NCBI RefSeq assembly: GCF_022376445.1
Contig: NW_025955115.1
Coordinates: 1-64,000 of the forward strand
Length of the DNA stretch: 64,000 nucleotides
Reading direction: 5' to 3'
Origin: Fomitopsis serialis
Taxonomy: Eukaryota; Basidiomycota; Agaricomycetes; Polyporales; Fomitopsidaceae
Each line of letters begins with the position of its first letter. Within the stretch, counting starts at the first letter, position 1. Under the pieces are notes generated by a model. The model was not told where the DNA came from and searched no databases. It saw only the letters and a program-made list of their open reading frames with translations. The translations under genes and the position numbers were made by a program. This document shows positions 1 through 64,000 of the stretch, in pieces.

Positions 1-31
1 CGGTCGACATTTTGCTTGCAGCTGGCGCCAT
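1..31 (-). CDS. N-terminal start of a further array gene, cut by the window edge
   Basis: An ATG at 31 on the minus strand opens a reading frame beginning MAPAASKMST that leaves the window at position 1. Its start resembles that of the paralogue beginning at 51304 (MAPRKT). The upstream DNA carries the same 22-bp element, at the same distance, as the paralogue starting at 49045. I infer that this is the next member of the tandem zinc-cluster family, but only ten codons are visible. Confidence 0.4.
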   Translation of the reverse strand, partial: MAPAASKMST

Positions 32-160
32 TGGAATCGGAAGGGCGAGCAAACTTAGAGGGAGGCTTTAGTGATATTGGTGGGAGGTGAGAGAGGTGTA
101 AAGGCGATGGACGCACCCTGGCAATTCTCGCGTCGTGTGTGCCCCGTGGCCACCTACGAA

Positions 161-182
161 CACGCGTCTCGCTTGTCGCACG
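161..182. promoter_or_regulatory. Conserved upstream element, copy 1
   Basis: A 22-bp stretch (CACGCGTCTCGC...) is identical to 49174-49195. Each copy begins about 130 bp upstream of a minus-strand ATG (at 31 and at 49045). Equal spacing to two paralogous starts suggests a promoter or 5'-UTR element retained after gene duplication. The rest of 183-795 holds only short overlapping ORFs and shows me no gene. Confidence 0.4.
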
Positions 183-795
183 ATCAGCAATCATACTGCC
201 CTGACGGAATCTCCAGGCGCCTCACTGCGGCACGTGTTGTCCGGGAAGACCGTGGCTGTGGTCCCTTCCTACTAAATTTTCCAACAATCCTACCAATACA
301 TAAGTGCTCAGTGGAATCGTCGGCCAGTAGCTTCCTAAATTCGGCGGGTTGACATACCCGTTGATGATGCGTCTCATGCGAGGCATGACTTGTCCGTCTG
401 TCCAATTGATGCACTGTCTTAACCCGAACATACAAAGTGCGATTGCCTTTCCGACGAAACCTCTGCTCGTGATCCCTTGTTGGGCACCACCACCCGAGCC
501 GTTGGATAGTCTCCACTAGGTGAGCAAACCTGCCCTTACTTAGTACAATTCATTGTCGTCACATCCTCTACGTTACAATCCACGTTTTACAAACAGCTTT
601 CCGGATGACGAAGCAAACAAACCCAACGCCGGATCATACTGTACAACATTACGATACTTCAGACCGAGCCTTATAACACTGAGATATTATGCGATCAGCT
701 ACTAATTGTTATATAGATTGCCGCGTTACTCACATACCTCCCTCGAGCGTGCCGGAGTACGACGACATGCGTGAGCATCACTGCGACAAGCCGTG

Positions 796-2311
796 CTAGT
801 GACTTGGACCCGCCTCCGCAATCTGTGCCTGCTGCAGCTCTCGCAGACGCGCCCTGTTCGCCTTCAGCTGAGCATCCAACCAGCTACGGTCCTCCTCCAT
901 CTCCTCTATCTTCTTTGCGAGCTTCGCCCTGTTCACTTCAAACGTCTTGATCACCTCCGACAGGGTCTTCATCCGCAGGGTACCGGCGCCCTCGCCCTCG
1001 CTATCTGACGCGCCATTGACACCCTCCGGCAGTTCTTCGCCCCAGTCCAGGCTGATTGTGTCCACGCCCGCCGCCTCCGAGGCCGTCGGCGACGCTACAT
1101 GTGCTGCGGGGCCATCGGATGCGCGCTCCGACGGCCTGGAGGGCCTTTGGTCGGCTTTGCCAACGAGGGCGGCAGCCGTCGCGCGCGTATGCCTCTTCTC
1201 TGAGGTCTTCTCGACATCGTATCTTCCTCGCTTTCGACGAGGGCCCTCCTGAGAAGTGTCGGGACGCTCATGCGTCAGTCTTCCATTGTTCTTCTCCCTT
1301 GTCTTGGTCGCTGTGTTCAGGACGGTCTTGCCCATTTTTGCGGCCGAGGGGTCTCGCTGTGCACGCGATCGAGTTGCGCGCTGGACGGGTGTTGGTCCTT
1401 CAGGATCCGAAGCCGTGAATTCCGCGGGCCTGTCGTTGTCGAGCGATTGGATGACACTCGTTGCCTTGCGCTTTCCCTTCTTAGTGGTCGACGAGACACC
1501 CTCATCCGGCATCACGACCGACGCCGCCTCTGTTAACAGAGTATTCTAATGAGTGCCCGCTCTTATAATTACAATAATTCACACTTACTCTTGTTCTGTG
1601 TCCCATTAAGCGACAATCCCTGGAAGTAGCATCCCTTGCCGGCTTTTCTGCACGTCCCGCAGGTCCCGCTGCCTTGGTCCACCACACACTCCCTCACTGC
1701 CCTTGTCGCAGACCTACAGTAGTCACACTTCCAACCACATGTACTCGTCAGGTGCGGTGATGTTACAGACATATTGGAAACTATACCTTCTTGAGCTGCT
1801 TCCTAAACTCATTCGCCTTTGCTCTCATCGCGTCCTTTGTCGATTCAACCGCATGTCTCTCCACCTTGTCCGCCTCCTGAGCGAATTAGCTCGTCAGCAT
1901 CGATCGTGTTATTATCGACAGACGGTACGTACGTGTCCGTCCCCTTCGCTCCGCCCCCCTTTGTGAGTGTCCCCACCGCCACTCAAAGGTTCATCCGCGG
2001 CTTGAAGGTCTCGCGCGCGACTTCCTCTGTCCTTTCTGGGCCAGTGGCTCTGGCCAGCCATCAAAAGCTCTGGCCACTCAGTTTCTACCCACTGTCGTGC
2101 GCCCTGGTTGAAGGACCTGTTCTTCACGCGTCCTGCGAGCTTGCTCAACTGAATGGTGATCCACGTCGGCTCGGACTTTTTGCCAGAGTATACACCATAC
2201 TCTGTGCCGTATGCGTGCTGTCAAAACGTAAGATTCATCTACTCCACCACCAAACTGCAATTGTCGCGACATACCAACCACCGACGCAGCTGTTCGACCA
2301 GCTTCTTCGCG
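796..2311 (-). pseudogene. Main body of zinc-cluster array gene A, separated from its start by the transposon
   Basis: This holds the end of exon 1 (2275-2311) and all later exons of gene A. Exon 2 starts near 2217 with EPTWITIQLSKL and the motif WVETEWPELL. A small exon of basic helical sequence ends EFRKQLKK. The next exon begins exactly at the first cysteine (1727) and encodes C-x2-C-x9-C-x8-C-x2-C-x6-C (1629-1727). The last exon (to 796) is basic and serine-rich, then forms a heptad-like helix of about 60 residues ending LRELQQAQIAEAGPSH. Splice sites and frames look intact throughout. The only visible lesion is the transposon at 2312, which removes the start codon and the first 38 or so codons to 46429-46541. 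By analogy with Zn2Cys6 proteins it may bind DNA as a dimer; this is inference. Confidence 0.75.
2309..2311. repeat. Target-site duplication GCG, left copy
   Basis: GCG directly precedes the terminal CACTG of the left arm and matches GCG at 46429-46431, directly after the terminal CAGTG. A 3-bp duplication is the usual size for CACTA/CMC elements. The frame of the host exon reads through when one copy and the element are ignored. Confidence 0.85.
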
Positions 2312-2830
2312 CACTGCGGACAACCCGGGTTGTGGCGCCGCCGGACATTGGTCTAACATTGGAAGACCGAGTAGATTAGTAAGCGGCGATTTACGGACCC
2401 GTAACATTGCAAGAAAAGAGGAAATGCCCGCCCTTTGTTCCGGGTCCTGACAAAGCAGGCCACAATTAGTATGTCGGGTGTCATAACATTGGTCACGTTT
2501 TCGCCGCAATGTTCCGAGGCCGCACAAACCACCAAGCATGTTGGGATAATGTTCGTGCAATGTGATAGGTCCTGACATACGTCATGTGCCGGTTGAGAAC
2601 AAAGGGGGGACATTCACTATGTTCCGACAATGTCTGCGCGCCGACAATTAGATATTTGCGGAACCCAGACATGTGCTATGTCCGGCTCGCTAAAATATTC
2701 TATTTGCGGAAGTCCAAAATGGGAAGTAAATGACTCATGTCCGGAGGTCTGACATAGCGTATGTTCCGTCACTATGTTCGCAGGCCGAACATTCCCTGTT
2801 TCGCTACGGAATCGTGAAACGATTCGCAAC
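2312..2830. promoter_or_regulatory. Left terminus with subterminal repeats
   Basis: The tip CACTGCGG is followed at once by a perfect 14-bp palindrome (2320-2333, ACAACCCGGGTTGT) and by GGCGCC (2334-2339). The next 500 bp are dense in short words repeated in both orientations: AACATTG or GACATTG (about 2344, 2355, 2403, 2486), GTTCCG (about 2438, 2510, 2620, 2763), and CCGGACAT/ATGTCCGG (about 2341, 2678, 2738). Such clusters are where CACTA transposases bind. The assignment is by analogy; no binding data exist here. Confidence 0.6.
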
Positions 2831-3189
2831 GACTCGCAACGCGAATGGTGGATGTCTTTTTACGAATCTGGCACACGATACCGCAGACGTATATCGGTGA
2901 AATAGATTCGGGTACTCTATCGCCAGCCTGATACCGCGACATCGCATTCGACGCGTATCACCTACGTTTGCCACAACGTCGCGATTCAACCTTTATCGCC
3001 ACCCTGATACAGCGACTTCACGACTTCGCTTTCCACGCCGCGATCGCCACAACGGCTTTCGATTCAATACCATGAAAGTTGCCCATATCTCGGGCAGGAC
3101 TGTCTTAAAATTACAGTGCTCCATTCGCGGGTCCAGATTCGCCTGTCCCAGACATAAGCCGATCGTCACTTTCTTAAGGGGGTGGAGGG

Positions 3190-3797
3190 GGGGGGTCGAC
3201 ATATGCCAGAGACGCGCGATCTCCGAAGTCGGGCGACCGCGAGTCACCGACGACGCGGTCAATCTCCTCCTGGGCCTTCTTGCACGCATCGGGATGGAGG
3301 ACCACCGTGAATAGAACGCCTTGAACACGGTGGTGGTCTGCGAGACATAGCCTTGAGCGTTAGATGCCACAGACATGGCATGCCGTCTTGAAGCGCATAC
3401 CGCGTCGGTTCCACCTGCACACGAGCAGTCCAGTCAGCAGCACTCGCAGTGCCTACACTCTGCAGTTACTCACCGCCGTAGACGATATGAGCGTGACAAA
3501 TGGGCTCCCGCAACCTCTATCGTCAGTGCGCCGATGCACCTGTGCGGCAGCGCCCCGTCAGCGCTCAAGTAAGCACGGCACGGTAAGGTCTACTCACCGC
3601 TTGACAAGCGTGAGGAACACTTCCGGCGACCCCAGCAGCCCGACGAGGATCTTGTGTGTCTCGCATTGCTGGATAGGGACGTAGCTTTCCAGCTTACTGT
3701 CGGGGACGTCGACGGCAATGTGCGCGGGGGAATCGAGGCTCGCAGAAGCCAAGACGGTCGCACCCAAACGCGTCCCCGAGGCACCAACTGGGATGTT
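3190..3797 (-). pseudogene. Cytochrome P450 relic (left-arm copy)
   Basis: This mirrors 44938-45545. Reading the minus strand gives scattered P450 fragments: ETHKILVGLLGSPEVF, like the region before helix D in basidiomycete P450s, then VVLHPDACKKAQEEIDRVVG followed by PDFGDRASLAYVD, the stretch between the I and K helices. The fragments are in different frames. The haem-binding FxxGxxxCxG region and ExxR are absent. It is a dead passenger. Confidence 0.6.
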
Positions 3798-5171
3798 GAG
3801 CTGGTATGACTACGCCCAGCAGCCGAGTTTGTACGGCATACAAAGAGGTGCGTCGCGACATATTCTTGATGCTGTAGATGGCAGTACGCGTCCGCGCCAG
3901 ACGAGCAGACGAGCATTCGACGGCAAGTTTTTGAGAGCGCAAAGACGTCCTGCAAAAGCAAGCCTGTAATCAGCGCTCGTCGACGCCCAGTATCATCGCC
4001 GACGACTCCAACACTCACGCTCCTTACAGAACTCTCACTCTCCAAGGCGCTCCTCCGCCCAGTCCAGCTCCCTCTTCCTCCACGCCACGTCTAGCGCGCC
4101 CTTCTCTAGTGCCCACCCCCTTCGAGCGTCGCGAGCACCTCCGTCGCCCCAGCTGAGCTCTATGAGAACGCCACAGTGCTCCAGCGCCAGCTCTGGCCGC
4201 TGCTCGAAGGCGCGTGAGAGGACGGTGCGCTCGGGCCCGGTCTAGAGGACCATGCCGCCCGTGAATACGGAGAGGGAGAACATGAGGATCGCGGGGCGGA
4301 GCGGAGATATGGGCAGAAGGGAGGGGGACTGGGAGAGCATTTTCGATAGAGATGCTTTGCAAAACGAGGGTCGTCAGCTGGCATATACTATGAGCGCGAG
4401 CCAAGGAAGGGACTCACGATTCGTGCGCGATCCTTGCCTGGCCGAACACACGACAAAGGCGACTGTGAGCACATGGCGGGGGCCCGTACTGCGCTCAATT
4501 CGACTCGGAGAGGCTGTATGTGCCTAGCTTGCAAGTAGCGAGTGAGCCCTGCTATGACTAGAAACGGAAACGTAAACGTAAGAGGGGAGACCGCCGAGAC
4601 TTAGGACGTGCGAACACACCGCCGAGATCAGTTCGTGATTCTACGCCATCCCCTGGAACCGGACAAGGCAACACTGGCACAACAGCGAACGAACATGGCG
4701 GTCAAGATACGCACTCCTAAAAGGGCCGGAGCATCAGTGTGGAGGGCGTGCGGTTGACAGAGGCGGAGAAGCTAGAGCGCCGTAAGAGGTGATCGATGGG
4801 AGGATGGGCGACAGGGGTGCGACATTGCGGGGCGAGACTCACCTGTAGGTGCCCTCGCAGCGCTCTTACTATAGCTGCTCCCTCGAGCTCCACGTCGGCG
4901 ACCTCACGCATACCCGTGTGGCAGGTCGCCGGCATCCTACCCTCTCTTCCGGTCTGGACGCTTGGATGTGCCATCTCCGTCGAACGCGCCCGCACGGCAA
5001 TTGCATTGTGAGAATGGTGTTCTCGTACGGCGCGTACGAGTACGATTAAGTGGGTAGATGTCGAGGAGTGATGTAAGGTATTAGGCGTGCTTTCGAACAC
5101 AGAAGTAATAGTTGAGTGAGACGACGGACAACTTGAAGGCGGACGATGTCAGACACACGATGTTTGCTGTC

Positions 5172-5366
5172 TCAAATGGGCCACGAATTTACCCAGAGCA
5201 CGAGTCCGTCGTTCAGTCGATTGGACGGCAATTGGTTCAACTCTGGACACCCGACTCGGACGCGACCACTGCACGAAGAGCAGCACGCCAGCCATATCGG
5301 GAAGGACGGGTGCTTGACGAGCAGACGTCCGCACTCGCAGCACTTGCACGCGCGAATCGTTCTCAT
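5172..5366 (-). other. Short ORF with paired CxxC motifs (left-arm copy)
   Basis: A 64-residue ATG-started frame with CKCCECGR near residue 8 and CCSSCSGR near residue 28, suggesting a small zinc ribbon. An identical frame lies at 43369-43563 in the right arm. I do not recognise a family. It could be an exon of a larger accessory gene of the transposon's original right end, or chance. Confidence 0.25.
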
Positions 5367-5511
5367 GGTGGCTGACGTGCTCAGATCCGATCACGGCCGT
5401 GCATCGAGCCATGGACGCCGCGCAGCATCTACAAGTACATGGTGTCCAAGCATACGTGGTCAGCGAGGGATGCGGCGTGAGGCAACAACGGACGTACCGG
5501 GTCTATCGCGC

Positions 5512-5577
5512 GGTACACCGGATTCGCGTGGTACACCGGATTCGCGCGGTACACAGGGTTCGCGCGGTACACAGGAT
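5512..5577. repeat. 18-bp tandem repeat in the left arm
   Basis: About 3.7 copies of the unit GGTACACCGGATTCGCGT with minor changes. The mirror copy lies at 43158-43223 in the right arm. The copy number is the same in both arms, consistent with recent duplication or exchange between them. Confidence 0.8.
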
Positions 5578-6838
5578 GAAAGACGAGTACGGTAAGTGCA
5601 TGGTGTTCGGCGTGGAGAAGACCCCCGCCTTGGAGCACGTATAGATGGCTCGCCGAACGTCGAGAGATGTTGGGCAGACGCGCGGAAGAGCTTGAGGCAG
5701 ATCCATTCAATGTTGATCAACAAACGAAGCGCACGTTTACCTTCCATCGTGAACGCGCTTGAAAGTCTTGCCGTGGACTCCAGGAAACGAGGGGCAGTCG
5801 TCTGGAGGATGAACCCCGCCGGGCTGGGCGCGTTATGTCGAGTGATCTGAAGGGATACGGCGCCAGGCAACACCCAGAATCAGAGCATGATCCCCAGGCC
5901 ATCAACGAACTCACCTGCAATACGGATGCTCACAGCACACGGTACGCTGCCCGCGGCGTTCACAGCAACTGCCCCGCTGCGCCACCCAAACGGACGGACC
6001 TAGCCGTCAAATTCAGCGGAGACGGCAACGAGGGTATTCGGGTACGGAGCGTTCGTGCCGTAGCATCCTCGGTCTCATCGCAGATTCCTCCGTAGTATTT
6101 CGCGGGCAGACAACGCGCCACAGACCTCGAGTCACCATTCAGCATGGCTGTACGATCTACGAATCGCGCAGGCTGCTTACCTTCGCGGCTGATTCTCACA
6201 ATCTCTAGACCACCAACTCCCTTCGGATGAGAGTCGTACGCTGTAGGTCGAACAGCCGCCAACCAAGAGCTTGCGACCGCTGCGCAAGTCATCGCCTTCG
6301 ACCCGTATGAGCTCATTGTCTTTCAGAGTCGCATAACTTCGGCTGACGTCGTCCTGAAAGCCGGCATCACCGTATCCGTTCTGTTATACAGGATGGGTCT
6401 TTCAATGCATCGTCGTGTGGAATGCCGAAAGCAGTGAGCCTACCTCTCATTTTGTGAACTCGTGTACTACACGAAGACCCTCCGTACTTGAAACAGCTCC
6501 GCGTTCACCCAGCGACGAATAGATTCATTCGGCAGCCATTACAAGCAGTTGAGAGAAGGATATATGCCGTATAAGTGGAAGATGGTAAGCGATGCGTGGA
6601 AGATGGTGGAAGATGAGAACAGAAAGACAAGGACTGGAACGCCACACACACAGTTGCATCGATTACCCTATGCGGCAATGACTTCAGCGCTGCTGTGACG
6701 TCACCCGACTGGCCGTATTAGCATCAGCGACAGAATACAAAGCGTCTGGCGTAGCTTGCGCACACCCAGAACGCCGTGATGCCTCATTATTCGCGGCTTG
6801 GTTCGCGTGAGGATAGACGTAGACGTAGCCTCTGAGCG

Positions 6839-7107
6839 TCATGTGCGCGTGACATCAACCATGCCTTCTGCAGTGTCCTCTGATCTATCCGAACGAGTGT
6901 CAGTATTGCGAGGCGAGAGGTAGAGATCCTGCAGCGTAAGGTAAGCTCCCTGACGAGATACGTCTTCCATATTTCGACGAGTACCTTTATGATGGGGAAG
7001 ACGTGGATCTTATGGTCGTCCGCGGTCGAAGCCCCGGCCCCAAAGTGGATCGGCCCGCCGTATGGTGTGCTTGCGAATGGGCAGACCACATCCTGCGCGC
7101 ATATGAT
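6839..7107 (-). pseudogene. Truncated 3' end of the Tnp2 transposase gene
   Basis: This is the left-arm mirror of 41628-41896. It encodes only the last part of the transposase (DVVCPFASTPYGGPIHFGAG...) and then ends abruptly at the arm boundary, with no upstream transposase sequence in 7108 onward. It is the footprint that shows which arm is the copy. Confidence 0.8.
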
Positions 7108-7361
7108 TACCTACCGTTGCTACATCAGTCTGGCTGACGATACTGGGGAACTTGACTTGGCTTGTAAGACTGGTACGATATATGAATGCTACATAATGAG
7201 GAGCGTACCTCAAGCCACGCGCTGTTCGGGGAAAGCTGGCTGTTCTGAGACCAAGTACTGATCCCGAAAGATAAGAGTCGTCCAAATACTTGACGTCTCG
7301 CTCGCGTGCTAACACCTTCCCTCCTTGTCCTCGCCCTCCTCAGTTCACCGTCCCAGAGACC

Positions 7362-8111
7362 ATGAATCATCCTATCTGCGAGCTATGTGACGCACGCTTG
7401 TATCAATCGCATCCTCTGTCTCCAAAAATAAAGATCAATACTCGATGCGGTCAGTGAACTCAGGCTGACTATTATCGCGTCGGACTCACAGTCATCAATG
7501 GCTCCCTAGGGCATCTGTTCTGCGAAGATTGTGTCGATCGCTATGTAGCGGAGTACCCCGGGCTAGGATGTCCAAACTGCGGCGCTGCCATAATCACCAT
7601 TGACCTGGCCAGACCAGTGGTCGTCAACAACACAAACAGCTTGACTGAAACATACCTGCGGGACATTTACATGCCTACCAATGTGGACGCATCGGATGCT
7701 TGGGCCCAACGGGCATTGTAAGTCTACCTCATTTCGGCAGGATGTGAAGGACTGACTCTGCACTGTAGGGATAATCCGCACACAGTGTACTTGGATCGTC
7801 GTCTCGGCTTAGCCACAGAGGCTCTAGGCTTTGCCAGACAAGATCATGATGTGCTTCAAAAAGAGAACTCGGCCAACTCGTCTGCTATATCGCGCCTGCT
7901 AGGGCAGCTGGAGGCGGCGAACAAGGAACAAGAGGAATCGGAGACAGCCTGTGAAGACCTGAGGCGTGAGTTGGCAATAGTGACTCTAAAGCGCCAGGAA
8001 ATGGAGGCAAAGGTGAATGTACGGAGCAAAGAGGTGAGCATGTTGATCAGTGCTGGCTGGAACGTCTCAAACTGATCCATTCATCGTGTGTAGCTGTTGC
8101 CAAATGAGTAG
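7362..8111 (+). CDS. RING finger / coiled-coil protein 1 (cargo)
   Basis: Four exons (7362-7449, 7510-7717, 7769-8033, 8094-8111 approx.) join in frame through GT-AG introns of about 50-60 bp. The first two encode a complete C3HC4 RING: CELC at residues 6-9, CGH at about 29-31, CEDC at about 34-37 and CPNC at about 48-51. The following region is a heptad-rich coiled coil of about 90 residues. A RING of this type normally recruits an E2 for ubiquitin transfer; the coiled coil would give dimerisation or target choice. Substrate unknown. It is the first intact gene inside the left arm and is one of three RING/coiled-coil genes in the cargo, all on the + strand. Confidence 0.8.
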
Positions 8112-8800
8112 TTTTCATATGTCTTACAAGCACCATGCACGTCAGAATGATAGCGTACAGTGTGCCGTCCGTCGATGAGACCTTGTCTCAGTGGACTCCA
8201 GTGAATCGTCTTATTTCGGCACAGGTTGTCCGTTTGCCTGGAGCCAGTGTCCTCGGCGTGTTACAACATATGCAATTTACCCTGTTATAATTTAGTTCTT
8301 TTTTGGGCTACTCGCCCTGCACGTTCTCGGGCACAGCATTCTGGACACCGTCGACTCACCGATCTACGCGTCAAAAGTGCGACGACGAGCAGCAGATAAA
8401 CATGATAAACTATAGACGCACCAAGAAGGACGTCGGTGAGATCAGCAAAAGGACTATGCGGGGCGACACCGCACCATGCCACGCCATGAGGGGTAGCCGC
8501 CGACCAGTGGGTGCGGACGATATCACAAACTCGTAGGACTGGTCCTTGTTCTGATTTGTACGACGCAAGCCACGGGTGTTCGCCCGGAGTGCTCAGGGGC
8601 TGTGATCCATGCCACAAGATTTCAGGAATAACGGTGTGAGGCACACGGTCCGTACCTTTGGACTTGCTATGCGATCAACGACGTCGCTCTCCGGAGTACC
8701 TAAGCATATATTGTGCTCGATCACAGTCGGCCAAACGTTCGTGCGTCACGACATACCGAGAACTTTGAGGATCTTGTTCAATTGGTCGACTATGGGACAG
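8112..8800. other. No gene seen
   Basis: Only short ORFs on both strands without splice-linked partners or recognisable motifs. Confidence 0.5.
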
Positions 8801-9350
8801 TCAATCGCTATCCTGCATGGAGTGAGCTAACGGCTCCTCATCCGGTTTTGAGCTGAACCCTCTGTTCAGACCGAAGTCGCAGATCTTCAGCCCACGATCA
8901 GCTTTCGCCAGCGGGTTGCCGGGCTTCAGGTCTCTATGTACGACGGACGCAGAGTGAATATATTTCATGGCCTGGAGAACCTGGCTGAGGAAGTACTGGA
9001 CGTACTCATTGCTGAGCATCTGTCCAGATTCGATGATATGATGCAGATCCGCTGGTGCGACGAAGTCAGATATCTCAGCGAGAGTGACACGATAAGAATT
9101 GCGCACCTTCCATCGGCTACTCACCAACTTCAGGATCCCGCGAGTCGGACACTCGTACGCACAGCCTGAGATATGACGAGCCTCCGTAAACTTGGTAAAG
9201 AGCACGCTTTCCAAGCTGGACCTTCTCGGTCGCGCGAGTAATCATCTTGATCGCCGCCGGCTGCTGAGCTGCAAGATCTTCGTCAATACGACGGTCCGGC
9301 GTTCTTGCCAAAGGATAGACAGATAAGAGGTAGCCGTAAGCCTCCGGACC
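8801..9350 (-). pseudogene. MAP-kinase-like relic
   Basis: Minus-strand fragments follow the order of a fungal MAP kinase N-lobe and early C-lobe. A degraded glycine loop (GPEAYG) is followed by [20 protein letters not shown] (the ATP-binding lysine and helix C), then [20 protein letters not shown], the catalytic loop HRDLKPGN and the DFG motif as CDFGLNRGF. The frame stops soon after the activation segment. The TxY site, the P+1 loop, the MAPK insert and the rest of the C-lobe are missing, and the N-lobe pieces are in another frame. It is a captured, non-functional piece. Confidence 0.7.
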
Positions 9351-10177
9351 CCATCTCGCGAATAAACTTTCATCGTTTCTCGATAGGAAACGCTCTGCCA
9401 AAGCAGGACATGCGCGTATGGTATCCTCTGCGCCCGAATAGTCAGATTTGACCACCACGATGGACGTTGAGGACCTGAGGTCTACGCACCGTCGCCGAAG
9501 TGCGCCACTCGACCGGGTGCGAGCCACTGCACGCGTCTGCGAGCGTCCACGCCGGCCGCTGGAGGAGTCGGGTCACTCGGGTAAAAGTATCGGAGACGAC
9601 AACCTACCTGGACCGTTCTCCTGTCTCTCGCTCTTCAGCGTTACTTATCGTCTCCGGAGATCGGCGTTGATACCTGTGGTGAAGGAGCAGTAGCCATATC
9701 ACAGTCGGATCCCGAATGCAGCTGCAAGTAGTCGGCGGTAAGTGCGTTCAGGGGGCCGTCAGGATACTCAGACTCGAATGCAAGACTGAGGCAAGGCATG
9801 TACGACCGATCGCGATGCGTAGGTCGGGCAGGTTACTGCGTGGACGGGATCCGCAAATTAGAAAGCCTGAATTGTCAGGTGCCGGTACTTGCTGCGATGT
9901 CGATGGTCGGCAGCAAAGTCTGACAAAGTTCACCCAGTCAGGCACAGCCACCACGATGCATGCATGACGAGACCAGTTGCATTGCGATAGCAGTAGCACG
10001 AAAACAGCGATAATGATGAGCGGATATGAGAGCACAGAGCAGAGAGACACGCTGTACAATGCTTACTAGCGTACAGCCAACGATCACCGACCACCGACCA
10101 CCGACCCCACAGCCCAGTCCAGCCCGAATCCCAAGAACGACTAAAGGACCTGTGAACCCTCAAGGAGGACTCACGAC
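9351..10177. other. No gene seen
   Basis: Short ORFs only; nothing with conserved motifs. Confidence 0.45.
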
Positions 10178-10813
10178 TCACTTCACCGTAGACACCCGCT
10201 TCGTATGCATCCCCGCCCGTCTCCTCTCACTATGCGGCATGGGCCTCCTCCACGCCTCCTCCTCCTCCATGTGCCCCTCCTCCTGCTGCGTCTGCTCCCC
10301 GCCATGCTCCTCTCCCTGTTGCTCCTTCCCCTGCTGCGGCAGTGGCGGCGGCGAGTGCATCGGGTGCTGCATCTGGACGTCCATGGGGGTGTGTGGTGGC
10401 GTCGTCCACTTGCGCTGTGGCGGCGCGGGGTGCGGGCAAGGCGACAATGCGGACACGGGCGCGGACTGGGCTGGGACGGGGATGACAGGAATGCTGCGCG
10501 GCGCATTCGCGCTCCCCTGTGTCGGCGGTGGCGGTCCGGACTGGGGAGGCGGCACGAGCTCGGGACGCGTACGGAGCGAGCGCGACGTCTGACGGGCGAT
10601 TGGCTTAGCGGGCGCCGGAGGCTGAGAGTGAGGTTGCAAATTTGGATGGGCGTGTAGGTAGGGCTGCGACGGGCCGGCATGCATGTCGGCTTCGATCTGT
10701 ACGGCGACGATCTCCTTACCCTTGCACGCGAAGAAGGCGCGCTCCTGCGCGGAGAAGATAGCAGACATCGGGCCCATCATGGGGTTGGGCGGCGGCGGGG
10801 GGAAGAGCGCCAT
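10178..10813 (-). CDS. Proline-rich, low-complexity protein (cargo)
   Basis: A 211-codon ATG-started frame. It opens with a run of prolines and methionines, continues with a central proline/glutamine/histidine-rich segment, and ends acidic then basic (HMEEEEAW...RRR). The frame stays open upstream to about 11015, so the true start may lie in an earlier exon. I recognise no domain. Because the DNA is very GC-rich, all frames are open here and the coding strand is not certain; the minus-strand frame has the most protein-like composition. Confidence 0.4.
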   Translation of the reverse strand: MALFPPPPPNPMMGPMSAIFSAQERAFFACKGKEIVAVQIEADMHAGPSQPYLHAHPNLQPHSQPPAPAKPIARQTSRSLRTRPELVPPPQSGPPPPTQGSANAPRSIPVIPVPAQSAPVSALSPCPHPAPPQRKWTTPPHTPMDVQMQHPMHSPPPLPQQGKEQQGEEHGGEQTQQEEGHMEEEEAWRRPMPHSERRRAGMHTKRVSTVK

Positions 10814-11635
10814 GAGTTCGTGGCCCGTTGGCGGCGCGGGGAAGCCGCTGCGGCGGGGCGCGACGGCAGAGGACGCGTCGACGGGGGAGAGCTCGAGGTC
10901 TGCGCGTAAGGACGTCAGCAGGGGCAGTCGTGGTACAGGGATGGCGCACCTCGGAGGATCGGGGGCGACATGGGCAGCGCGGGCGGGATGTGCAGGAGGA
11001 GCGAGTCGTGGGCCTCATGGCACCGTGTGGCGCTTAATACTTACCGGTCGTCGAGCTAAGTCGTGGATTTTGACGGCCAATATTAATTTGAACTTACTGA
11101 TATGTGCGTCACCAGCGATGCGACCTGGATGCGACGTGGCTGAGACGCAAAACGCTTTTGGAATGCCCGGCCTCGGACTATCGGACAACTGGCAACCGTA
11201 CTTACATCAGTTCGCGCCGCATCATATCCCAATGGGAAGCCTTCGGTTCCTACTCGACTGCACCCAACTTTGGCGAGGTGGCACGACACGGCCGCGCGAG
11301 CCTGAACTCACGCAGTTCCCTCGAAATGTATCAACCGTACAGTCATACTGCATGTAAGTAGACCGAGGGAGGAGGGAAGGGAAATGAGAAAGACGGGGAG
11401 AAGAATGTGTGTGGCGAGTCGCGAGGGCGAGAAGAGGCGGCGCGGATGCGCATATGCCGTGAACGGTGGCACGACCTATGTAAGTACATGCGGCGTACTC
11501 CATCCGTTCATACAATCTCAGCTTCGTGCGGTGAGTCCTTCCAGCCTGGTTCTCACACGCATGATGCTGAACAACATGTCTAGTGTGCAATGAGACTTGA
11601 CGTCTTCAGTCTATATGCCTGCTGACGTTGGAGCT

Positions 11636-12350
11636 TACCTACCCGTTCACTTGTCTACTCCACCCACCCACTCGCTCGCCCGCCCGTCTGCCTACTCACC
11701 TCTCGCCAGCTCGTTCGCCTGCCCACTTTCGCTCTCTCACTAGCCTCGCCCACCCGCCCTTGCTTTCTTACCAGTTCGTCCGCCTTCCTTCCCTCGCCCG
11801 CTCTCCGGTTCTGCTCACCCTTGCCCTCTTGCTATTTCGCATGACTGCCTGCTCGCTGGTACACTCGCTCGCCCGCTCTCGTCCGCGCGCGCTCGCCCTC
11901 TCACTAGCTCGCTCGCTCGCCCACCCGCTCTTGCTCGTTTGTCCTCGTCCTCACCGTCGTTCTCGCCCGCAAATTCACCGTCTGCCCGCTCGCCCGCCTG
12001 CCTATTCGCCTGTCATTACATGCCCGCGGCTTCTCGCTCGTCTACCCACTCTCGTCCGGCTGCCGCTCTCGCTTGGCCGCTGGCTCTGTCTGCCCACCCG
12101 TTCGCCTCTTGTCCACGTTCCCGCTCGCCCGCTTACTCGTTCCGTTCTCATGCTGGCCCTTGTATGTTCGTATTCGGGGTCGCGGTGTCTGCAGGCTGTC
12201 TACTTCATCAACCTGTTTGTTGATTCACATGTTCGCTCACTCACGCTTACACGTTCATACACTCGCCCATCCAATTCAGTTTTATGGCGTTTTTTTTTGC
12301 TGCGTACCTTCACTCGTTCACTCATACTACTACGTGCTCGGACTTGTGTA
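11636..12350. repeat. Low-complexity pyrimidine-rich tract
   Basis: About 700 bp built from variations on CTCGCCCGC, CTCACTCG and CCCACCCG; the + strand is almost purine-free over long stretches. It creates a spurious 252-codon ORF of Ser/Leu/Pro/Arg. No gene is called here. The flanks 10814-11635 and 12351-12639 also show no gene. Confidence 0.75.
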
Positions 12351-12639
12351 GAACCTTACTTTGATGTCAAAAGCAGCTGTATATGAAGGCCTCAACCATG
12401 TAAGATCGTATATGAAATATATGGAGAGCATCTCGTGCGTCGGCAAAGCCTGCAGTTCGAATGTCCGGTCGAAAGAACCTGAGCAATCGCTCTACGGAAG
12501 GCTCTCACTGTTGAGTTCTTGCATCGGCACCTGGCGTATTCTCTCGGCCAGGCCTCTCAGGATCGAAGTGCCCAGTAACCAAGACTTTGTGCGCGAGGTC
12601 GTACAGTCTCGCCGTTCTAAGGGGTGTGATCGATGTCAT

Positions 12640-15600
12640 TCAAAAGCACTTGAGAAACAATTGCAATGGAAAGACGTACTCAATGATCGGATCAGGGTGC
12701 TTCAGGTCAATGTTGTTCGGTAGAGGGCTTAGCCACTTCAATTTGAACGTGTCGTATCGCTGCAGGAGAGATGGGGCGTAGCAATTTGTGGGGAGTCCAA
12801 CGATGGGAGGGCGGGTACAGGGGTGTTGACTAGCCACGCGAAAGTGCGGCCAACCGCCCTGTGAAGCCTTGAAGCCTCCTCTGTAGCGCGTCCATAGGTG
12901 AAGCGAATCGAGCGTGCGTAGCCATGTTTGAAGTTCTGCAGAGCGCCAAGTCTTGGAACGTATGAAGTACGTGGCTTCCCCTCTCCCAGCTTCGTGATCG
13001 GACTCATCGGTGCTCATACCATGAACGCCAAGCGCATCTACAAGTTCCGTGGCCCTCGTAGAAAGCAACGATACCGAAACGTTGCGTCTTCTCTGAAAAA
13101 GCTGTTCCAAACAAAGCATTAATGGCAAGAAAGCTTCCGCATTCGCAACGACGTCTTACCTGCCGTTTCCGTTCCTGCTGCCTGTGACGCTTCTGCTCGT
13201 ACAGAGCCTCGGATTGCGCTATCGCCTGGTCTCGATACTGCCGGCGCAGAGTGTCCGTGTGGGCCATCCAAGCTTGTTTCACTTCATCCTCCGACTTTTC
13301 TATCCGGGGATACTGGGCCTTGAAGTCCGCTGCGAAGACTCTCGCTGTAGATAGATTCCAAGCAGACGAAGGTCGAGCGTGTATGTCATAAGAGAAGTTA
13401 TCCGCGCTGCAACACTCGCGGCCGCTGCTGGGGTCGAAGGCTGCGATCTGCTCTGCAGACGGGATGTTGGCGAACGGGGACTTGTGTGTATCACGTTTCA
13501 TCAAACGAAGAGCGTGGGTACGTATGCAATCCTAGAGGCTTATTGTAAGGGTGTACCCTAATGTCGAGATCATTATACCATTCTCACCTTGAACGTATTC
13601 TCCTCCGGAGCCTTCCTCTTGCGCTGGCGATGATTGGTAGGTAAGCGTGTGTTGTCCGGCATCATGTCCATCTCGTCGTCAGCCATATCATCATCGCCCT
13701 TGTATCTCCGGGAACTAGCATGCCCTTTGACCGTCGGTGCACTCGAAGAAGAAGCACCGGTTGCATTCCCAGATGACGATGATGACTCGTGGGCTACGGG
13801 AGCCTCCGCTGAATCTCTCGCAGACATTGCGGATCGTATGCCGGCTTCTACCGACAGTTTCAATGATTGCGAGATACTGCTTACGAGTTCGGACATTCTG
13901 GTGTCCATGCTGTGTTTCATGCTTTGCTCAAGTATAACCATATCGCGCCGGGTGAGCGGGGTTAAGTCAGTCCTCGACGGCGCATCGACATCCTAGGGGC
14001 AAGAAAATAAGCTAGATTAGCATCTATTTGAAGAGTGGTAGCGCAATCTCCTACGTTGCTTGCTTGCCTCGACGCTGGGTTAGCCTGCGTTTTACGTGAT
14101 CTGGCAGGCTCAGACATCCCTTGTGGTTGGGAGGGGCTCGAAGCCGCGCTAGCCCTCGGATGCGCTGGCGGCTCTGGGACGGCTAAGCCAGTACCGGCTT
14201 GGTGCGCAGAAGTGTCTGCCCGTACAGCCGTCCTCGTCGACGTCGTACGCTGGTATTTGCTCTTGTCAAACTTCTCGAACTGGCGCCGCGATGCCCCGGA
14301 TCCCTGCGAAAAATGAGGTTACATGGAGCATTACTAGTAAGACGTAGTAGTACGCACCGTCTGTGGCGCATTGTGATTAGCAGCGGGTGGCATCGCCGCT
14401 GAGTGCACCTGGTTTGCATGAGAACGTATACGGATAGGTAATGAAAATGGTACACACTGTTGAATCCAGTTGCTGCGTTGGCGCTACGCCTGGATTCCGG
14501 TGGCGCCTCTCGTCTCCCGCCTGTCGGAGTGGCTCCGCTAAGGTCGAATCCGTGTCGGAGTATCCCTCACGCCCTTTGCCCTTATCAACTTGCGGAGGAC
14601 GTTCAGTCGATGTCGAGCTTGCATCGTCCTCAGCAGAAGATGGCCCGTCCATAGGTACGTCGTGGTCCTGGGATAGCTTGGGGTTGACAAAGTCAGGATG
14701 ATGGTGAAATTCATTGTCTCATCTGACTCACGTATCGAGAAAGACTTTCCAAGAACATGTTAGATTGCGCTGGTGCAGGGGCCACTGAGGGCTCCGAGCT
14801 CTCGTTTGCGGCGTCCTAGGCACGGGTCGTTGAGCGCCCACTGGGCAGATGAGGAGGAGGAGAAAGCTTACGTCTGCCGACATAGGTACGTCACTATCTT
14901 GTGACTGCGTCACGTCTGAGGTTGGAATGATCTCCATGCGCTCATCATGATCAGGCATTGGATGCATCTCGGCCACGGCGGGCTGATGCTGCGCTTGCAA
15001 ATCCTACAATGTAAGATCATTATCAACGGCGATCGTTACCGAGTGATTCAAACGTACCGGAGACGGAACGACGTGTGTACGCTGGCTTCCAACCATTGTT
15101 CGATCGCCTTCAGCGATGCGATCTTCAGTTGTCGATCCATGGGTCTTTTCATTCGCACGGTTATTAGAGATCACGAGCACTCGCAGGACTGGAATTACTG
15201 ACCAGGTTTACTTGATGGAGGGGTGGCGTTGCCTCACTGGCAGGAGCACCGCCCGAGGCTCCTACATCAGTATCACTGCGATGAGCTTGTCCGGCCCCAT
15301 CATCCATGTCCACGTCTTGTTCTAAAGCCTAGTGCGAGAGATAGGTTACTTCTCCGATCATTGGAACGCCTGAAATTGACAGCACGCTCACGCTTGTTGT
15401 AGCCTCGTTCTTAGGCCGCTCATACTCCTCGGCTGACGTAGCGTGTCTCTCCCAGGAGGTTGATGCAGTCGCCCCTGAGATTGGCTGGAGAGAAAACACC
15501 GCATTAGCAGTGTTGCCCCCGTAGTATAGAGGCCAACTCACTACGCCTTGGCTTGTTTCGGATTCTTGGGTCCACTCCGAACCTTCGCCGTGCACTTCCT

Positions 15601-16713
15601 CGCGCGAAGATGACGTCTTAGAGTATGGCTCGCGAAGCTCTTTCCTTTGAGCCCGTTCAACTCTTCGCTTTCCCGGTGCGTATGCAGACAAAGGATGCAG
15701 CTTCCGATCAGCTGATTTGCCTGCCTTTGAATCGGCGGATTCGCCTGGCTTTGGAGCGGCGGGTTCGCCTGGGTTGTCTCGGTCTTCCGCAGGGCGGCCG
15801 GTCGCGTATTCAGCGATCGAGTGAAACAAATTCTGGAGGCTTTGCAGTTCAACTTGTGCGGATGGCACGAGCGCGTTCTGTCATGGTCTCGTTAATGCCG
15901 TCAAATCAGCGTGGATCTGCTGGACAATACCTGCAATGCGGAGAGGGTGGATCTCGTCCATTCGGACGACCCTATGCCAGCGGCGTCTGCCTGTTGCTCT
16001 CTGTGATTATTCAACGGCGGCGAAACAACAGATATGTGAACGAACCTGCACAGAACCCCCGCGGTCGTGATCTTCTTGACGTCCAACACCGGTGCCCTGA
16101 ACGCTGGCCTCGTTTGCCTCGGCCTCATTTGCATGAGAGTAGTGTAAGTAATCCTCGGTGGCCTCATCCTGCTGATTACCGGCCGTTTCCTCTTGCATGA
16201 TGGTGGCATTGTTTTCTGACTGTATACATGCTGATGAGCAAGGTCGCCCGGACGAAAGACAAGCTCAATTGGCACTTACCGCTGGTGGAACCGCCGGTGG
16301 AACTGCTGGTGGAACTGCTGGTGGAACTGCTGGTGGAACTGCTGGTGGAACTGCTGGTGGAACTGCTGGTGGAACCGCTGGTGGAACCGGTCTGACCACT
16401 TCAGCCGCCGTGTTGCTTCCAGTCTTCGGATGCCGAGCTAAGCCAGCAATCATCAACGCGCATACAAGCCACGTACCAGGTTGTCAAGAGTAGCTCTAAA
16501 CCTCTTGAGCTGCTTGACCCATGTCGGTGTTGTGGGAGTCTGTCTCCGAATCTCCACCCTGCGGGGCGGGGAACGCGACCGGACAATAGTGTTTCCTTTC
16601 ACCACTAGCTGCCGCGCCCCGGAGTCTTCAAGTCGCCTCTTCACTCCGGCGACAGGGGGAGGCTCTTCAGGGTCAGGGAGCTTGGAGGCGGAGGCTTTGG
16701 GTTCCTCGGGCAT
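12640..16713 (-). CDS. Large multi-exon conserved agaricomycete protein (cargo)
   Basis: A chain of minus-strand exons from the ATG at 16713 (MPEEPKAS...) to 12640. The N-terminal exon is basic (RSRSPPRRVEIRRQ). It is followed by an exon made mostly of a 12-bp repeat, several charged Ser/Glu/Asp-rich exons, and a helical exon (SQSLKLSVEAGIRSAM). The two C-terminal exons are the best conserved: DIHARPSSAWNLSTARVFA...QAWMAHTDTLRRQY and KTWRSAELQTWLRTLDSLHL...VGLPTNCY. I associate these patterns with hypothetical proteins found in many copies in agaricomycete genomes, often near DNA transposons; no biochemical role is known to me. It might be a second element-encoded protein. The exact exon set is uncertain. 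Confidence 0.5.
16281..16388. repeat. 12-bp minisatellite inside a predicted exon
   Basis: Nine copies of GCTGGTGGAACT with a few C variants at the edges. The unit is a multiple of three, so copy-number change keeps frame. On the minus strand it reads as FHQQ repeats if the upstream intron is spliced as predicted, or as VPPA repeats in another frame. Confidence 0.9.
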
Positions 16714-17403
16714 GGTGATCAGTTGGCGAGGGAGACGACAACGGCAGCGTACAGAGAGAAGGAATCCATCCGACTTTATGACAAAGGGACTGCCACCGCG
16801 AATAGGACAATGCAGACGCGATGCGCAGGCCTGCGCTTAATCGGAGATGAAGCGTCGTGGTGCACACTGAGGTGGGAGTCCGGAGCAGATGAGATCGACA
16901 ACATGGCAACACGTGCATATAGTGCCACAGGACATGCAGCAGCACGCTTGTCGATAACATGCGTCATATGCAGTTGAGCTCCGGCTCTGCAATTGGGGTA
17001 TGAGATTCAGTGCAGTTGAGCTCGGGATGGCGTGCAACTCATCCTCAGTGCGGCACAATCGGAGTTGATGCTGTTTGCTGTAGCGTGTATGGCAAGCGCA
17101 GATAGCCGTGAGGGGCCGGGGACGTCGGCATATGAACGCACTGAGGTCGTAAACAATCCCGAAGGACGCTGAGAGCAGCGCCTACTGCATGAGAAGCACG
17201 CGTGACCCGTCTCCCCCGCAAGCGGGACCATGTGTATCGCTCATTGTCGGTTACGGACAGGTAGATACGATTCTTGCAATTTGGGAACAACAGCCACTGT
17301 CGGCACTCACCCCGACCTCCTGTTCTGTGTGCCGATGCGCACCACTTCGGAAATACTAGCGACAGACGCAGTATTCAGTGCCACTTCACGCCTATACCTG
17401 AGC
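16714..17403. other. Intergenic, no gene seen
   Basis: Space between the start of the 12640-16713 gene and the end of the WD40 gene. Small ORFs only. Confidence 0.45.
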
Positions 17404-19286
17404 CTACTGAGGCGGAGGTAGCCTTTCCATGATATCCAGCGGAAGCCCGAGAGCCCTGAGTGCTTGCCCCCTTACCCACTCCGATGCGACGTATAGCACC
17501 TGGCGAGCCACGCTTTCGCCGACCAGATAAACATCTGTTGCAGCGTACACGCCCCATCTCCAGCAGTGCAACAGAGCCGACCATACGAAGTGAGCCTGTG
17601 TCAGAACAACATGAGAAAGATCGAGCAACGCTGCAAGACTACTCACACCATGGATCATTGCGCGACCACAGTCGCCCCATGGGACGAGAATGCCCATCTT
17701 CAGAGAGATCCAGCAGAGTCCGAGGGATATCGTTAGAACCGCAATCGTGCGAAGGACTGCCCGCAGTTCCTCCACCGTAGGGATCAGTCGATCAGACTAA
17801 AACAGTTTTAGCAGAAGGAGCACAACACATCGACGAAAACACGCACCTTCAAGTTGAGACCCACTAAAAATGCCTCTACGAACGACTCGGGCCTTTGCTG
17901 TAAGCTGGCTTCACGTTATATACTATGAGCACGGCTTGCTGAAGATAGGACCCGTGGTAGACGTACGGATTTTCGCGCGCCATACTCTGATATAAGTTTC
18001 AGGGCCCATTGTGGCGGATCCCGTGGCAAGATAACATATGTTTCCCTTCCTGCAGCTCTACGAGCGAAATCAGATACGAGGAAGTTCGACGTGTGCGAAC
18101 TTACTGCGACGGCCATAATGATGTCCTCTAGACGTGCGCGTGAGCGTGAACATTGATCGATGGCATCCGCAGACGGCTTACCTTGATGCGACAGCGACTG
18201 GAACAGCTCCCCGGTGCCTGTCTGCCAAATACACACATCTCCTGTGGATGTACCGCATACAACTGCCCGACCCTCATGGATGAAGGCCGTCTGTAAGGCA
18301 ATGCGTGGAAGCGGCTGATCGGTAAATCTCAATAGACGACGAGGCCTCTGCTCGTGTCCGCCCATTGAGTAGAGATGCACACCGTCGCGGAGGTTGTGGA
18401 CTGCGATGAAGCGGAAGCCAGGGCTTATCGCCGAGTGTCCCCTAATGGCGATGAGTTTATGTTGCCAGCGAAGAGCGTAGAAGGGATCCTACATAGAAGG
18501 GTAAGCTTCAGGCGGTACAATGCGCCACTGCGGCTGCCGAGTTTGCACGTCCCAACAACTGCCATCAATGCGTCAGCGAGGCATGGGCCGCAGGAGACGA
18601 AGTCCTCACACTATTCCGCTGACCGTATATGTGGTCACGAGAATCCGCCCGTGCTTGTCGAATCTCAACGCGACCGCGCTATCTTCTGTATCGACGTTCT
18701 TCGACGCGGCCGCATTGTCCCCTGTGCCGACACTCTCTTGTAGACGTGGCAGCGGCATGCTGACACTGTAGCGATCTACCACGATGTCAGTAAGATGGTC
18801 CGACTGAATGCCTGCAGCCGGCGCACTAGGGGAAGTCTCTTTTGCGATGACGACGTCAAGCCCGATCGAAGCTGCCAGACACGCCGTCATAGCACTATAG
18901 TCCATATCGAAGACGTTCGCTTGTCCTCCAAGATCAAGGTCGTAGACCTCGCTGCGTATCTGCGCTGTATTTTAAGCCCTTCGAGCTGACGTTTGGAGCC
19001 CGGGATCACTCACCGGAGAGAAATAGCGTACTTGCCGGATTGCGCCGCTCTCGCAGCCGACAATAATCGTCTCCTTGTGCACGGGATGCCATAAAATGCT
19101 GTCGACGACGCTATCGACTGAGAGGCGGTACAAGAGGTTGCCGGTGCGGACATCCCAAATGATCACAGCCCCATCGTCACCTCCGCTGGCGAGGTAGGTA
19201 CTATCCGGTGAGAAGGCGAGGACGTTGATAGTGTCAGAGTGTCCTCCCCTAAGCGTGAGGGTAGGGACGTAAGCAGTGGAGGCCAT
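17404..19286 (-). CDS. WD40-repeat protein with C-terminal membrane segment (cargo)
   Basis: The ATG at 19286 starts MASTAYVPTLTLRGGHSDTI, with a typical first blade (VLAFSPDSTYLASGGDDGAVIIWDVRTG) and a second (VVDSILWHPVHKETIIVGCESG). Later exons hold further, weaker blades: FDKHGRILVTTYT, a WDVQT-type strand, then VVCGTSTGDVCIWQTGTGELFQSLSHQG near 18200. After an intron near 17800 the final exon encodes EELRAVLRTIAVLTISLGLCWISLKMG and another hydrophobic stretch before LPPPQ. This suggests a beta-propeller held at a membrane by its C-terminus. One predicted exon near 18490 needs a splice to avoid a stop, so the model should be checked. Function unknown. Confidence 0.6.
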
Positions 19287-19816
19287 CGCTGCCAAGGAAC
19301 GTGAAGATAGGCGGCCCTTAAGAGCCACTCAGGAGGGCATGCGGCCATATGGTGACCTGCAATTTGAAGTCAGCATGCTGCCGTCGCTGGTGAGGCAGCA
19401 GGCTTAAAGGAACACGCCTCATGGCATTACTCACTAATTACTGGCGGCCGCAGGTCGGCCGGGCGTAGCACTGTCAGATCTCGGAGGCAATCCCAGATTC
19501 CCAGATACTTGCGATCGTGTGATCCGGAGGAGGAATCGAGGCGCAATCTTGAGATCATTTGTGCCACTGGTCGTGAGCGCCGTCACGCCGGGTGAGTGCT
19601 CCAGGACGCCGGTGAACCTTTGTCCTACCACCCACCGTTGCGAACGCCAGTGACCTCTCCAGTAGATACGCCGCTCGATGCATCGCCGCATGGATTGCTA
19701 CGGTGTGGCGTCCCGATGTCCCTTTGTGCAGGTTCGCCGTATAGAAGACCCAGCGCTGGACTCATGCAAGATGCCCCCAGGACGTGACACCAAGGCCTTC
19801 TCCTCGTCGCCTTACC

Positions 19817-20457
19817 ATGCTCGCAACTTGCCCAGTGTGCCTCAACGCTGCCGTGCAGGGTGGGGCTCAGTTCATCTGTATCAAAGCCTGTGGTGAGCCG
19901 TTATTCCTAACACAGCGTGTAGTCTTGGTAAACGAATGCTACACAGGACACGTCGTCTGTGTCGACTGCTTTCGTCAAATTCGCAGACATTTTGTACAGT
20001 CGCTGTGCCACGTATGTCGGCAACCGTTCCAACTGGAGGCCGACATTGTTGCGATCCGCTTCAGATTCGGGCAGCCCACGTACCATCCCACGCTGTTCAA
20101 CAACCTCATTCGCAGGTAAGCATGAAAAACAAACATTGAATCAAATGAGTAGTCTTACAGCTCTACGAGAATAGGAACGCTGCCCGCTTTATAGAAGAGA
20201 GGGCCTTTATCGAAGCAGAACGAGAGCGTCTGCGTAACTCTAAGCAAACCCTTTGCCGGCTGAACCACGTCCAGCACGAACGCATACAAGCCCACCATGA
20301 TTTGCTTCGCAAGCTGAGAGATCGCACCTTGGTACTGCAGCAAGAGATCGCTCGGCTGCGTCTCGAAATCAGGCAGGAGTTCGCTCAGGTTTCCCTTGCG
20401 ATGGACAGCCTGCAGTCCCTTGTCTTCGTCGTAAGCCCCACGAGTGCTCTGTGCTGA
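19817..20457 (+). CDS. RING finger / coiled-coil protein 2 (cargo)
   Basis: The ATG at 19817 begins MLATCPVC. Exons join at about 19891/19945 and across a short intron near 20117-20160. The joined RING has CPVC, CIKACGH, CVDC and CHVC, a full C3HC4 set. It is followed by a linker (ADIVAIRFRF...) and a long heptad helix rich in Arg, Glu and Gln that ends near 20430. Architecture and size match the proteins at 7362 and 33805, although sequence outside the zinc ligands is diverged. Likely a ubiquitin ligase; target unknown. Translation may end at 20455-20457 or splice further from the GTAAGC at about 20431. Confidence 0.75.
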
Positions 20458-20588
20458 CGATAGAACGCTAACTAATTCACAAGGAATACTAAATGGAGGA
20501 CGTAACGCGTCGGCAACACGAGCTCCCACGAGCTCCGTCGTATATGCATATGCAATGAGGAAGCGGCCGTTATGTGCAACCACAATGT

Positions 20589-20698
20589 GTTCCACTCTTC
20601 TTTTACCATAATTCGTTCCACTCTTCTTTTACTACAATGCGTTCCACTCTCCTTGCTATAATGCGTTCCACTCTCCTTACTATAATGCGTTCCACTCT
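20589..20698. repeat. Tandem repeat, five copies of 24-26 bp
   Basis: GTTCCACTCT recurs at 20589, 20615, 20641, 20665 and 20689 with similar AT-rich spacers. It lies just downstream of RING protein 2. Confidence 0.85.
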
Positions 20699-20732
20699 TT
20701 GAAGTCTTCCACACTCGAATCAAACCTTCATG

Positions 20733-21741
20733 CTATGTTCGTCCGCTGAGCGAGTTTCCCACATCATGGCTCCGAGCACATGAGGAATTCGAGATGTATG
20801 ACGTCCCGCCCTTAATTCTCGCGAGGACGTAAGATGTCGCGGGGCCGTCGTACAAGAGAGATGGCCAAATTCTCGAAGGATGCTCGGTTTGCTCCGAAGT
20901 CTTCACTTTCCAAAGCAGGCATCTGTTCCCAAAAACGGGGAGGCGGCGTGGACCAAGCGTGGACTCACCGTCCGCACTATATCTGAGATCTCTAGGAGCG
21001 ATCCTCACACGCCCCGGAGCGCCCTTTCAGGATCGGCGCTACCATACTGTACCTCCCCGTGCCCAAAATAGCCGATGGGACTGACTCCGTTTACCGGCTT
21101 TGACCAGTCGGTGCAGCTCTAGCAGTCAGTAGTCTTCTGTCTCTGCCCTTTTCCTCGGCTCCTCTCTCTGAGTCAGAGGTTTTAGTATGCGAAGCCAACG
21201 CCTTTACGACCGACCCAAACGGGCCTTTGTCGTATGCGCTGGGCCACCCCGGGCAGCGGGTTCTGGGCACTGCAACGTGGGGACCTCATTTGCGCTGGAC
21301 GCATCACAGCTTACCACCGCCGACATTGAATCCTTTTGAGCTAAGCGAGGAAGACAGGCCTTCATGCCTCACGGATTTCATTGACGAGGCCTCATGGTCC
21401 TGTCTGAGGTGCTTCACGAATTCGATAGGCCAACACGCTGTCGTTCTTTGTCCTTTGAGCCAATGGAATCCGCTGACGCTTTGCCGAGGGCCGCCCATCC
21501 TAGGGCTAGTCAAGGTCTAGATTGTGAGGTGTCAAGAGCCGCTACCTTCCGCACAAAGTCAGGCTCCTGATGGGTTCATTCTTCAGCCGAGAACCCGAGA
21601 GTGCGCCAAACACATTGCTTCACGGTTCCAGGACGCATTCTATAATCCTGAAGCCGTATGGTCGTTGCTGCATGAGATAGACGTCTTATACCGACCCCGC
21701 GACCTCGACTCAGCTAATCCCCTTGTCTAGCATCACCCTCC
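20733..21741. other. Weak coding signals only
   Basis: Several + strand frames (about 21190-21730) have protein-like composition but no convincing splice-linked model or motif. They could be upstream exons of the gene at 21742 or a decayed gene. Confidence 0.3.
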
Positions 21742-23329
21742 ATGGCATCGAACAGCACTGCATCAGCATCCTCCAGCGCCCGCCGACGTTCAACACGGCT
21801 CAATCCAGAGAACCAGGACGCTGACAGGCCGGCCTCTGATGAGGTGATGAATCCGCGCGCCGCTCCCCGTGGTGCGTCAGACGACCTGCGGCAGGCCGAC
21901 TCGGAGGACACGGGCAAGTCGGTCGGTGTACGCGATGAGATATCAGCGCTGACATCCTTGATCTTCTACGTCTACAGCTCGAAGGACGCTCGAGGAGTGC
22001 ATTGCCCGGCTCACGATTTTCATCCGCCAGGGCCCATACCGTGACGCTGCGGTCCGGGGTCCTTTGGCCATTACTCAAGACGCATACATCGCTCCTCGCC
22101 GGTTGCCCACTGTGATCACGGTCTCGCCTCGTCTTGTGAGTAGCGACGCCCAGGATACAATTGCCTACAGCGAAGCTCACGGGTGTACAGATGATCATAG
22201 GCATCGCTGCGGTCTTCGTGTCGCTGCTGGCGTCTTTTCCCGGCCCTCGCCATTACGTTGCATCGTATGCGTCCTGGGCTGTCAGCCCAGTCACTATGCT
22301 ACTCCTCGACCAAGATCCTCTCAGGATGTCGATGATGCGGACCACAGTGTGCACGCTCCCCGCCGTGACCATGCTGATTCCTACCTGCCGAGTGGTCCCA
22401 GAACCGCTAGGCAAGGTCGGCTGGGCGGAGTTTGCCGAGCTCGTCAACATACAGGGTTCCTTGATAGCAGGCGCGTTGGACGAGACCTCGGAGCACCTGC
22501 AGATCGCCCTTCGACTTCACTCCGTCGTCTTAAAGCTCCACACCACGTCGCAGCTGCACTTCGGCTCCGCGGAACGCCTCAATTTGACCGAAGGATCGAG
22601 GACCTTGTTGACCTCCAGCGGCAACGCTACGTTGCAAGCCGTAGAACTTAGCCTGCAAATAAATTCGGTGACCAACAAGTAAGTGTAGGGCCGTTACTAC
22701 GGATGATATCAACATCTCATCTTGATGTTTTCTCCAGCGCTGATTATGCGAGCCGCTTGGCCCTTCTCATCATGAGCCGCGTACAGGCTACGTCGCGCGC
22801 CTTCGCTGGCGACATGTTCTACCCGTCTGAGCGATGGCTCGTCGCGCGGTTGTTCCAGGTCATCAAAGACGAAACACGGTCGTCTTTCATGCACATCTCT
22901 TGGGAATTGTTAGCCACGAAGAGTGCGCTCCTCCCGCTGGTAGAGGATCTCTCTCGTCTCGAAGAACACGTGTCTAGGCTCTGTTGGCCGAAGCCCTTGG
23001 GCAGGGCGGTGTCTGTTCGCAGAATATTGCATCCCAATTCCGAGGACACCCGCTGCCGAGATCTGACGCTCGCCCTCGAGATGGTACGCTTCGACGCCGA
23101 GGGACTATTCAACTCCGTGCGCGAGTTGTTTGTGCTGCTCGCTGATAGCCAGCGCCGACTGGCCGAACTGGAAGAGTGGGTCGCGCAGCAGGAAACGTCC
23201 CTAGCTCCCGATCTCCGATACACTCGTGGGCACGTCGCCGAACTTGTGTACAACAGGCGTTACGTGTATTCAGCGAAAAGGGACACTGGAGTTATCCAGC
23301 CCCTTAGAGCCCTTGTCTTCGGTCAGTAG
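21742..23329 (+). CDS. Membrane/helical protein, family member 1 (cargo)
   Basis: The ATG at 21742 opens a serine-rich N-terminus (MASNSTASASS). After an intron near 21930-21990 comes TLEECIARLTIFIRQGPYRDAA, then after another near 22138-22176 a hydrophobic segment, MIIGIAAVFVSLLASF. The rest is a long helical region (LVNIQGSLIAGALDETSEHL..., then NADYASRLALLIMSR...) ending at 23329. A related layout, with a hydrophobic N-terminal segment, paired helices and a similar intron position, occurs at 26538-27667. I recall such proteins as common and uncharacterised in Polyporales and relatives. A membrane-anchored helical bundle is likely; function unknown. Confidence 0.65.
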
Positions 23330-23837
23330 GCGACTACATCTTCTCTTAGCACGCTGTTATGCCACCCCTTGTACAAATCTACCAGTATGCTCTCGCCTCC
23401 GTGTTCTCTATCACCATGTTCTCTATCTACTGTTCTGGCGTCTCCCCACATGTACCTAAGCACGTATGATTGTTGGCTATGACGACTATGCTATGCTTAC
23501 TGCGTGTGCTGGCCAAGCCTGAGCCCCGCCTCCTTTCACCGTGCTTCCAATGTAGATGCAGCTCGGGCGTCGGCATATGCGAGCGCAATAGGCTTGCTAC
23601 AGCTGCCCATGGCCGGCGCTCCGAGCATTGGTTGCTCCCGGTGAGCCATAGCTAATGACAACTTCGCGACACTCATAGGAACGCCCTGCGCTGCGTCTCG
23701 TCGTGCGGCGGCGCGATGATTTCGGCGCGCAAAAAATGTGGCCAGAACCGCTGAATATCATAGACTCGAGAGCACATTGTATGATAAGCAGACTCGTAAC
23801 CAACACTTCGTGAAGGAAGATGGGGTGGAGCAGGAAG

Positions 23838-23995
23838 GGATGCGTGCAGGAAACTAAATACTGGAATCAACGCAAAAGGGGGAAATAAACGGCCCAGGAC
23901 GAGATGGAATGATTAGGGATGCGTGCAGGAAACTGAATACAGGAATCAACGCAAAAGGGGGGAATTCACGGTCCAGGACGAGATGGAATCATTCG
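23838..23995. repeat. 79-bp direct tandem duplication
   Basis: GGATGCGTGCAGGAAACT... recurs at 23838 and 23917 with a few mismatches and one length change in a G run. It lies in non-coding DNA; 23330-24104 shows no gene. Confidence 0.85.
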
Positions 23996-24104
23996 GGACG
24001 TTAGACGCAGGGTTCGTGACGAGAAGAATATCGGAGCACTACATTAGATGGGGTGGAAAAAGAAATAGTTGACCGCGCCATGCCGGCCTCGTCGCACTGG
24101 TGCC

Positions 24105-24520
24105 TCAATCTATATCCATCGGCTCATCGGCGGCTTCCAGCGTGCCGTCTCTAGTGACCGTGACACCTGGCCACGGCGCCGAGAGGTCAGCCGGCAACGC
24201 CTGGAGGGTGGCCAGCAGCTGGTCCTCGTTGACCTGCCAGGCGTGGTACGCGAGATGGAGCCCAAGCATAAAGGCTAGGACGAGGCCCGTAAAGTTAGGA
24301 CCGCCTTCGTTGAGGACAACCTGGTACTCTTCCGTCCCATCAAACCACACCAGGAGCCGCGAGTCCTAGCACACGCCGTCAGGCCCTACTGCGAGAGGTT
24401 TCCCCATGGATGTGTTCACATACCTGGATGGCGTGCGTTCGCCAGCTGGTCTTAAAGGCAGATTTATATGAACGCCGCTGATCGAACCCATCGACGATGA
24501 AGACGCCAACTACACCGGCA
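24105..24520 (-). CDS. Fragment of an uncharacterised gene (cargo)
   Basis: Two minus-strand exons join across an intron near 24367-24424: VGVFIVDGFDQRRSYKSAF... then DSRLLVWFDGTEEYQVVLNE. The second has one hydrophobic stretch (FTGLVLAFMLGLHLAYHAW) and ends EPMDID at 24105. An intron acceptor precedes the first exon, so the gene continues upstream, probably into the minus-strand frames at 24540-25560, which I could not assemble. No family recognised. Confidence 0.4.
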
Positions 24521-26537
24521 AGATTCAGTTAGACAAACGACAAAGCAAGTGCGGCCGACACGAACACTGCGCGTTATCGAGCTCCGTGATTGCGACGGTG
24601 CAAGGTATCCAGCACAACGAAGGGATCTTGCGGTAGAAAGCGGAGGCGATGAATTTCACCGAGCGAATGTCGAAGCCGTTGCGAGGGTTCAAGCTATGAC
24701 AGGTGAGCGTAGCCCTGAAGACGTCGCAATGGAGCCTACTCACCTGGGCATTTTCGTGTTAGGAGTGGGGCGAATGCAGGAGTTGCAACGACGAGCTGAG
24801 AGCTGTCGGAAGCGCGCCGTTCCATCGTCTCATATACCGTTCGCGTTCAGCCAGTGGCGTCGACGATGACAGAAAAGGCTCACCATTGTCCCTCTCCGGC
24901 CAGAGGTCAATGTAATCCAACTGCAGCTACGAGAGTGTAGGCGGCTCATGCGCACCGGGGTTCAAGCGCTCATGTGCCGCTGGGATCGGCGTGAGGCTCT
25001 TGTGAAGGGGCGTGAAGAGCGCAATCGAGCGGCGGCACCGCAAGATTGGCACGATGAGTTAATACGAAGCCTTCCGATACGTCTTGGCAGCGGTTTGGCG
25101 GGTTCGGAGGGCGCGCTACGTCGTATCCAGGTTTCTTATAAGCTCGTGCTGCTGATTATTGAGCTTCGGACCAACATGTTGAGAGGAGTCAAGTTTGCGC
25201 TCGAAGGGCCGACAGAGCGATAGGTTGACCGCGTAAATCGGAGGAGGGATCACGGTGCAGAGCGTGGCTCCCCGAGAAGCCTTCGTCATGGTGGACAGCA
25301 TGCACCGGCGGGCAACGAGTGCCACACCGATTGAAGATCAAGCGCGTCCGATGCTTGGGACTGTCTAAAATTACACTCTTGGCCGTTGACGACAAAGACG
25401 TCAGGAACTCACAACAGCTTCCCGGCGTATTCCGCCGCGGAATTTGCTGGCACGTTGTAGGACAGGTGCGTGGAAACGAGGCGAGGCAAGCGCGAGGCTC
25501 GAAGCGATAGCGCTCCGCCATTGATTCGGTTTTGCACTTACGCCAGACAATTAACACGGGAGGCTGCAGACTCTGGCAGGACGCTACAGGGAGGCGGAGT
25601 AGTCAGCGGTAGGAACTGTCAGCCTGAGCGCGCTGCGAGATATCGAGAACAGCGGGACATCACCGACCTCGCCTCCGACAGCTGCGCAACGATATTGTGC
25701 CAAAGCTTCTAGACCTCGCGCCGTGAGGCCCTATCATGACAATCGAGCGGATGACCCGCACGAGTCGTGTTGGGCACGCTGTAGGCAATTCTGAGCCCTA
25801 ACCGACCAATGGATACGCGCGACGAATACGGGGCCTGACCTCTTGACATGAGACGCACGCCAACACAGAGCGATGAGCGTAATACATCAACGCAAGGAAC
25901 TCCGGGCCCGAGATCTACTTGCCTCTGGGATGAGAGTTTGGCTCTCCCGCGGTGCCCTTCCAACTGCGAATCACTATATGTGGATATGGACAGTCGGCAT
26001 CATATCTTCAGATCCGATCGGACACCGTAAGCCTGGAGGGAGATCTAGAAGTACTGCGTATGGGCGCCTGTGTACTCAGCCACCGGTCTGCTGCAGACAG
26101 CAACACAACGAACCGCAGTCTTCCAAGGCTACTCGTACGTTGCTGAAGCTCCAGCGCGACGCTGATCGGCGACGGATCGCTTTGTCTTGCCCAGCGTACT
26201 GCTGTCGGGTTGATGCATAAGTTGCGCATGCGACTGAAGCCAAAGGCCCCGCTGCCTCGTGCCAGTGCGCATACGTACTACCTCCTCGCTGAAGAAGCGG
26301 CTGGGGCTGGACGGGGGACAAGCTCCTCCCGCAGACGCACGTGCAATTCGCGTTCTTTCGGGATCTCTTGGCGTTCATGCGGCGGGCTCGACGCTAGACA
26401 CGCCTTCGTGTTACCGTATCGCCGGTGCCACTGAAAGAGTCATCCAGTACAAGATGACGGCGTGCCAAACTGGCAGCTTTCGTACCAGGTCTTCGGTGCG
26501 TCTCCCTTCCCCTCATCCGCGTCTTCTCCCCGGCATT
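24521..26537. other. Unresolved region, possible decayed genes
   Basis: Many 60-120 codon frames on both strands. Minus-strand pieces such as NLSLCRPFERKLDSSQHVGP (about 25160-25230) look protein-like but sit in shifting frames. No complete model can be supported. Confidence 0.35.
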
Positions 26538-27667
26538 ATGCTGCGTGCTCTCTTCAGCCTCGGTTCTCAGGCGTTCGTCGTGTATGTGCTCTTACTCTAC
26601 GGCACATCATGGGTATGGTCGGGGCTACGATCGCTCTGCCAATACCCGTTCGTCTCTTCTTTTGTACCTTCTTGCGACGCCATCAACTCCAACATGACTG
26701 TCTGGGCCGCTCTTCCGCTGCTGTTGGGTGCGCAGACGACGGGCATGGAGCGCGTGCTCAACCAAACCGGCGCGCACGCTGAGATCGTTTTCGATCTACT
26801 CGAAACTCGGCTGGCTTCGGTTGATCTTTCGATTCTTGTGCAATCGAGTGATCTCGAGTACCGGCACCAGATATCGAGTCTCATTGACAAGGTCGCGGAT
26901 GATGCGCTGGACCTCAATCGTGGTCTGCAACATCTCTCGGCCAAAATCACGTCGGGCTTTGACAGGTGAGCCTACGCTTCCCATTCACGTGGTGAGAGAC
27001 CTACGATACAGACAATTTGAAACTATTCAGGATCTTGTTGACGAACGAACACCTGTATCAGCTCCTGCGCAACTCTCCTATCCCCCCTGGTCGCATGCTC
27101 GACGTTCAATTTTGCTACTCTAGCTCGAAACCACATGACAACCAGGCATGCCTCATCCAGCCTCCTTACCCCGACATCGCGCGTGCGTACGAGCGCGCCT
27201 TGCAGACGTATGAAGGTGTGCTTCGCGAGCTCATCCAGTGCAGCGCCGATTCCCTCGCGAAAGCAGCAGTCCTCGACGCGGACTTGGTTTCGACTATGAA
27301 CATTGTCGCGTGGGAGAAGTTTGGCGTTGACCTGGCTCAGCAGGAGCGGGGTCTAGGGTTGCTGTGGAAGCTCCTAGGCGGCAATAGGCGGCATCTCGCG
27401 AGCCTGGCTCGCAATGCCAACATCCTCAACCGCGTTGGAGACCACAGCGCAAAAACTCTGCGCTACGTCCGGACAATCCAGGACACGCTCGAAGGCATGG
27501 AGGAACACCTCCATGAGCTGCGCCTTGTAGCATCCGGGGCGATGGTGGCGGAGGCCGCACCGCCGGAGGTCATTCTGCGAATGCTTGCCCGAGGTCTCGA
27601 GCGCTTGGGGAGCGCGCGCATTGGCGACTCTGAGCGACAGGTTTCGAAGCTCGTGGATCCTCTTTAA
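26538..27667 (+). CDS. Membrane/helical protein, family member 2 (cargo)
   Basis: The ATG at 26538 starts MLRALFSLGSQAFVVYVLLLYG, a hydrophobic N-terminal segment, with a second moderately hydrophobic stretch (MTVWAALPLLLGAQ). It continues with amphipathic helices (VFDLLETRLASVDLSILVQS, SSLIDKVADDALDLNRGLQHL) that I recognise as typical of an uncharacterised basidiomycete family. A phase-2 intron at about 26968-27030 joins FDR to ILLTNEHLYQLL. The C-terminal half is all-helical with leucine spacing (LGLLWKLLGGNRRHLASLA). The gene ends at 27667. It is related in layout to the gene at 21742. An upstream start (26259) is possible. Function unknown. Confidence 0.65.
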
Positions 27668-29090
27668 CGAAGGCATAGGTGAGTTTGACGCAGATGCATC
27701 CGGGCGCTGCTGATCCCGGCCGCAACAGTTCGTCGGCTGCCCCTACCCCTCTTCCAACTCCCACATTCTCCTCCGCGCTTTTCATTCCCCTTGTTCCGCT
27801 CTTCTTGGCGTTTCCTGATCTCAATCTTGGCTCCCTCATCCTTAACGTTTTACCTGATATCGCTCGTAGTGCCTGCAGTTTTCACTCTCGTCTACGAACC
27901 ACCTCTCACCCCCGCTCTTGTTACTTCACCATCTCGTTCTGCTTGCTTTGAAATGTATATGTTCGAGTGCGGCTCGGGTGTATGAGGCTGCAAGCGACAT
28001 ATGCCGCTGTTATCGACGACCAACAACGTAGTTGGGCGACCGGACGCGTGACGTGATACTACATGCAAGCCGTGGCTTTCTTTGCGACTGCTGACCTTGC
28101 CTTGGTTTCGCTAAACTTGAGGAGACTCTGACGAGTCCTGGCCGCGTTGCATACCGATTCGCAGGCCGGTGCATGGCGAACAAAACCGCATAAGCACAAG
28201 ACCCCGTACGCGTGCTATGCGGGTCTGATTCCCTTCAGCAACGTCTGCGCGAAGGCGAAAGACCTCGAGAAGCAAGGCTCGAGCGACATCCTAGCTCTGC
28301 GCGGTGCGCTAGTTCAGCGGTGCCGGTGAGCCCGGAGGTAAGCGCCTGCCGCACCAGCGCTTCAGCCTTCTCCGATCGAGCCACTCAGCCCTACAATGCA
28401 GCCTCCTGCAGGGCATCCGACGTCAGTTCCGCCAAGCGGCGTCAGGCCTATCAAGCATAAGTACCGGCAGGAGTTCATGAGAGCGCCTGCGCACCACCGT
28501 CTATCATGTCTGAGTCGCGACTGCCTTTCGTCGACCGCTCCCCGGGCCACTCACGGCTTCCTGGGATTCCAGTTGAGCGGGAGGCGAGTCTTTACAATTA
28601 CATGACGCGCTGGACGCTGACCATCGTTACCAGCGAGATGTCAAGAACCCCGGCCCCATTATACTTCGGTATAGACAGTTGCGCGCCTCAGAACCAGCTG
28701 CGTGCGTGTCAACGCGCACTTCTGGCTGCCGTTAACTCAGACTGACCGCCCCCAACGTTGAAGCCAACGAGACGTGAAAGGGAACCTGGCGGAGAGCAAC
28801 ACCGTGGGCGTCGGGCGCCGCGTAAGCTCCGTTTCGTTACATGCTGGCTCAGGCTCATGTTGCCTGCCCTCTTGCCCTCTCTAGGGAACGAACGCTCAGC
28901 CCGGTCAAGCGGCACCTACAGGGCTCGGCGGCCCAATGAGAAAGGGCGGCTTCTTGCTGCCGGCTTCCACAAGCAAGCAACGCTCCGAAAACGACAACAC
29001 GCCTATCCTGAGCCACCCGCCGAAAGCCCCAGTACGCTCTTGACGTCTATCCTGCGACCTACCCTCACGCCGACGGTTGAATATCTCAGC
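27668..29090. other. No firm gene model
   Basis: Contains an ATG frame at 28506 (MSESRLPFVDRS...) and others that may be upstream exons of the gene at 29091. Exon links cannot be fixed by eye. Confidence 0.3.
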
Positions 29091-29774
29091 TCTTCTCTGA
29101 CAAGCGGCAAGGATCGCCTGCCCCTGCTCTTCAGTCGAACGCAGCTTCGCTCGATTCCGCTCTACAGAGGCTCCGCCTGTCTGCACCCGTTGAAGCGTGG
29201 GCCGACCCGCCTGTCATGAACTCGGGAGTACGCAGCGTACATTTCGACGTTTCACGGAGCCGCCCGCAACGCAGCCACCCGCCCTTGCGCTACGCCCCGA
29301 TGCCTCCCGCGCCATCGCTACCCGCGGCGGCGGGAGCAGATGTTGTGTCCAAAGGAACGGAGCAACCCTCCGACGCTTCCATGCATATGTACGTACCTCC
29401 TTTAGCGCGCTTACCTTCGTGGCTAATCGCTCCTCAGGGGGCCCGTTCGGCACGAGCATGCCATTAGATCGCGCGCGGAGAAGGTTGTCTGGTTCGCCTC
29501 TGAGGGGCCTCCGCTCACGGCTGTCGCGCTTCCTCCCACGATTGCGAACGTCGGCGATGTGTACGTTCATAAGACCCTTGGGAGCGTGCAGATTTGGCTG
29601 CGCGCCGCGTCGGGAACGTGGTTGCCTATCGCTGAGCAGCACCCGCACCCAATCATAACAGGCTACGTCCTGCGCCTCCTCGAAAACGGCGATCCGCGTT
29701 GGGTGACGAAGGAGACGTTTCGTACCTATGTTGGGCGCCAGAAGAAGTTGGAGCAATCTGCTTATCTCTCGTAA
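29091..29774 (+). CDS. Conserved agaricomycete protein of unknown function (cargo)
   Basis: An exon begins after the acceptor at about 29090, reads LFSDKRQGSPAPALQSNAAS... through an internal methionine at 29216, and joins across an intron at about 29390-29438 to GPVRHEHAIRSRAEKVVWFA. The C-terminal part (ANVGDVYVHKTLGSVQIWLR, then HPHPIITGYVLRLLENGDPRW and WVTKETFRTYVGRQ) is the conserved core of a family I recall as common in Agaricomycetes, with no assigned role. It ends at 29774. Earlier exons probably exist. Confidence 0.5.
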
Positions 29775-30091
29775 GGCAGCATCGAGCGCGTGATATGGCC
29801 CAGGAGACCTATACATAGCTTACAATAATGCGCATGTACTATCGAGACTCGACGACTCGGCGTTAACAAGGCGTTGTTTGGTGCCTTCCGGCTTCGCCTG
29901 CTTCGTTCGCTCCTACCTCTTGTGCCGCTGCATGAGCTAACAGACCAAGAAAGCCGTGGCGAATCTCAGGGCTGTGTCGATCACCGCTTGTCGGCGTTGG
30001 TGGATCGGGCGCGCAGTTCAGCAGTCGAGTTGTGCGCCATCGACGATAACGCCAGCGACACGTTTATTAAGCTAAAGAGCCATACATGTGT

Positions 30092-31519
30092 TCAAAAAGG
30101 ACGCTTGGGAAAGCGTGCGATGCCTGCTGTAATGCGGGAGGAGCGTCCAGCCTGGTATTCGTGCCTTTCAGCCGTGCTCAGCTCTGACACCATACGCCCA
30201 CCAAGCTCTTGAAACTGAAAAAGAGTACCGCCAGTCCAAAACACAGCAGAGCCGCGACATGCCCCCTGCGTTGTGAGAGGCGTGTTGTAATGAGTAAAGG
30301 CAGCGGAAGGTATCAACAAGGGCACGCCTGGGCCAACCTCAATCTCGCATTCAAGATCTGCGAGGCCAACACGGCAATCTGCCGACGGATTGTACCGCCC
30401 AAAGGGAACGATACAACAAAGGCCAGGGCCCAAGTTGGTACAGTCAAGATGTCGCTCGCAGACGACCTCTCCAACGTTGAGGGCAAAGGAGGCAAAGGGG
30501 TGAAAGAGAGATTCTAGAGAAGCGTCGCCGCGAACGGCATAGTCTAAGGTGCGCGCATAATACTCATAGAGCAGAGGAAAATTCCGGCGGAAGATGCCTA
30601 CCACACTTGAGCGTTAGCATGCCTTGCAACAGCGTGCAGTTGCAACTGCTTACCAGCAACCAGCCGTATGACAGGCGCCAACACACGGGCAAGCTCGTGC
30701 GCAACCTCGACGTGTTCGCAGAAGTACTTGGACATCCTTGGTCTCTGGGAGCAAGTCAGCGCCAGGCGGCCAAGGGCGGCACAGAAAGCGCACCGGCTGA
30801 TTATCCTTGTGAAGTGTGAAGTAGTATTGCGAAAAAGTCCCGCGTTTAGAGGAAGTGTACGTCGGCTTGATGCCTGTCTTTACCACGTAGGCCGCAGCTG
30901 CCGTAAGAAGGCCGTTGGCCTCCTGAGTAGCAGAGCCTTGCCATGCCCGATACGCGACCAAGTGGCGAGCACGATCCAAAATCTCGGCAGCCTTACTGCG
31001 CCAGCCCTTGGCCGTCAGCTCAAAGCCGCTGCGCTGCAAAGGACACGTACCCGCCGTCGTGGCCAACAACCCGCTGTCCTCCAGCGCTCTCCGCCTCTCT
31101 GCGGCGAACCTTTCGATGGCCGATGAAACCGCCCGAGAGCGGCATATCTGAGAGGGCAGATCCGGCCGCTGCGACGCGGGAGGCCTCCGCATCTTTCTGC
31201 GCCAACCACCCTGCAGCGCGGGCGGCGCTGCGAACGGCCTGCCGACGGGCTTTGCGAGCGTACTTCCTCTCCGACCGAGCGGGGCCGGCAGACGAAGGGG
31301 CTGCGCTGAAACGTAGGGCTTGTCAGCGCCAGCCCTCGAGCAGCATAACTCGCGCGCCCACCTCTCTTCGCCCTCCTCACCATCCAGGCGACAACCGCTC
31401 ACTGTTCCCGGCGAGGCCAGGTCTTCGAGTCCAGCATGTCCCATCAACCCATCGTCCACAGCCTCCTCGTCCCAAACCAGCCGTAGCCTGTCCTGGAAAG
31501 ACGCCCGTCCTCGAACCAC
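30092..31519 (-). CDS. TET/JBP-like 2-oxoglutarate/Fe(II) dioxygenase (cargo)
   Basis: The C-terminal exon carries the double-stranded beta-helix signature of the fungal TET/JBP group. HxD appears as RHLDCTN (His at about 30451), followed by GLCCIVPFGRYNP, the distal histidine in IPSAAFTHYNTPL (about 30292), and the 2-oxoglutarate arginine in CRGSAVFWTGGTLFQ (about 30256). TET/JBP enzymes oxidise the methyl group of 5-methylcytosine or thymine in DNA. The upstream part (to 31519) has a basic helical N-terminus and KRGTFSQYYFTLHKDNQPVR...PPGADLLPET. The frame changes near 30730 (LPETKDVQ to KYFCEHVEVAHELARVL) without a plausible intron, so there is either a 1-nt frameshift or a base error. An intron near 30602-30652 joins LVA to GIFRRNFP. 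A further 5' exon is likely beyond 31519. Confidence 0.6.
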
Positions 31520-32510
31520 GATGGGATCCTGCGAGACGCACTGGTAAGGAGGGTCCCAAAAAGAGGAGTAAGCTTACCATGGTCGCCGCCAAGCGGCGCA
31601 GTGCAGAGGGCGGAGGGGATAGTCTGCCGCCGGGCGTTACTGAGCAAGGACGTTCGGGCAGCCAGCGAGGGGGCGCTCGGCACGGGATTTTGGACTCCAC
31701 TCAACCGCAAGCCTCGCGCCCCCAGTAAGCCGGGACGGAGCGAACGCGCTCACCGTAGCTCTCGTGGTTGAGCAAGCGTGGGTAGGGAGGCCAAAGCCAA
31801 AGTTTAGCGGCGTAGGGGGGTGAGAAACGGCCTCTCGATTCGACGGTTTTGTCAGTTCGCCGCGCGGGCGAGTCACGTGAATTGCATCGCGATCCTCCTC
31901 CTGCTGCTAAGCGCTCAACCTAACCGCTCCCCTTCTTTATCCTTCAGGTCCCTACTGAACTCAGAGCACCCCTCCGCACCTGCCGGGCCCCGCCACGCAA
32001 GGATGAGGCCAGGCAGGCCTGGCACGTCGACGTCCGCTGCCGGTAGGCATCCTCAGGTAAGCCTCGGCGTTGGCCGTGGTGCTAACCGTACTGGTAGGAT
32101 CTTCCGCCTTTCGCGGCACTTGGCTCGGACGGGCCAAGCCTCCTACCGTCCCACGGCTCCCCTCGTTTGACAGGGAGCGGTGTTCGCGATTGGGCGGCAG
32201 CACTTCCTTATCGAACCTTTCAATTCCCCAACGATCCTTATTGATTGGCTGTTGCAGTGACTTGCAGCCCCTGCGTGCCGTTTAGTACGTTTGCGAAGCC
32301 ATCGGCCACGGGTGCGTGCGTCTTTACGCCCGCACATGCGCCGATTGTCGCAACAAAAGTACGTATCATCCCCACGCCCCTCTGCCGCCGCCAGGCTGTT
32401 CGCAGGCTAATCGTGGGCCTCGTTTGCATACCCCATCTGATATACCGCCGTCGCTCAAACGTCGCTGATCTGTAGTCGCTGTCTCACCCCTGACCATCCA
32501 CCAGGGACAA
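31520..32510. other. Possible upstream exons, no firm model
   Basis: A + strand exon-like stretch from the ATG at 32004 (MRPGRPGTSTSAAGRHP) ends at a GTAAGC donor near 32056 and could be the first exon of the 32511 gene. On the minus strand an exon ending at about 31578 (ALRRLAATM, donor GTAAGC) may be a 5' exon of the dioxygenase. Confidence 0.3.
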
Positions 32511-33020
32511 ATGTTCGAATTCAAGGCCATCATCATCCCCGCGGGCAACCGGCCTCCTCGTCTTGTCGACCTCAAAGCAAGCCCGCTTGCCACGCCCGCG
32601 CATCACCCGCCGGGGCCGTTCCGCTGTGGCCTTATTCCCCACCCTGAGCTCTACTATGACCGTATTGCTTACGGTCTAGGACCTCGTTCTTGGCAGTTTG
32701 AGGTGTGGGCCTTCGGTCAATTTTTGAATCCGGTTGACTGACGCGCAGACCAGCCCGTTGAATCTCTGGAAGGCATGTCCAGGAGGTTCGCAACCCCATA
32801 CATCGTCTTCTACCCCACCGTCTCGTCCGACGGCCTGCCGTTCCCTATCAACAAATGCGCGCGAGAGATCCAGGGCGACAGGTTTGAGGCGGCAAATGCG
32901 TGGCGCGGGGATCTCATAATTGCGAAGTATATCGGCCAGGACTACGCACAAATGACTCACGCGTCCATGTCGGATTTCCCTATCGTCAAGAACTGGCTTT
33001 CCAAGAAGCTTGCGCCATAG
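32511..33020 (+). CDS. Small conserved agaricomycete protein (cargo)
   Basis: The ATG at 32511 starts MFEFKAIIIPAGNRPPRLVD. An intron at about 32719-32751 joins VWAF to DQPVESLEGMSRRF. The C-terminal half (IVFYPTVSSDGLPFPINK, then WRGDLIIAKYIGQDYAQMTH and ASMSDFPIVKNWLSKKL) matches a family I recall as widespread in Agaricomycetes and uncharacterised. It ends at 33020. Likely soluble and cytoplasmic or nuclear; no catalytic motif is apparent. Confidence 0.6.
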
Positions 33021-33804
33021 TTCCGCTTCCAGGGTATGTGGACTGGCGTTGCGTATGCGTGCGGCCGTTACTCAGCGCCTAACCAGGGTTGACCGTCAGC
33101 GTTGAACATGGAATGCTAGCGTCCGATGTCAATATTTGTTGCACGAGGCGCTGAATCAATGTTGTTGGTGAGCAGAAGGTGGCCGATTGACGTGTGCCTC
33201 TCTGTATGCCGGTTCGTCCTACATACGCTCTCTTGACTCGGTCGCCAGCACGTATGCGCGTATCATCGGCTGCTGGTAAGCGCTGCTCGCTGCCCAGCCA
33301 TGATACGTCAGTAGCCCTCGTAGCCTTGACAAGCGGCCTTGTATCGCTGCAGTTGCGCGCGCCGTTGAAAGAGTTGGGCACCCATCATTGGTCCGCGCCA
33401 TCCTTTGTTTCCGGATCCGGCCTCATTCTTTCAGCTCTTTTGTGACTCTTCTAGCTTCATCGAACGCTGGTTGCATGCGTTCACCCGAGTGTTCATTTCG
33501 ACCGCTCACCTCGCCTTGAAGGCTTCGAGCGAAGACATCGGACGGCTTATGCGCGTTCGTCGCCCTCTTATTTTCGCGCCACTTCTGCCACTCAGCCTCG
33601 CGGTCACGCACCGTCTCCGCTCGAAGTGTTGCCACGGTTGCGGGGATCAACACGGTCGGATCCGCCGCTCGGATCCGACGTCGCTATTGTCCACAACAAT
33701 GTGAAAGATTCGCATTGTTCCATGGCAGCCAAGATGAATATATACGCTCTGCTGTGCTGAACACGTACGCCTCGTCCCAATACCCTCTGCTCCGTCCGCT
33801 GATC
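33021..33804. other. No gene seen
   Basis: Short frames on both strands; none supported. Confidence 0.45.
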
Positions 33805-35120
33805 ATGCCCTCGAGCAAGGAGCCGGGTGCCAGCCGACCCTCTGAGGAGGACGTCATCGACATCTCCTCGGACGACGGCGAAGCGCTCCATAATGCCAGG
33901 CGCGAGCCTTTACAACGGGACGCGCGCGAGGCTTCTGAACGCTCTGCAACACGTCCCAAAAAGCGTCCGAGAGGCAACGCAGCGCAAGCGGAAGTCCGGC
34001 GGAACACATCGACAACCAAGGACAACGTCAAGCGCGCACAAGGGCGGGGTACGCCATCCGATAGGAACGAGGCTCTACAAGAAGCCCTCGTTGCGGTATC
34101 AGCTGCCAGGGCCAAGTTACAGCGCGAGCTTGAGGCAGCTCACCAGGCATCGGACGAGCTATTACAGCAGTTAGCTGCCACAACTCAGGTATTGTGTTTT
34201 GTTTTCCCAACTGAGATGGGCTAATCGGACGCCTGCAGGAACGGGACAGCCTGCAGCTCATCGTTCAGGAAGGGCACAAGCATAGAGTGGAAAAACAGGT
34301 ATTCGTTCGCACACTCTATTTTACCGCAATCTCACACGTCCGCTCTAGGAAGTGAGCAGCGCTACTATGTGTACGATTGAATCGTTAACCAGGCCTTACA
34401 GGAAACCAAGCGGTTGCAGGAGGAAGCCCAGCGATTACAAGAGGAAGCCCAGCGATCACAAGAGGAAGTCCGACGATTACAGGGGGAAGCACGACGGCGC
34501 GAGGGCACTGTGGCGGCGACCTCAAGGGTAAGCCCGCGCATATCGCCCCTTCATTATCTGATCTACATCACTGTTGCTCAGGGGTTGATCGATGCTCTGC
34601 AAAGCGATTCGACCTGTACGATTTGCACTTGCCGACTGTGGTTGCCCTACGCGTAAGCCTGTTACCACAAGATATCACCGTTGATCCACAGCTTAACGTC
34701 TTGTCTATCCGCAGCTTGCCTTGCGGCCACACAGCATGCCAGGCGTGCCTCAAAGAGTGGTTCAGTGAGGCACTGATGCAACATCTGCATAATAACCCGG
34801 AATTGGAATGGCCGAACCTACAGCCTTACCGCGACGCCATTCGCAACCCCGAGCTACCAAGGGCGGATCGTGAGCGTGCCAAAGCAGAGCTCACTGACGC
34901 TCTGGCGGCCTACCCCCGTCCGCGCTATACATGTCCAACCTGTCGACAGCCGGCCAAGACGAGACCAACAGAAGAAGTGTCTCTCAGGAGCATCGTATGG
35001 GCCGTTGCTGAGGCACTCGGAGAAGAAAATCCAACGAAGTCCGACCGTGAGGCGGGGGGTAATCATAATATTTGGGACGGGTTTTTCTTACCTACAGCGG
35101 ACGATCTCAGGCTGGAGTAG
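33805..35120 (+). CDS. RING finger / coiled-coil protein 3 (cargo)
   Basis: The ATG at 33805 begins MPSSKEPGASRPSEEDVIDISSDD, an acidic segment resembling a SUMO-interacting motif (VIDIS followed by acidic residues). A basic linker (RPKKRPRG) could be a nuclear signal. Coiled coil spans several exons, including repeated QEEAQRLQEE units. After introns near 34530-34580 and 34653-34714 comes a C3HC4 RING (CTIC, LPCGHTACQAC, later CPTCRQPAK) with a long insertion between the zinc-binding pairs. The C-terminus has SLRSIVWAVAEALGEEN. It ends at 35120. The combination of a possible SUMO-interacting motif, coiled coil and RING would fit a SUMO-targeted ubiquitin ligase, but this is inference. Confidence 0.75.
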
Positions 35121-35512
35121 TGCGGGCAGCGTGGGTCTTAATATGCCGTTTATGCTCATTATGTATGTGTTTGTATGCATGTTTATCGTACCATGACCCC
35201 GTGCGTCGTTCGAACGATTGCTTGCCTGCGCCCTTCTGCTCAACACGCCTGGTCGGGATTCGGGAGTGACGGACCGTGCCGTCTTCTTACACAGCTCACG
35301 AAGGAGATTCGCTCTCTGGACGCCAAGCATGGGCGTCCTATGTAGGCAGCGCGCCGCTCGATGCTCCATTGTCTGAACTTGCAGCCTAGGCTGCCACGTC
35401 AAAGCCGCGTTGCGGCTTTGTTCTCGCGTGTCTTCACCCTATAAAAGACCCAGGGATCGCCAGCCTTGAAGACGCGGCAGCTCGACTCACCCTCAAGGGC
35501 CAGGGCCACACC

Positions 35513-36367
35513 ATGGACCCAGAGCAGTAGGTTTCACACACAACGCCTCTTCTCCTCATACCAACTGACCAGCGGTGGCGTTTAGGCACGTTAGCGTCGT
35601 GTTCGCTACGTCGGTTGAGGACATCAGCTTTGGCGAAGAACTGCTGTTCGAGAGCGAGGGAGACTCGCGCCCGTCGCGATTTGTATTCGCCCAACTGCCC
35701 ACGGGACAATGTGAGATTGTTATCACACTTTCTTATCCTCATCAAGCACTGATCACTTTTGCCCTTAGACGTTATTGCTGGCCGGGAGATCGATGTTGTG
35801 GGAAATTTCTTCGAGTACGTAGTGCTGGGAGACGACACAAGGATAGTCGCCTATCAGGTAAGACTTGTGACCTATGCTGTGAGCCGCGCAATGAAGTATA
35901 GCTTACAGGTCCTCCGCACGGTCAAGTGGACGACTGGAGAAAACTGGTATTACGCTCAATTCGCGACGGACGCGGATTTCTTTTCCTGCATCTCTTGCTT
36001 CTCGGCGGCTTTCGATTATCAGGGAGTACAGGAATATCGCGCAATTCAGGAGGTCGTACGCCTGGAGGGTTCGCTTTCCAACTCTCTCCGAGCCGTGGGT
36101 TCAACGAACACAATCCTGCACGATGGTATTCCGCACGATGGTATTCCGCACGACGGTATTCCGCACGACGGTATTCCGCACGATGGTATACCGCACGATG
36201 GTATACCGCACGATGGTGTTCCGAAGCTTGACGACGTGCACGGCGATTCCGATAGGAGAACCTTGAGACACCCCCCCGACTGTTCCGACCAAACCACTCA
36301 TCTTGGCCCCGTGCTCTTCGGGGCCGCTGTTGGAATCGTGCTGGGATATCTCATGGGGCGGAAGTGA
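35513..36367 (+). CDS. Tail-anchored protein with seven HDGIP repeats (cargo)
   Basis: The ATG at 35513 encodes MDPEQ, then an intron to about 35587 joins HVSVVFATSVEDISFGEELL. Two further introns (about 35711-35767, 35859-35908) lead to DVVGNFFEYVVLGDD and VLRTVKWTTGENWYYAQF. Seven near-perfect HDGIP pentapeptides follow (36119-36223), then a polar linker, and the protein ends GPVLFGAAVGIVLGYLMGRK, a single C-terminal membrane helix with a basic tail. This is the layout of a tail-anchored membrane protein facing the cytosol. No family recognised for the N-terminal domain. Confidence 0.6.
36119..36223. repeat. 15-bp minisatellite encoding HDGIP
   Basis: Seven tandem units of CACGATGGTATTCCG. 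Third-position changes (GAT/GAC, ATT/ATA) keep the peptide constant until the last unit (HDGVP), suggesting selection on the protein rather than only slippage. Confidence 0.9.
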
Positions 36368-37279
36368 TTCCTGACTAGCTCTACGCGGCAAAAGATGAGC
36401 TAAGACGTTGCGCTGCGTTGTATTACTACCATCGTTGTACTTATCTCTGTAACGTGTGCCTGTCCTCTCGATATGTACGGGTGACCCTGCCACTCGCCGC
36501 GCGTAACAGCCTGCGTGCTGGACATTTCTACGCGTGCACCAAGAGCAAGCTGGCCTCAGAAAAAACGAAGGGGGCGTACTAGGAGGGGGCGTTCAATTTG
36601 GCTCTGTAAGTCGAGTTCGCGGCAATGGCAGGAGCTGGCAGTCGCGATGACCGCTCTCACTTCCTCGCGCAGCTTCATTGGCTAACGAGTTTCTGTCAAC
36701 ATCGGGCTGTCTCAGGCTAGCATCTTCATTTCTCTTCGATGCTGAGCAAGAGGTGGCCTTTTACAATCTGTGCGGGTTACGCCGACTGCCTACTACTAGT
36801 CTCGCGCGCATAAGCGCTGGCGCGGTGCCGCAGGCTTCCCATCACTTACTCCTCCTCCGAAGCCCAACTCCCAGCTGCCATACCAATACTGCTCACTCGG
36901 AAAGAATCGTTGAGCGTCATATCAGCTCTCTACCCCTAGAGGTTAGAGGCCAAGCGCTGTTTCTGTTCTTTCAGGCGGTGCTCCGTGTGCGTGTTAATCG
37001 TCGACGATCATCAGTTTTTTGTGAGTGATTTCCAAGCCCGTACCACCGGCATTGTGTGAAATGCCAACAAACATTCGATGTGACATTCTGACACTTTGAT
37101 AGGATGTGTTGAGCGTGCCGTCATACAGGACCCATAGAACGGAAGCGACTCCGAGTCGGATATCTGCCTGCCAATACAACGATCGCTCAGGTGAATCTTG
37201 AATATGGTCTTTCAAGCTCGATGGATGCGGTGCTAAAGGGTTCAGTCGCAGGTTCACTTGTGTGTGTACTCGACGCGCC
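36368..37279. other. Transposase upstream region
   Basis: About 900 bp between the HDGIP gene and the transposase start. No internal CACTG terminus followed by the palindrome seen at 2312 was found here, so the ancestral left end of the element is not preserved next to its transposase. Confidence 0.45.
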
Positions 37280-40200
37280 ATGAATAACTCGTTGCGTAGC
37301 ACTTGGGCGAGCCACACAACCGCTGTTGTGGATGGCAAACTCAAGTATCTGTGTCTCTGCGACGCGTACCATTGTCGCGACAAGACGACGATCGATCCTC
37401 GGAGCGGCGACAACGTCGCTGGGAGTTGGGCCACCTCCCGTGCCCTACAGCATCACCTCAAGGTCGACTGGCTGTCGCAATGTCTGCACCGAAACCTTTC
37501 ATTTGGACCGGGCGTCGAGGCCAGACATATGGCGCTGACTCTGTCTGATGACCCTCCTCCCGCCGTCTCTTTGGAAGACTTCGCCATACCGCTTGGACCA
37601 TCGACATCGCCGCCCGAACAGGCCCCTCCTCTTGGCTCTTCAACAGCCGTGGGGCCGCCCAGCACTAACGAAGACAACGAAGACCTCGACGCATACGCAC
37701 GCATCGAGAGCTCTTTAAGCGATCTCGATACCATGCTCCGCACCATCAACCAAGAAACTCTAGGATTCTCGGCCACTTCTCCGCTAGCTTTCGCAAATCC
37801 CCCAAATCCCGCGTCGCCTTTGTACGCGTATCCCGAGGAGATTCCAGACCGCCCGAACACCGGGATTCTTGCGCTTTCGTCCACCTCCGCGTGCAATACA
37901 GCGCTGCTGGCTCATGAGGCTAAGATGTACAATCACTTGGATCTGAACGGACGGTACGCAATTCCCAGCGCTGAGGCGGTTGAGGCTCATCGTCTGCGCA
38001 TTCGGGATATTATCTGCGGAGAGATCAAACGAATCTGCGACATCAGAGGCAAGGAATGGGACGCACAGCGCGAGCATGGTCCGCCAGACTCTCGGAGTCA
38101 CATTGAGCATAGAGGAGCTGCCAGGATTTATTTCAACAGCGGTGAGTGTACTCGCGCCGCTTTTTTGCACATCCTAAGCGACGATGTGTTCGCAGATCGC
38201 TATCACCGGAGGGTCTTCCCTGGACTCGACCCGGCTGTGGCCGCGTTGTGCTACATGGTCTTGACGCTCGCTCTGCTCTGCGGCGTATCGAGGAAGCGGT
38301 GCAACTGGGTCCTTGACATCGTCCGTTTCGTCTTCTCTTCCTTCCAGGCCAAGTTGGGCCTTATCGGCCATATCCCCGCCGATATTCGCAGCTTGATCCG
38401 CCACTTCGACATCGATCCGGACGTCAAGACGTATATCTCGTGTCCCCAGTGCTTCTGCCTGTACCCAGACAACCCAGACTGTCCAGAACGTTGCACGTAC
38501 CAGGCTTATCAGACTGCCCCGCTGTGTGGCGCCGAATTGTTCGCGACGCGAGTGCTCAAGGGAGGGAGACATACCATGGCCGTTCGCAAGTACTTGCACC
38601 AGGACTTCAAGGCGTGGCATGCGCGCCTTCTAGCTCGGAAAGACATCGAACTGTCGCTAGACAACTATGCTAGACAGGCTAAGCAGGCGTCGCATGCTGG
38701 CAAACGCGAAAGGGTAAACGATATCATGGAGAGCAAGGTCGTGCAGGACTTCATCGGGCCCGACGGTTCACGGTTTATGGACTGCCCGGATGAGGAGCTC
38801 AGGCTGATCTGGGGCTTCGCATTTGACAGTTTCGACCCGCACCATATGAAACCCGCGCGCAGGAGCATCTCGTCCACCGCTATATACCTTGTGCTCATGA
38901 ACCTTCCTCCAGATCTCCGCTATCGCGAAGAGAACATGTTCTTGGTCGGCGTAATTCCTGGCCCAGGGAAACCTTCCTTGGACGAAATCAATCACTATAC
39001 GCGACTCATCGTGGATGACCTGCTGGTGTTTTGGAACCCTGGTGTCTACTTCTCCAAAACCGCTGCTCATCCAAACGGCCGTTTTACTCTTGGCGCTCTC
39101 ATTCCCATGATATGTGATCTCCCCGCTGCCCGCCAGATTTCTGGTTTTGCAGGCCACTCGGCTACGTACTTCTGTTCAATCTGCCTTCTGGACAGGGATG
39201 ACATCGAACAGATCTCGAAGTCGAGCTGGACGTACCGGGACCTCGCGACGCATCGAGAGAGCGCCGAGACTTGGCTCACTCTCACTAAAAAGAGCGCGAG
39301 AGCTGCCCACATTCGACAAGGCGGTGTACGGTGGACCGAATTCCTGCGACTTCCGTACTGGAACCCTTACGATTCACTGTGATCGAGTCTATGCATACTC
39401 ACTTCCTTCGCAACCTGATGCACCACATATCCTACGCTTGGGGTATGGATGCGTCAAGGCCATCTGGCGATGGGATGCTTTGCCACAAGATGGATGTTCC
39501 GCCATGTTCGGTCAAAAACAAGACACTAGAGTGGGAAGAGAAAGAGGAGCTCTTATGGACCGCGACGCATGAGACCCTGGAGGCGGAGTCCTATGCAGTG
39601 TTGTGGCACTTATGCTACGATCGTGACCTCCGACGAGCGGGATCTGTGCGCATGCTCGTCCGACGTCTGATCGCATGGGTATGTTTCACGACGTCTGTAG
39701 GGCAGTATTCAAGGTTAACAAATTCCTCTTCGTACAGCGCGACAGTCAGCCCCGCCGTGGACCTAAAGCCGTAACTCCCTCTACCGCAGAGGCCGCCGCG
39801 TTCGTTACTACCTCGGATGAGGTTCATGGCAGTCCTGTAGGCGTAGCTGTCTTTTCAATGAAATAAACTTCGCTTACCGACTATGCAGCGACGTCTAATG
39901 AGCGTGGACACAGAACCACTCACGAGTGAAGACTCTGCACGTATATCAAACTACACCATGTCGCAGTCGGGGGTATCTGGCGGGAGTAATGCAGTCGGTA
40001 CGTACTGCGCACAAACACAGATATCTATTCTTTCGCCCATATCGACCTCATGGACCCGTTTTCAGGGCCGCTCAACACGCATGGCTTCGAGAGAACACCA
40101 TCCTACTCCACAGAAGGAGGTTCCGAGGCGTCGACGAGTTCTCAGTCCAGCCAGGCTTGGACTGAGGACGAGGTGGCCAAGGCCCAGATCGGGCTTGCCA

Positions 40201-41896
40201 AGAGGAACAAGAATCCCAACGTACGGGCACCAGTGCTCCAAGCCCTCTGCATGAGAAATGGCATAGCAAGCGAGGGGACAAAGAAGCAGATGTGGCAGCG
40301 ACTGTTGGATTGGGTGAGCGTTCACGGTCAACAGTTCTATGTTTCCTATGCCGAGAGCGTCTGCAGGCGGCCATACAACCAGAGGAAGTGAACGTGCTTC
40401 CTGCAGATAGGAATGCAGTCGTGCTTGGGGTTGAGGTATTGCAAGAAGTATGGGACGATATTGATCGAATGCTTCTCCCTTCGTGCGTCGCTCCTGCTCC
40501 CCGCAAGGTTGCTGTGAAGCCCGGAAAACTCAAAGCGGATGAATGGCGCTCGTTGGGGATGGTGCATCTGGTCGTAACTCTGGTACGGCTTTGGGGTTTC
40601 AAAGGCGGAAGACACGAAGATATGTTGCACAACTACATGCATCTCGTGTCTGCCGTCTTCATTTCTTGCCTTCGATCAACAACTCAAGAACACATCAACG
40701 CGTACGATTTTTACTATACAGCCTACCTTGATCGGTTCCTTTCTCTGTATCCAGAAGTACCGCTTCAACCCAGCAATCACCTTGCTCAGCATCACGACGA
40801 AAACTTGGAGGATCTAGGCCCTTCCCACGCTGTACGAGCTTTCGGTCCCGAACGTTTCAACCACAGCCTACAGGAGATCCCGACGAACATGAAGTCAGGT
40901 ATGTACTCGTTTCAAGGACTATGCCTTGACTCTGACGGCTCGGTAGGTGAACTAGAGATGACAATGATGCATCACGCAAATCGTGCCGCCAATGTCCGGC
41001 CGCTGCTCACGAACGGGAGCCTCCCCACAGAATTGTCAGCGCTGCAGCCATCATTCGATAAGGCGTTTCAATCGGAGTCTCGGGGAACAAGGCTGAATGA
41101 CATATTGGGCCTTGGGGACGCGGCCCGGCTGCAGATCAAGGAGTTCTCGTCTTCAATTCGGTTCTCAACTGACTACGAGAGAGCTCTGGTGATGAACTAT
41201 ACAGGAAGACGAGATCTCAGAGGTGCGCCTGATGATCCAATGCAAGCTGAACACGGCTGACTTTGACCGCCCTGTAGGAATCGTTTCATGCTCTGTGATG
41301 CGAGTGAACGGCTTCAGCTTTCGGCCATTCTTCAGGAGTCACCGAGATGCCAACATACTCATGCGATCATCTGAAGGACGCTCTGATATCACCGACCCGA
41401 CACTGCCTGGAATCGAGGAGATGGGGATCGTTCCCGCGCAGATATCTCGGATACTATGGGAAAAGGAGCACCCTTCGGGCACATCTGAGGGAGGCGCAAA
41501 CCGAGTGTTCCTCATCGTGCGGCGACACGTACCTCTCGACCAGGACGTCTACAAAGATGATCCCTATCGCGCGTTCGGATTCGCGATCTCCGGCTGTCTA
41601 TTCTACGAGACTCTCTCGCAGCCAGAGATCATATGCGCGCAGGATGTGGTCTGCCCATTCGCAAGCACACCATACGGCGGGCCGATCCACTTTGGGGCCG
41701 GGGCTTCGACCGCGGACGACCATAAGATCCACGTCTTCCCCATCATAAAGGTACTCGTCGAAATATGGAAGACGTATCTCGTCAGGGAGCTTACCTTACG
41801 CTGCAGGATCTCTACCTCTCGCCTCGCAATACTGACACTCGTTCGGATAGATCAGAGGACACTGCAGAAGGCATGGTTGATGTCACGCGCACATGA
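37280..41896 (+). CDS. Tnp2-type (CACTA/CMC) transposase, apparently frameshifted
   Basis: The ATG at 37280 (MNNSLRSTWASH) leads into a cysteine motif (LCLCDAYHCRD) typical of Tnp2 N-termini. The first exon holds the Transposase_21 core: ISCPQCFCLYPDNPDCPERC, then FAFDSFDPHHMKPAR, IYLVLMNLPPDLRY, FLVGVIPGPGKPSLDEINHY and ICDLPAARQISGFAGHS followed by CSICLL. Near 39358-39366 the frame changes: LPYWNP is followed by LRFTVIESMHTHFLRN in another frame, implying one lost base or a sequence error. Later exons splice cleanly (about 39738-39836, 39889-40003, 40065-40316, and on), including KLKADEWRSLGMVHLVVTL and YPEVPLQPSNHLAQHHDENL. The last two junctions, near 41227/41279 and 41751/41795, end the protein in VDVTRT at 41896. 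From 41628 the gene lies within the right arm. Function: cutting and rejoining element ends; activity doubtful if the frameshift is real. Confidence 0.85.
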
Positions 41897-44800
41897 CGCT
41901 CAGAGGCTACGTCTACGTCTATCCTCACGCGAACCAAGCCGCGAATAATGAGGCATCACGGCGTTCTGGGTGTGCGCAAGCTACGCCAGACGCTTTGTAT
42001 TCTGTCGCTGATGCTAATACGGCCAGTCGGGTGACGTCACAGCAGCGCTGAAGTCATTGCCGCATAGGGTAATCGATGCAACTGTGTGTGTGGCGTTCCA
42101 GTCCTTGTCTTTCTGTTCTCATCTTCCACCATCTTCCACGCATCGCTTACCATCTTCCACTTATACGGCATATATCCTTCTCTCAACTGCTTGTAATGGC
42201 TGCCGAATGAATCTATTCGTCGCTGGGTGAACGCGGAGCTGTTTCAAGTACGGAGGGTCTTCGTGTAGTACACGAGTTCACAAAATGAGAGGTAGGCTCA
42301 CTGCTTTCGGCATTCCACACGACGATGCATTGAAAGACCCATCCTGTATAACAGAACGGATACGGTGATGCCGGCTTTCAGGACGACGTCAGCCGAAGTT
42401 ATGCGACTCTGAAAGACAATGAGCTCATACGGGTCGAAGGCGATGACTTGCGCAGCGGTCGCAAGCTCTTGGTTGGCGGCTGTTCGACCTACAGCGTACG
42501 ACTCTCATCCGAAGGGAGTTGGTGGTCTAGAGATTGTGAGAATCAGCCGCGAAGGTAAGCAGCCTGCGCGATTCGTAGATCGTACAGCCATGCTGAATGG
42601 TGACTCGAGGTCTGTGGCGCGTTGTCTGCCCGCGAAATACTACGGAGGAATCTGCGATGAGACCGAGGATGCTACGGCACGAACGCTCCGTACCCGAATA
42701 CCCTCGTTGCCGTCTCCGCTGAATTTGACGGCTAGGTCCGTCCGTTTGGGTGGCGCAGCGGGGCAGTTGCTGTGAACGCCGCGGGCAGCGTACCGTGTGC
42801 TGTGAGCATCCGTATTGCAGGTGAGTTCGTTGATGGCCTGGGGATCATGCTCTGATTCTGGGTGTTGCCTGGCGCCGTATCCCTTCAGATCACTCGACAT
42901 AACGCGCCCAGCCCGGCGGGGTTCATCCTCCAGACGACTGCCCCTCGTTTCCTGGAGTCCACGGCAAGACTTTCAAGCGCGTTCACGATGGAAGGTAAAC
43001 GTGCGCTTCGTTTGTTGATCAACATTGAATGGATCTGCCTCAAGCTCTTCCGCGCGTCTGCCCAACATCTCTCGACGTTCGGCGAGCCATCTATACGTGC
43101 TCCAAGGCGGGGGTCTTCTCCACGCCGAACACCATGCACTTACCGTACTCGTCTTTCATCCTGTGTACCGCGCGAACCCTGTGTACCGCGCGAATCCGGT
43201 GTACCACGCGAATCCGGTGTACCGCGCGATAGACCCGGTACGTCCGTTGTTGCCTCACGCCGCATCCCTCGCTGACCACGTATGCTTGGACACCATGTAC
43301 TTGTAGATGCTGCGCGGCGTCCATGGCTCGATGCACGGCCGTGATCGGATCTGAGCACGTCAGCCACCATGAGAACGATTCGCGCGTGCAAGTGCTGCGA
43401 GTGCGGACGTCTGCTCGTCAAGCACCCGTCCTTCCCGATATGGCTGGCGTGCTGCTCTTCGTGCAGTGGTCGCGTCCGAGTCGGGTGTCCAGAGTTGAAC
43501 CAATTGCCGTCCAATCGACTGAACGACGGACTCGTGCTCTGGGTAAATTCGTGGCCCATTTGAGACAGCAAACATCGTGTGTCTGACATCGTCCGCCTTC
43601 AAGTTGTCCGTCGTCTCACTCAACTATTACTTCTGTGTTCGAAAGCACGCCTAATACCTTACATCACTCCTCGACATCTACCCACTTAATCGTACTCGTA
43701 CGCGCCGTACGAGAACACCATTCTCACAATGCAATTGCCGTGCGGGCGCGTTCGACGGAGATGGCACATCCAAGCGTCCAGACCGGAAGAGAGGGTAGGA
43801 TGCCGGCGACCTGCCACACGGGTATGCGTGAGGTCGCCGACGTGGAGCTCGAGGGAGCAGCTATAGTAAGAGCGCTGCGAGGGCACCTACAGGTGAGTCT
43901 CGCCCCGCAATGTCGCACCCCTGTCGCCCATCCTCCCATCGATCACCTCTTACGGCGCTCTAGCTTCTCCGCCTCTGTCAACCGCACGCCCTCCACACTG
44001 ATGCTCCGGCCCTTTTAGGAGTGCGTATCTTGACCGCCATGTTCGTTCGCTGTTGTGCCAGTGTTGCCTTGTCCGGTTCCAGGGGATGGCGTAGAATCAC
44101 GAACTGATCTCGGCGGTGTGTTCGCACGTCCTAAGTCTCGGCGGTCTCCCCTCTTACGTTTACGTTTCCGTTTCTAGTCATAGCAGGGCTCACTCGCTAC
44201 TTGCAAGCTAGGCACATACAGCCTCTCCGAGTCGAATTGAGCGCAGTACGGGCCCCCGCCATGTGCTCACAGTCGCCTTTGTCGTGTGTTCGGCCAGGCA
44301 AGGATCGCGCACGAATCGTGAGTCCCTTCCTTGGCTCGCGCTCATAGTATATGCCAGCTGACGACCCTCGTTTTGCAAAGCATCTCTATCGAAAATGCTC
44401 TCCCAGTCCCCCTCCCTTCTGCCCATATCTCCGCTCCGCCCCGCGATCCTCATGTTCTCCCTCTCCGTATTCACGGGCGGCATGGTCCTCTAGACCGGGC
44501 CCGAGCGCACCGTCCTCTCACGCGCCTTCGAGCAGCGGCCAGAGCTGGCGCTGGAGCACTGTGGCGTTCTCATAGAGCTCAGCTGGGGCGACGGAGGTGC
44601 TCGCGACGCTCGAAGGGGGTGGGCACTAGAGAAGGGCGCGCTAGACGTGGCGTGGAGGAAGAGGGAGCTGGACTGGGCGGAGGAGCGCCTTGGAGAGTGA
44701 GAGTTCTGTAAGGAGCGTGAGTGTTGGAGTCGTCGGCGATGATACTGGGCGTCGACGAGCGCTGATTACAGGCTTGCTTTTGCAGGACGTCTTTGCGCTC

Positions 44801-44937
44801 TCAAAAACTTGCCGTCGAATGCTCGTCTGCTCGTCTGGCGCGGACGCGTACTGCCATCTACAGCATCAAGAATATGTCGCGACGCACCTCTTTGTATGCC
44901 GTACAAACTCGGCTGCTGGGCGTAGTCATACCAGCTC

Positions 44938-45545
44938 AACATCCCAGTTGGTGCCTCGGGGACGCGTTTGGGTGCGACCGTCTTGGCTTCTGCGAGCCTC
45001 GATTCCCCCGCGCACATTGCCGTCGACGTCCCCGACAGTAAGCTGGAAAGCTACGTCCCTATCCAGCAATGCGAGACACACAAGATCCTCGTCGGGCTGC
45101 TGGGGTCGCCGGAAGTGTTCCTCACGCTTGTCAAGCGGTGAGTAGACCTTACCGTGCCGTGCTTACTTGAGCGCTGACGGGGCGCTGCCGCACAGGTGCA
45201 TCGGCGCACTGACGATAGAGGTTGCGGGAGCCCATTTGTCACGCTCATATCGTCTACGGCGGTGAGTAACTGCAGAGTGTAGGCACTGCGAGTGCTGCTG
45301 ACTGGACTGCTCGTGTGCAGGTGGAACCGACGCGGTATGCGCTTCAAGACGGCATGCCATGTCTGTGGCATCTAACGCTCAAGGCTATGTCTCGCAGACC
45401 ACCACCGTGTTCAAGGCGTTCTATTCACGGTGGTCCTCCATCCCGATGCGTGCAAGAAGGCCCAGGAGGAGATTGACCGCGTCGTCGGTGACTCGCGGTC
45501 GCCCGACTTCGGAGATCGCGCGTCTCTGGCATATGTCGACCCCCC
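44938..45545 (+). pseudogene. Cytochrome P450 relic (right-arm copy)
   Basis: Exon-like pieces in order: LGATVLASASLDSPAHIAVD, then YVPIQQCETHKILVGLLGSP, then VVLHPDACKKAQEEIDRVVG and PDFGDRASLAYVD. The P450 match stops at YVD, where unrelated sequence begins. Frames differ between pieces and the haem-binding region is absent. It predates the arm duplication because both arms carry it. Confidence 0.6.
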
Positions 45546-45904
45546 CCTCCACCCCCTTAAGAAAGTGACGATCGGCTTATGTCTGGGACAGGCGAATCTG
45601 GACCCGCGAATGGAGCACTGTAATTTTAAGACAGTCCTGCCCGAGATATGGGCAACTTTCATGGTATTGAATCGAAAGCCGTTGTGGCGATCGCGGCGTG
45701 GAAAGCGAAGTCGTGAAGTCGCTGTATCAGGGTGGCGATAAAGGTTGAATCGCGACGTTGTGGCAAACGTAGGTGATACGCGTCGAATGCGATGTCGCGG
45801 TATCAGGCTGGCGATAGAGTACCCGAATCTATTTCACCGATATACGTCTGCGGTATCGTGTGCCAGATTCGTAAAAAGACATCCACCATTCGCGTTGCGA
45901 GTCG

Positions 45905-46428
45905 TTGCGAATCGTTTCACGATTCCGTAGCGAAACAGGGAATGTTCGGCCTGCGAACATAGTGACGGAACATACGCTATGTCAGACCTCCGGACATGAG
46001 TCATTTACTTCCCATTTTGGACTTCCGCAAATAGAATATTTTAGCGAGCCGGACATAGCACATGTCTGGGTTCCGCAAATATCTAATTGTCGGCGCGCAG
46101 ACATTGTCGGAACATAGTGAATGTCCCCCCTTTGTTCTCAACCGGCACATGACGTATGTCAGGACCTATCACATTGCACGAACATTATCCCAACATGCTT
46201 GGTGGTCGTGCTTTGTGCGGCCTCGGAACATTGCGGCGAAAACGTGACCAATGTTATGACACCCGACATACTAATTGTGGCCTGCTTTGTCAGGACCCGG
46301 AACAAAGGGCGGGCATTTCCTCTTTTCTTGCAATGTTACGGGTCCGTAAATCGCCGCTTACTAATCTACTCGGTCTTCCAATGTTAGACCAATGTCCGGC
46401 GGCGCCACAACCCGGGTTGTCCGCAGTG
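45905..46428. promoter_or_regulatory. Right terminus with subterminal repeats
   Basis: Mirror of 2312-2830, ending in the GGCGCC and ACAACCCGGGTTGT palindromes and then CCGCAGTG. It carries the same ACATTG, GTTCCG and CCGGACAT words. The 6-bp difference from the left arm (extra bases near 46207) falls within this zone. Confidence 0.6.
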
Positions 46429-46431
46429 GCG
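46429..46431. repeat. Target-site duplication GCG, right copy
   Basis: Directly follows CAGTG of the right arm; matches 2309-2311. Confidence 0.85.
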
Positions 46432-46541
46432 CTTTCAAATGACTTCACGTCTGTATCGTTCGCACGATCAAACCACCATTCCAAGGAAGCCAATGCTCCT
46501 GCATCCGACGCAGGCATTTCCATAGTCGACGCTTGAGACAT
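46429..46541 (-). pseudogene. First exon (5' part) of gene A, stranded right of the transposon
   Basis: The ATG at 46541 begins MSQASTMEMPASDAGALASL and runs to FESA at the transposon edge. The remainder of exon 1 (KKLVEQLRRWL, then a GTATGT donor) lies at 2275-2311. The paralogue at 49045 has the aligned start MSRTASRVDDDEAVLSSIEV ending LHGLM at the same intron position, which confirms the broken exon. Without its downstream exons this fragment would read into the transposon and stop within about 50 codons. Confidence 0.85.
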
Positions 46542-46749
46542 GAGATCGACAGAGCCGCGACAGCGTGGGGTTAGGTTATGGAGATGGGAGACGGGAATGC
46601 AGCCACACGGTCACGATGACGTGTGCTCGTCAGACTTCAACGTCACGCAATCTCGTCGATCAGTGACCCGATCAGCTATCGTGAGACGCTCACAAGCCAC
46701 ACTCTCCATCTCAGGTGTCGACCTTCGCCGACATTGACCGACGGTCCGT

Positions 46750-46765
46750 ATCGTTCGCGAACGAT
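46750..46765. promoter_or_regulatory. Perfect 16-bp palindrome upstream of gene A
   Basis: ATCGTTCGCGAACGAT lies 209 bp upstream of the ATG at 46541. A closely similar 20-bp palindrome lies 240 bp upstream of the paralogue at 49045. Possible dimer-binding site. The rest of 46542-47323 is intergenic with no gene seen. Confidence 0.35.
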
Positions 46766-47323
46766 GCAGCCCGACTTCTTTCTAGATCCCACTGTATGCT
46801 GTAATATCTGTAGTGACCATAGCCAAACTCAGCCCAATGGGCGCTTGTGAATGCTCATCTCAAATTCGTTTGCTACTGGGCCATGCATCCACTTACAGTA
46901 TCCATTTTGGGCCACATCGTTCATGGACGATGCCACACATCGCCGCTTTCTGTGTATCATTGTCGCATATCGCGACACTCAAAGTACCACGGCAGCCCAT
47001 GCATGTTACCAACGATCCCCTCGTGTCGTTCTTCTCTTACGACCGTACGAATGAATGCGAACTGGGTGCGCGTCCTGTCGATCCATTCGATTTTCTCTTT
47101 CCGCATGCGTGATTGCGCTTGATTCCTTCGGCATACATACGCCCAAAGACGGGCGCAAGGTCATTTCCTTTGAGACATAGACTCAATACACAACCGCGCA
47201 GGACAGTAATCGACGGTACGACAGGGATACTCATTAACCTCGTGCGAGTACTGACTTCTACCGTTCAGACGAGAGCACGTTCAGCTACTTCTTCCGCTAT
47301 AATCAATCGTGACAATCTCACCT

Positions 47324-49045
47324 TTATCGACCACGAGATTTGTTCGAACCGCCCCGACCGCGAGCCGCCCGACGACGAGAACCTGATGCCACTCCCGACG
47401 CGGGGAGGCGACTCGGTCCAGCTTCAGGGTCCAGGCGACTCGGTCCCGGTTCAGGCTTGCAAGGTTGCTGCAAGTCCTTCAGCAGCGTTCTGTTAAAGGA
47501 GATCTCCTCCGACAGCCAGTCGTGATCTGCCTGCAGCTTTGCCATGTCCTCGATCATATCGGACTGCTGCTCCTCGAACATTCCGATGAGCTTCTTCAGG
47601 CGCTTTATCTGGTCAGCTTGTGTCGGCCTCGTCTCTCCATTGGATGCGGTAACGTCGATACGGACGTCAGACGGCGCGACATCCTCGCAGGTAAGATTGT
47701 CGAACGCGGACAACTCGGTGTCCGTTGCCGATGGCACGCGTGGCATCTGTTCACCGCCTCCTGCCTTGGACACGTTGGTAGAAGCGGACGTCAACGAGCG
47801 GAGCGACCTGCGATCACCGTCGCCAACGTTCCGGACTATCTCTCTCTTGGTCCGCTTCCTAAGGGGGGCGCCATCTTTCGAGTCCGTGCGTTCATGCTTT
47901 GCGGGCAGACCTTTTACAGGCGTAGTCAACGAAGCCTTCGTCACAGTCGTCTCAGCCGCCTCGGCTTTGGGCACGGCAGCTGTTCTGGTCGAACGCGTCG
48001 CCCTCGGTAGTGGCCTCGATGATCTGTCGACAGGGCGGTCCTGCTGCACGAGCGCAGACTCGTGGTCGCCCTGTTTATCTGATGACGTGGCTAGGTCAAA
48101 AGTTCCCAATGGACTCGCAGGTGAGCGTGGAGAGCGTGGATGTCCCTGATACGGTGCGACACTCACTCTTGCTTAGGGTCCCGTTCAGGGAATACCCGTT
48201 AAAGTAGCAACCCTTCCCTGCCGTCTTGCACGTGCTACAGGTGAGTGTTCCATTCTCAACGGTGCACTCCCTGACAGCCCGCGTCGCCGAGCGACAGTAG
48301 TCGCACTGTATAACATACCTAAAGTTTCAATCACTGCGTTCGTGCTGTAGTGGTATACGTACCTTCTTGAGGGCTTTGCGATAAAGCTCGGCCTTCTTTT
48401 TGATGCCCTCCTTGGCTGATCGAGCAGGATTTGCGGGCCGGTTGGTCGTGCGCGGCTGCGACGCTGGAGGGGGCGACTCATGCTCGTCTACCATCGTCTC
48501 GTCCTCCTCGCTGGCCTCCTCCTCCCCTCCATCGGCGGACAACTCGTCCTGCCCGTCACCGATGAATCCCCCGTCATTTTCACCGTCCTCGCTGCCATCC
48601 TGATTTCCATCCATCTCGTCATCGACCTCGGCATCGGCATCAGCCGCGTTCCGGGTTCGACAAGCTGGCCAACGGCTTTCGCCACCCTCGAGTAGCTCAG
48701 GCCAATGGCTCTGGACCCACTTTCGTCCGTCCACATGGAAAGAACCGGTCTTCACGAGCTGGGCCAACTTGTTCAGCCGAAGAGTGATCCAGGTCGGCTC
48801 GGCCATTATCCCCGACGCATTATTGTGCCGTTCCCCATGCTTAACCTGTCGACATAGCGTCAGCCAGCAGAATATGACCCATAGTGACCAATAGTGAGTC
48901 ATACCATCAGCCCATGGAGCGTTTGGACCACCTGCATCGCCATCGACGCGACGCGGAGGTCCTGCTTTTCCGCAACTGAGAACCAGACCTCGATGGAAGA
49001 TAACACCGCCTCGTCATCATCAACTCTGCTCGCAGTCCGCGACAT
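47324..49045 (-). CDS. Zinc-cluster array gene B
   Basis: The best-preserved member. The ATG at 49045 opens MSRTASRVDDDEAVLSSIEV. Intron 1 is at about 48853-48906. Exon 2 has EPTWITLRLNKLAQLVKTGS and WVQSHWPELL, a very acidic middle (EEEASEEDETM) and IKKKAELYRKALKK. Intron 2 ends exactly before the first cysteine (48305). Exon 3 encodes C-x2-C-x9-C-x8-C-x2-C-x6-C (48207-48305) and SLNGTLSK. After intron 3 the last exon is basic (RKRTKREIVR), then a coiled coil (QIKRLKKLIGMFEEQQSDMI...) and a Gly/Arg-rich tail (RRRAARGRGG). Likely nuclear and perhaps DNA-binding. Classical Zn2Cys6 has six residues between cysteines 2 and 3; here there are nine. Confidence 0.8.
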
Positions 49046-49173
49046 AGGGAGCGCGCAGTGTATGAGGAAAGTTGCCTGGGTGATATTATCAGTCGTGGAT
49101 GGGAGAACGTAGGAAGGCCACGCATGCACATGGGAAATGTCCGAGTCCTTGGGGGCTCGTGACCAATCTCAAC

Positions 49174-49195
49174 CACGCGTCTCGCTTGTCGCACG
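49174..49195. promoter_or_regulatory. Conserved upstream element, copy 2
   Basis: Identical over 22 bp to 161-182 and begins 129 bp upstream of the ATG at 49045, against 130 bp for the other copy. Shared placement suggests a functional promoter or leader element. Confidence 0.4.
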
Positions 49196-49284
49196 GGGAT
49201 CAATCACCATTACGGTGTCCTGAGAAGACCAAGCCGCCGCTTGATGCGTGAGCAAACCATGAATCATCAGAGTCCATTCGGCCT

Positions 49285-49304
49285 GTATCGTTCATGAACG
49301 ATAC
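49285..49304. promoter_or_regulatory. Perfect 20-bp palindrome upstream of gene B
   Basis: A 20-bp perfect inverted repeat centred on TTCATGAA, with flanks GTATCG/CGATAC. Its half-site ATCGTTC is shared with the palindrome at 46750-46765. No gene is seen in 49046-49568. Confidence 0.35.
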
Positions 49305-49568
49305 GACCCATTCATACGTTTTGAGTCGCGTGGTCGTGGAGTACTGTCCCAAGGTGTGGCTGTTGAACAGGTCGTTTTCGAATGACATGTTTCGTATTCG
49401 GTGTTTCGATTACTCATGGTGCGTCCGACTCTGCTCACTACCTTCCTCCCACATGTGCACACGCATCGTCGATACATCCATCACTTCTATTCGCTTGACC
49501 GACGTCGTTCAGTAGCATACATCCATACACACGCACAGTTGAGTTGTCCTTGACCATCCCGCCAATAC

Positions 49569-51304
49569 TCATCGAGCTTCGTCTCGCCTGTCGTGTCCAG
49601 CCCTCTCCCGAACGGACCTCAGGGCCTCGAGTCGTGCCGCCGCTTGAGCCCTGTCAGCCTCTGCTCCTGCTATCCTCTCCTCCAGGTGCGCCTTGAACCG
49701 TTCCTTAGCTTCAACCAGAGATGTTGCGGCGGCGAGGGCCTCTCGGTGCTGCGCGACTCGCTCTCGGAGGGCGACCAACTCGTTAGCATCCTCTCGGTGC
49801 GCCTGGTTCATCTCGACCTCCGGCGCAACATCCGAAGGTGTGTACCTGCTCTCAATGGAACACCGAGACGAATCCGAACCGTCTTCCGAACCCGCCTCCC
49901 ATTGCGACTCCCATGGCAGTTCTTCTACTGGCCGGTAGGACGCCCGGTCGATGTTCACGGGAGGTATGTACACCTCCACTTGACGCACCCGGCGACTCGG
50001 AGCCTTAGTCGTTTCCGACGCCGAATCCGACAACGCTTCCCCTGGGCCGTCCACAAAGTGTGCCCGATGTTTCCCTTTCGAGTTTACACCGCGTTTTGGC
50101 CCAGCAGTACCCGCCGCGGACTGTGAGCGCTCATCCCTGGACGGGCCAGGCGTGGTCTCGACGTGCTCCACGTCGGCGTTGTCGCCCCCCCTCGCTCCGC
50201 CAGTCTGTTCTTTGAGTTCTAAAGTGTCATTTGGCGCTGTCAAACCGCCTAACGAGACGAGCACTCACTGCTGACATATCCGCTGAGTGAACGGTCATCG
50301 AAGAAGCATCCCTTTCGCCTCTTCTTACACTCCTCGCATTTGGCATTACCCTGCAGCACGACGCACGGGCGCGCGACATTCACTGCAGACTTGCAGTAGT
50401 CACACTGTGGCCAATGCCATCATTATCATACGTTGAATGTCTGCACGGAGAGGCGCACCTTAGCCCCCGCTCGCAATCGCTCTCGCGCGTGCTCCGCATT
50501 TTCCTCTCTCGAGCCCTTAATGTGGTCCGTCTTCCCCTTCGCAGCGGATACGCCCTTCTTCTTAGCTACAGAGCGCCTGTTGACATCCTCGACAGGCTGA
50601 TGTACTCTCCCAGTGACTACCAGCTGTACCTCGTCCTTTGAAGCTTGTTTCCTCGCCTTTCCTGGACGGTCCTCCTTCGAATGGGCCACATAAACATCCC
50701 TGAACACGTCAAGGCCGCTGATAAGCATCACACCCTCGCGATTGGTTCATGCACTTACCGTTGGGTCAATTGAGCCAGGAGCTCCTTGAGTGAATCTTCG
50801 GCACGAGTTGATTTATGAATGCACAATGACAGTCGTCGTTCTTACTCACCTATATCCGTTTCGTCGAATTCAAACCGTCTGGGACCCACAGGCAGCGGAT
50901 TGGCGGGAGTGACCAGGTTTGGCCAATTGGCGGCGATCCAGGCTGCAACCTTTGGTTTTATGGGAACGTTGCTCCCGACCAGCATCTTCGAGATCCCCTT
51001 AACCACCTTTGCAGCGTTCTCCTTGTCGCTCTTTGTCTTCCAGCCGTCTTCGCCGACATAGAGCTCTTCCCGTGCACCGTACTGGATCTGCGAAAGCGAA
51101 TGTCATTCGGAACTCGACTGCAGGTCTAGTCTGACATACGAATGCGTCGCGCAGCATCCGCAAGCCCTCTAATTGGGTTCTCTCCGAGCCGTCCTCGAAT
51201 GCTTTCAATTCGATGGCCTTGAATACGTTGCGAAGGTGGGCAACGTGGGGAGGCGGCGGTGCGGTCGCCGGTTCTGTTGTTGCGGTCGTCTTCCTTGGTG
51301 CCAT
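49569..51304 (-). CDS. Zinc-cluster array gene C
   Basis: The ATG at 51304 (MAPRKTTATTEP) begins exon 1 with HLRNVFKAIELKAFEDG. Exon 2 (about 51111-50850) gives IQYGAREELYVGEDGWKTKS and the motif VAAWIAANWPNLV. A short exon reads DSLKELLAQLTQR. A basic exon (SVAKKKGVSAAKGKTDHIKG) ends RLRAGAK. The next begins at the first cysteine (50404) and encodes C-x2-C-x9-C-x8-C-x2-C-x6-C (50306-50404). The last exon has a long polar linker and a strong C-terminal coiled coil (ELVALRERVAQHREALAAAT...). The exon order matches gene B, though sequence identity is low outside the cluster and the tryptophan motif. Confidence 0.75.
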
Positions 51305-51689
51305 CGTCTATTGAACTATGGAGCGTCGGGAGTTAGAGGTGGGATCGTGAAGAGCCGTTGTTGAACATGCGCGACACAGACGTCGTAGGCGCCCAACCGC
51401 CACGTCGCCACGCGTTGTGATCTCCGTCACATCGGCGTACCGAACGGTGTGGCGTCGTGTTTCCCCACGGGTTCGGCAGTCCAATCGCAAAGTGGGGCGA
51501 GCTTTCACTCATGTCAGTAAAAGGTGTCACTCTTCAGCCACCCGCTTCAGTGCTCCAGATCCATTGCACATCGCTTTAGTCTACATACGCTGTCGTTACA
51601 AGTATTTACAAGATGATTGAAACTGCCCGGGTCCCGAACGGCACCGTCCTAGTACTGGCGATTATCATTCGTCCGACCGTCGTATTGAG

Positions 51690-52954
51690 TCAGTGCGATT
51701 CCTCATAGCGTGCCAGCCGCTCCTCCCATTCACCAAGCTTCTCCCTGATAGACCGTTCGTTTTCTTTGGCCACCGCGAGCTCCGCGTTGGTTTTGTTAAG
51801 GCTCCACTGATAAACCTCTACCATACCGGTGTGGATTTCAATCGCCCGACTCACTGTCGCCTCGTCGCTATGAGCATAGTCCGTCGGAATGCGGAGTGTC
51901 GACTCCGGGGTGGGCTCGTCGGAACGTGACGATGCTCGACGTGTCGAAAGGAGACCAGCGAGTCTGTCGGGTTTCGTAAAGGCTCGCTTCGCATTGCTGA
52001 CTTCCCTAGACCCCGGGACTGTGGGTGCCCCGTCATGTGGGTCGGGACCTGGATGTTCGTATCTCGGACGCTTGACAGGTTCCGCAGACACTGGTGAGTT
52101 TCTCCGCGCGCGCTTTGATGATGTTGCGCGGAAGTTCATGCGTTGCATCCCAGTCTCCATGCCAGACATAGGATCGCGCGATGTTGCAGCGACTGTCCCG
52201 TCGGCCATGAGAACGGGCGGATTGTCGGCCTTCGTACGAGCACCAGCAGAATGGTCTGCGAAGCTGCCCGGGTGACCCAAGGGTGCTTCAAAATCTGTGG
52301 AACCCGACGAGTAAGAACATATTCGCTCCAACGGATTATATGGACACACATCGCAACTTTGGTACCAGTGGCAGTCCTTGAAACTTGCATTCGCACTGGT
52401 TTCTGACGCAATTCCAGCACGCGACATCGCTTTTGTTCTTGAAGCAGCACGGCGCCGTGTCGTCTTGCGCCCCTCTGCAATGATCGCACTCGAGGCGTGT
52501 CAACGCCAGGTCGTATAGTCCCGTGTGACATGTACTGTTGACTTACCACCCGCCCATTGTCCCGCATTATCCGCGCCAGCTGAGAGACATCGATTCCGAT
52601 GGTCGGCGCGTACGTGTCAGCGGATAGAGCTGGGTCTTCCAGCACGTCGTCTCCCCGATTCGACCTGACGTCGTCAACCTCCTCCGAATCGTCAAGCTCG
52701 TCGCGGGAGTGATTCTCTTCCTGCTCTTCGGTGCTGACACGTGCAGCCCTTGGTTCCGTCGGGTTCGTGGACGAAGAGCGGGCGTCGTCATCGAAGCTAT
52801 CGTTGTCGCGCCAAATATCTTGCGGCTCGTAGTGTCCTCGTTCATCGTCCTCGACGATGGACGACATGTCGTCATTCCAGTCAAACCCCGTCGTTGTCCC
52901 CTGCGCACGCATGTTGACTTCAGGTCCTTCCTCGTATTCGTCGTCGCTGACCAT
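51690..52954 (-). CDS. Zinc-cluster array gene D
   Basis: The ATG at 52954 starts MVSDDEYEEGPEVN, an acidic exon ending GIDVSQLARIMRDNGRVV. An intron ends before the first cysteine at 52488. The cluster CDHC-x9-C-x9-C-x2-C-x6-C (52387-52488) has one more residue between cysteines 3 and 4 than its neighbours. After an intron ending near 52299, the last exon runs through a basic segment (SSKRARRNSPVSAEPVKR) to a coiled coil (NKTNAELAVAKENERSIREK) and ends YEESH at 51690. The usual N-terminal helical exon and tryptophan motif are not in this model; they may be missing or lie further upstream (53300-53510 has a candidate in poor condition). Confidence 0.65.
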
Positions 52955-53719
52955 GATACTGAAGTCTGGGGTTCAGGAGGGTACGAAATAAATGCAGGGC
53001 GTAGCTCAGTATAGACGGGGTCACTGCAAGGATGATGGCAGGGGCGTGGGAATGTGCTGTCGAACCGCGACGTCGATACTGACGCGACGCGTCGTCGTTC
53101 ACGTGCGTGTCGATTAACCCGCGCTGTGCAGTAAATCTCGGATGACATGAGGCCGCCAGGTCTTCATTGGCAAGATCCTCGATGCCTGAGTCATACAGGT
53201 CTGTTTGCTTGCCGAGGCTTCAACCACACTGTAGCGACGTCTTGCAAGGCACTTCCACACAGGGAAAACCAAAGCCGGACGACTCTTTGTGTGGTCATGT
53301 GTCTAGAGTCGTCCCTCTGTGGCTAACTGTTGATTGTCGCGCTGACTAGGGCCAACCGAAACCCGTTTTCGTCGAATGATCGCGTAAGCCCCCCACGATG
53401 TTGCGGACATGACGACGTCCAGAGCAGACGCATCCATGCTTGCATCGTTTGCCATCGATGCAACCAGACGTCGCACATGCAGATAGCATACGATCGCTGT
53501 GGTATCTAACACGATGTGGCCTCATACTTTAGTACACCAAGGCTGGTTCGCAGACCCTAACCGCAGCACGGTGACGATCATTCCAACATCCAACCTGTGA
53601 AATTGACGACCACAGGAATCATGAGCACTACATACATTTACACATCACATCATCACTGCACAACCTTTTGACACGTCAGTGTGTGCATCGCGACAATCTC
53701 AGCGCACGTTGGAGCTACC
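52955..53719. other. Intergenic, possible decayed exon
   Basis: A minus-strand frame at about 53303-53480 (ASMANDASMDASALDVVMSA) could be a decayed N-terminal exon of gene D. Otherwise nothing supported. Confidence 0.3.
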
Positions 53720-55434
53720 TCAATCATGACGCCGAGAAGGCCCCGCGGCACCTGGTCCCACTCTGTGTTGCGATCCGGCTTGGACCGTTGCGCGACGCGA
53801 CGGCTCGGCCCTCGCTCCACGCGCTTCATTCACCGAAGAATACGTTGCACGCACCCCAACTGCAGCCGGTGGAGAGGCGCCTCCCGCAGAGTCTTCAGCC
53901 GGGCCCGGGGTCGCGAACTGCCGCTCCATAGTCGCGAGGGCCCTTTTCATGTTCTCTTCTTGCATTTGCAGGACCTGAATACGGGCCTCGATGGATCTGA
54001 GTTCTTCGGCTGCCACCAGGTACAGCCTCCTTGCGCTGTACACGTCCACGCGCTCGCCTCCGATTTCGCGACTGCCAACCGGCGACATGCACGAGGGCGA
54101 CGTACTCTGTGTCTGCGTGGCGACGGACATCCTAGGGGCCGACGAGGCGCCTGCCTTCACCTCTGTGGAAATCAACGCTTCCACCCCGTCGAGATCCGTG
54201 GCCACATCCGCACTCTCCATGTCCTGCTCTCCTGCTACATGGCGGAGTTCAGGAACGTTGCGTTCGACCGGGCTAGCAAGTAACTGGTCTTCTTCCGTCG
54301 GTGCCACCCCTTCTTGTGGAGCTGGGACGCTGCCAGCCGCGGTCCCGTTACCCGTCTGCGTTTCCTCTCCCCCATTGGTCGCATCTGTTGTTGCAGAGGT
54401 AGCCGCAGCGTTGGTCGATGACGGGACAGTCGGTTCCTTCACCGGCAAGTCTATATGACGGCCTGGGGACCGCGGCTCATCCTGTTCCAATCGCACCCTC
54501 TTGATTGGTCCCGTAGCAGAGTCTGTTATCCACATTCCGACATCAGTAACCCCGCGGAATGCTCTCCCCATCAGCAACGCACCGCCGACGTTTACGCTTG
54601 GTCGAACGTGACCAGTCCTGTCGCATTTGAGGCCCCGGTCGAGGCATTGGCGGCACGCCGGCGCCCCTGGTTCTACATGGCAGACCGTGTCTGCGGGCAA
54701 TGCGACACAGTTGCCGCATGACTGTGTAGTGGCGACTTGTTAGTTCTCGTACATCGCTGAACTATAGTACGTACGCGGTCGGCGCCATTTGAAGATTCAG
54801 TGTGGCCTTCGTCCAACTCGTTGGCCTTTCTCTTCGTATGCATTGTTGATACGGCGGGGCCGGGGCGACCTGGAGTCGCGGAAGGGGCGTTGCGTCGTAC
54901 TTTCTTACCAGGAGGGCCGAACTTGGCAGGTGTCCCATCTGGCACCGTGATCACTGGCATCGCAGGGAGCCCGAGCCTGTTGACGTCCGCCTTGCCGTCG
55001 CCTTCCTGGGGTGGCTGTCACGCCGAACGGTTTAGGTTCATGTCCATTTGTCTTTGGGACAAGAACCACTTACCGCTCTTTTTGGCGTGCCAGCGCGGGT
55101 GTCTAGCACCGAGGGCGTTTGGAACTGCTCAGTCAGCCACAGCTTGAAGCCCGGTGTCGCCCGTGCATGTACCAGCCTCATTGCCTCCTTGGCAGCGTCT
55201 ACTAGAGCCTCCGGCTGCGGCTCATTGGGATGATCCCCGCGATGTGCAAAGTACGAGTCCTGTTGATAGTTCAGTTCCCAATCAATGGTATTTCCGGCGG
55301 TGAGACAGTCGTACGTATAGATCCTTGTAGTCTACCGTCCACTTGTGGAGCGCTGCCCCTTGCTCAGGTACAGGCTTGTCCCGGAGGTAGTTCATGAGCT
55401 GTTCGGTCGGCGTTAGGAGTCCAAGACCCAACAT
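53720..55434 (-). CDS. Zinc-cluster array gene E
   Basis: The first in-frame ATG, 55434, gives MLGLGLLTPTEQLMNYLRDK. Exon 2 (about 55262-55074) contains EPQPEALVDAAKEAMRLVHA and FKLWLTEQF, aligned with the tryptophan motif of A-C. Exon 3 begins PPQEGDGKADVNRL and holds a basic segment (GPPGKKVRRNAPSA). The next exon begins two residues before the first cysteine (54718) and encodes C-x2-C-x8-C-x8-C-x2-C-x6-C (54623-54718). A long Thr/Ala-rich linker follows, then a coiled coil (LVAAEELRSIEARIQVLQMQ) and a disordered Gly/Arg tail ending SRRHD at 53720. The eight-residue spacing groups it with F and H. Confidence 0.7.
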
Positions 55435-55755
55435 TTTGTCGTTACTAGTCAAGTGAGAATGAGCAGAGAGGGATGAAGTCGTGGGAGCCACAGTGTTCGC
55501 GGTCGCGGACCGTGGATCGGGGATGTCATGCCTTCTATGGGCAACAATGCCGCGGATTAGACGCCGTTGTGGCCACGATCTCGGCTACCGTTGGGGCCCC
55601 ACGTGATATGGAACGTCGTCGCAGACTTCACAGGCGGCGGGATGGGTGTCGCTGGACATGTCGCATTCCTGTCACAATATGATTCTCGATACATAGGGTG
55701 CACCATGTGACGTATGGTATCTATACAGTTACGCCTGACATGCCCACTGCAACCA

Positions 55756-56934
55756 CTAACTCACATCTGCGTCGAAAGGCCCTCCCGTTTGCGCCATAAT
55801 CGCGCGGACAACGTCGGCCTGCGCCTCCAGCTCTGCGATCCTTCGACGGAGGTTTGTGACTTCGTTGATTGTGGCGCAACGGCGCCGCTCCAGAGCCTCG
55901 TCATAGTGGGCCGTGTTATGCTCATGGATGGGAACGATCACTGCCCCTCGATGCTGCGCGGCGTTATCCTCGGGGCGCGTATGTATCCCCTCTGCCTTCC
56001 TCCAGGATCCGCTGCGCTCTACGTCAAGAGACGCCGGGGTCTCGTCGCACGTTGTGACGCCGCCGTCCATGGACACGATTTCCACGTCATCTGGACGCTT
56101 TGTCGGAGAGTCCTCTGGAACGGCCGACCCCTTCAGCTGGCGCGGCATCATTCATCGGAGTAATGGAGACTCACCCCTGTAGTCTCCGGCCGACAACGAG
56201 TAGCCGTCCCATCTACATGGCCGCTTGTAGAAACGACACATCTCGCATGTGGTGCTCCCTTTTACCAGGTGACAGTGGATGTTCCCCCAGTTTTTGAAGC
56301 AACGGTCACACTGTCCGTGGGGATTAGTGACTCATTATTTCGGGGTAAATGAACTGAAACTCGCCCTGTGGTTACGCTCATATGCGTCGTATGCCCGGCT
56401 CACCATCTCATCCACTTTCACTTGAGAATCCATTGGTGCGGCCTCCGTCACAGACTCCGACCTAGTCTGGCCGATTTGCCTAAGCCTCGCCTCTCGCGAG
56501 GTAGGACGTTCTGTATCCCGTCTCTTCGAGGCGTTTGTGAGGCGCTTGACGGAGAGCTCGTCGAAGGCGGCAGCGTATATCAGCCCAAGTTCGTCTTCCT
56601 GGCTTCTGACCTCATGGGCCAGCTCCGGGAAGTTCTCAAGTACCCACAATCGCAGTTCTCCGGAGATCCTGTGCGTGATGTTCGCTAGGGCGATGTCCAC
56701 GCTCTTCCAAACGTGGTCATCTCTCACATCCTTCCGTGTAGAGTGTTTGTACAGCATCTACGCAGCTCGGTTTAGTATTCGTTCAACATGCGAGACACCT
56801 CATGCTATACGCACCAGTTCTTGATTGAAACGATCGAGCCACCGTCGCAATGCCTCATCGTCATCGGGTGCTGGAACACGAGTGAGGAAATTGGTGAGCT
56901 TCTCGGCGGGCGTCGTCTTCGTTGGTAGGTTCAT
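55756..56934 (-). CDS. Zinc-cluster array gene F
   Basis: The ATG at 56934 gives MNLPTKTTPAEKLTNFLTRV then WLDRFNQEL, alignable with gene E exon 1. An intron of about 57 bp precedes MLYKHSTRKDVRDDHVWKSV, followed by LRLWVLENFPELAHEV (tryptophan motif), a basic helix and DAYERNHRA. The cluster exon starts at the first cysteine (56310): C-x2-C-x8-C-x8-C-x2-C-x6-C (56215-56310), then DGYSLSAGDYRG. The last exon begins near 56134 (LKGSAVPEDSPTKRPDD) and ends with a short coiled coil (EVTNLRRRIAELEAQADVVR) at 55756. Five exons, all frames open. Confidence 0.7.
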
Positions 56935-59073
56935 AGCGAAGTCGAAGTCGAAGTGGCCCTACTACCTCCCAACTTGTTTGGGTCCGGCTTCCTTTCCACG
57001 TCGCGTCCTGTCGCGGATCAGATGACCACGATTCCAACAAGCGGCTTGTGGCCGGCGGGGACGGCCCGAGTTATCTAGCGCCCAGGCATCGTCATCGAAT
57101 GCGAGTAATCTCCTTGTCTCCGACGGCTGCAGGACCTTCGCCGAGACGACGTACGTGCCCCCTTCGTTCATAAATACCAGAAGTGGTGACATGTTCAATC
57201 CCCATCTGTGCAACCAGACTCGTGCTTAGCGTCGAACCGTGGCGCTTGGCAGTACTTGCCGCAGTGAGGTGCAACGGTTTATAGCCTGTCGCACACTCCC
57301 TCGGTCAAAGTCGTCAAAGTCGCGACGTAGGCCCAGCCCGATACGCCTTCAAACGGCGCTGCACCGTTCATGCTGCGGTATCGTTGGCGATCGATGCCGG
57401 TGTAGTCGGGACGCGGGGTGTTCCAAGTCAGGTGTCCGTCATATGGAACCCTTCCCTTCGCCCTTGTACAACATTGATGCCATTATGGGATTCTCTAGTG
57501 TGCGGACGTCGCGTTGGTCGATCCACCTCCGGGAGGTAGCAAGGTAGCACCAAATCCTAGCGTCGTGCATAGAAATGAAGAGGTTCTCCGTGGCTCCCTG
57601 CATGTTTCCATTACTGTCGCACGGGAGACAACTGTCTCACTTTGAGGGTCGTGGGTGGCATCGATGAGTCTTCATTAGTGGAGGCGTATCTCGTTAGATA
57701 TTTCACAGACACGTTCCCAAACCCATTCGGGCGTCATAAAACTCGTGTGCAATCCAATGAGCCTGTAGCCCCTTACGCATATGCCCTGTCGATGCAATCC
57801 GAGCACAATTATTTGTCGATGATGTCAACTTAAGTGACAACGGTTTGACATTCCGTTACCGAGGTTCCGCCTGCTATCCCCATGTTTCCCACTGAACTGG
57901 TTGGAGAGAGCTGTTTGTCTTTCTGAGGCGATTTTCTTGTCGTGCAGTCGCATGTACGACATCCGCAGCGTCGTCCAGCTCTTTCATGATGCCTTTTTGT
58001 GCGCGACATTGATTGTGCAGCACGGAAAAAAGTGCGATGATGAACCCAAGGCCTTTATCGTCGTGCATTCCGTCGGGGTTCTGTCCAGCTCTCCACCCGA
58101 CGTGCTTCCCTTGTGCTGTCGCGCTGGCGTGCTTATGGCTACTTGTCCCGATCCCGACTTCTGATGCTCTATCAATACTTCGCCACTGTGGCGAGAGAGT
58201 CATCTTCCTTCCGACCCTGCTCGACTCAAATGGCTCAGCCATGACCACCGTGATCGCGTGGGCCACTATGCCTCCGTCGCCGACCTCCGTTACATGTTCA
58301 GTGTCTTAAGCGTTCACCTTGGCGGGATGGAAAGTCCAGAAAGGGTTCTTAGCTCCTAGCTGCTGCTCCCTGCTCCAATGTTCCCTGTCTGAGGCGACTT
58401 GTGGCGGAATCTATCTCCCCAGAATGGGAGAGCTTCACATGTGCCACTCTCCCATTGCCACACCTTATCAGTCGGAACGACTCTGCTCACGCTTCGATTG
58501 ACCAGCATCAGTGTTGTCCTGGTGGAAAAAATGCTGGTGTCCGTCTGTACATGAGCACTTATTAAGGTATGGAGATCTGTGCAACGAATGACCGCCGCGA
58601 CCGCCAGTATCTCGGTATGGGTACGCTATCAATCGACGCCGCGAGATACATCCACACACTCCATCACCTACGGCATCGAGCGGATAGATGTTGGTACCAC
58701 ATATGATTATTACTGTTAATAGCGTTTATGTCCGTTTCACTTAGGTCGGAGTCGCAGCCAGGACACCACCATCGCGACATGGTCGCGACAGACACACCAC
58801 TATGCTACGTCCACACAGTCGGGCGACGTAGCCGACAAGTTTCGATCCTCATAGGTCTCTGTGTCAGAGTGGTTTGCGATCGCTACAGGAGATCACGCAG
58901 TAGATGTTGATGATACACGAGGTGCATACCTTTTCTCCACAGCATGCCGTCTTACGTGACCCCTACCTCCTGGTCATCACTTTGGCCTTTTTTGGTGGCT
59001 CACAATTCAGCTCATCAAGCAGAATATCCTTGTTGTGTCCACGGGGGTACATACATATTGTGCATTACATGTC
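56935..59073. other. Degenerate region between array members
   Basis: Minus-strand frames at 56962-57213 (VSAKVLQPSETRRLLAFDDD) and 57874-58266 (ending in a helix, KELDDAADVVHATARQENRL) look like remains of array genes, but no cysteine cluster or start exon accompanies them. The remainder is AT-richer and shows no gene. Confidence 0.3.
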
Positions 59074-59640
59074 TCAGATGTCGGTCGTCCCCGCGAAATC
59101 CTCCAACTCTGCGATGAACTGCTCTAAGCACTTCCGTTCATAGGAAAGGACCGCGATGCGCGCATCAACTTGGCGCAATTCCTCCTTCGCTGCATAGTAC
59201 AGAGACGTCTCCTCCCCCCATCGCGGCCGGGCCCGCCAGCAAATCCAGTCGTCTTAGCTGCCGGCTGACTCTCGATGTCGAGGGCGGCTGCGGAAAGCCG
59301 GGTTGATCTGTTGGGCATGTGGGCGGTGTTCGCGGAAAAACTAGGCAGGGGAGTTGTCGCTAGGTTCAAGCTCTCGTTTGACACATGAGAAACGTTCGGG
59401 GGCTCCTTGCGCCCACGTTTGGCCTGGCCCCTTCCCCCCCTGGTCACGTCGAGCTTAGACATTGACGCCTATTGGACCTCTTGGGAGGAGCGCTCACCTT
59501 CGCGGGGCCCGTCGCGCGGGGCTACCAGACTCCACATACAGTTCAGCCTTTCATCTGTACAACATTGGCAAGCAGACGATCCAGGAGGGACGTGACATCC
59601 CCCCTCGCGTGGCGCTGTGTGACAATTGTCGCACTGATAG
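59074..59640 (-). pseudogene. Zinc-cluster array gene H, 3' portion only
   Basis: A cluster exon starts at the first cysteine (59633) after a CAG acceptor: C-x2-C-x8-C-x8-C-x2-C-x6-C (59538-59633), then SLVAPRDGPRE and a GTGAGC donor. The C-terminal piece reads LYYAAKEELRQVDARIAVLS and ends TTDI at 59074, close to gene E's coil. The sequence between (SKLDVTRGGRGQAKRGRKEP...) is in a different frame and needs an extra intron near 59250 or a frameshift. No N-terminal exons were found upstream. Probably a truncated copy. Confidence 0.6.
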
Positions 59641-60228
59641 CCTCTACAGGTCCATCAGGAAAAACTCACTTGTCTTGACAAGTGTATTAGGACCGTCATG
59701 GCTTGCAGACAGCACGACTCTTGGCAAGACAAGTCTCTGCTTTATGTGCTTGGACAGGACAGCCAGTACTTAAATATAAGATTTACTTTGTGCTTTCAGT
59801 ATGTTGATGCAGGCAGACATTCTAAGCCTTGCTGACCTTGCATGTCATATATGACACTGCTTGCTAGCCAGGACGCATGGACCTTGTAGGTACATATCAG
59901 GGTACCCATGGCTTTCAAAAGCATTTGAGTCTTGTGGTACTTCTTACAATCAATACAAATCAATCGGAATTGAAACCGCGTTATCATTAAACAGGTGAGA
60001 AGTTGTTACACTTTGACGAAAAATTATACAAAGCACGACGGAGCGCGACACGGCGACAGATGACATAACACTGATCTACATAGATAGCCCCAACCCTGTT
60101 CCATGCAGTTGTACCAGTAGTAGATATTCTAAAGACTGGTCAGGCAACGTTCTTGAATCTAGAATAATGAATGCAAAGCATGCTCACCGAGGAAATGGGC
60201 ATTGGTTGAGGTACGCAGATGCTGGGGC
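59641..60228. other. AT-richer intergenic DNA
   Basis: No supported gene. It separates the zinc-cluster array from the long charged-protein gene. Confidence 0.45.
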
Positions 60229-63198
60229 TCACGCATCATCGGAGGGGTCTTGGGGACCTTCTTCTGGATAAATCAGCGCACAAATGTTGATCAGTTTGGC
60301 CCTGTATTTCAGGTACAGATGAACTCACCGTCATGAGGAGCAGAACCTTCAGCGTCGATCTCCGGCTCAACTGCTGCACGACGATCTACATGTGTGTTGT
60401 TGTTAGGTACTCATGAATTGATCTGACAAACTTACTGCCGGTCTGCCTTGTCGACGACGAAGACGACGGCTTCGTGGCGGCCTTCGCAGACGAAGACGAC
60501 GGCTTCGTGGCGGCCTTCGCAGACGAAGACGACGGCTTCGCGGCAGCCTTCGCAGCCTTTGTTGTCGCAGTAGTGTCGCCGACCTCGATATCACTCCAAG
60601 CGATGAATTGCTCGCCAATGCTGCTACCGGCGTCGTCATCATCTTGCGCGTCCTTCTTCGGGGCTTTGTGTTCGTCGACTAGGGCACTGGAGCAACAGTT
60701 AGATACACATTTATTGACCGTAGCCAGAATATAAACTTACCTGACATTGGTCCAGATCATCTCCTTCAGCAACTGGTATGCCGCCGGTGCGTTGTGCTTG
60801 AACTGATCCAAGATCCCCATGACATTGCCCCACCTATGCACGCATCAGGTATAAACACAGCTAGACGGAGATATAACTCACTTAGGAGCGTACAGCTTGT
60901 TAGAGAATTGATGAGTCCCTGTGGCTATGTCCACCAACGCCGCCTCAATCTAGGAAACATTGTTCAATTATTGGCAGCACTGCGCACGAAGGTGAACACC
61001 GCTTACCGCGTTGCAGACGATGGCTATGAGATTGTCGGGAACCTCACTGAAGCGATCGTACGCCGCGACCGACGCAGTGTCCCTGTGTCCGTGGAACCAG
61101 TGCTGCACAATGACGTCGGACAGCGCCCTGTGCTGGAACGGTTTCTTGCGGTTCACAACGCTCGCCTGTGGGTCACTTCAAGTGCACACATCAACAGTAG
61201 TTAGCTACTGACATACCTTCATGTCGACCTCATGAGGTTCGTCCGACTGCCAGGCGATGTCGATGTCGCCGAAAATGAAGTTTTGCATCGAGTACTTGCC
61301 CTGTGTGTTGGACTTGAGGAGGAACGTTGCAGCCGCGACTCTCCGCTGCGTCGAGAGGCTGCCGAGGCCGTAAGCGTTGTCGACGACGGTCTTCGCCTTC
61401 TTCTTGACCTCGTTTCGGAGCTGAGACGCGCCCGTCCATACCTGCAAAAAGAGACTAAGATTGTATGGTGTGATTTGAACCGACGTACTTACAACGCTGG
61501 CGACCATCTTGCGAAGGTTGTTGTTGCCTTTCGCTCTCAGGGTCTTGAACCCACTGACAAGGTACGCTATCTTCTTACCGTCCTCGGCGCGATGTTTGCG
61601 AGCATCCCTCAGGGCTCTCTTGATGACCCTGTGTTTGTCGGGGAGCTGGCTGCTATTCTGCATCTTCTCGGCGGTCCATGCATGATTGAGGGAGAGGCGG
61701 AGGCGGAGATACATCTGTGAGCACGTAACGACCGGCCTGAGGGTCTCCGGGATGTCCCTGGCCTGCGCACGGCGACGACCTTCAGACTTTGGCCTGTCCG
61801 CGCTGCCGCGGCTGCGTCTGCCTCCCTTGCCTTTGGAACGCTGGGTCTTGCCCTTAGGGGCCTTGACAACCTGCAGAACATGGCGGTTAGAGCGATGGAC
61901 TTGGGACAGTTGACTTACTATCACGTCATCCCCACTGTCCTCGTCCGTCCCTTCGTCCTCGCTGCTTTCCTCCGACACCTCGTCGCTGTCACTGCTGAGC
62001 TCGTCGTCTTCTTCCACCTCGTCCACCTCTGTCCCCGTCTCGTTCTCCGACTCGGTGTCGGTGTCCAACCAGTCGCTCCGCTTCTTCGGCTTCTTCTTCT
62101 TCTCGATCGTTGTACCCTTGCCCTTGTTCTTGTCGACCACGTTCTGCATAATCTACGTCAAAATAAGTATCTACTGAGATCAATGCGCACCTTGACCCTT
62201 TTTGGAGGTGAGTCAATTACGACAGCGTCCATGCGCAACACCTTCTTGCCTTTGGCCGGCTGTGTGACAGCAGGTCGACGCTCTTCGCCGTCATCGGACG
62301 CACTGTCCCGGTCATCCCGGTTGTTCCGCTGCTTCGCCTTTGAAGCTTTGTTTCCCTTCGCCGAGGACGAGCGATTCTCACCTACGATATGAGTCACAGA
62401 TTAGCTGACCGTCTAACGGAATACCCACGTACCGAGAGCCCTCGCAAGGCTACGCTCGTCTGGGTCGAGCGTCGGCCGCGTCCCGTCGTCTGGATCATCC
62501 TCAACCTCAGGTTTGTCCGTCGATTTCTTGCCATACGCAGGCCTTGGTTTAGGTTTGGCTTGCGATCGAGCTGCATTAGTAGTTGCCGGAGATGTCAGCT
62601 AGTATCGGACTCACCGCGCGGAGGCGCAGCGTCCATCTCTGTCTCCTCGGGCTCCACTTGCATTGCCTCCTCCTCCTCCTCTTCGACAAGCTCGTCCTGT
62701 TCTTCATCATCGCTGGACCTGATCTCCTTGTTCTTCTTCAGCTTCTTACGCCTCGGTTGCTCATCCTCGTCCTCGTCGTCCTCTCCGCCAGACGCATTCT
62801 CAGCGAGCAACATAGCGGTGCTTGTTTTATGAATGTCTATCGTCAGTTCAGCCATTAGTTCTGTTTCGTCCATCCCAACCCATGTGAATTGGGCACTCAC
62901 TGGCTCGACGTTCGGCGGCCGCCTGCTTCTCGGCCTGCTCCATCTTCGCTTTCAGCCTGTCATACGTCCGCTTCTCGGACGGGGACAGAACGTCGGGCTG
63001 AGAGGTCTGGCCATCTCTCTCTGGTGTTTCCAGCCTGCTGCGCTTGGAGCCCGCGGCACCCTTCGATAAGGCTTTCGTGGCGGTTGCCTTCTTAGCAGCC
63101 GGCGCTGACTTGGCAGCAGCCCGACCAGTCTTAGCCTTCGTGGTCGGCTGGCCGCCAGACTGGCGTGCGGCATTGCGGAGAGACTGTCGGGTAGCCAT
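60229..63198 (-). CDS. Charged nuclear-type protein with DUF6532-like C-terminal domain
   Basis: The ATG at 63198 (MATRQSLRNAARQSGGQ) starts a chain of about a dozen exons. The N-terminal half is highly charged: Lys/Ala repeats (AKTGRAAAKSAPAAKKATAT), EDDEDEDEQPRRKKLKKNKE, an acidic run near 62000 (EEDDELSSDSDEVSEESSED) and GKGGRRSRGSADRPKSEGRR. The C-terminal half is a folded helical domain: CSQMYLRLRLSLNHAWTAEK, FKTLRAKGNNNLRKMVASV, QRRVAAATFLLKS, then VVNRKKPFQHRALSDVIVQH, FSEVPDNLIAIVCNAIEAAL and YAPKW, resembling DUF6532 proteins, which are expanded in Agaricomycetes. A repeated AKAATKPSSSS linker and an acidic tail (EEGPQDPSDDA) end the protein at 60229. Function unknown; nuclear location is inferred from composition. 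It is transcribed in the same direction as the array. Confidence 0.7.
60456..60554. repeat. 33-bp tandem repeat in coding sequence
   Basis: Three copies of an 11-codon unit encoding AKAATKPSSSS on the minus strand. The third copy differs at two positions. Confidence 0.9.
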
Positions 63199-64000
63199 TC
63201 AGAGGTGCAGTACATTCACTGGGAGCGAGAGCTGAGTGTTGAACGGTGAAAATAGGTATCAGATAACGCACCGTGTGAGCGGACTCTGACGCACCGTGTG
63301 AGCGGACTCTGACTCACCGCGGGATGAGGTTCTGGAAGTCTTCCGCTGGTCGTAGCAGTAGTGCGAGCCTGGTCGGAGGATGATGGAAGCCAAGGGCACG
63401 AGCATGGGACCGCACTGCGCAGGCATGAGCACATGAGATTCGCGGCTGGTTGAAGTTCTGGAAGCCTTCGGAGACGCGGTGTTGTTAGCGCTGAATAGAA
63501 ACTACACAGTTGATCTACGTAAGCCTTACGAAACTTGACGTGCAGGCTGCGAGGTCCCAGCTTCAAGAACCTTACTTACCTCAAGATTTAAGAATTCATT
63601 TGCCGCAACCATTCGCTGGAACGGAACGATGAAGTAATCTTGAGGCACCACGAACACAAGCATAATGCAAGCATATTCTTCCGACGATCAACTACACTAT
63701 TTTCTGCTACTGTACAAGCTATCATCCGCCCACCACCAGCAGTCAATGATGGCCTTACCTATTGTGTTCGCTACGCGTTAAGACACGGCAACCGGACCAC
63801 TCACCGGCGCACGGGCGCACAATGCTTCCGCGGCAATCCGCACGGAGGCGTGGGCGAGCGAAGGCAAGGCGGAGGCCACAGTGCGTCTGAGTGAGCCAAA
63901 GTGAGGGAGCAATCAGACCCGCCGAGTAGGCAACAGGACTAGCACCGGCGCACAATGGTTCCGCGGCAATCCGCACGGAGGCGTGGCAATCCGCACGGAC
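63199..64000. repeat. Promoter-side region with short direct repeats
   Basis: Upstream of the 63198 start. A 23-bp unit is tandemly duplicated at 63267-63312 (CGCACCGTGTGAGCGGACTC...). Near the edge, a segment of about 40 bp containing TTCCGCGGCAATCCGCACGG appears at about 63814-63852 and 63943-63986, with part of it repeated again to the window end. No gene is supported here. Confidence 0.6.

What the first reader, a model, noticed from the sequence alone, without database searches (positions are those of the whole stretch)
2312..46428. A 44-kb CACTA-like transposon carrying at least ten cargo genes in a basidiomycete
Seen: CACTG/CAGTG tips, 3-bp GCG duplications, 4.8-kb inverted arms, a Tnp2 transposase and about 34.5 kb of non-transposon genes. 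Known: CACTA elements make 3-bp duplications and can capture host fragments, but are usually much shorter. Large cargo-carrying elements in fungi are best known as Starships of Pezizomycotina, which use a tyrosine recombinase. A cargo-carrying DDE-transposase element of this size would be a different route to moving gene clusters.
Basis: partly seen in the sequence, partly recalled or inferred. Interest (0 to 1): 0.97.

Follow-up and report, generated by a model that had tools for sequence, protein, structure and literature searches.

The report
Giant gene-carrying cut-and-paste mushroom transposon
In the genome of what is very likely the wood-decay fungus Fomitopsis serialis, a 44,117-base block with near-identical 4.8-kb inverted ends sits in the middle of a predicted gene, and a relative of an inferred 61 kb in the same genome carries the same set of about ten predicted genes; both are likely giant transposons of the CACTA type that move their genes as one unit, which would be a route for moving gene blocks in mushrooms separate from the known Starship elements.

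Summary
Confirmed and extended. Window 2312-46428 is a 44,117-bp element with CACTG/CAGTG tips, GCG on both sides, 4.8-kb inverted arms differing by two indels and no substitutions, and a Tnp2 (PF02992) transposase gene. It splits a predicted gene; the rejoined flanks are collinear across the seam with an uninterrupted 70%-identical paralogue (3,663 columns). A second family in the same assembly (very likely Fomitopsis serialis) has a related tip, 3.68-kb arms, a related transposase and the same ten cargo gene blocks. Its inferred length is 60.9 kb (last 3.1 kb by contig overlap); its tips lie at four or more sites, one of which also exists unoccupied. Nine cargo blocks have dN/dS 0.17-0.39, so most cargo looks like a conserved core of the element, not freshly captured host genes; a MAPK fragment and a P450-like fragment look captured. 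Four of four short 309-bp elements examined share the tip's first 17 bases and have perfect 3-bp duplications. Against: the window copy's transposase frame is shifted by one base, no reads were seen, and the window's own family is single-copy. Best reading: a giant, conserved-cargo CACTA/EnSpm-type transposon, moved as a unit by a DDE transposase.

The parts
2309..2311 (.). left copy of the 3-bp target duplication GCG
   Evidence: sequence
2312..7107 (+). left terminal inverted arm, tip CACTGCGGACAACCCGGGTTGTGG
   Evidence: self-BLAST 99.83% to 46428-41628
2312..2384 (+). 73-bp terminal segment that also matches (81-84%) 29 other places, of which four were read and are 309-bp short elements
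3196..3300 (.). stretch in the left arm 88-90% identical to C16/C228; mirror of the P450-like stretch in the right arm
7356..8066 (+). cargo G1, RING-like zinc finger, by eye followed by a coiled coil
   Evidence: tblastn to C323:297526-298241; Pfam RING weak and below cut-off; dN/dS 0.27 on two of three blocks
8558..9749 (-). truncated MAP-kinase-like gene fragment, probably captured; a fuller relative lies on C391
   Evidence: Pkinase; 78-84% DNA match in four pieces to C391; MAPK type recalled, not from a call
9994..11199 (.). region of 75-80% DNA identity to C168, C412, C501, C519 and C434; coding unclear, no Pfam
12538..13977 (-). cargo G2, no Pfam
   Evidence: 47-78% aa to C323; dN/dS 0.19
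15431..16815 (-). G3, weakly conserved block (32-45% aa), not counted among the ten
17407..20433 (-). cargo G4, WD40 protein; hydrophobic C-terminal segments by eye
   Evidence: dN/dS 0.26
19772..20116 (+). cargo G4b, RING-like (below cut-off); lies opposite G4
   Evidence: dN/dS 0.25
20805..23326 (+). cargo G5, hydrophobic N-terminus by eye, no confident Pfam
   Evidence: dN/dS 0.28 on two of five blocks
24108..24926 (-). cargo G6, no Pfam
   Evidence: dN/dS 0.39 on one of four blocks
26451..27664 (+). cargo G7, hydrophobic segments by eye, no confident Pfam
   Evidence: 74-77% aa; dN/dS 0.21; genome relatives
29090..29756 (+). cargo G8, no Pfam
   Evidence: dN/dS 0.24
30101..31540 (-). cargo G9, HxD...H...RxS pattern; candidate Fe(II)/2-oxoglutarate dioxygenase (motif by eye, recalled)
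   Evidence: no Pfam or credible PDB match, fold models failed
32478..35117 (+). cargo G10, RING finger protein (below cut-off)
   Evidence: dN/dS 0.17 on four of six blocks
37274..41893 (+). transposase gene (Tnp2, PF02992); 1-bp frame shift near 39367 relative to C323
   Evidence: dN/dS 0.12 on four of six blocks
41628..46428 (-). right terminal inverted arm, includes the 3' part of the transposase gene
45418..45540 (+). P450-like fragment inside the right arm
   Evidence: PF00067 E 2.9e-4, 20.2 bits against a cut-off of 22.8
46429..46431 (.). right copy of the target duplication GCG
   Evidence: sequence
46429..46541 (-). predicted first coding part of the interrupted gene A (continues at 2311 and leftward)
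   Evidence: joined frame; paralogue C115

Best explanation
The 44,117-bp segment 2312-46428 interrupts a predicted gene and has CACTG/CAGTG tips, matching GCG flanks and 4.8-kb inverted arms; it is likely a giant CACTA/EnSpm-type DNA transposon that was inserted as one unit by a Tnp2 DDE transposase. Shown: the anatomy; the interruption, by an uninterrupted paralogue; a sister family with a related tip, long arms, a related transposase and the same ten cargo gene blocks, its tips at four or more sites; one unoccupied copy of such a site in the same assembly. Inferred: the sister's full length of about 61 kb (last 3.1 kb from an overlapping contig); that the transposase binds the conserved ends, cuts the whole element out and joins it to a 3-bp staggered target; that the cargo travels as a conserved core which probably serves the element itself (three RING-like proteins, a WD40 protein, membrane-like proteins and a possible dioxygenase); and that one end is now and then copied over the other, which keeps the arms identical. 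The window copy would now need a transposase supplied in trans if its 1-bp frame shift is real.
For: Arms, tips, GCG flanks. Rejoined flanks give an open frame across the seam and match C115 over 3,663 columns at 70% with no gap at the seam. Sister element C323:252513 onward: related tip; transposase 73% identical in DNA over 2.4 kb; ten cargo gene blocks, 36-87% aa identity per exon match. Its other end lies on C25/C180/C442, which share the 3,682-bp arm (C25 100%, C180 99.9%, C442 99.5%) and overlap C323 at 99.0-99.8%. Estimated length 60,938 bp. Flank 3-mers pair up: C323 ACA with C25 ACA, C105 AGT with C101 AGT. Empty site at C783: 369 of 369 nt at 99%; 1,014 columns at 96% with a single AGT. 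Short 309-bp elements with the same first 17 tip bases: 4 of 4 examined have perfect 3-bp duplications. dN/dS 0.17-0.39 for nine cargo gene blocks, pN/pS 0.23 for G9 where dS is saturated, 0.12 for the transposase; mismatch by codon position 0.18/0.13/0.40. Stronger G9 relatives lie within 60 kb of a related transposase at 9 of 10 loci and stronger G7 relatives at 8 of 12; with weak rows included, 10 of 18 and 10 of 21; at most 3.6% of the genome is that close.
Against: The window transposase has a 1-bp frame shift. The window's own family has one copy, so its mobility is read from its sister family. No empty orthologous site for the window insertion was found, only a paralogue. The sister element is not on one contig: C323 ends 3.1 kb short of the inferred tip. 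C180 and C442 have no identified partner end. The joined C323/C25 flanks found no empty copy. In nucleotide alignments of 16 cargo blocks only 34 of 184 indels are multiples of three, 15 of 58 in the transposase, no more than chance; I take this as noise of a cheap-gap alignment at about 70% identity, but it was not resolved. No tip was found in the two 10-kb pieces of the C501 relative that I read. Part of the window interior (8.1-12.4 kb) has no counterpart in C323 beyond one weak 55-residue match. A 3-bp flank match alone has a 1-in-64 chance.
Confidence: 0.92

Rival explanations
1. Two separate ordinary CACTA copies in inverted orientation flank a stretch of host DNA, which may or may not have moved as a composite.
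For: The arms are near-identical inverted copies, and the right arm plus transposase could be one end of an ordinary element.
Against: The inner arm ends have no tips. The outer flanks rejoin into one predicted gene. The same cargo follows a related tip and transposase in a second family with different arm length.
Confidence: 0.04
2. A small CACTA element landed in gene A and then grew in place by nested insertions and captures, so the 44-kb unit never moved as such.
For: The MAPK-like fragment and the P450-like fragment in the arms look like additions; the window's own family is single-copy.
Against: Ten cargo gene blocks are shared with the C323 family, whose tips are at four or more sites. 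Synonymous divergence of the cargo blocks (0.75-2.09, G9 saturated) brackets that of the transposase (1.39), as expected if they diverged together.
Confidence: 0.03
3. An integrated DNA virus or linear plasmid with long terminal inverted repeats, using a DDE integrase.
For: Long inverted arms and a conserved set of genes without known domains are reminiscent of such elements (recalled).
Against: Pfam scans of all six frames over 7108-46428 name only kinase, WD40, RING, Tnp2 and a P450 fragment; no polymerase, capsid or packaging ATPase. Conserved stretches are broken up as by short introns. The short elements with the same tip start behave as transposons.
Confidence: 0.02
4. Assembly artefact: inverted arms or interior wrongly joined.
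For: No reads are available; C25, C180 and C442 end at the same place inside the sister element.
Against: Independent contigs repeat the tip, arm and cargo arrangement, and C783 shows the empty alternative of one site.
Confidence: 0.02

Closest known systems
CACTA/EnSpm DNA transposons, fungal EnSpm as in Kojima 2025 (PMC12730594; abstract, sections 15, 20, 21 and passages seen)
   Same: CAC..GTG tips, 3-bp duplications, Tnp2-type DDE transposase; some fungal EnSpm carry one extra gene (TET/JBP)
   Different: 44 and an inferred 61 kb, 3.7-4.8-kb arms, about ten conserved cargo genes; a review passage-20-kb En/Spm with 4-5 ORFs in a red alga significantly enlarged (PMC6431247, passages)
Plavaka (related fungal transposons)
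   Same: related transposase, some carry an extra gene
   Different: Plavaka termini are TGT..ACA or CATCA..TGATG with 2-3-bp duplications; no PF18759 match here
Starships
   Same: giant, cargo-carrying, in fungi; works alike as a carrier of gene blocks
   Different: Starships use a tyrosine recombinase; none found here. They are described in Pezizomycotina (abstract listing), with eight reported in the basidiomycete Tremella (PMC13066641, passages)
Pack-type gene-capturing elements of plants (mentioned for MULEs in PMC6431247 passage)
   Same: the MAPK-like and P450-like fragments look like host-gene captures
   Different: the bulk of the cargo is a conserved gene set with signs of purifying selection, not fragments

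Membership tests
CACTA/EnSpm | 5'-CAC..GTG-3' termini | tested here: met
   criterion from PMC12730594
CACTA/EnSpm | 3-bp target duplication | tested here: met
   GCG/GCG in window; ACA and AGT pairs in the sister family; 4 of 4 short elements examined
CACTA/EnSpm | Tnp2-type transposase | tested here: met
   PF02992 E 7.2e-13, 48.7 bits against a cut-off of 28.6
CACTA/EnSpm | DDE triad with C(2)C and H(3-4)H motifs | tested here: inconclusive
   CSIC and MHTHFLRN seen by eye; no structural or phylogenetic test
CACTA/EnSpm | transposase phylogeny within EnSpm | not tested
   no reference set loaded
Plavaka | TGT..ACA or CATCA..TGATG termini | tested here: not met
   tips are CACTG..CAGTG; criteria from PMC12730594
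Plavaka | PF18759 domain | tested here: not met
Starship | tyrosine recombinase captain gene | tested here: not met
   no such Pfam match in six frames over 7108-46428; frame-wise search, so a gene split into short exons could be missed
Starship | giant size with gene cargo moved as a unit | tested here: inconclusive
   size and shared cargo met; the empty site belongs to an insertion whose interior is only partly assembled. A likeness of working, not membership

The most novel reading that the evidence does not exclude
Polyporales carry a lineage of giant CACTA/EnSpm elements (44 and about 61 kb in the two families measured, transposase plus cargo relatives on eleven contigs of one genome) with their own conserved core of about ten genes for ubiquitin signalling, membrane and possibly DNA-demethylation functions. 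It is a DDE-transposase counterpart of Starships that still jumps as a whole and evolved independently.
Probability: 0.6. Interest if true: 0.88.

Novelty: new variant of a known kind. Interest (0 to 1): 0.82.

Why it matters
It would show that a cut-and-paste DDE transposase can carry 44-61 kb with a full gene set in fungi, so giant cargo elements would not be a privilege of tyrosine recombinases. The gene core is conserved across an old split and near-identical copies sit at several sites, so cargo function, excision and between-strain spread can be tested directly. It also warns that runs of hypothetical genes in polypore genomes may be parts of transposons. The rows listed by searches of the held open-licence library showed no such element; several of those searches matched more papers than they listed, and subscription papers are not held.

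Tried and rejected
Composite of two small elements, in-place growth, virus and assembly error were weighed and put low (see rivals). TET/JBP-like identity of G9: suggested by its HxD...H...RxS pattern (recalled motif) and by Kojima's report of divergent TET-like proteins in fungal transposons (PMC12730594, section 21). No Pfam match, no PDB match by sequence, only two poor unrelated PDB rows by profile (E 0.17 and 0.32), and two fold models failed (mean pLDDT 34 and 43), so it stays a lead; no fold search was run. A third full-length element on C501 was sought; the two 10-kb pieces read hold no tip and no inverted pair. The home-made gene finder fused genes and was used only for leads and splice guesses. 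tRNA scan: none. The transposase protein search gave 6 unnamed metagenome or unlabelled proteins and scored only the 7,995 candidates sharing most words, so it says little on distribution.
Full report
WHERE. The window is contig C63:1-64000 of a 66.2-Mb, 806-contig assembly. Two cargo proteins named as Fomitopsis serialis lie on database contigs of 310,352 and 251,121 nt, exactly the lengths of C323 and C501, so the organism is very likely that polypore (Polyporales).

THE OBSERVATION. The arms 2312-7107 and 46428-41628 are 99.83% identical, with one 6-bp and one 1-bp indel and no substitution inside. The outer ends read CACTGCGG and CCGCAGTG with GCG on each side. The inner ends carry no tip. 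A 25-position tip pattern with up to two mismatches has 14 matches in the genome: 9 exact, 2 here and 7 in one other family, and 5 with two mismatches on C176, C224, C229, C352 and C586; the reversed control has 0.

THE INTERRUPTED GENE. Joining 1-2311 to 46432 onward gives a minus-strand frame that is open across the seam and ends at a stop inside what looks like a short intron. The joined DNA matches C115 at 74%, extended to 70% over 3,663 columns without a gap at the seam. C115 is taken as a paralogue because of its divergence; no empty allele of this insertion was found in the assembly.

THE SISTER FAMILY. C323 from 252513 on has a related tip, a transposase on the opposite strand and then the window's cargo. 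tblastn of window frames keeps 61 non-overlapping matches: one end gene (G1), a central block and the transposase, plus short matches in the arms. The central block 12.5-35.1 kb is inverted relative to the two ends, with a smaller inversion at 24.1-27.7 kb inside it. The window's 8.1-12.4 kb has only one weak match there. C25, C180 and C442 carry the other end: a 3,682-bp arm 100, 99.9 and 99.5% identical to the C323 arm, and 11 kb overlapping the right part of C323 at 99.8, 99.4 and 99.0%. This gives 60,938 bp, the last 3.1 kb by overlap. Contigs agree from the tip inward and differ outside it, except that C105 and C570 share their flank. Seven tips make at least four sites: C323 with C25 (ACA), C105/C570 with C101 (AGT), C180, C442. 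The joined C105/C101 flanks exist uninterrupted on C783 (369 of 369 nt at 99%; 1,014 columns at 96%), so presence and absence coexist in one assembly, presumably two nuclear haplotypes. That insertion's interior is assembled only for 18.6 kb on C105 and 3.1 kb on C101. The joined C323/C25 flanks gave no empty copy.

SHORT ELEMENTS. Of the 40 scored hits, 29 cover only about 73 bp from the tip. Of these I fetched four. All four are 309-bp elements with inverted ends, the same first 17 tip bases as the window and perfect 3-bp duplications TAA, TCA, ACA, TAA. They are likely non-autonomous partners.

THE CARGO. Ten gene blocks were tested: G1, G2, G4, G4b, G5, G6, G7, G8, G9, G10, using 25 of the 39 exon matches that assigns to them, and 4 of 6 for the transposase; the rest, mostly short or weak, and G3 were left out. 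dN/dS is 0.17-0.39 in nine; G9 has saturated synonymous sites (pN/pS 0.23). The transposase has 0.12. The blocks were chosen because they align as protein, which biases these values down. Mismatch by codon position is 0.18/0.13/0.40 in 16 cargo matches and 0.14/0.09/0.43 in two transposase matches. Against this, only 34 of 184 indels in those cargo alignments are multiples of three, and 15 of 58 in the transposase. Pfam names RING-like fingers (G1, G4b and G10, all below cut-off) and WD40 repeats (G4); G2, G5-G9 have no confident match. G9 was found in 4 proteins at E <= 0.001 and 8 at E <= 0.01 by profile, of capped candidates: named ones are from Fomitopsis, Rhodofomes and Pilatotrama (Polyporales, the last two placed from memory), two are unnamed. 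Gene counts rest on conserved blocks, not on transcripts.

CAPTURED PIECES. 8558-9749 matches a kinase gene on C391 at 78-84% in four pieces, with the middle missing. A P450-like stretch lies in the arms (DNA relatives on C228 and C16).

HOW WIDE. Taking the stronger rows, one per locus, G9 relatives lie within 60 kb of a related transposase at 9 of 10 loci and G7 relatives at 8 of 12; at most 3.6% of the genome is that close. With every weaker locus included, it is 10 of 18 and 10 of 21, on eleven contigs in all. The window and C323 are among the counted loci, and three G9 and two G7 loci on C223 share one transposase, so the counts are not independent. Ends of the other nine were not found or not looked for.

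ACTIVITY. The C323-type transposase reads open for 1,069 aa; the window copy has one base fewer near 39367 and leaves that frame. This may be a real lesion or an assembly error.

MECHANISM. Shown: anatomy, interrupted gene, shared cargo, repeated insertion sites, one empty site. Inferred: cut-and-paste by the Tnp2 transposase at the tips; copying of one end over the other to keep arms identical (the left arm of the window contains the 3' part of the transposase gene); cargo serving the element. Untested: cargo functions.

KNOWN KINDS. Tips and 3-bp duplications fit fungal EnSpm/CACTA and not Plavaka as described in PMC12730594 (sections 15 and 20 read). A review passage-20-kb En/Spm with 4-5 ORFs significantly enlarged (PMC6431247, passages). 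A Marasmius study mentions library elements up to about 42 kb without the passage saying which (PMC9674265, passages). Eight Starships are reported in the basidiomycete Tremella (PMC13066641, passages). The rows listed by eight literature searches showed no giant cargo-carrying CACTA element in fungi.

Noticed in passing
window 46711-63663: The right flank appears to hold a run of related genes, some resembling the interrupted gene A (home-made gene finder); one open frame matches DUF6532.
   Followed up: partly
L042-L045: 309-bp short elements with the same first 17 tip bases and perfect 3-bp duplications; 29 such 73-bp tip hits in the genome, four read.
   Followed up: partly
L039 (C783:1-1500): Unoccupied copy of a giant-element insertion site inside the same assembly, suggesting that both nuclei of a dikaryon are partly assembled.
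   Followed up: yes
window 8558-9749; L038: Broken kinase gene fragment inside the element; a relative with a fuller kinase domain on C391.
   Followed up: partly
window 45418-45540 and about 3196-3300: P450-like fragment inside both arms, DNA relatives on C228 and C16.
   Followed up: no
C223:983974-1048903: Three G9 and two G7 relatives around one related transposase, perhaps a partly duplicated giant element.
   Followed up: no
L026, C323:299193-307999: The sister element contains internal repeats of about 0.8 kb (64% alike) in its non-transposase end.
   Followed up: no
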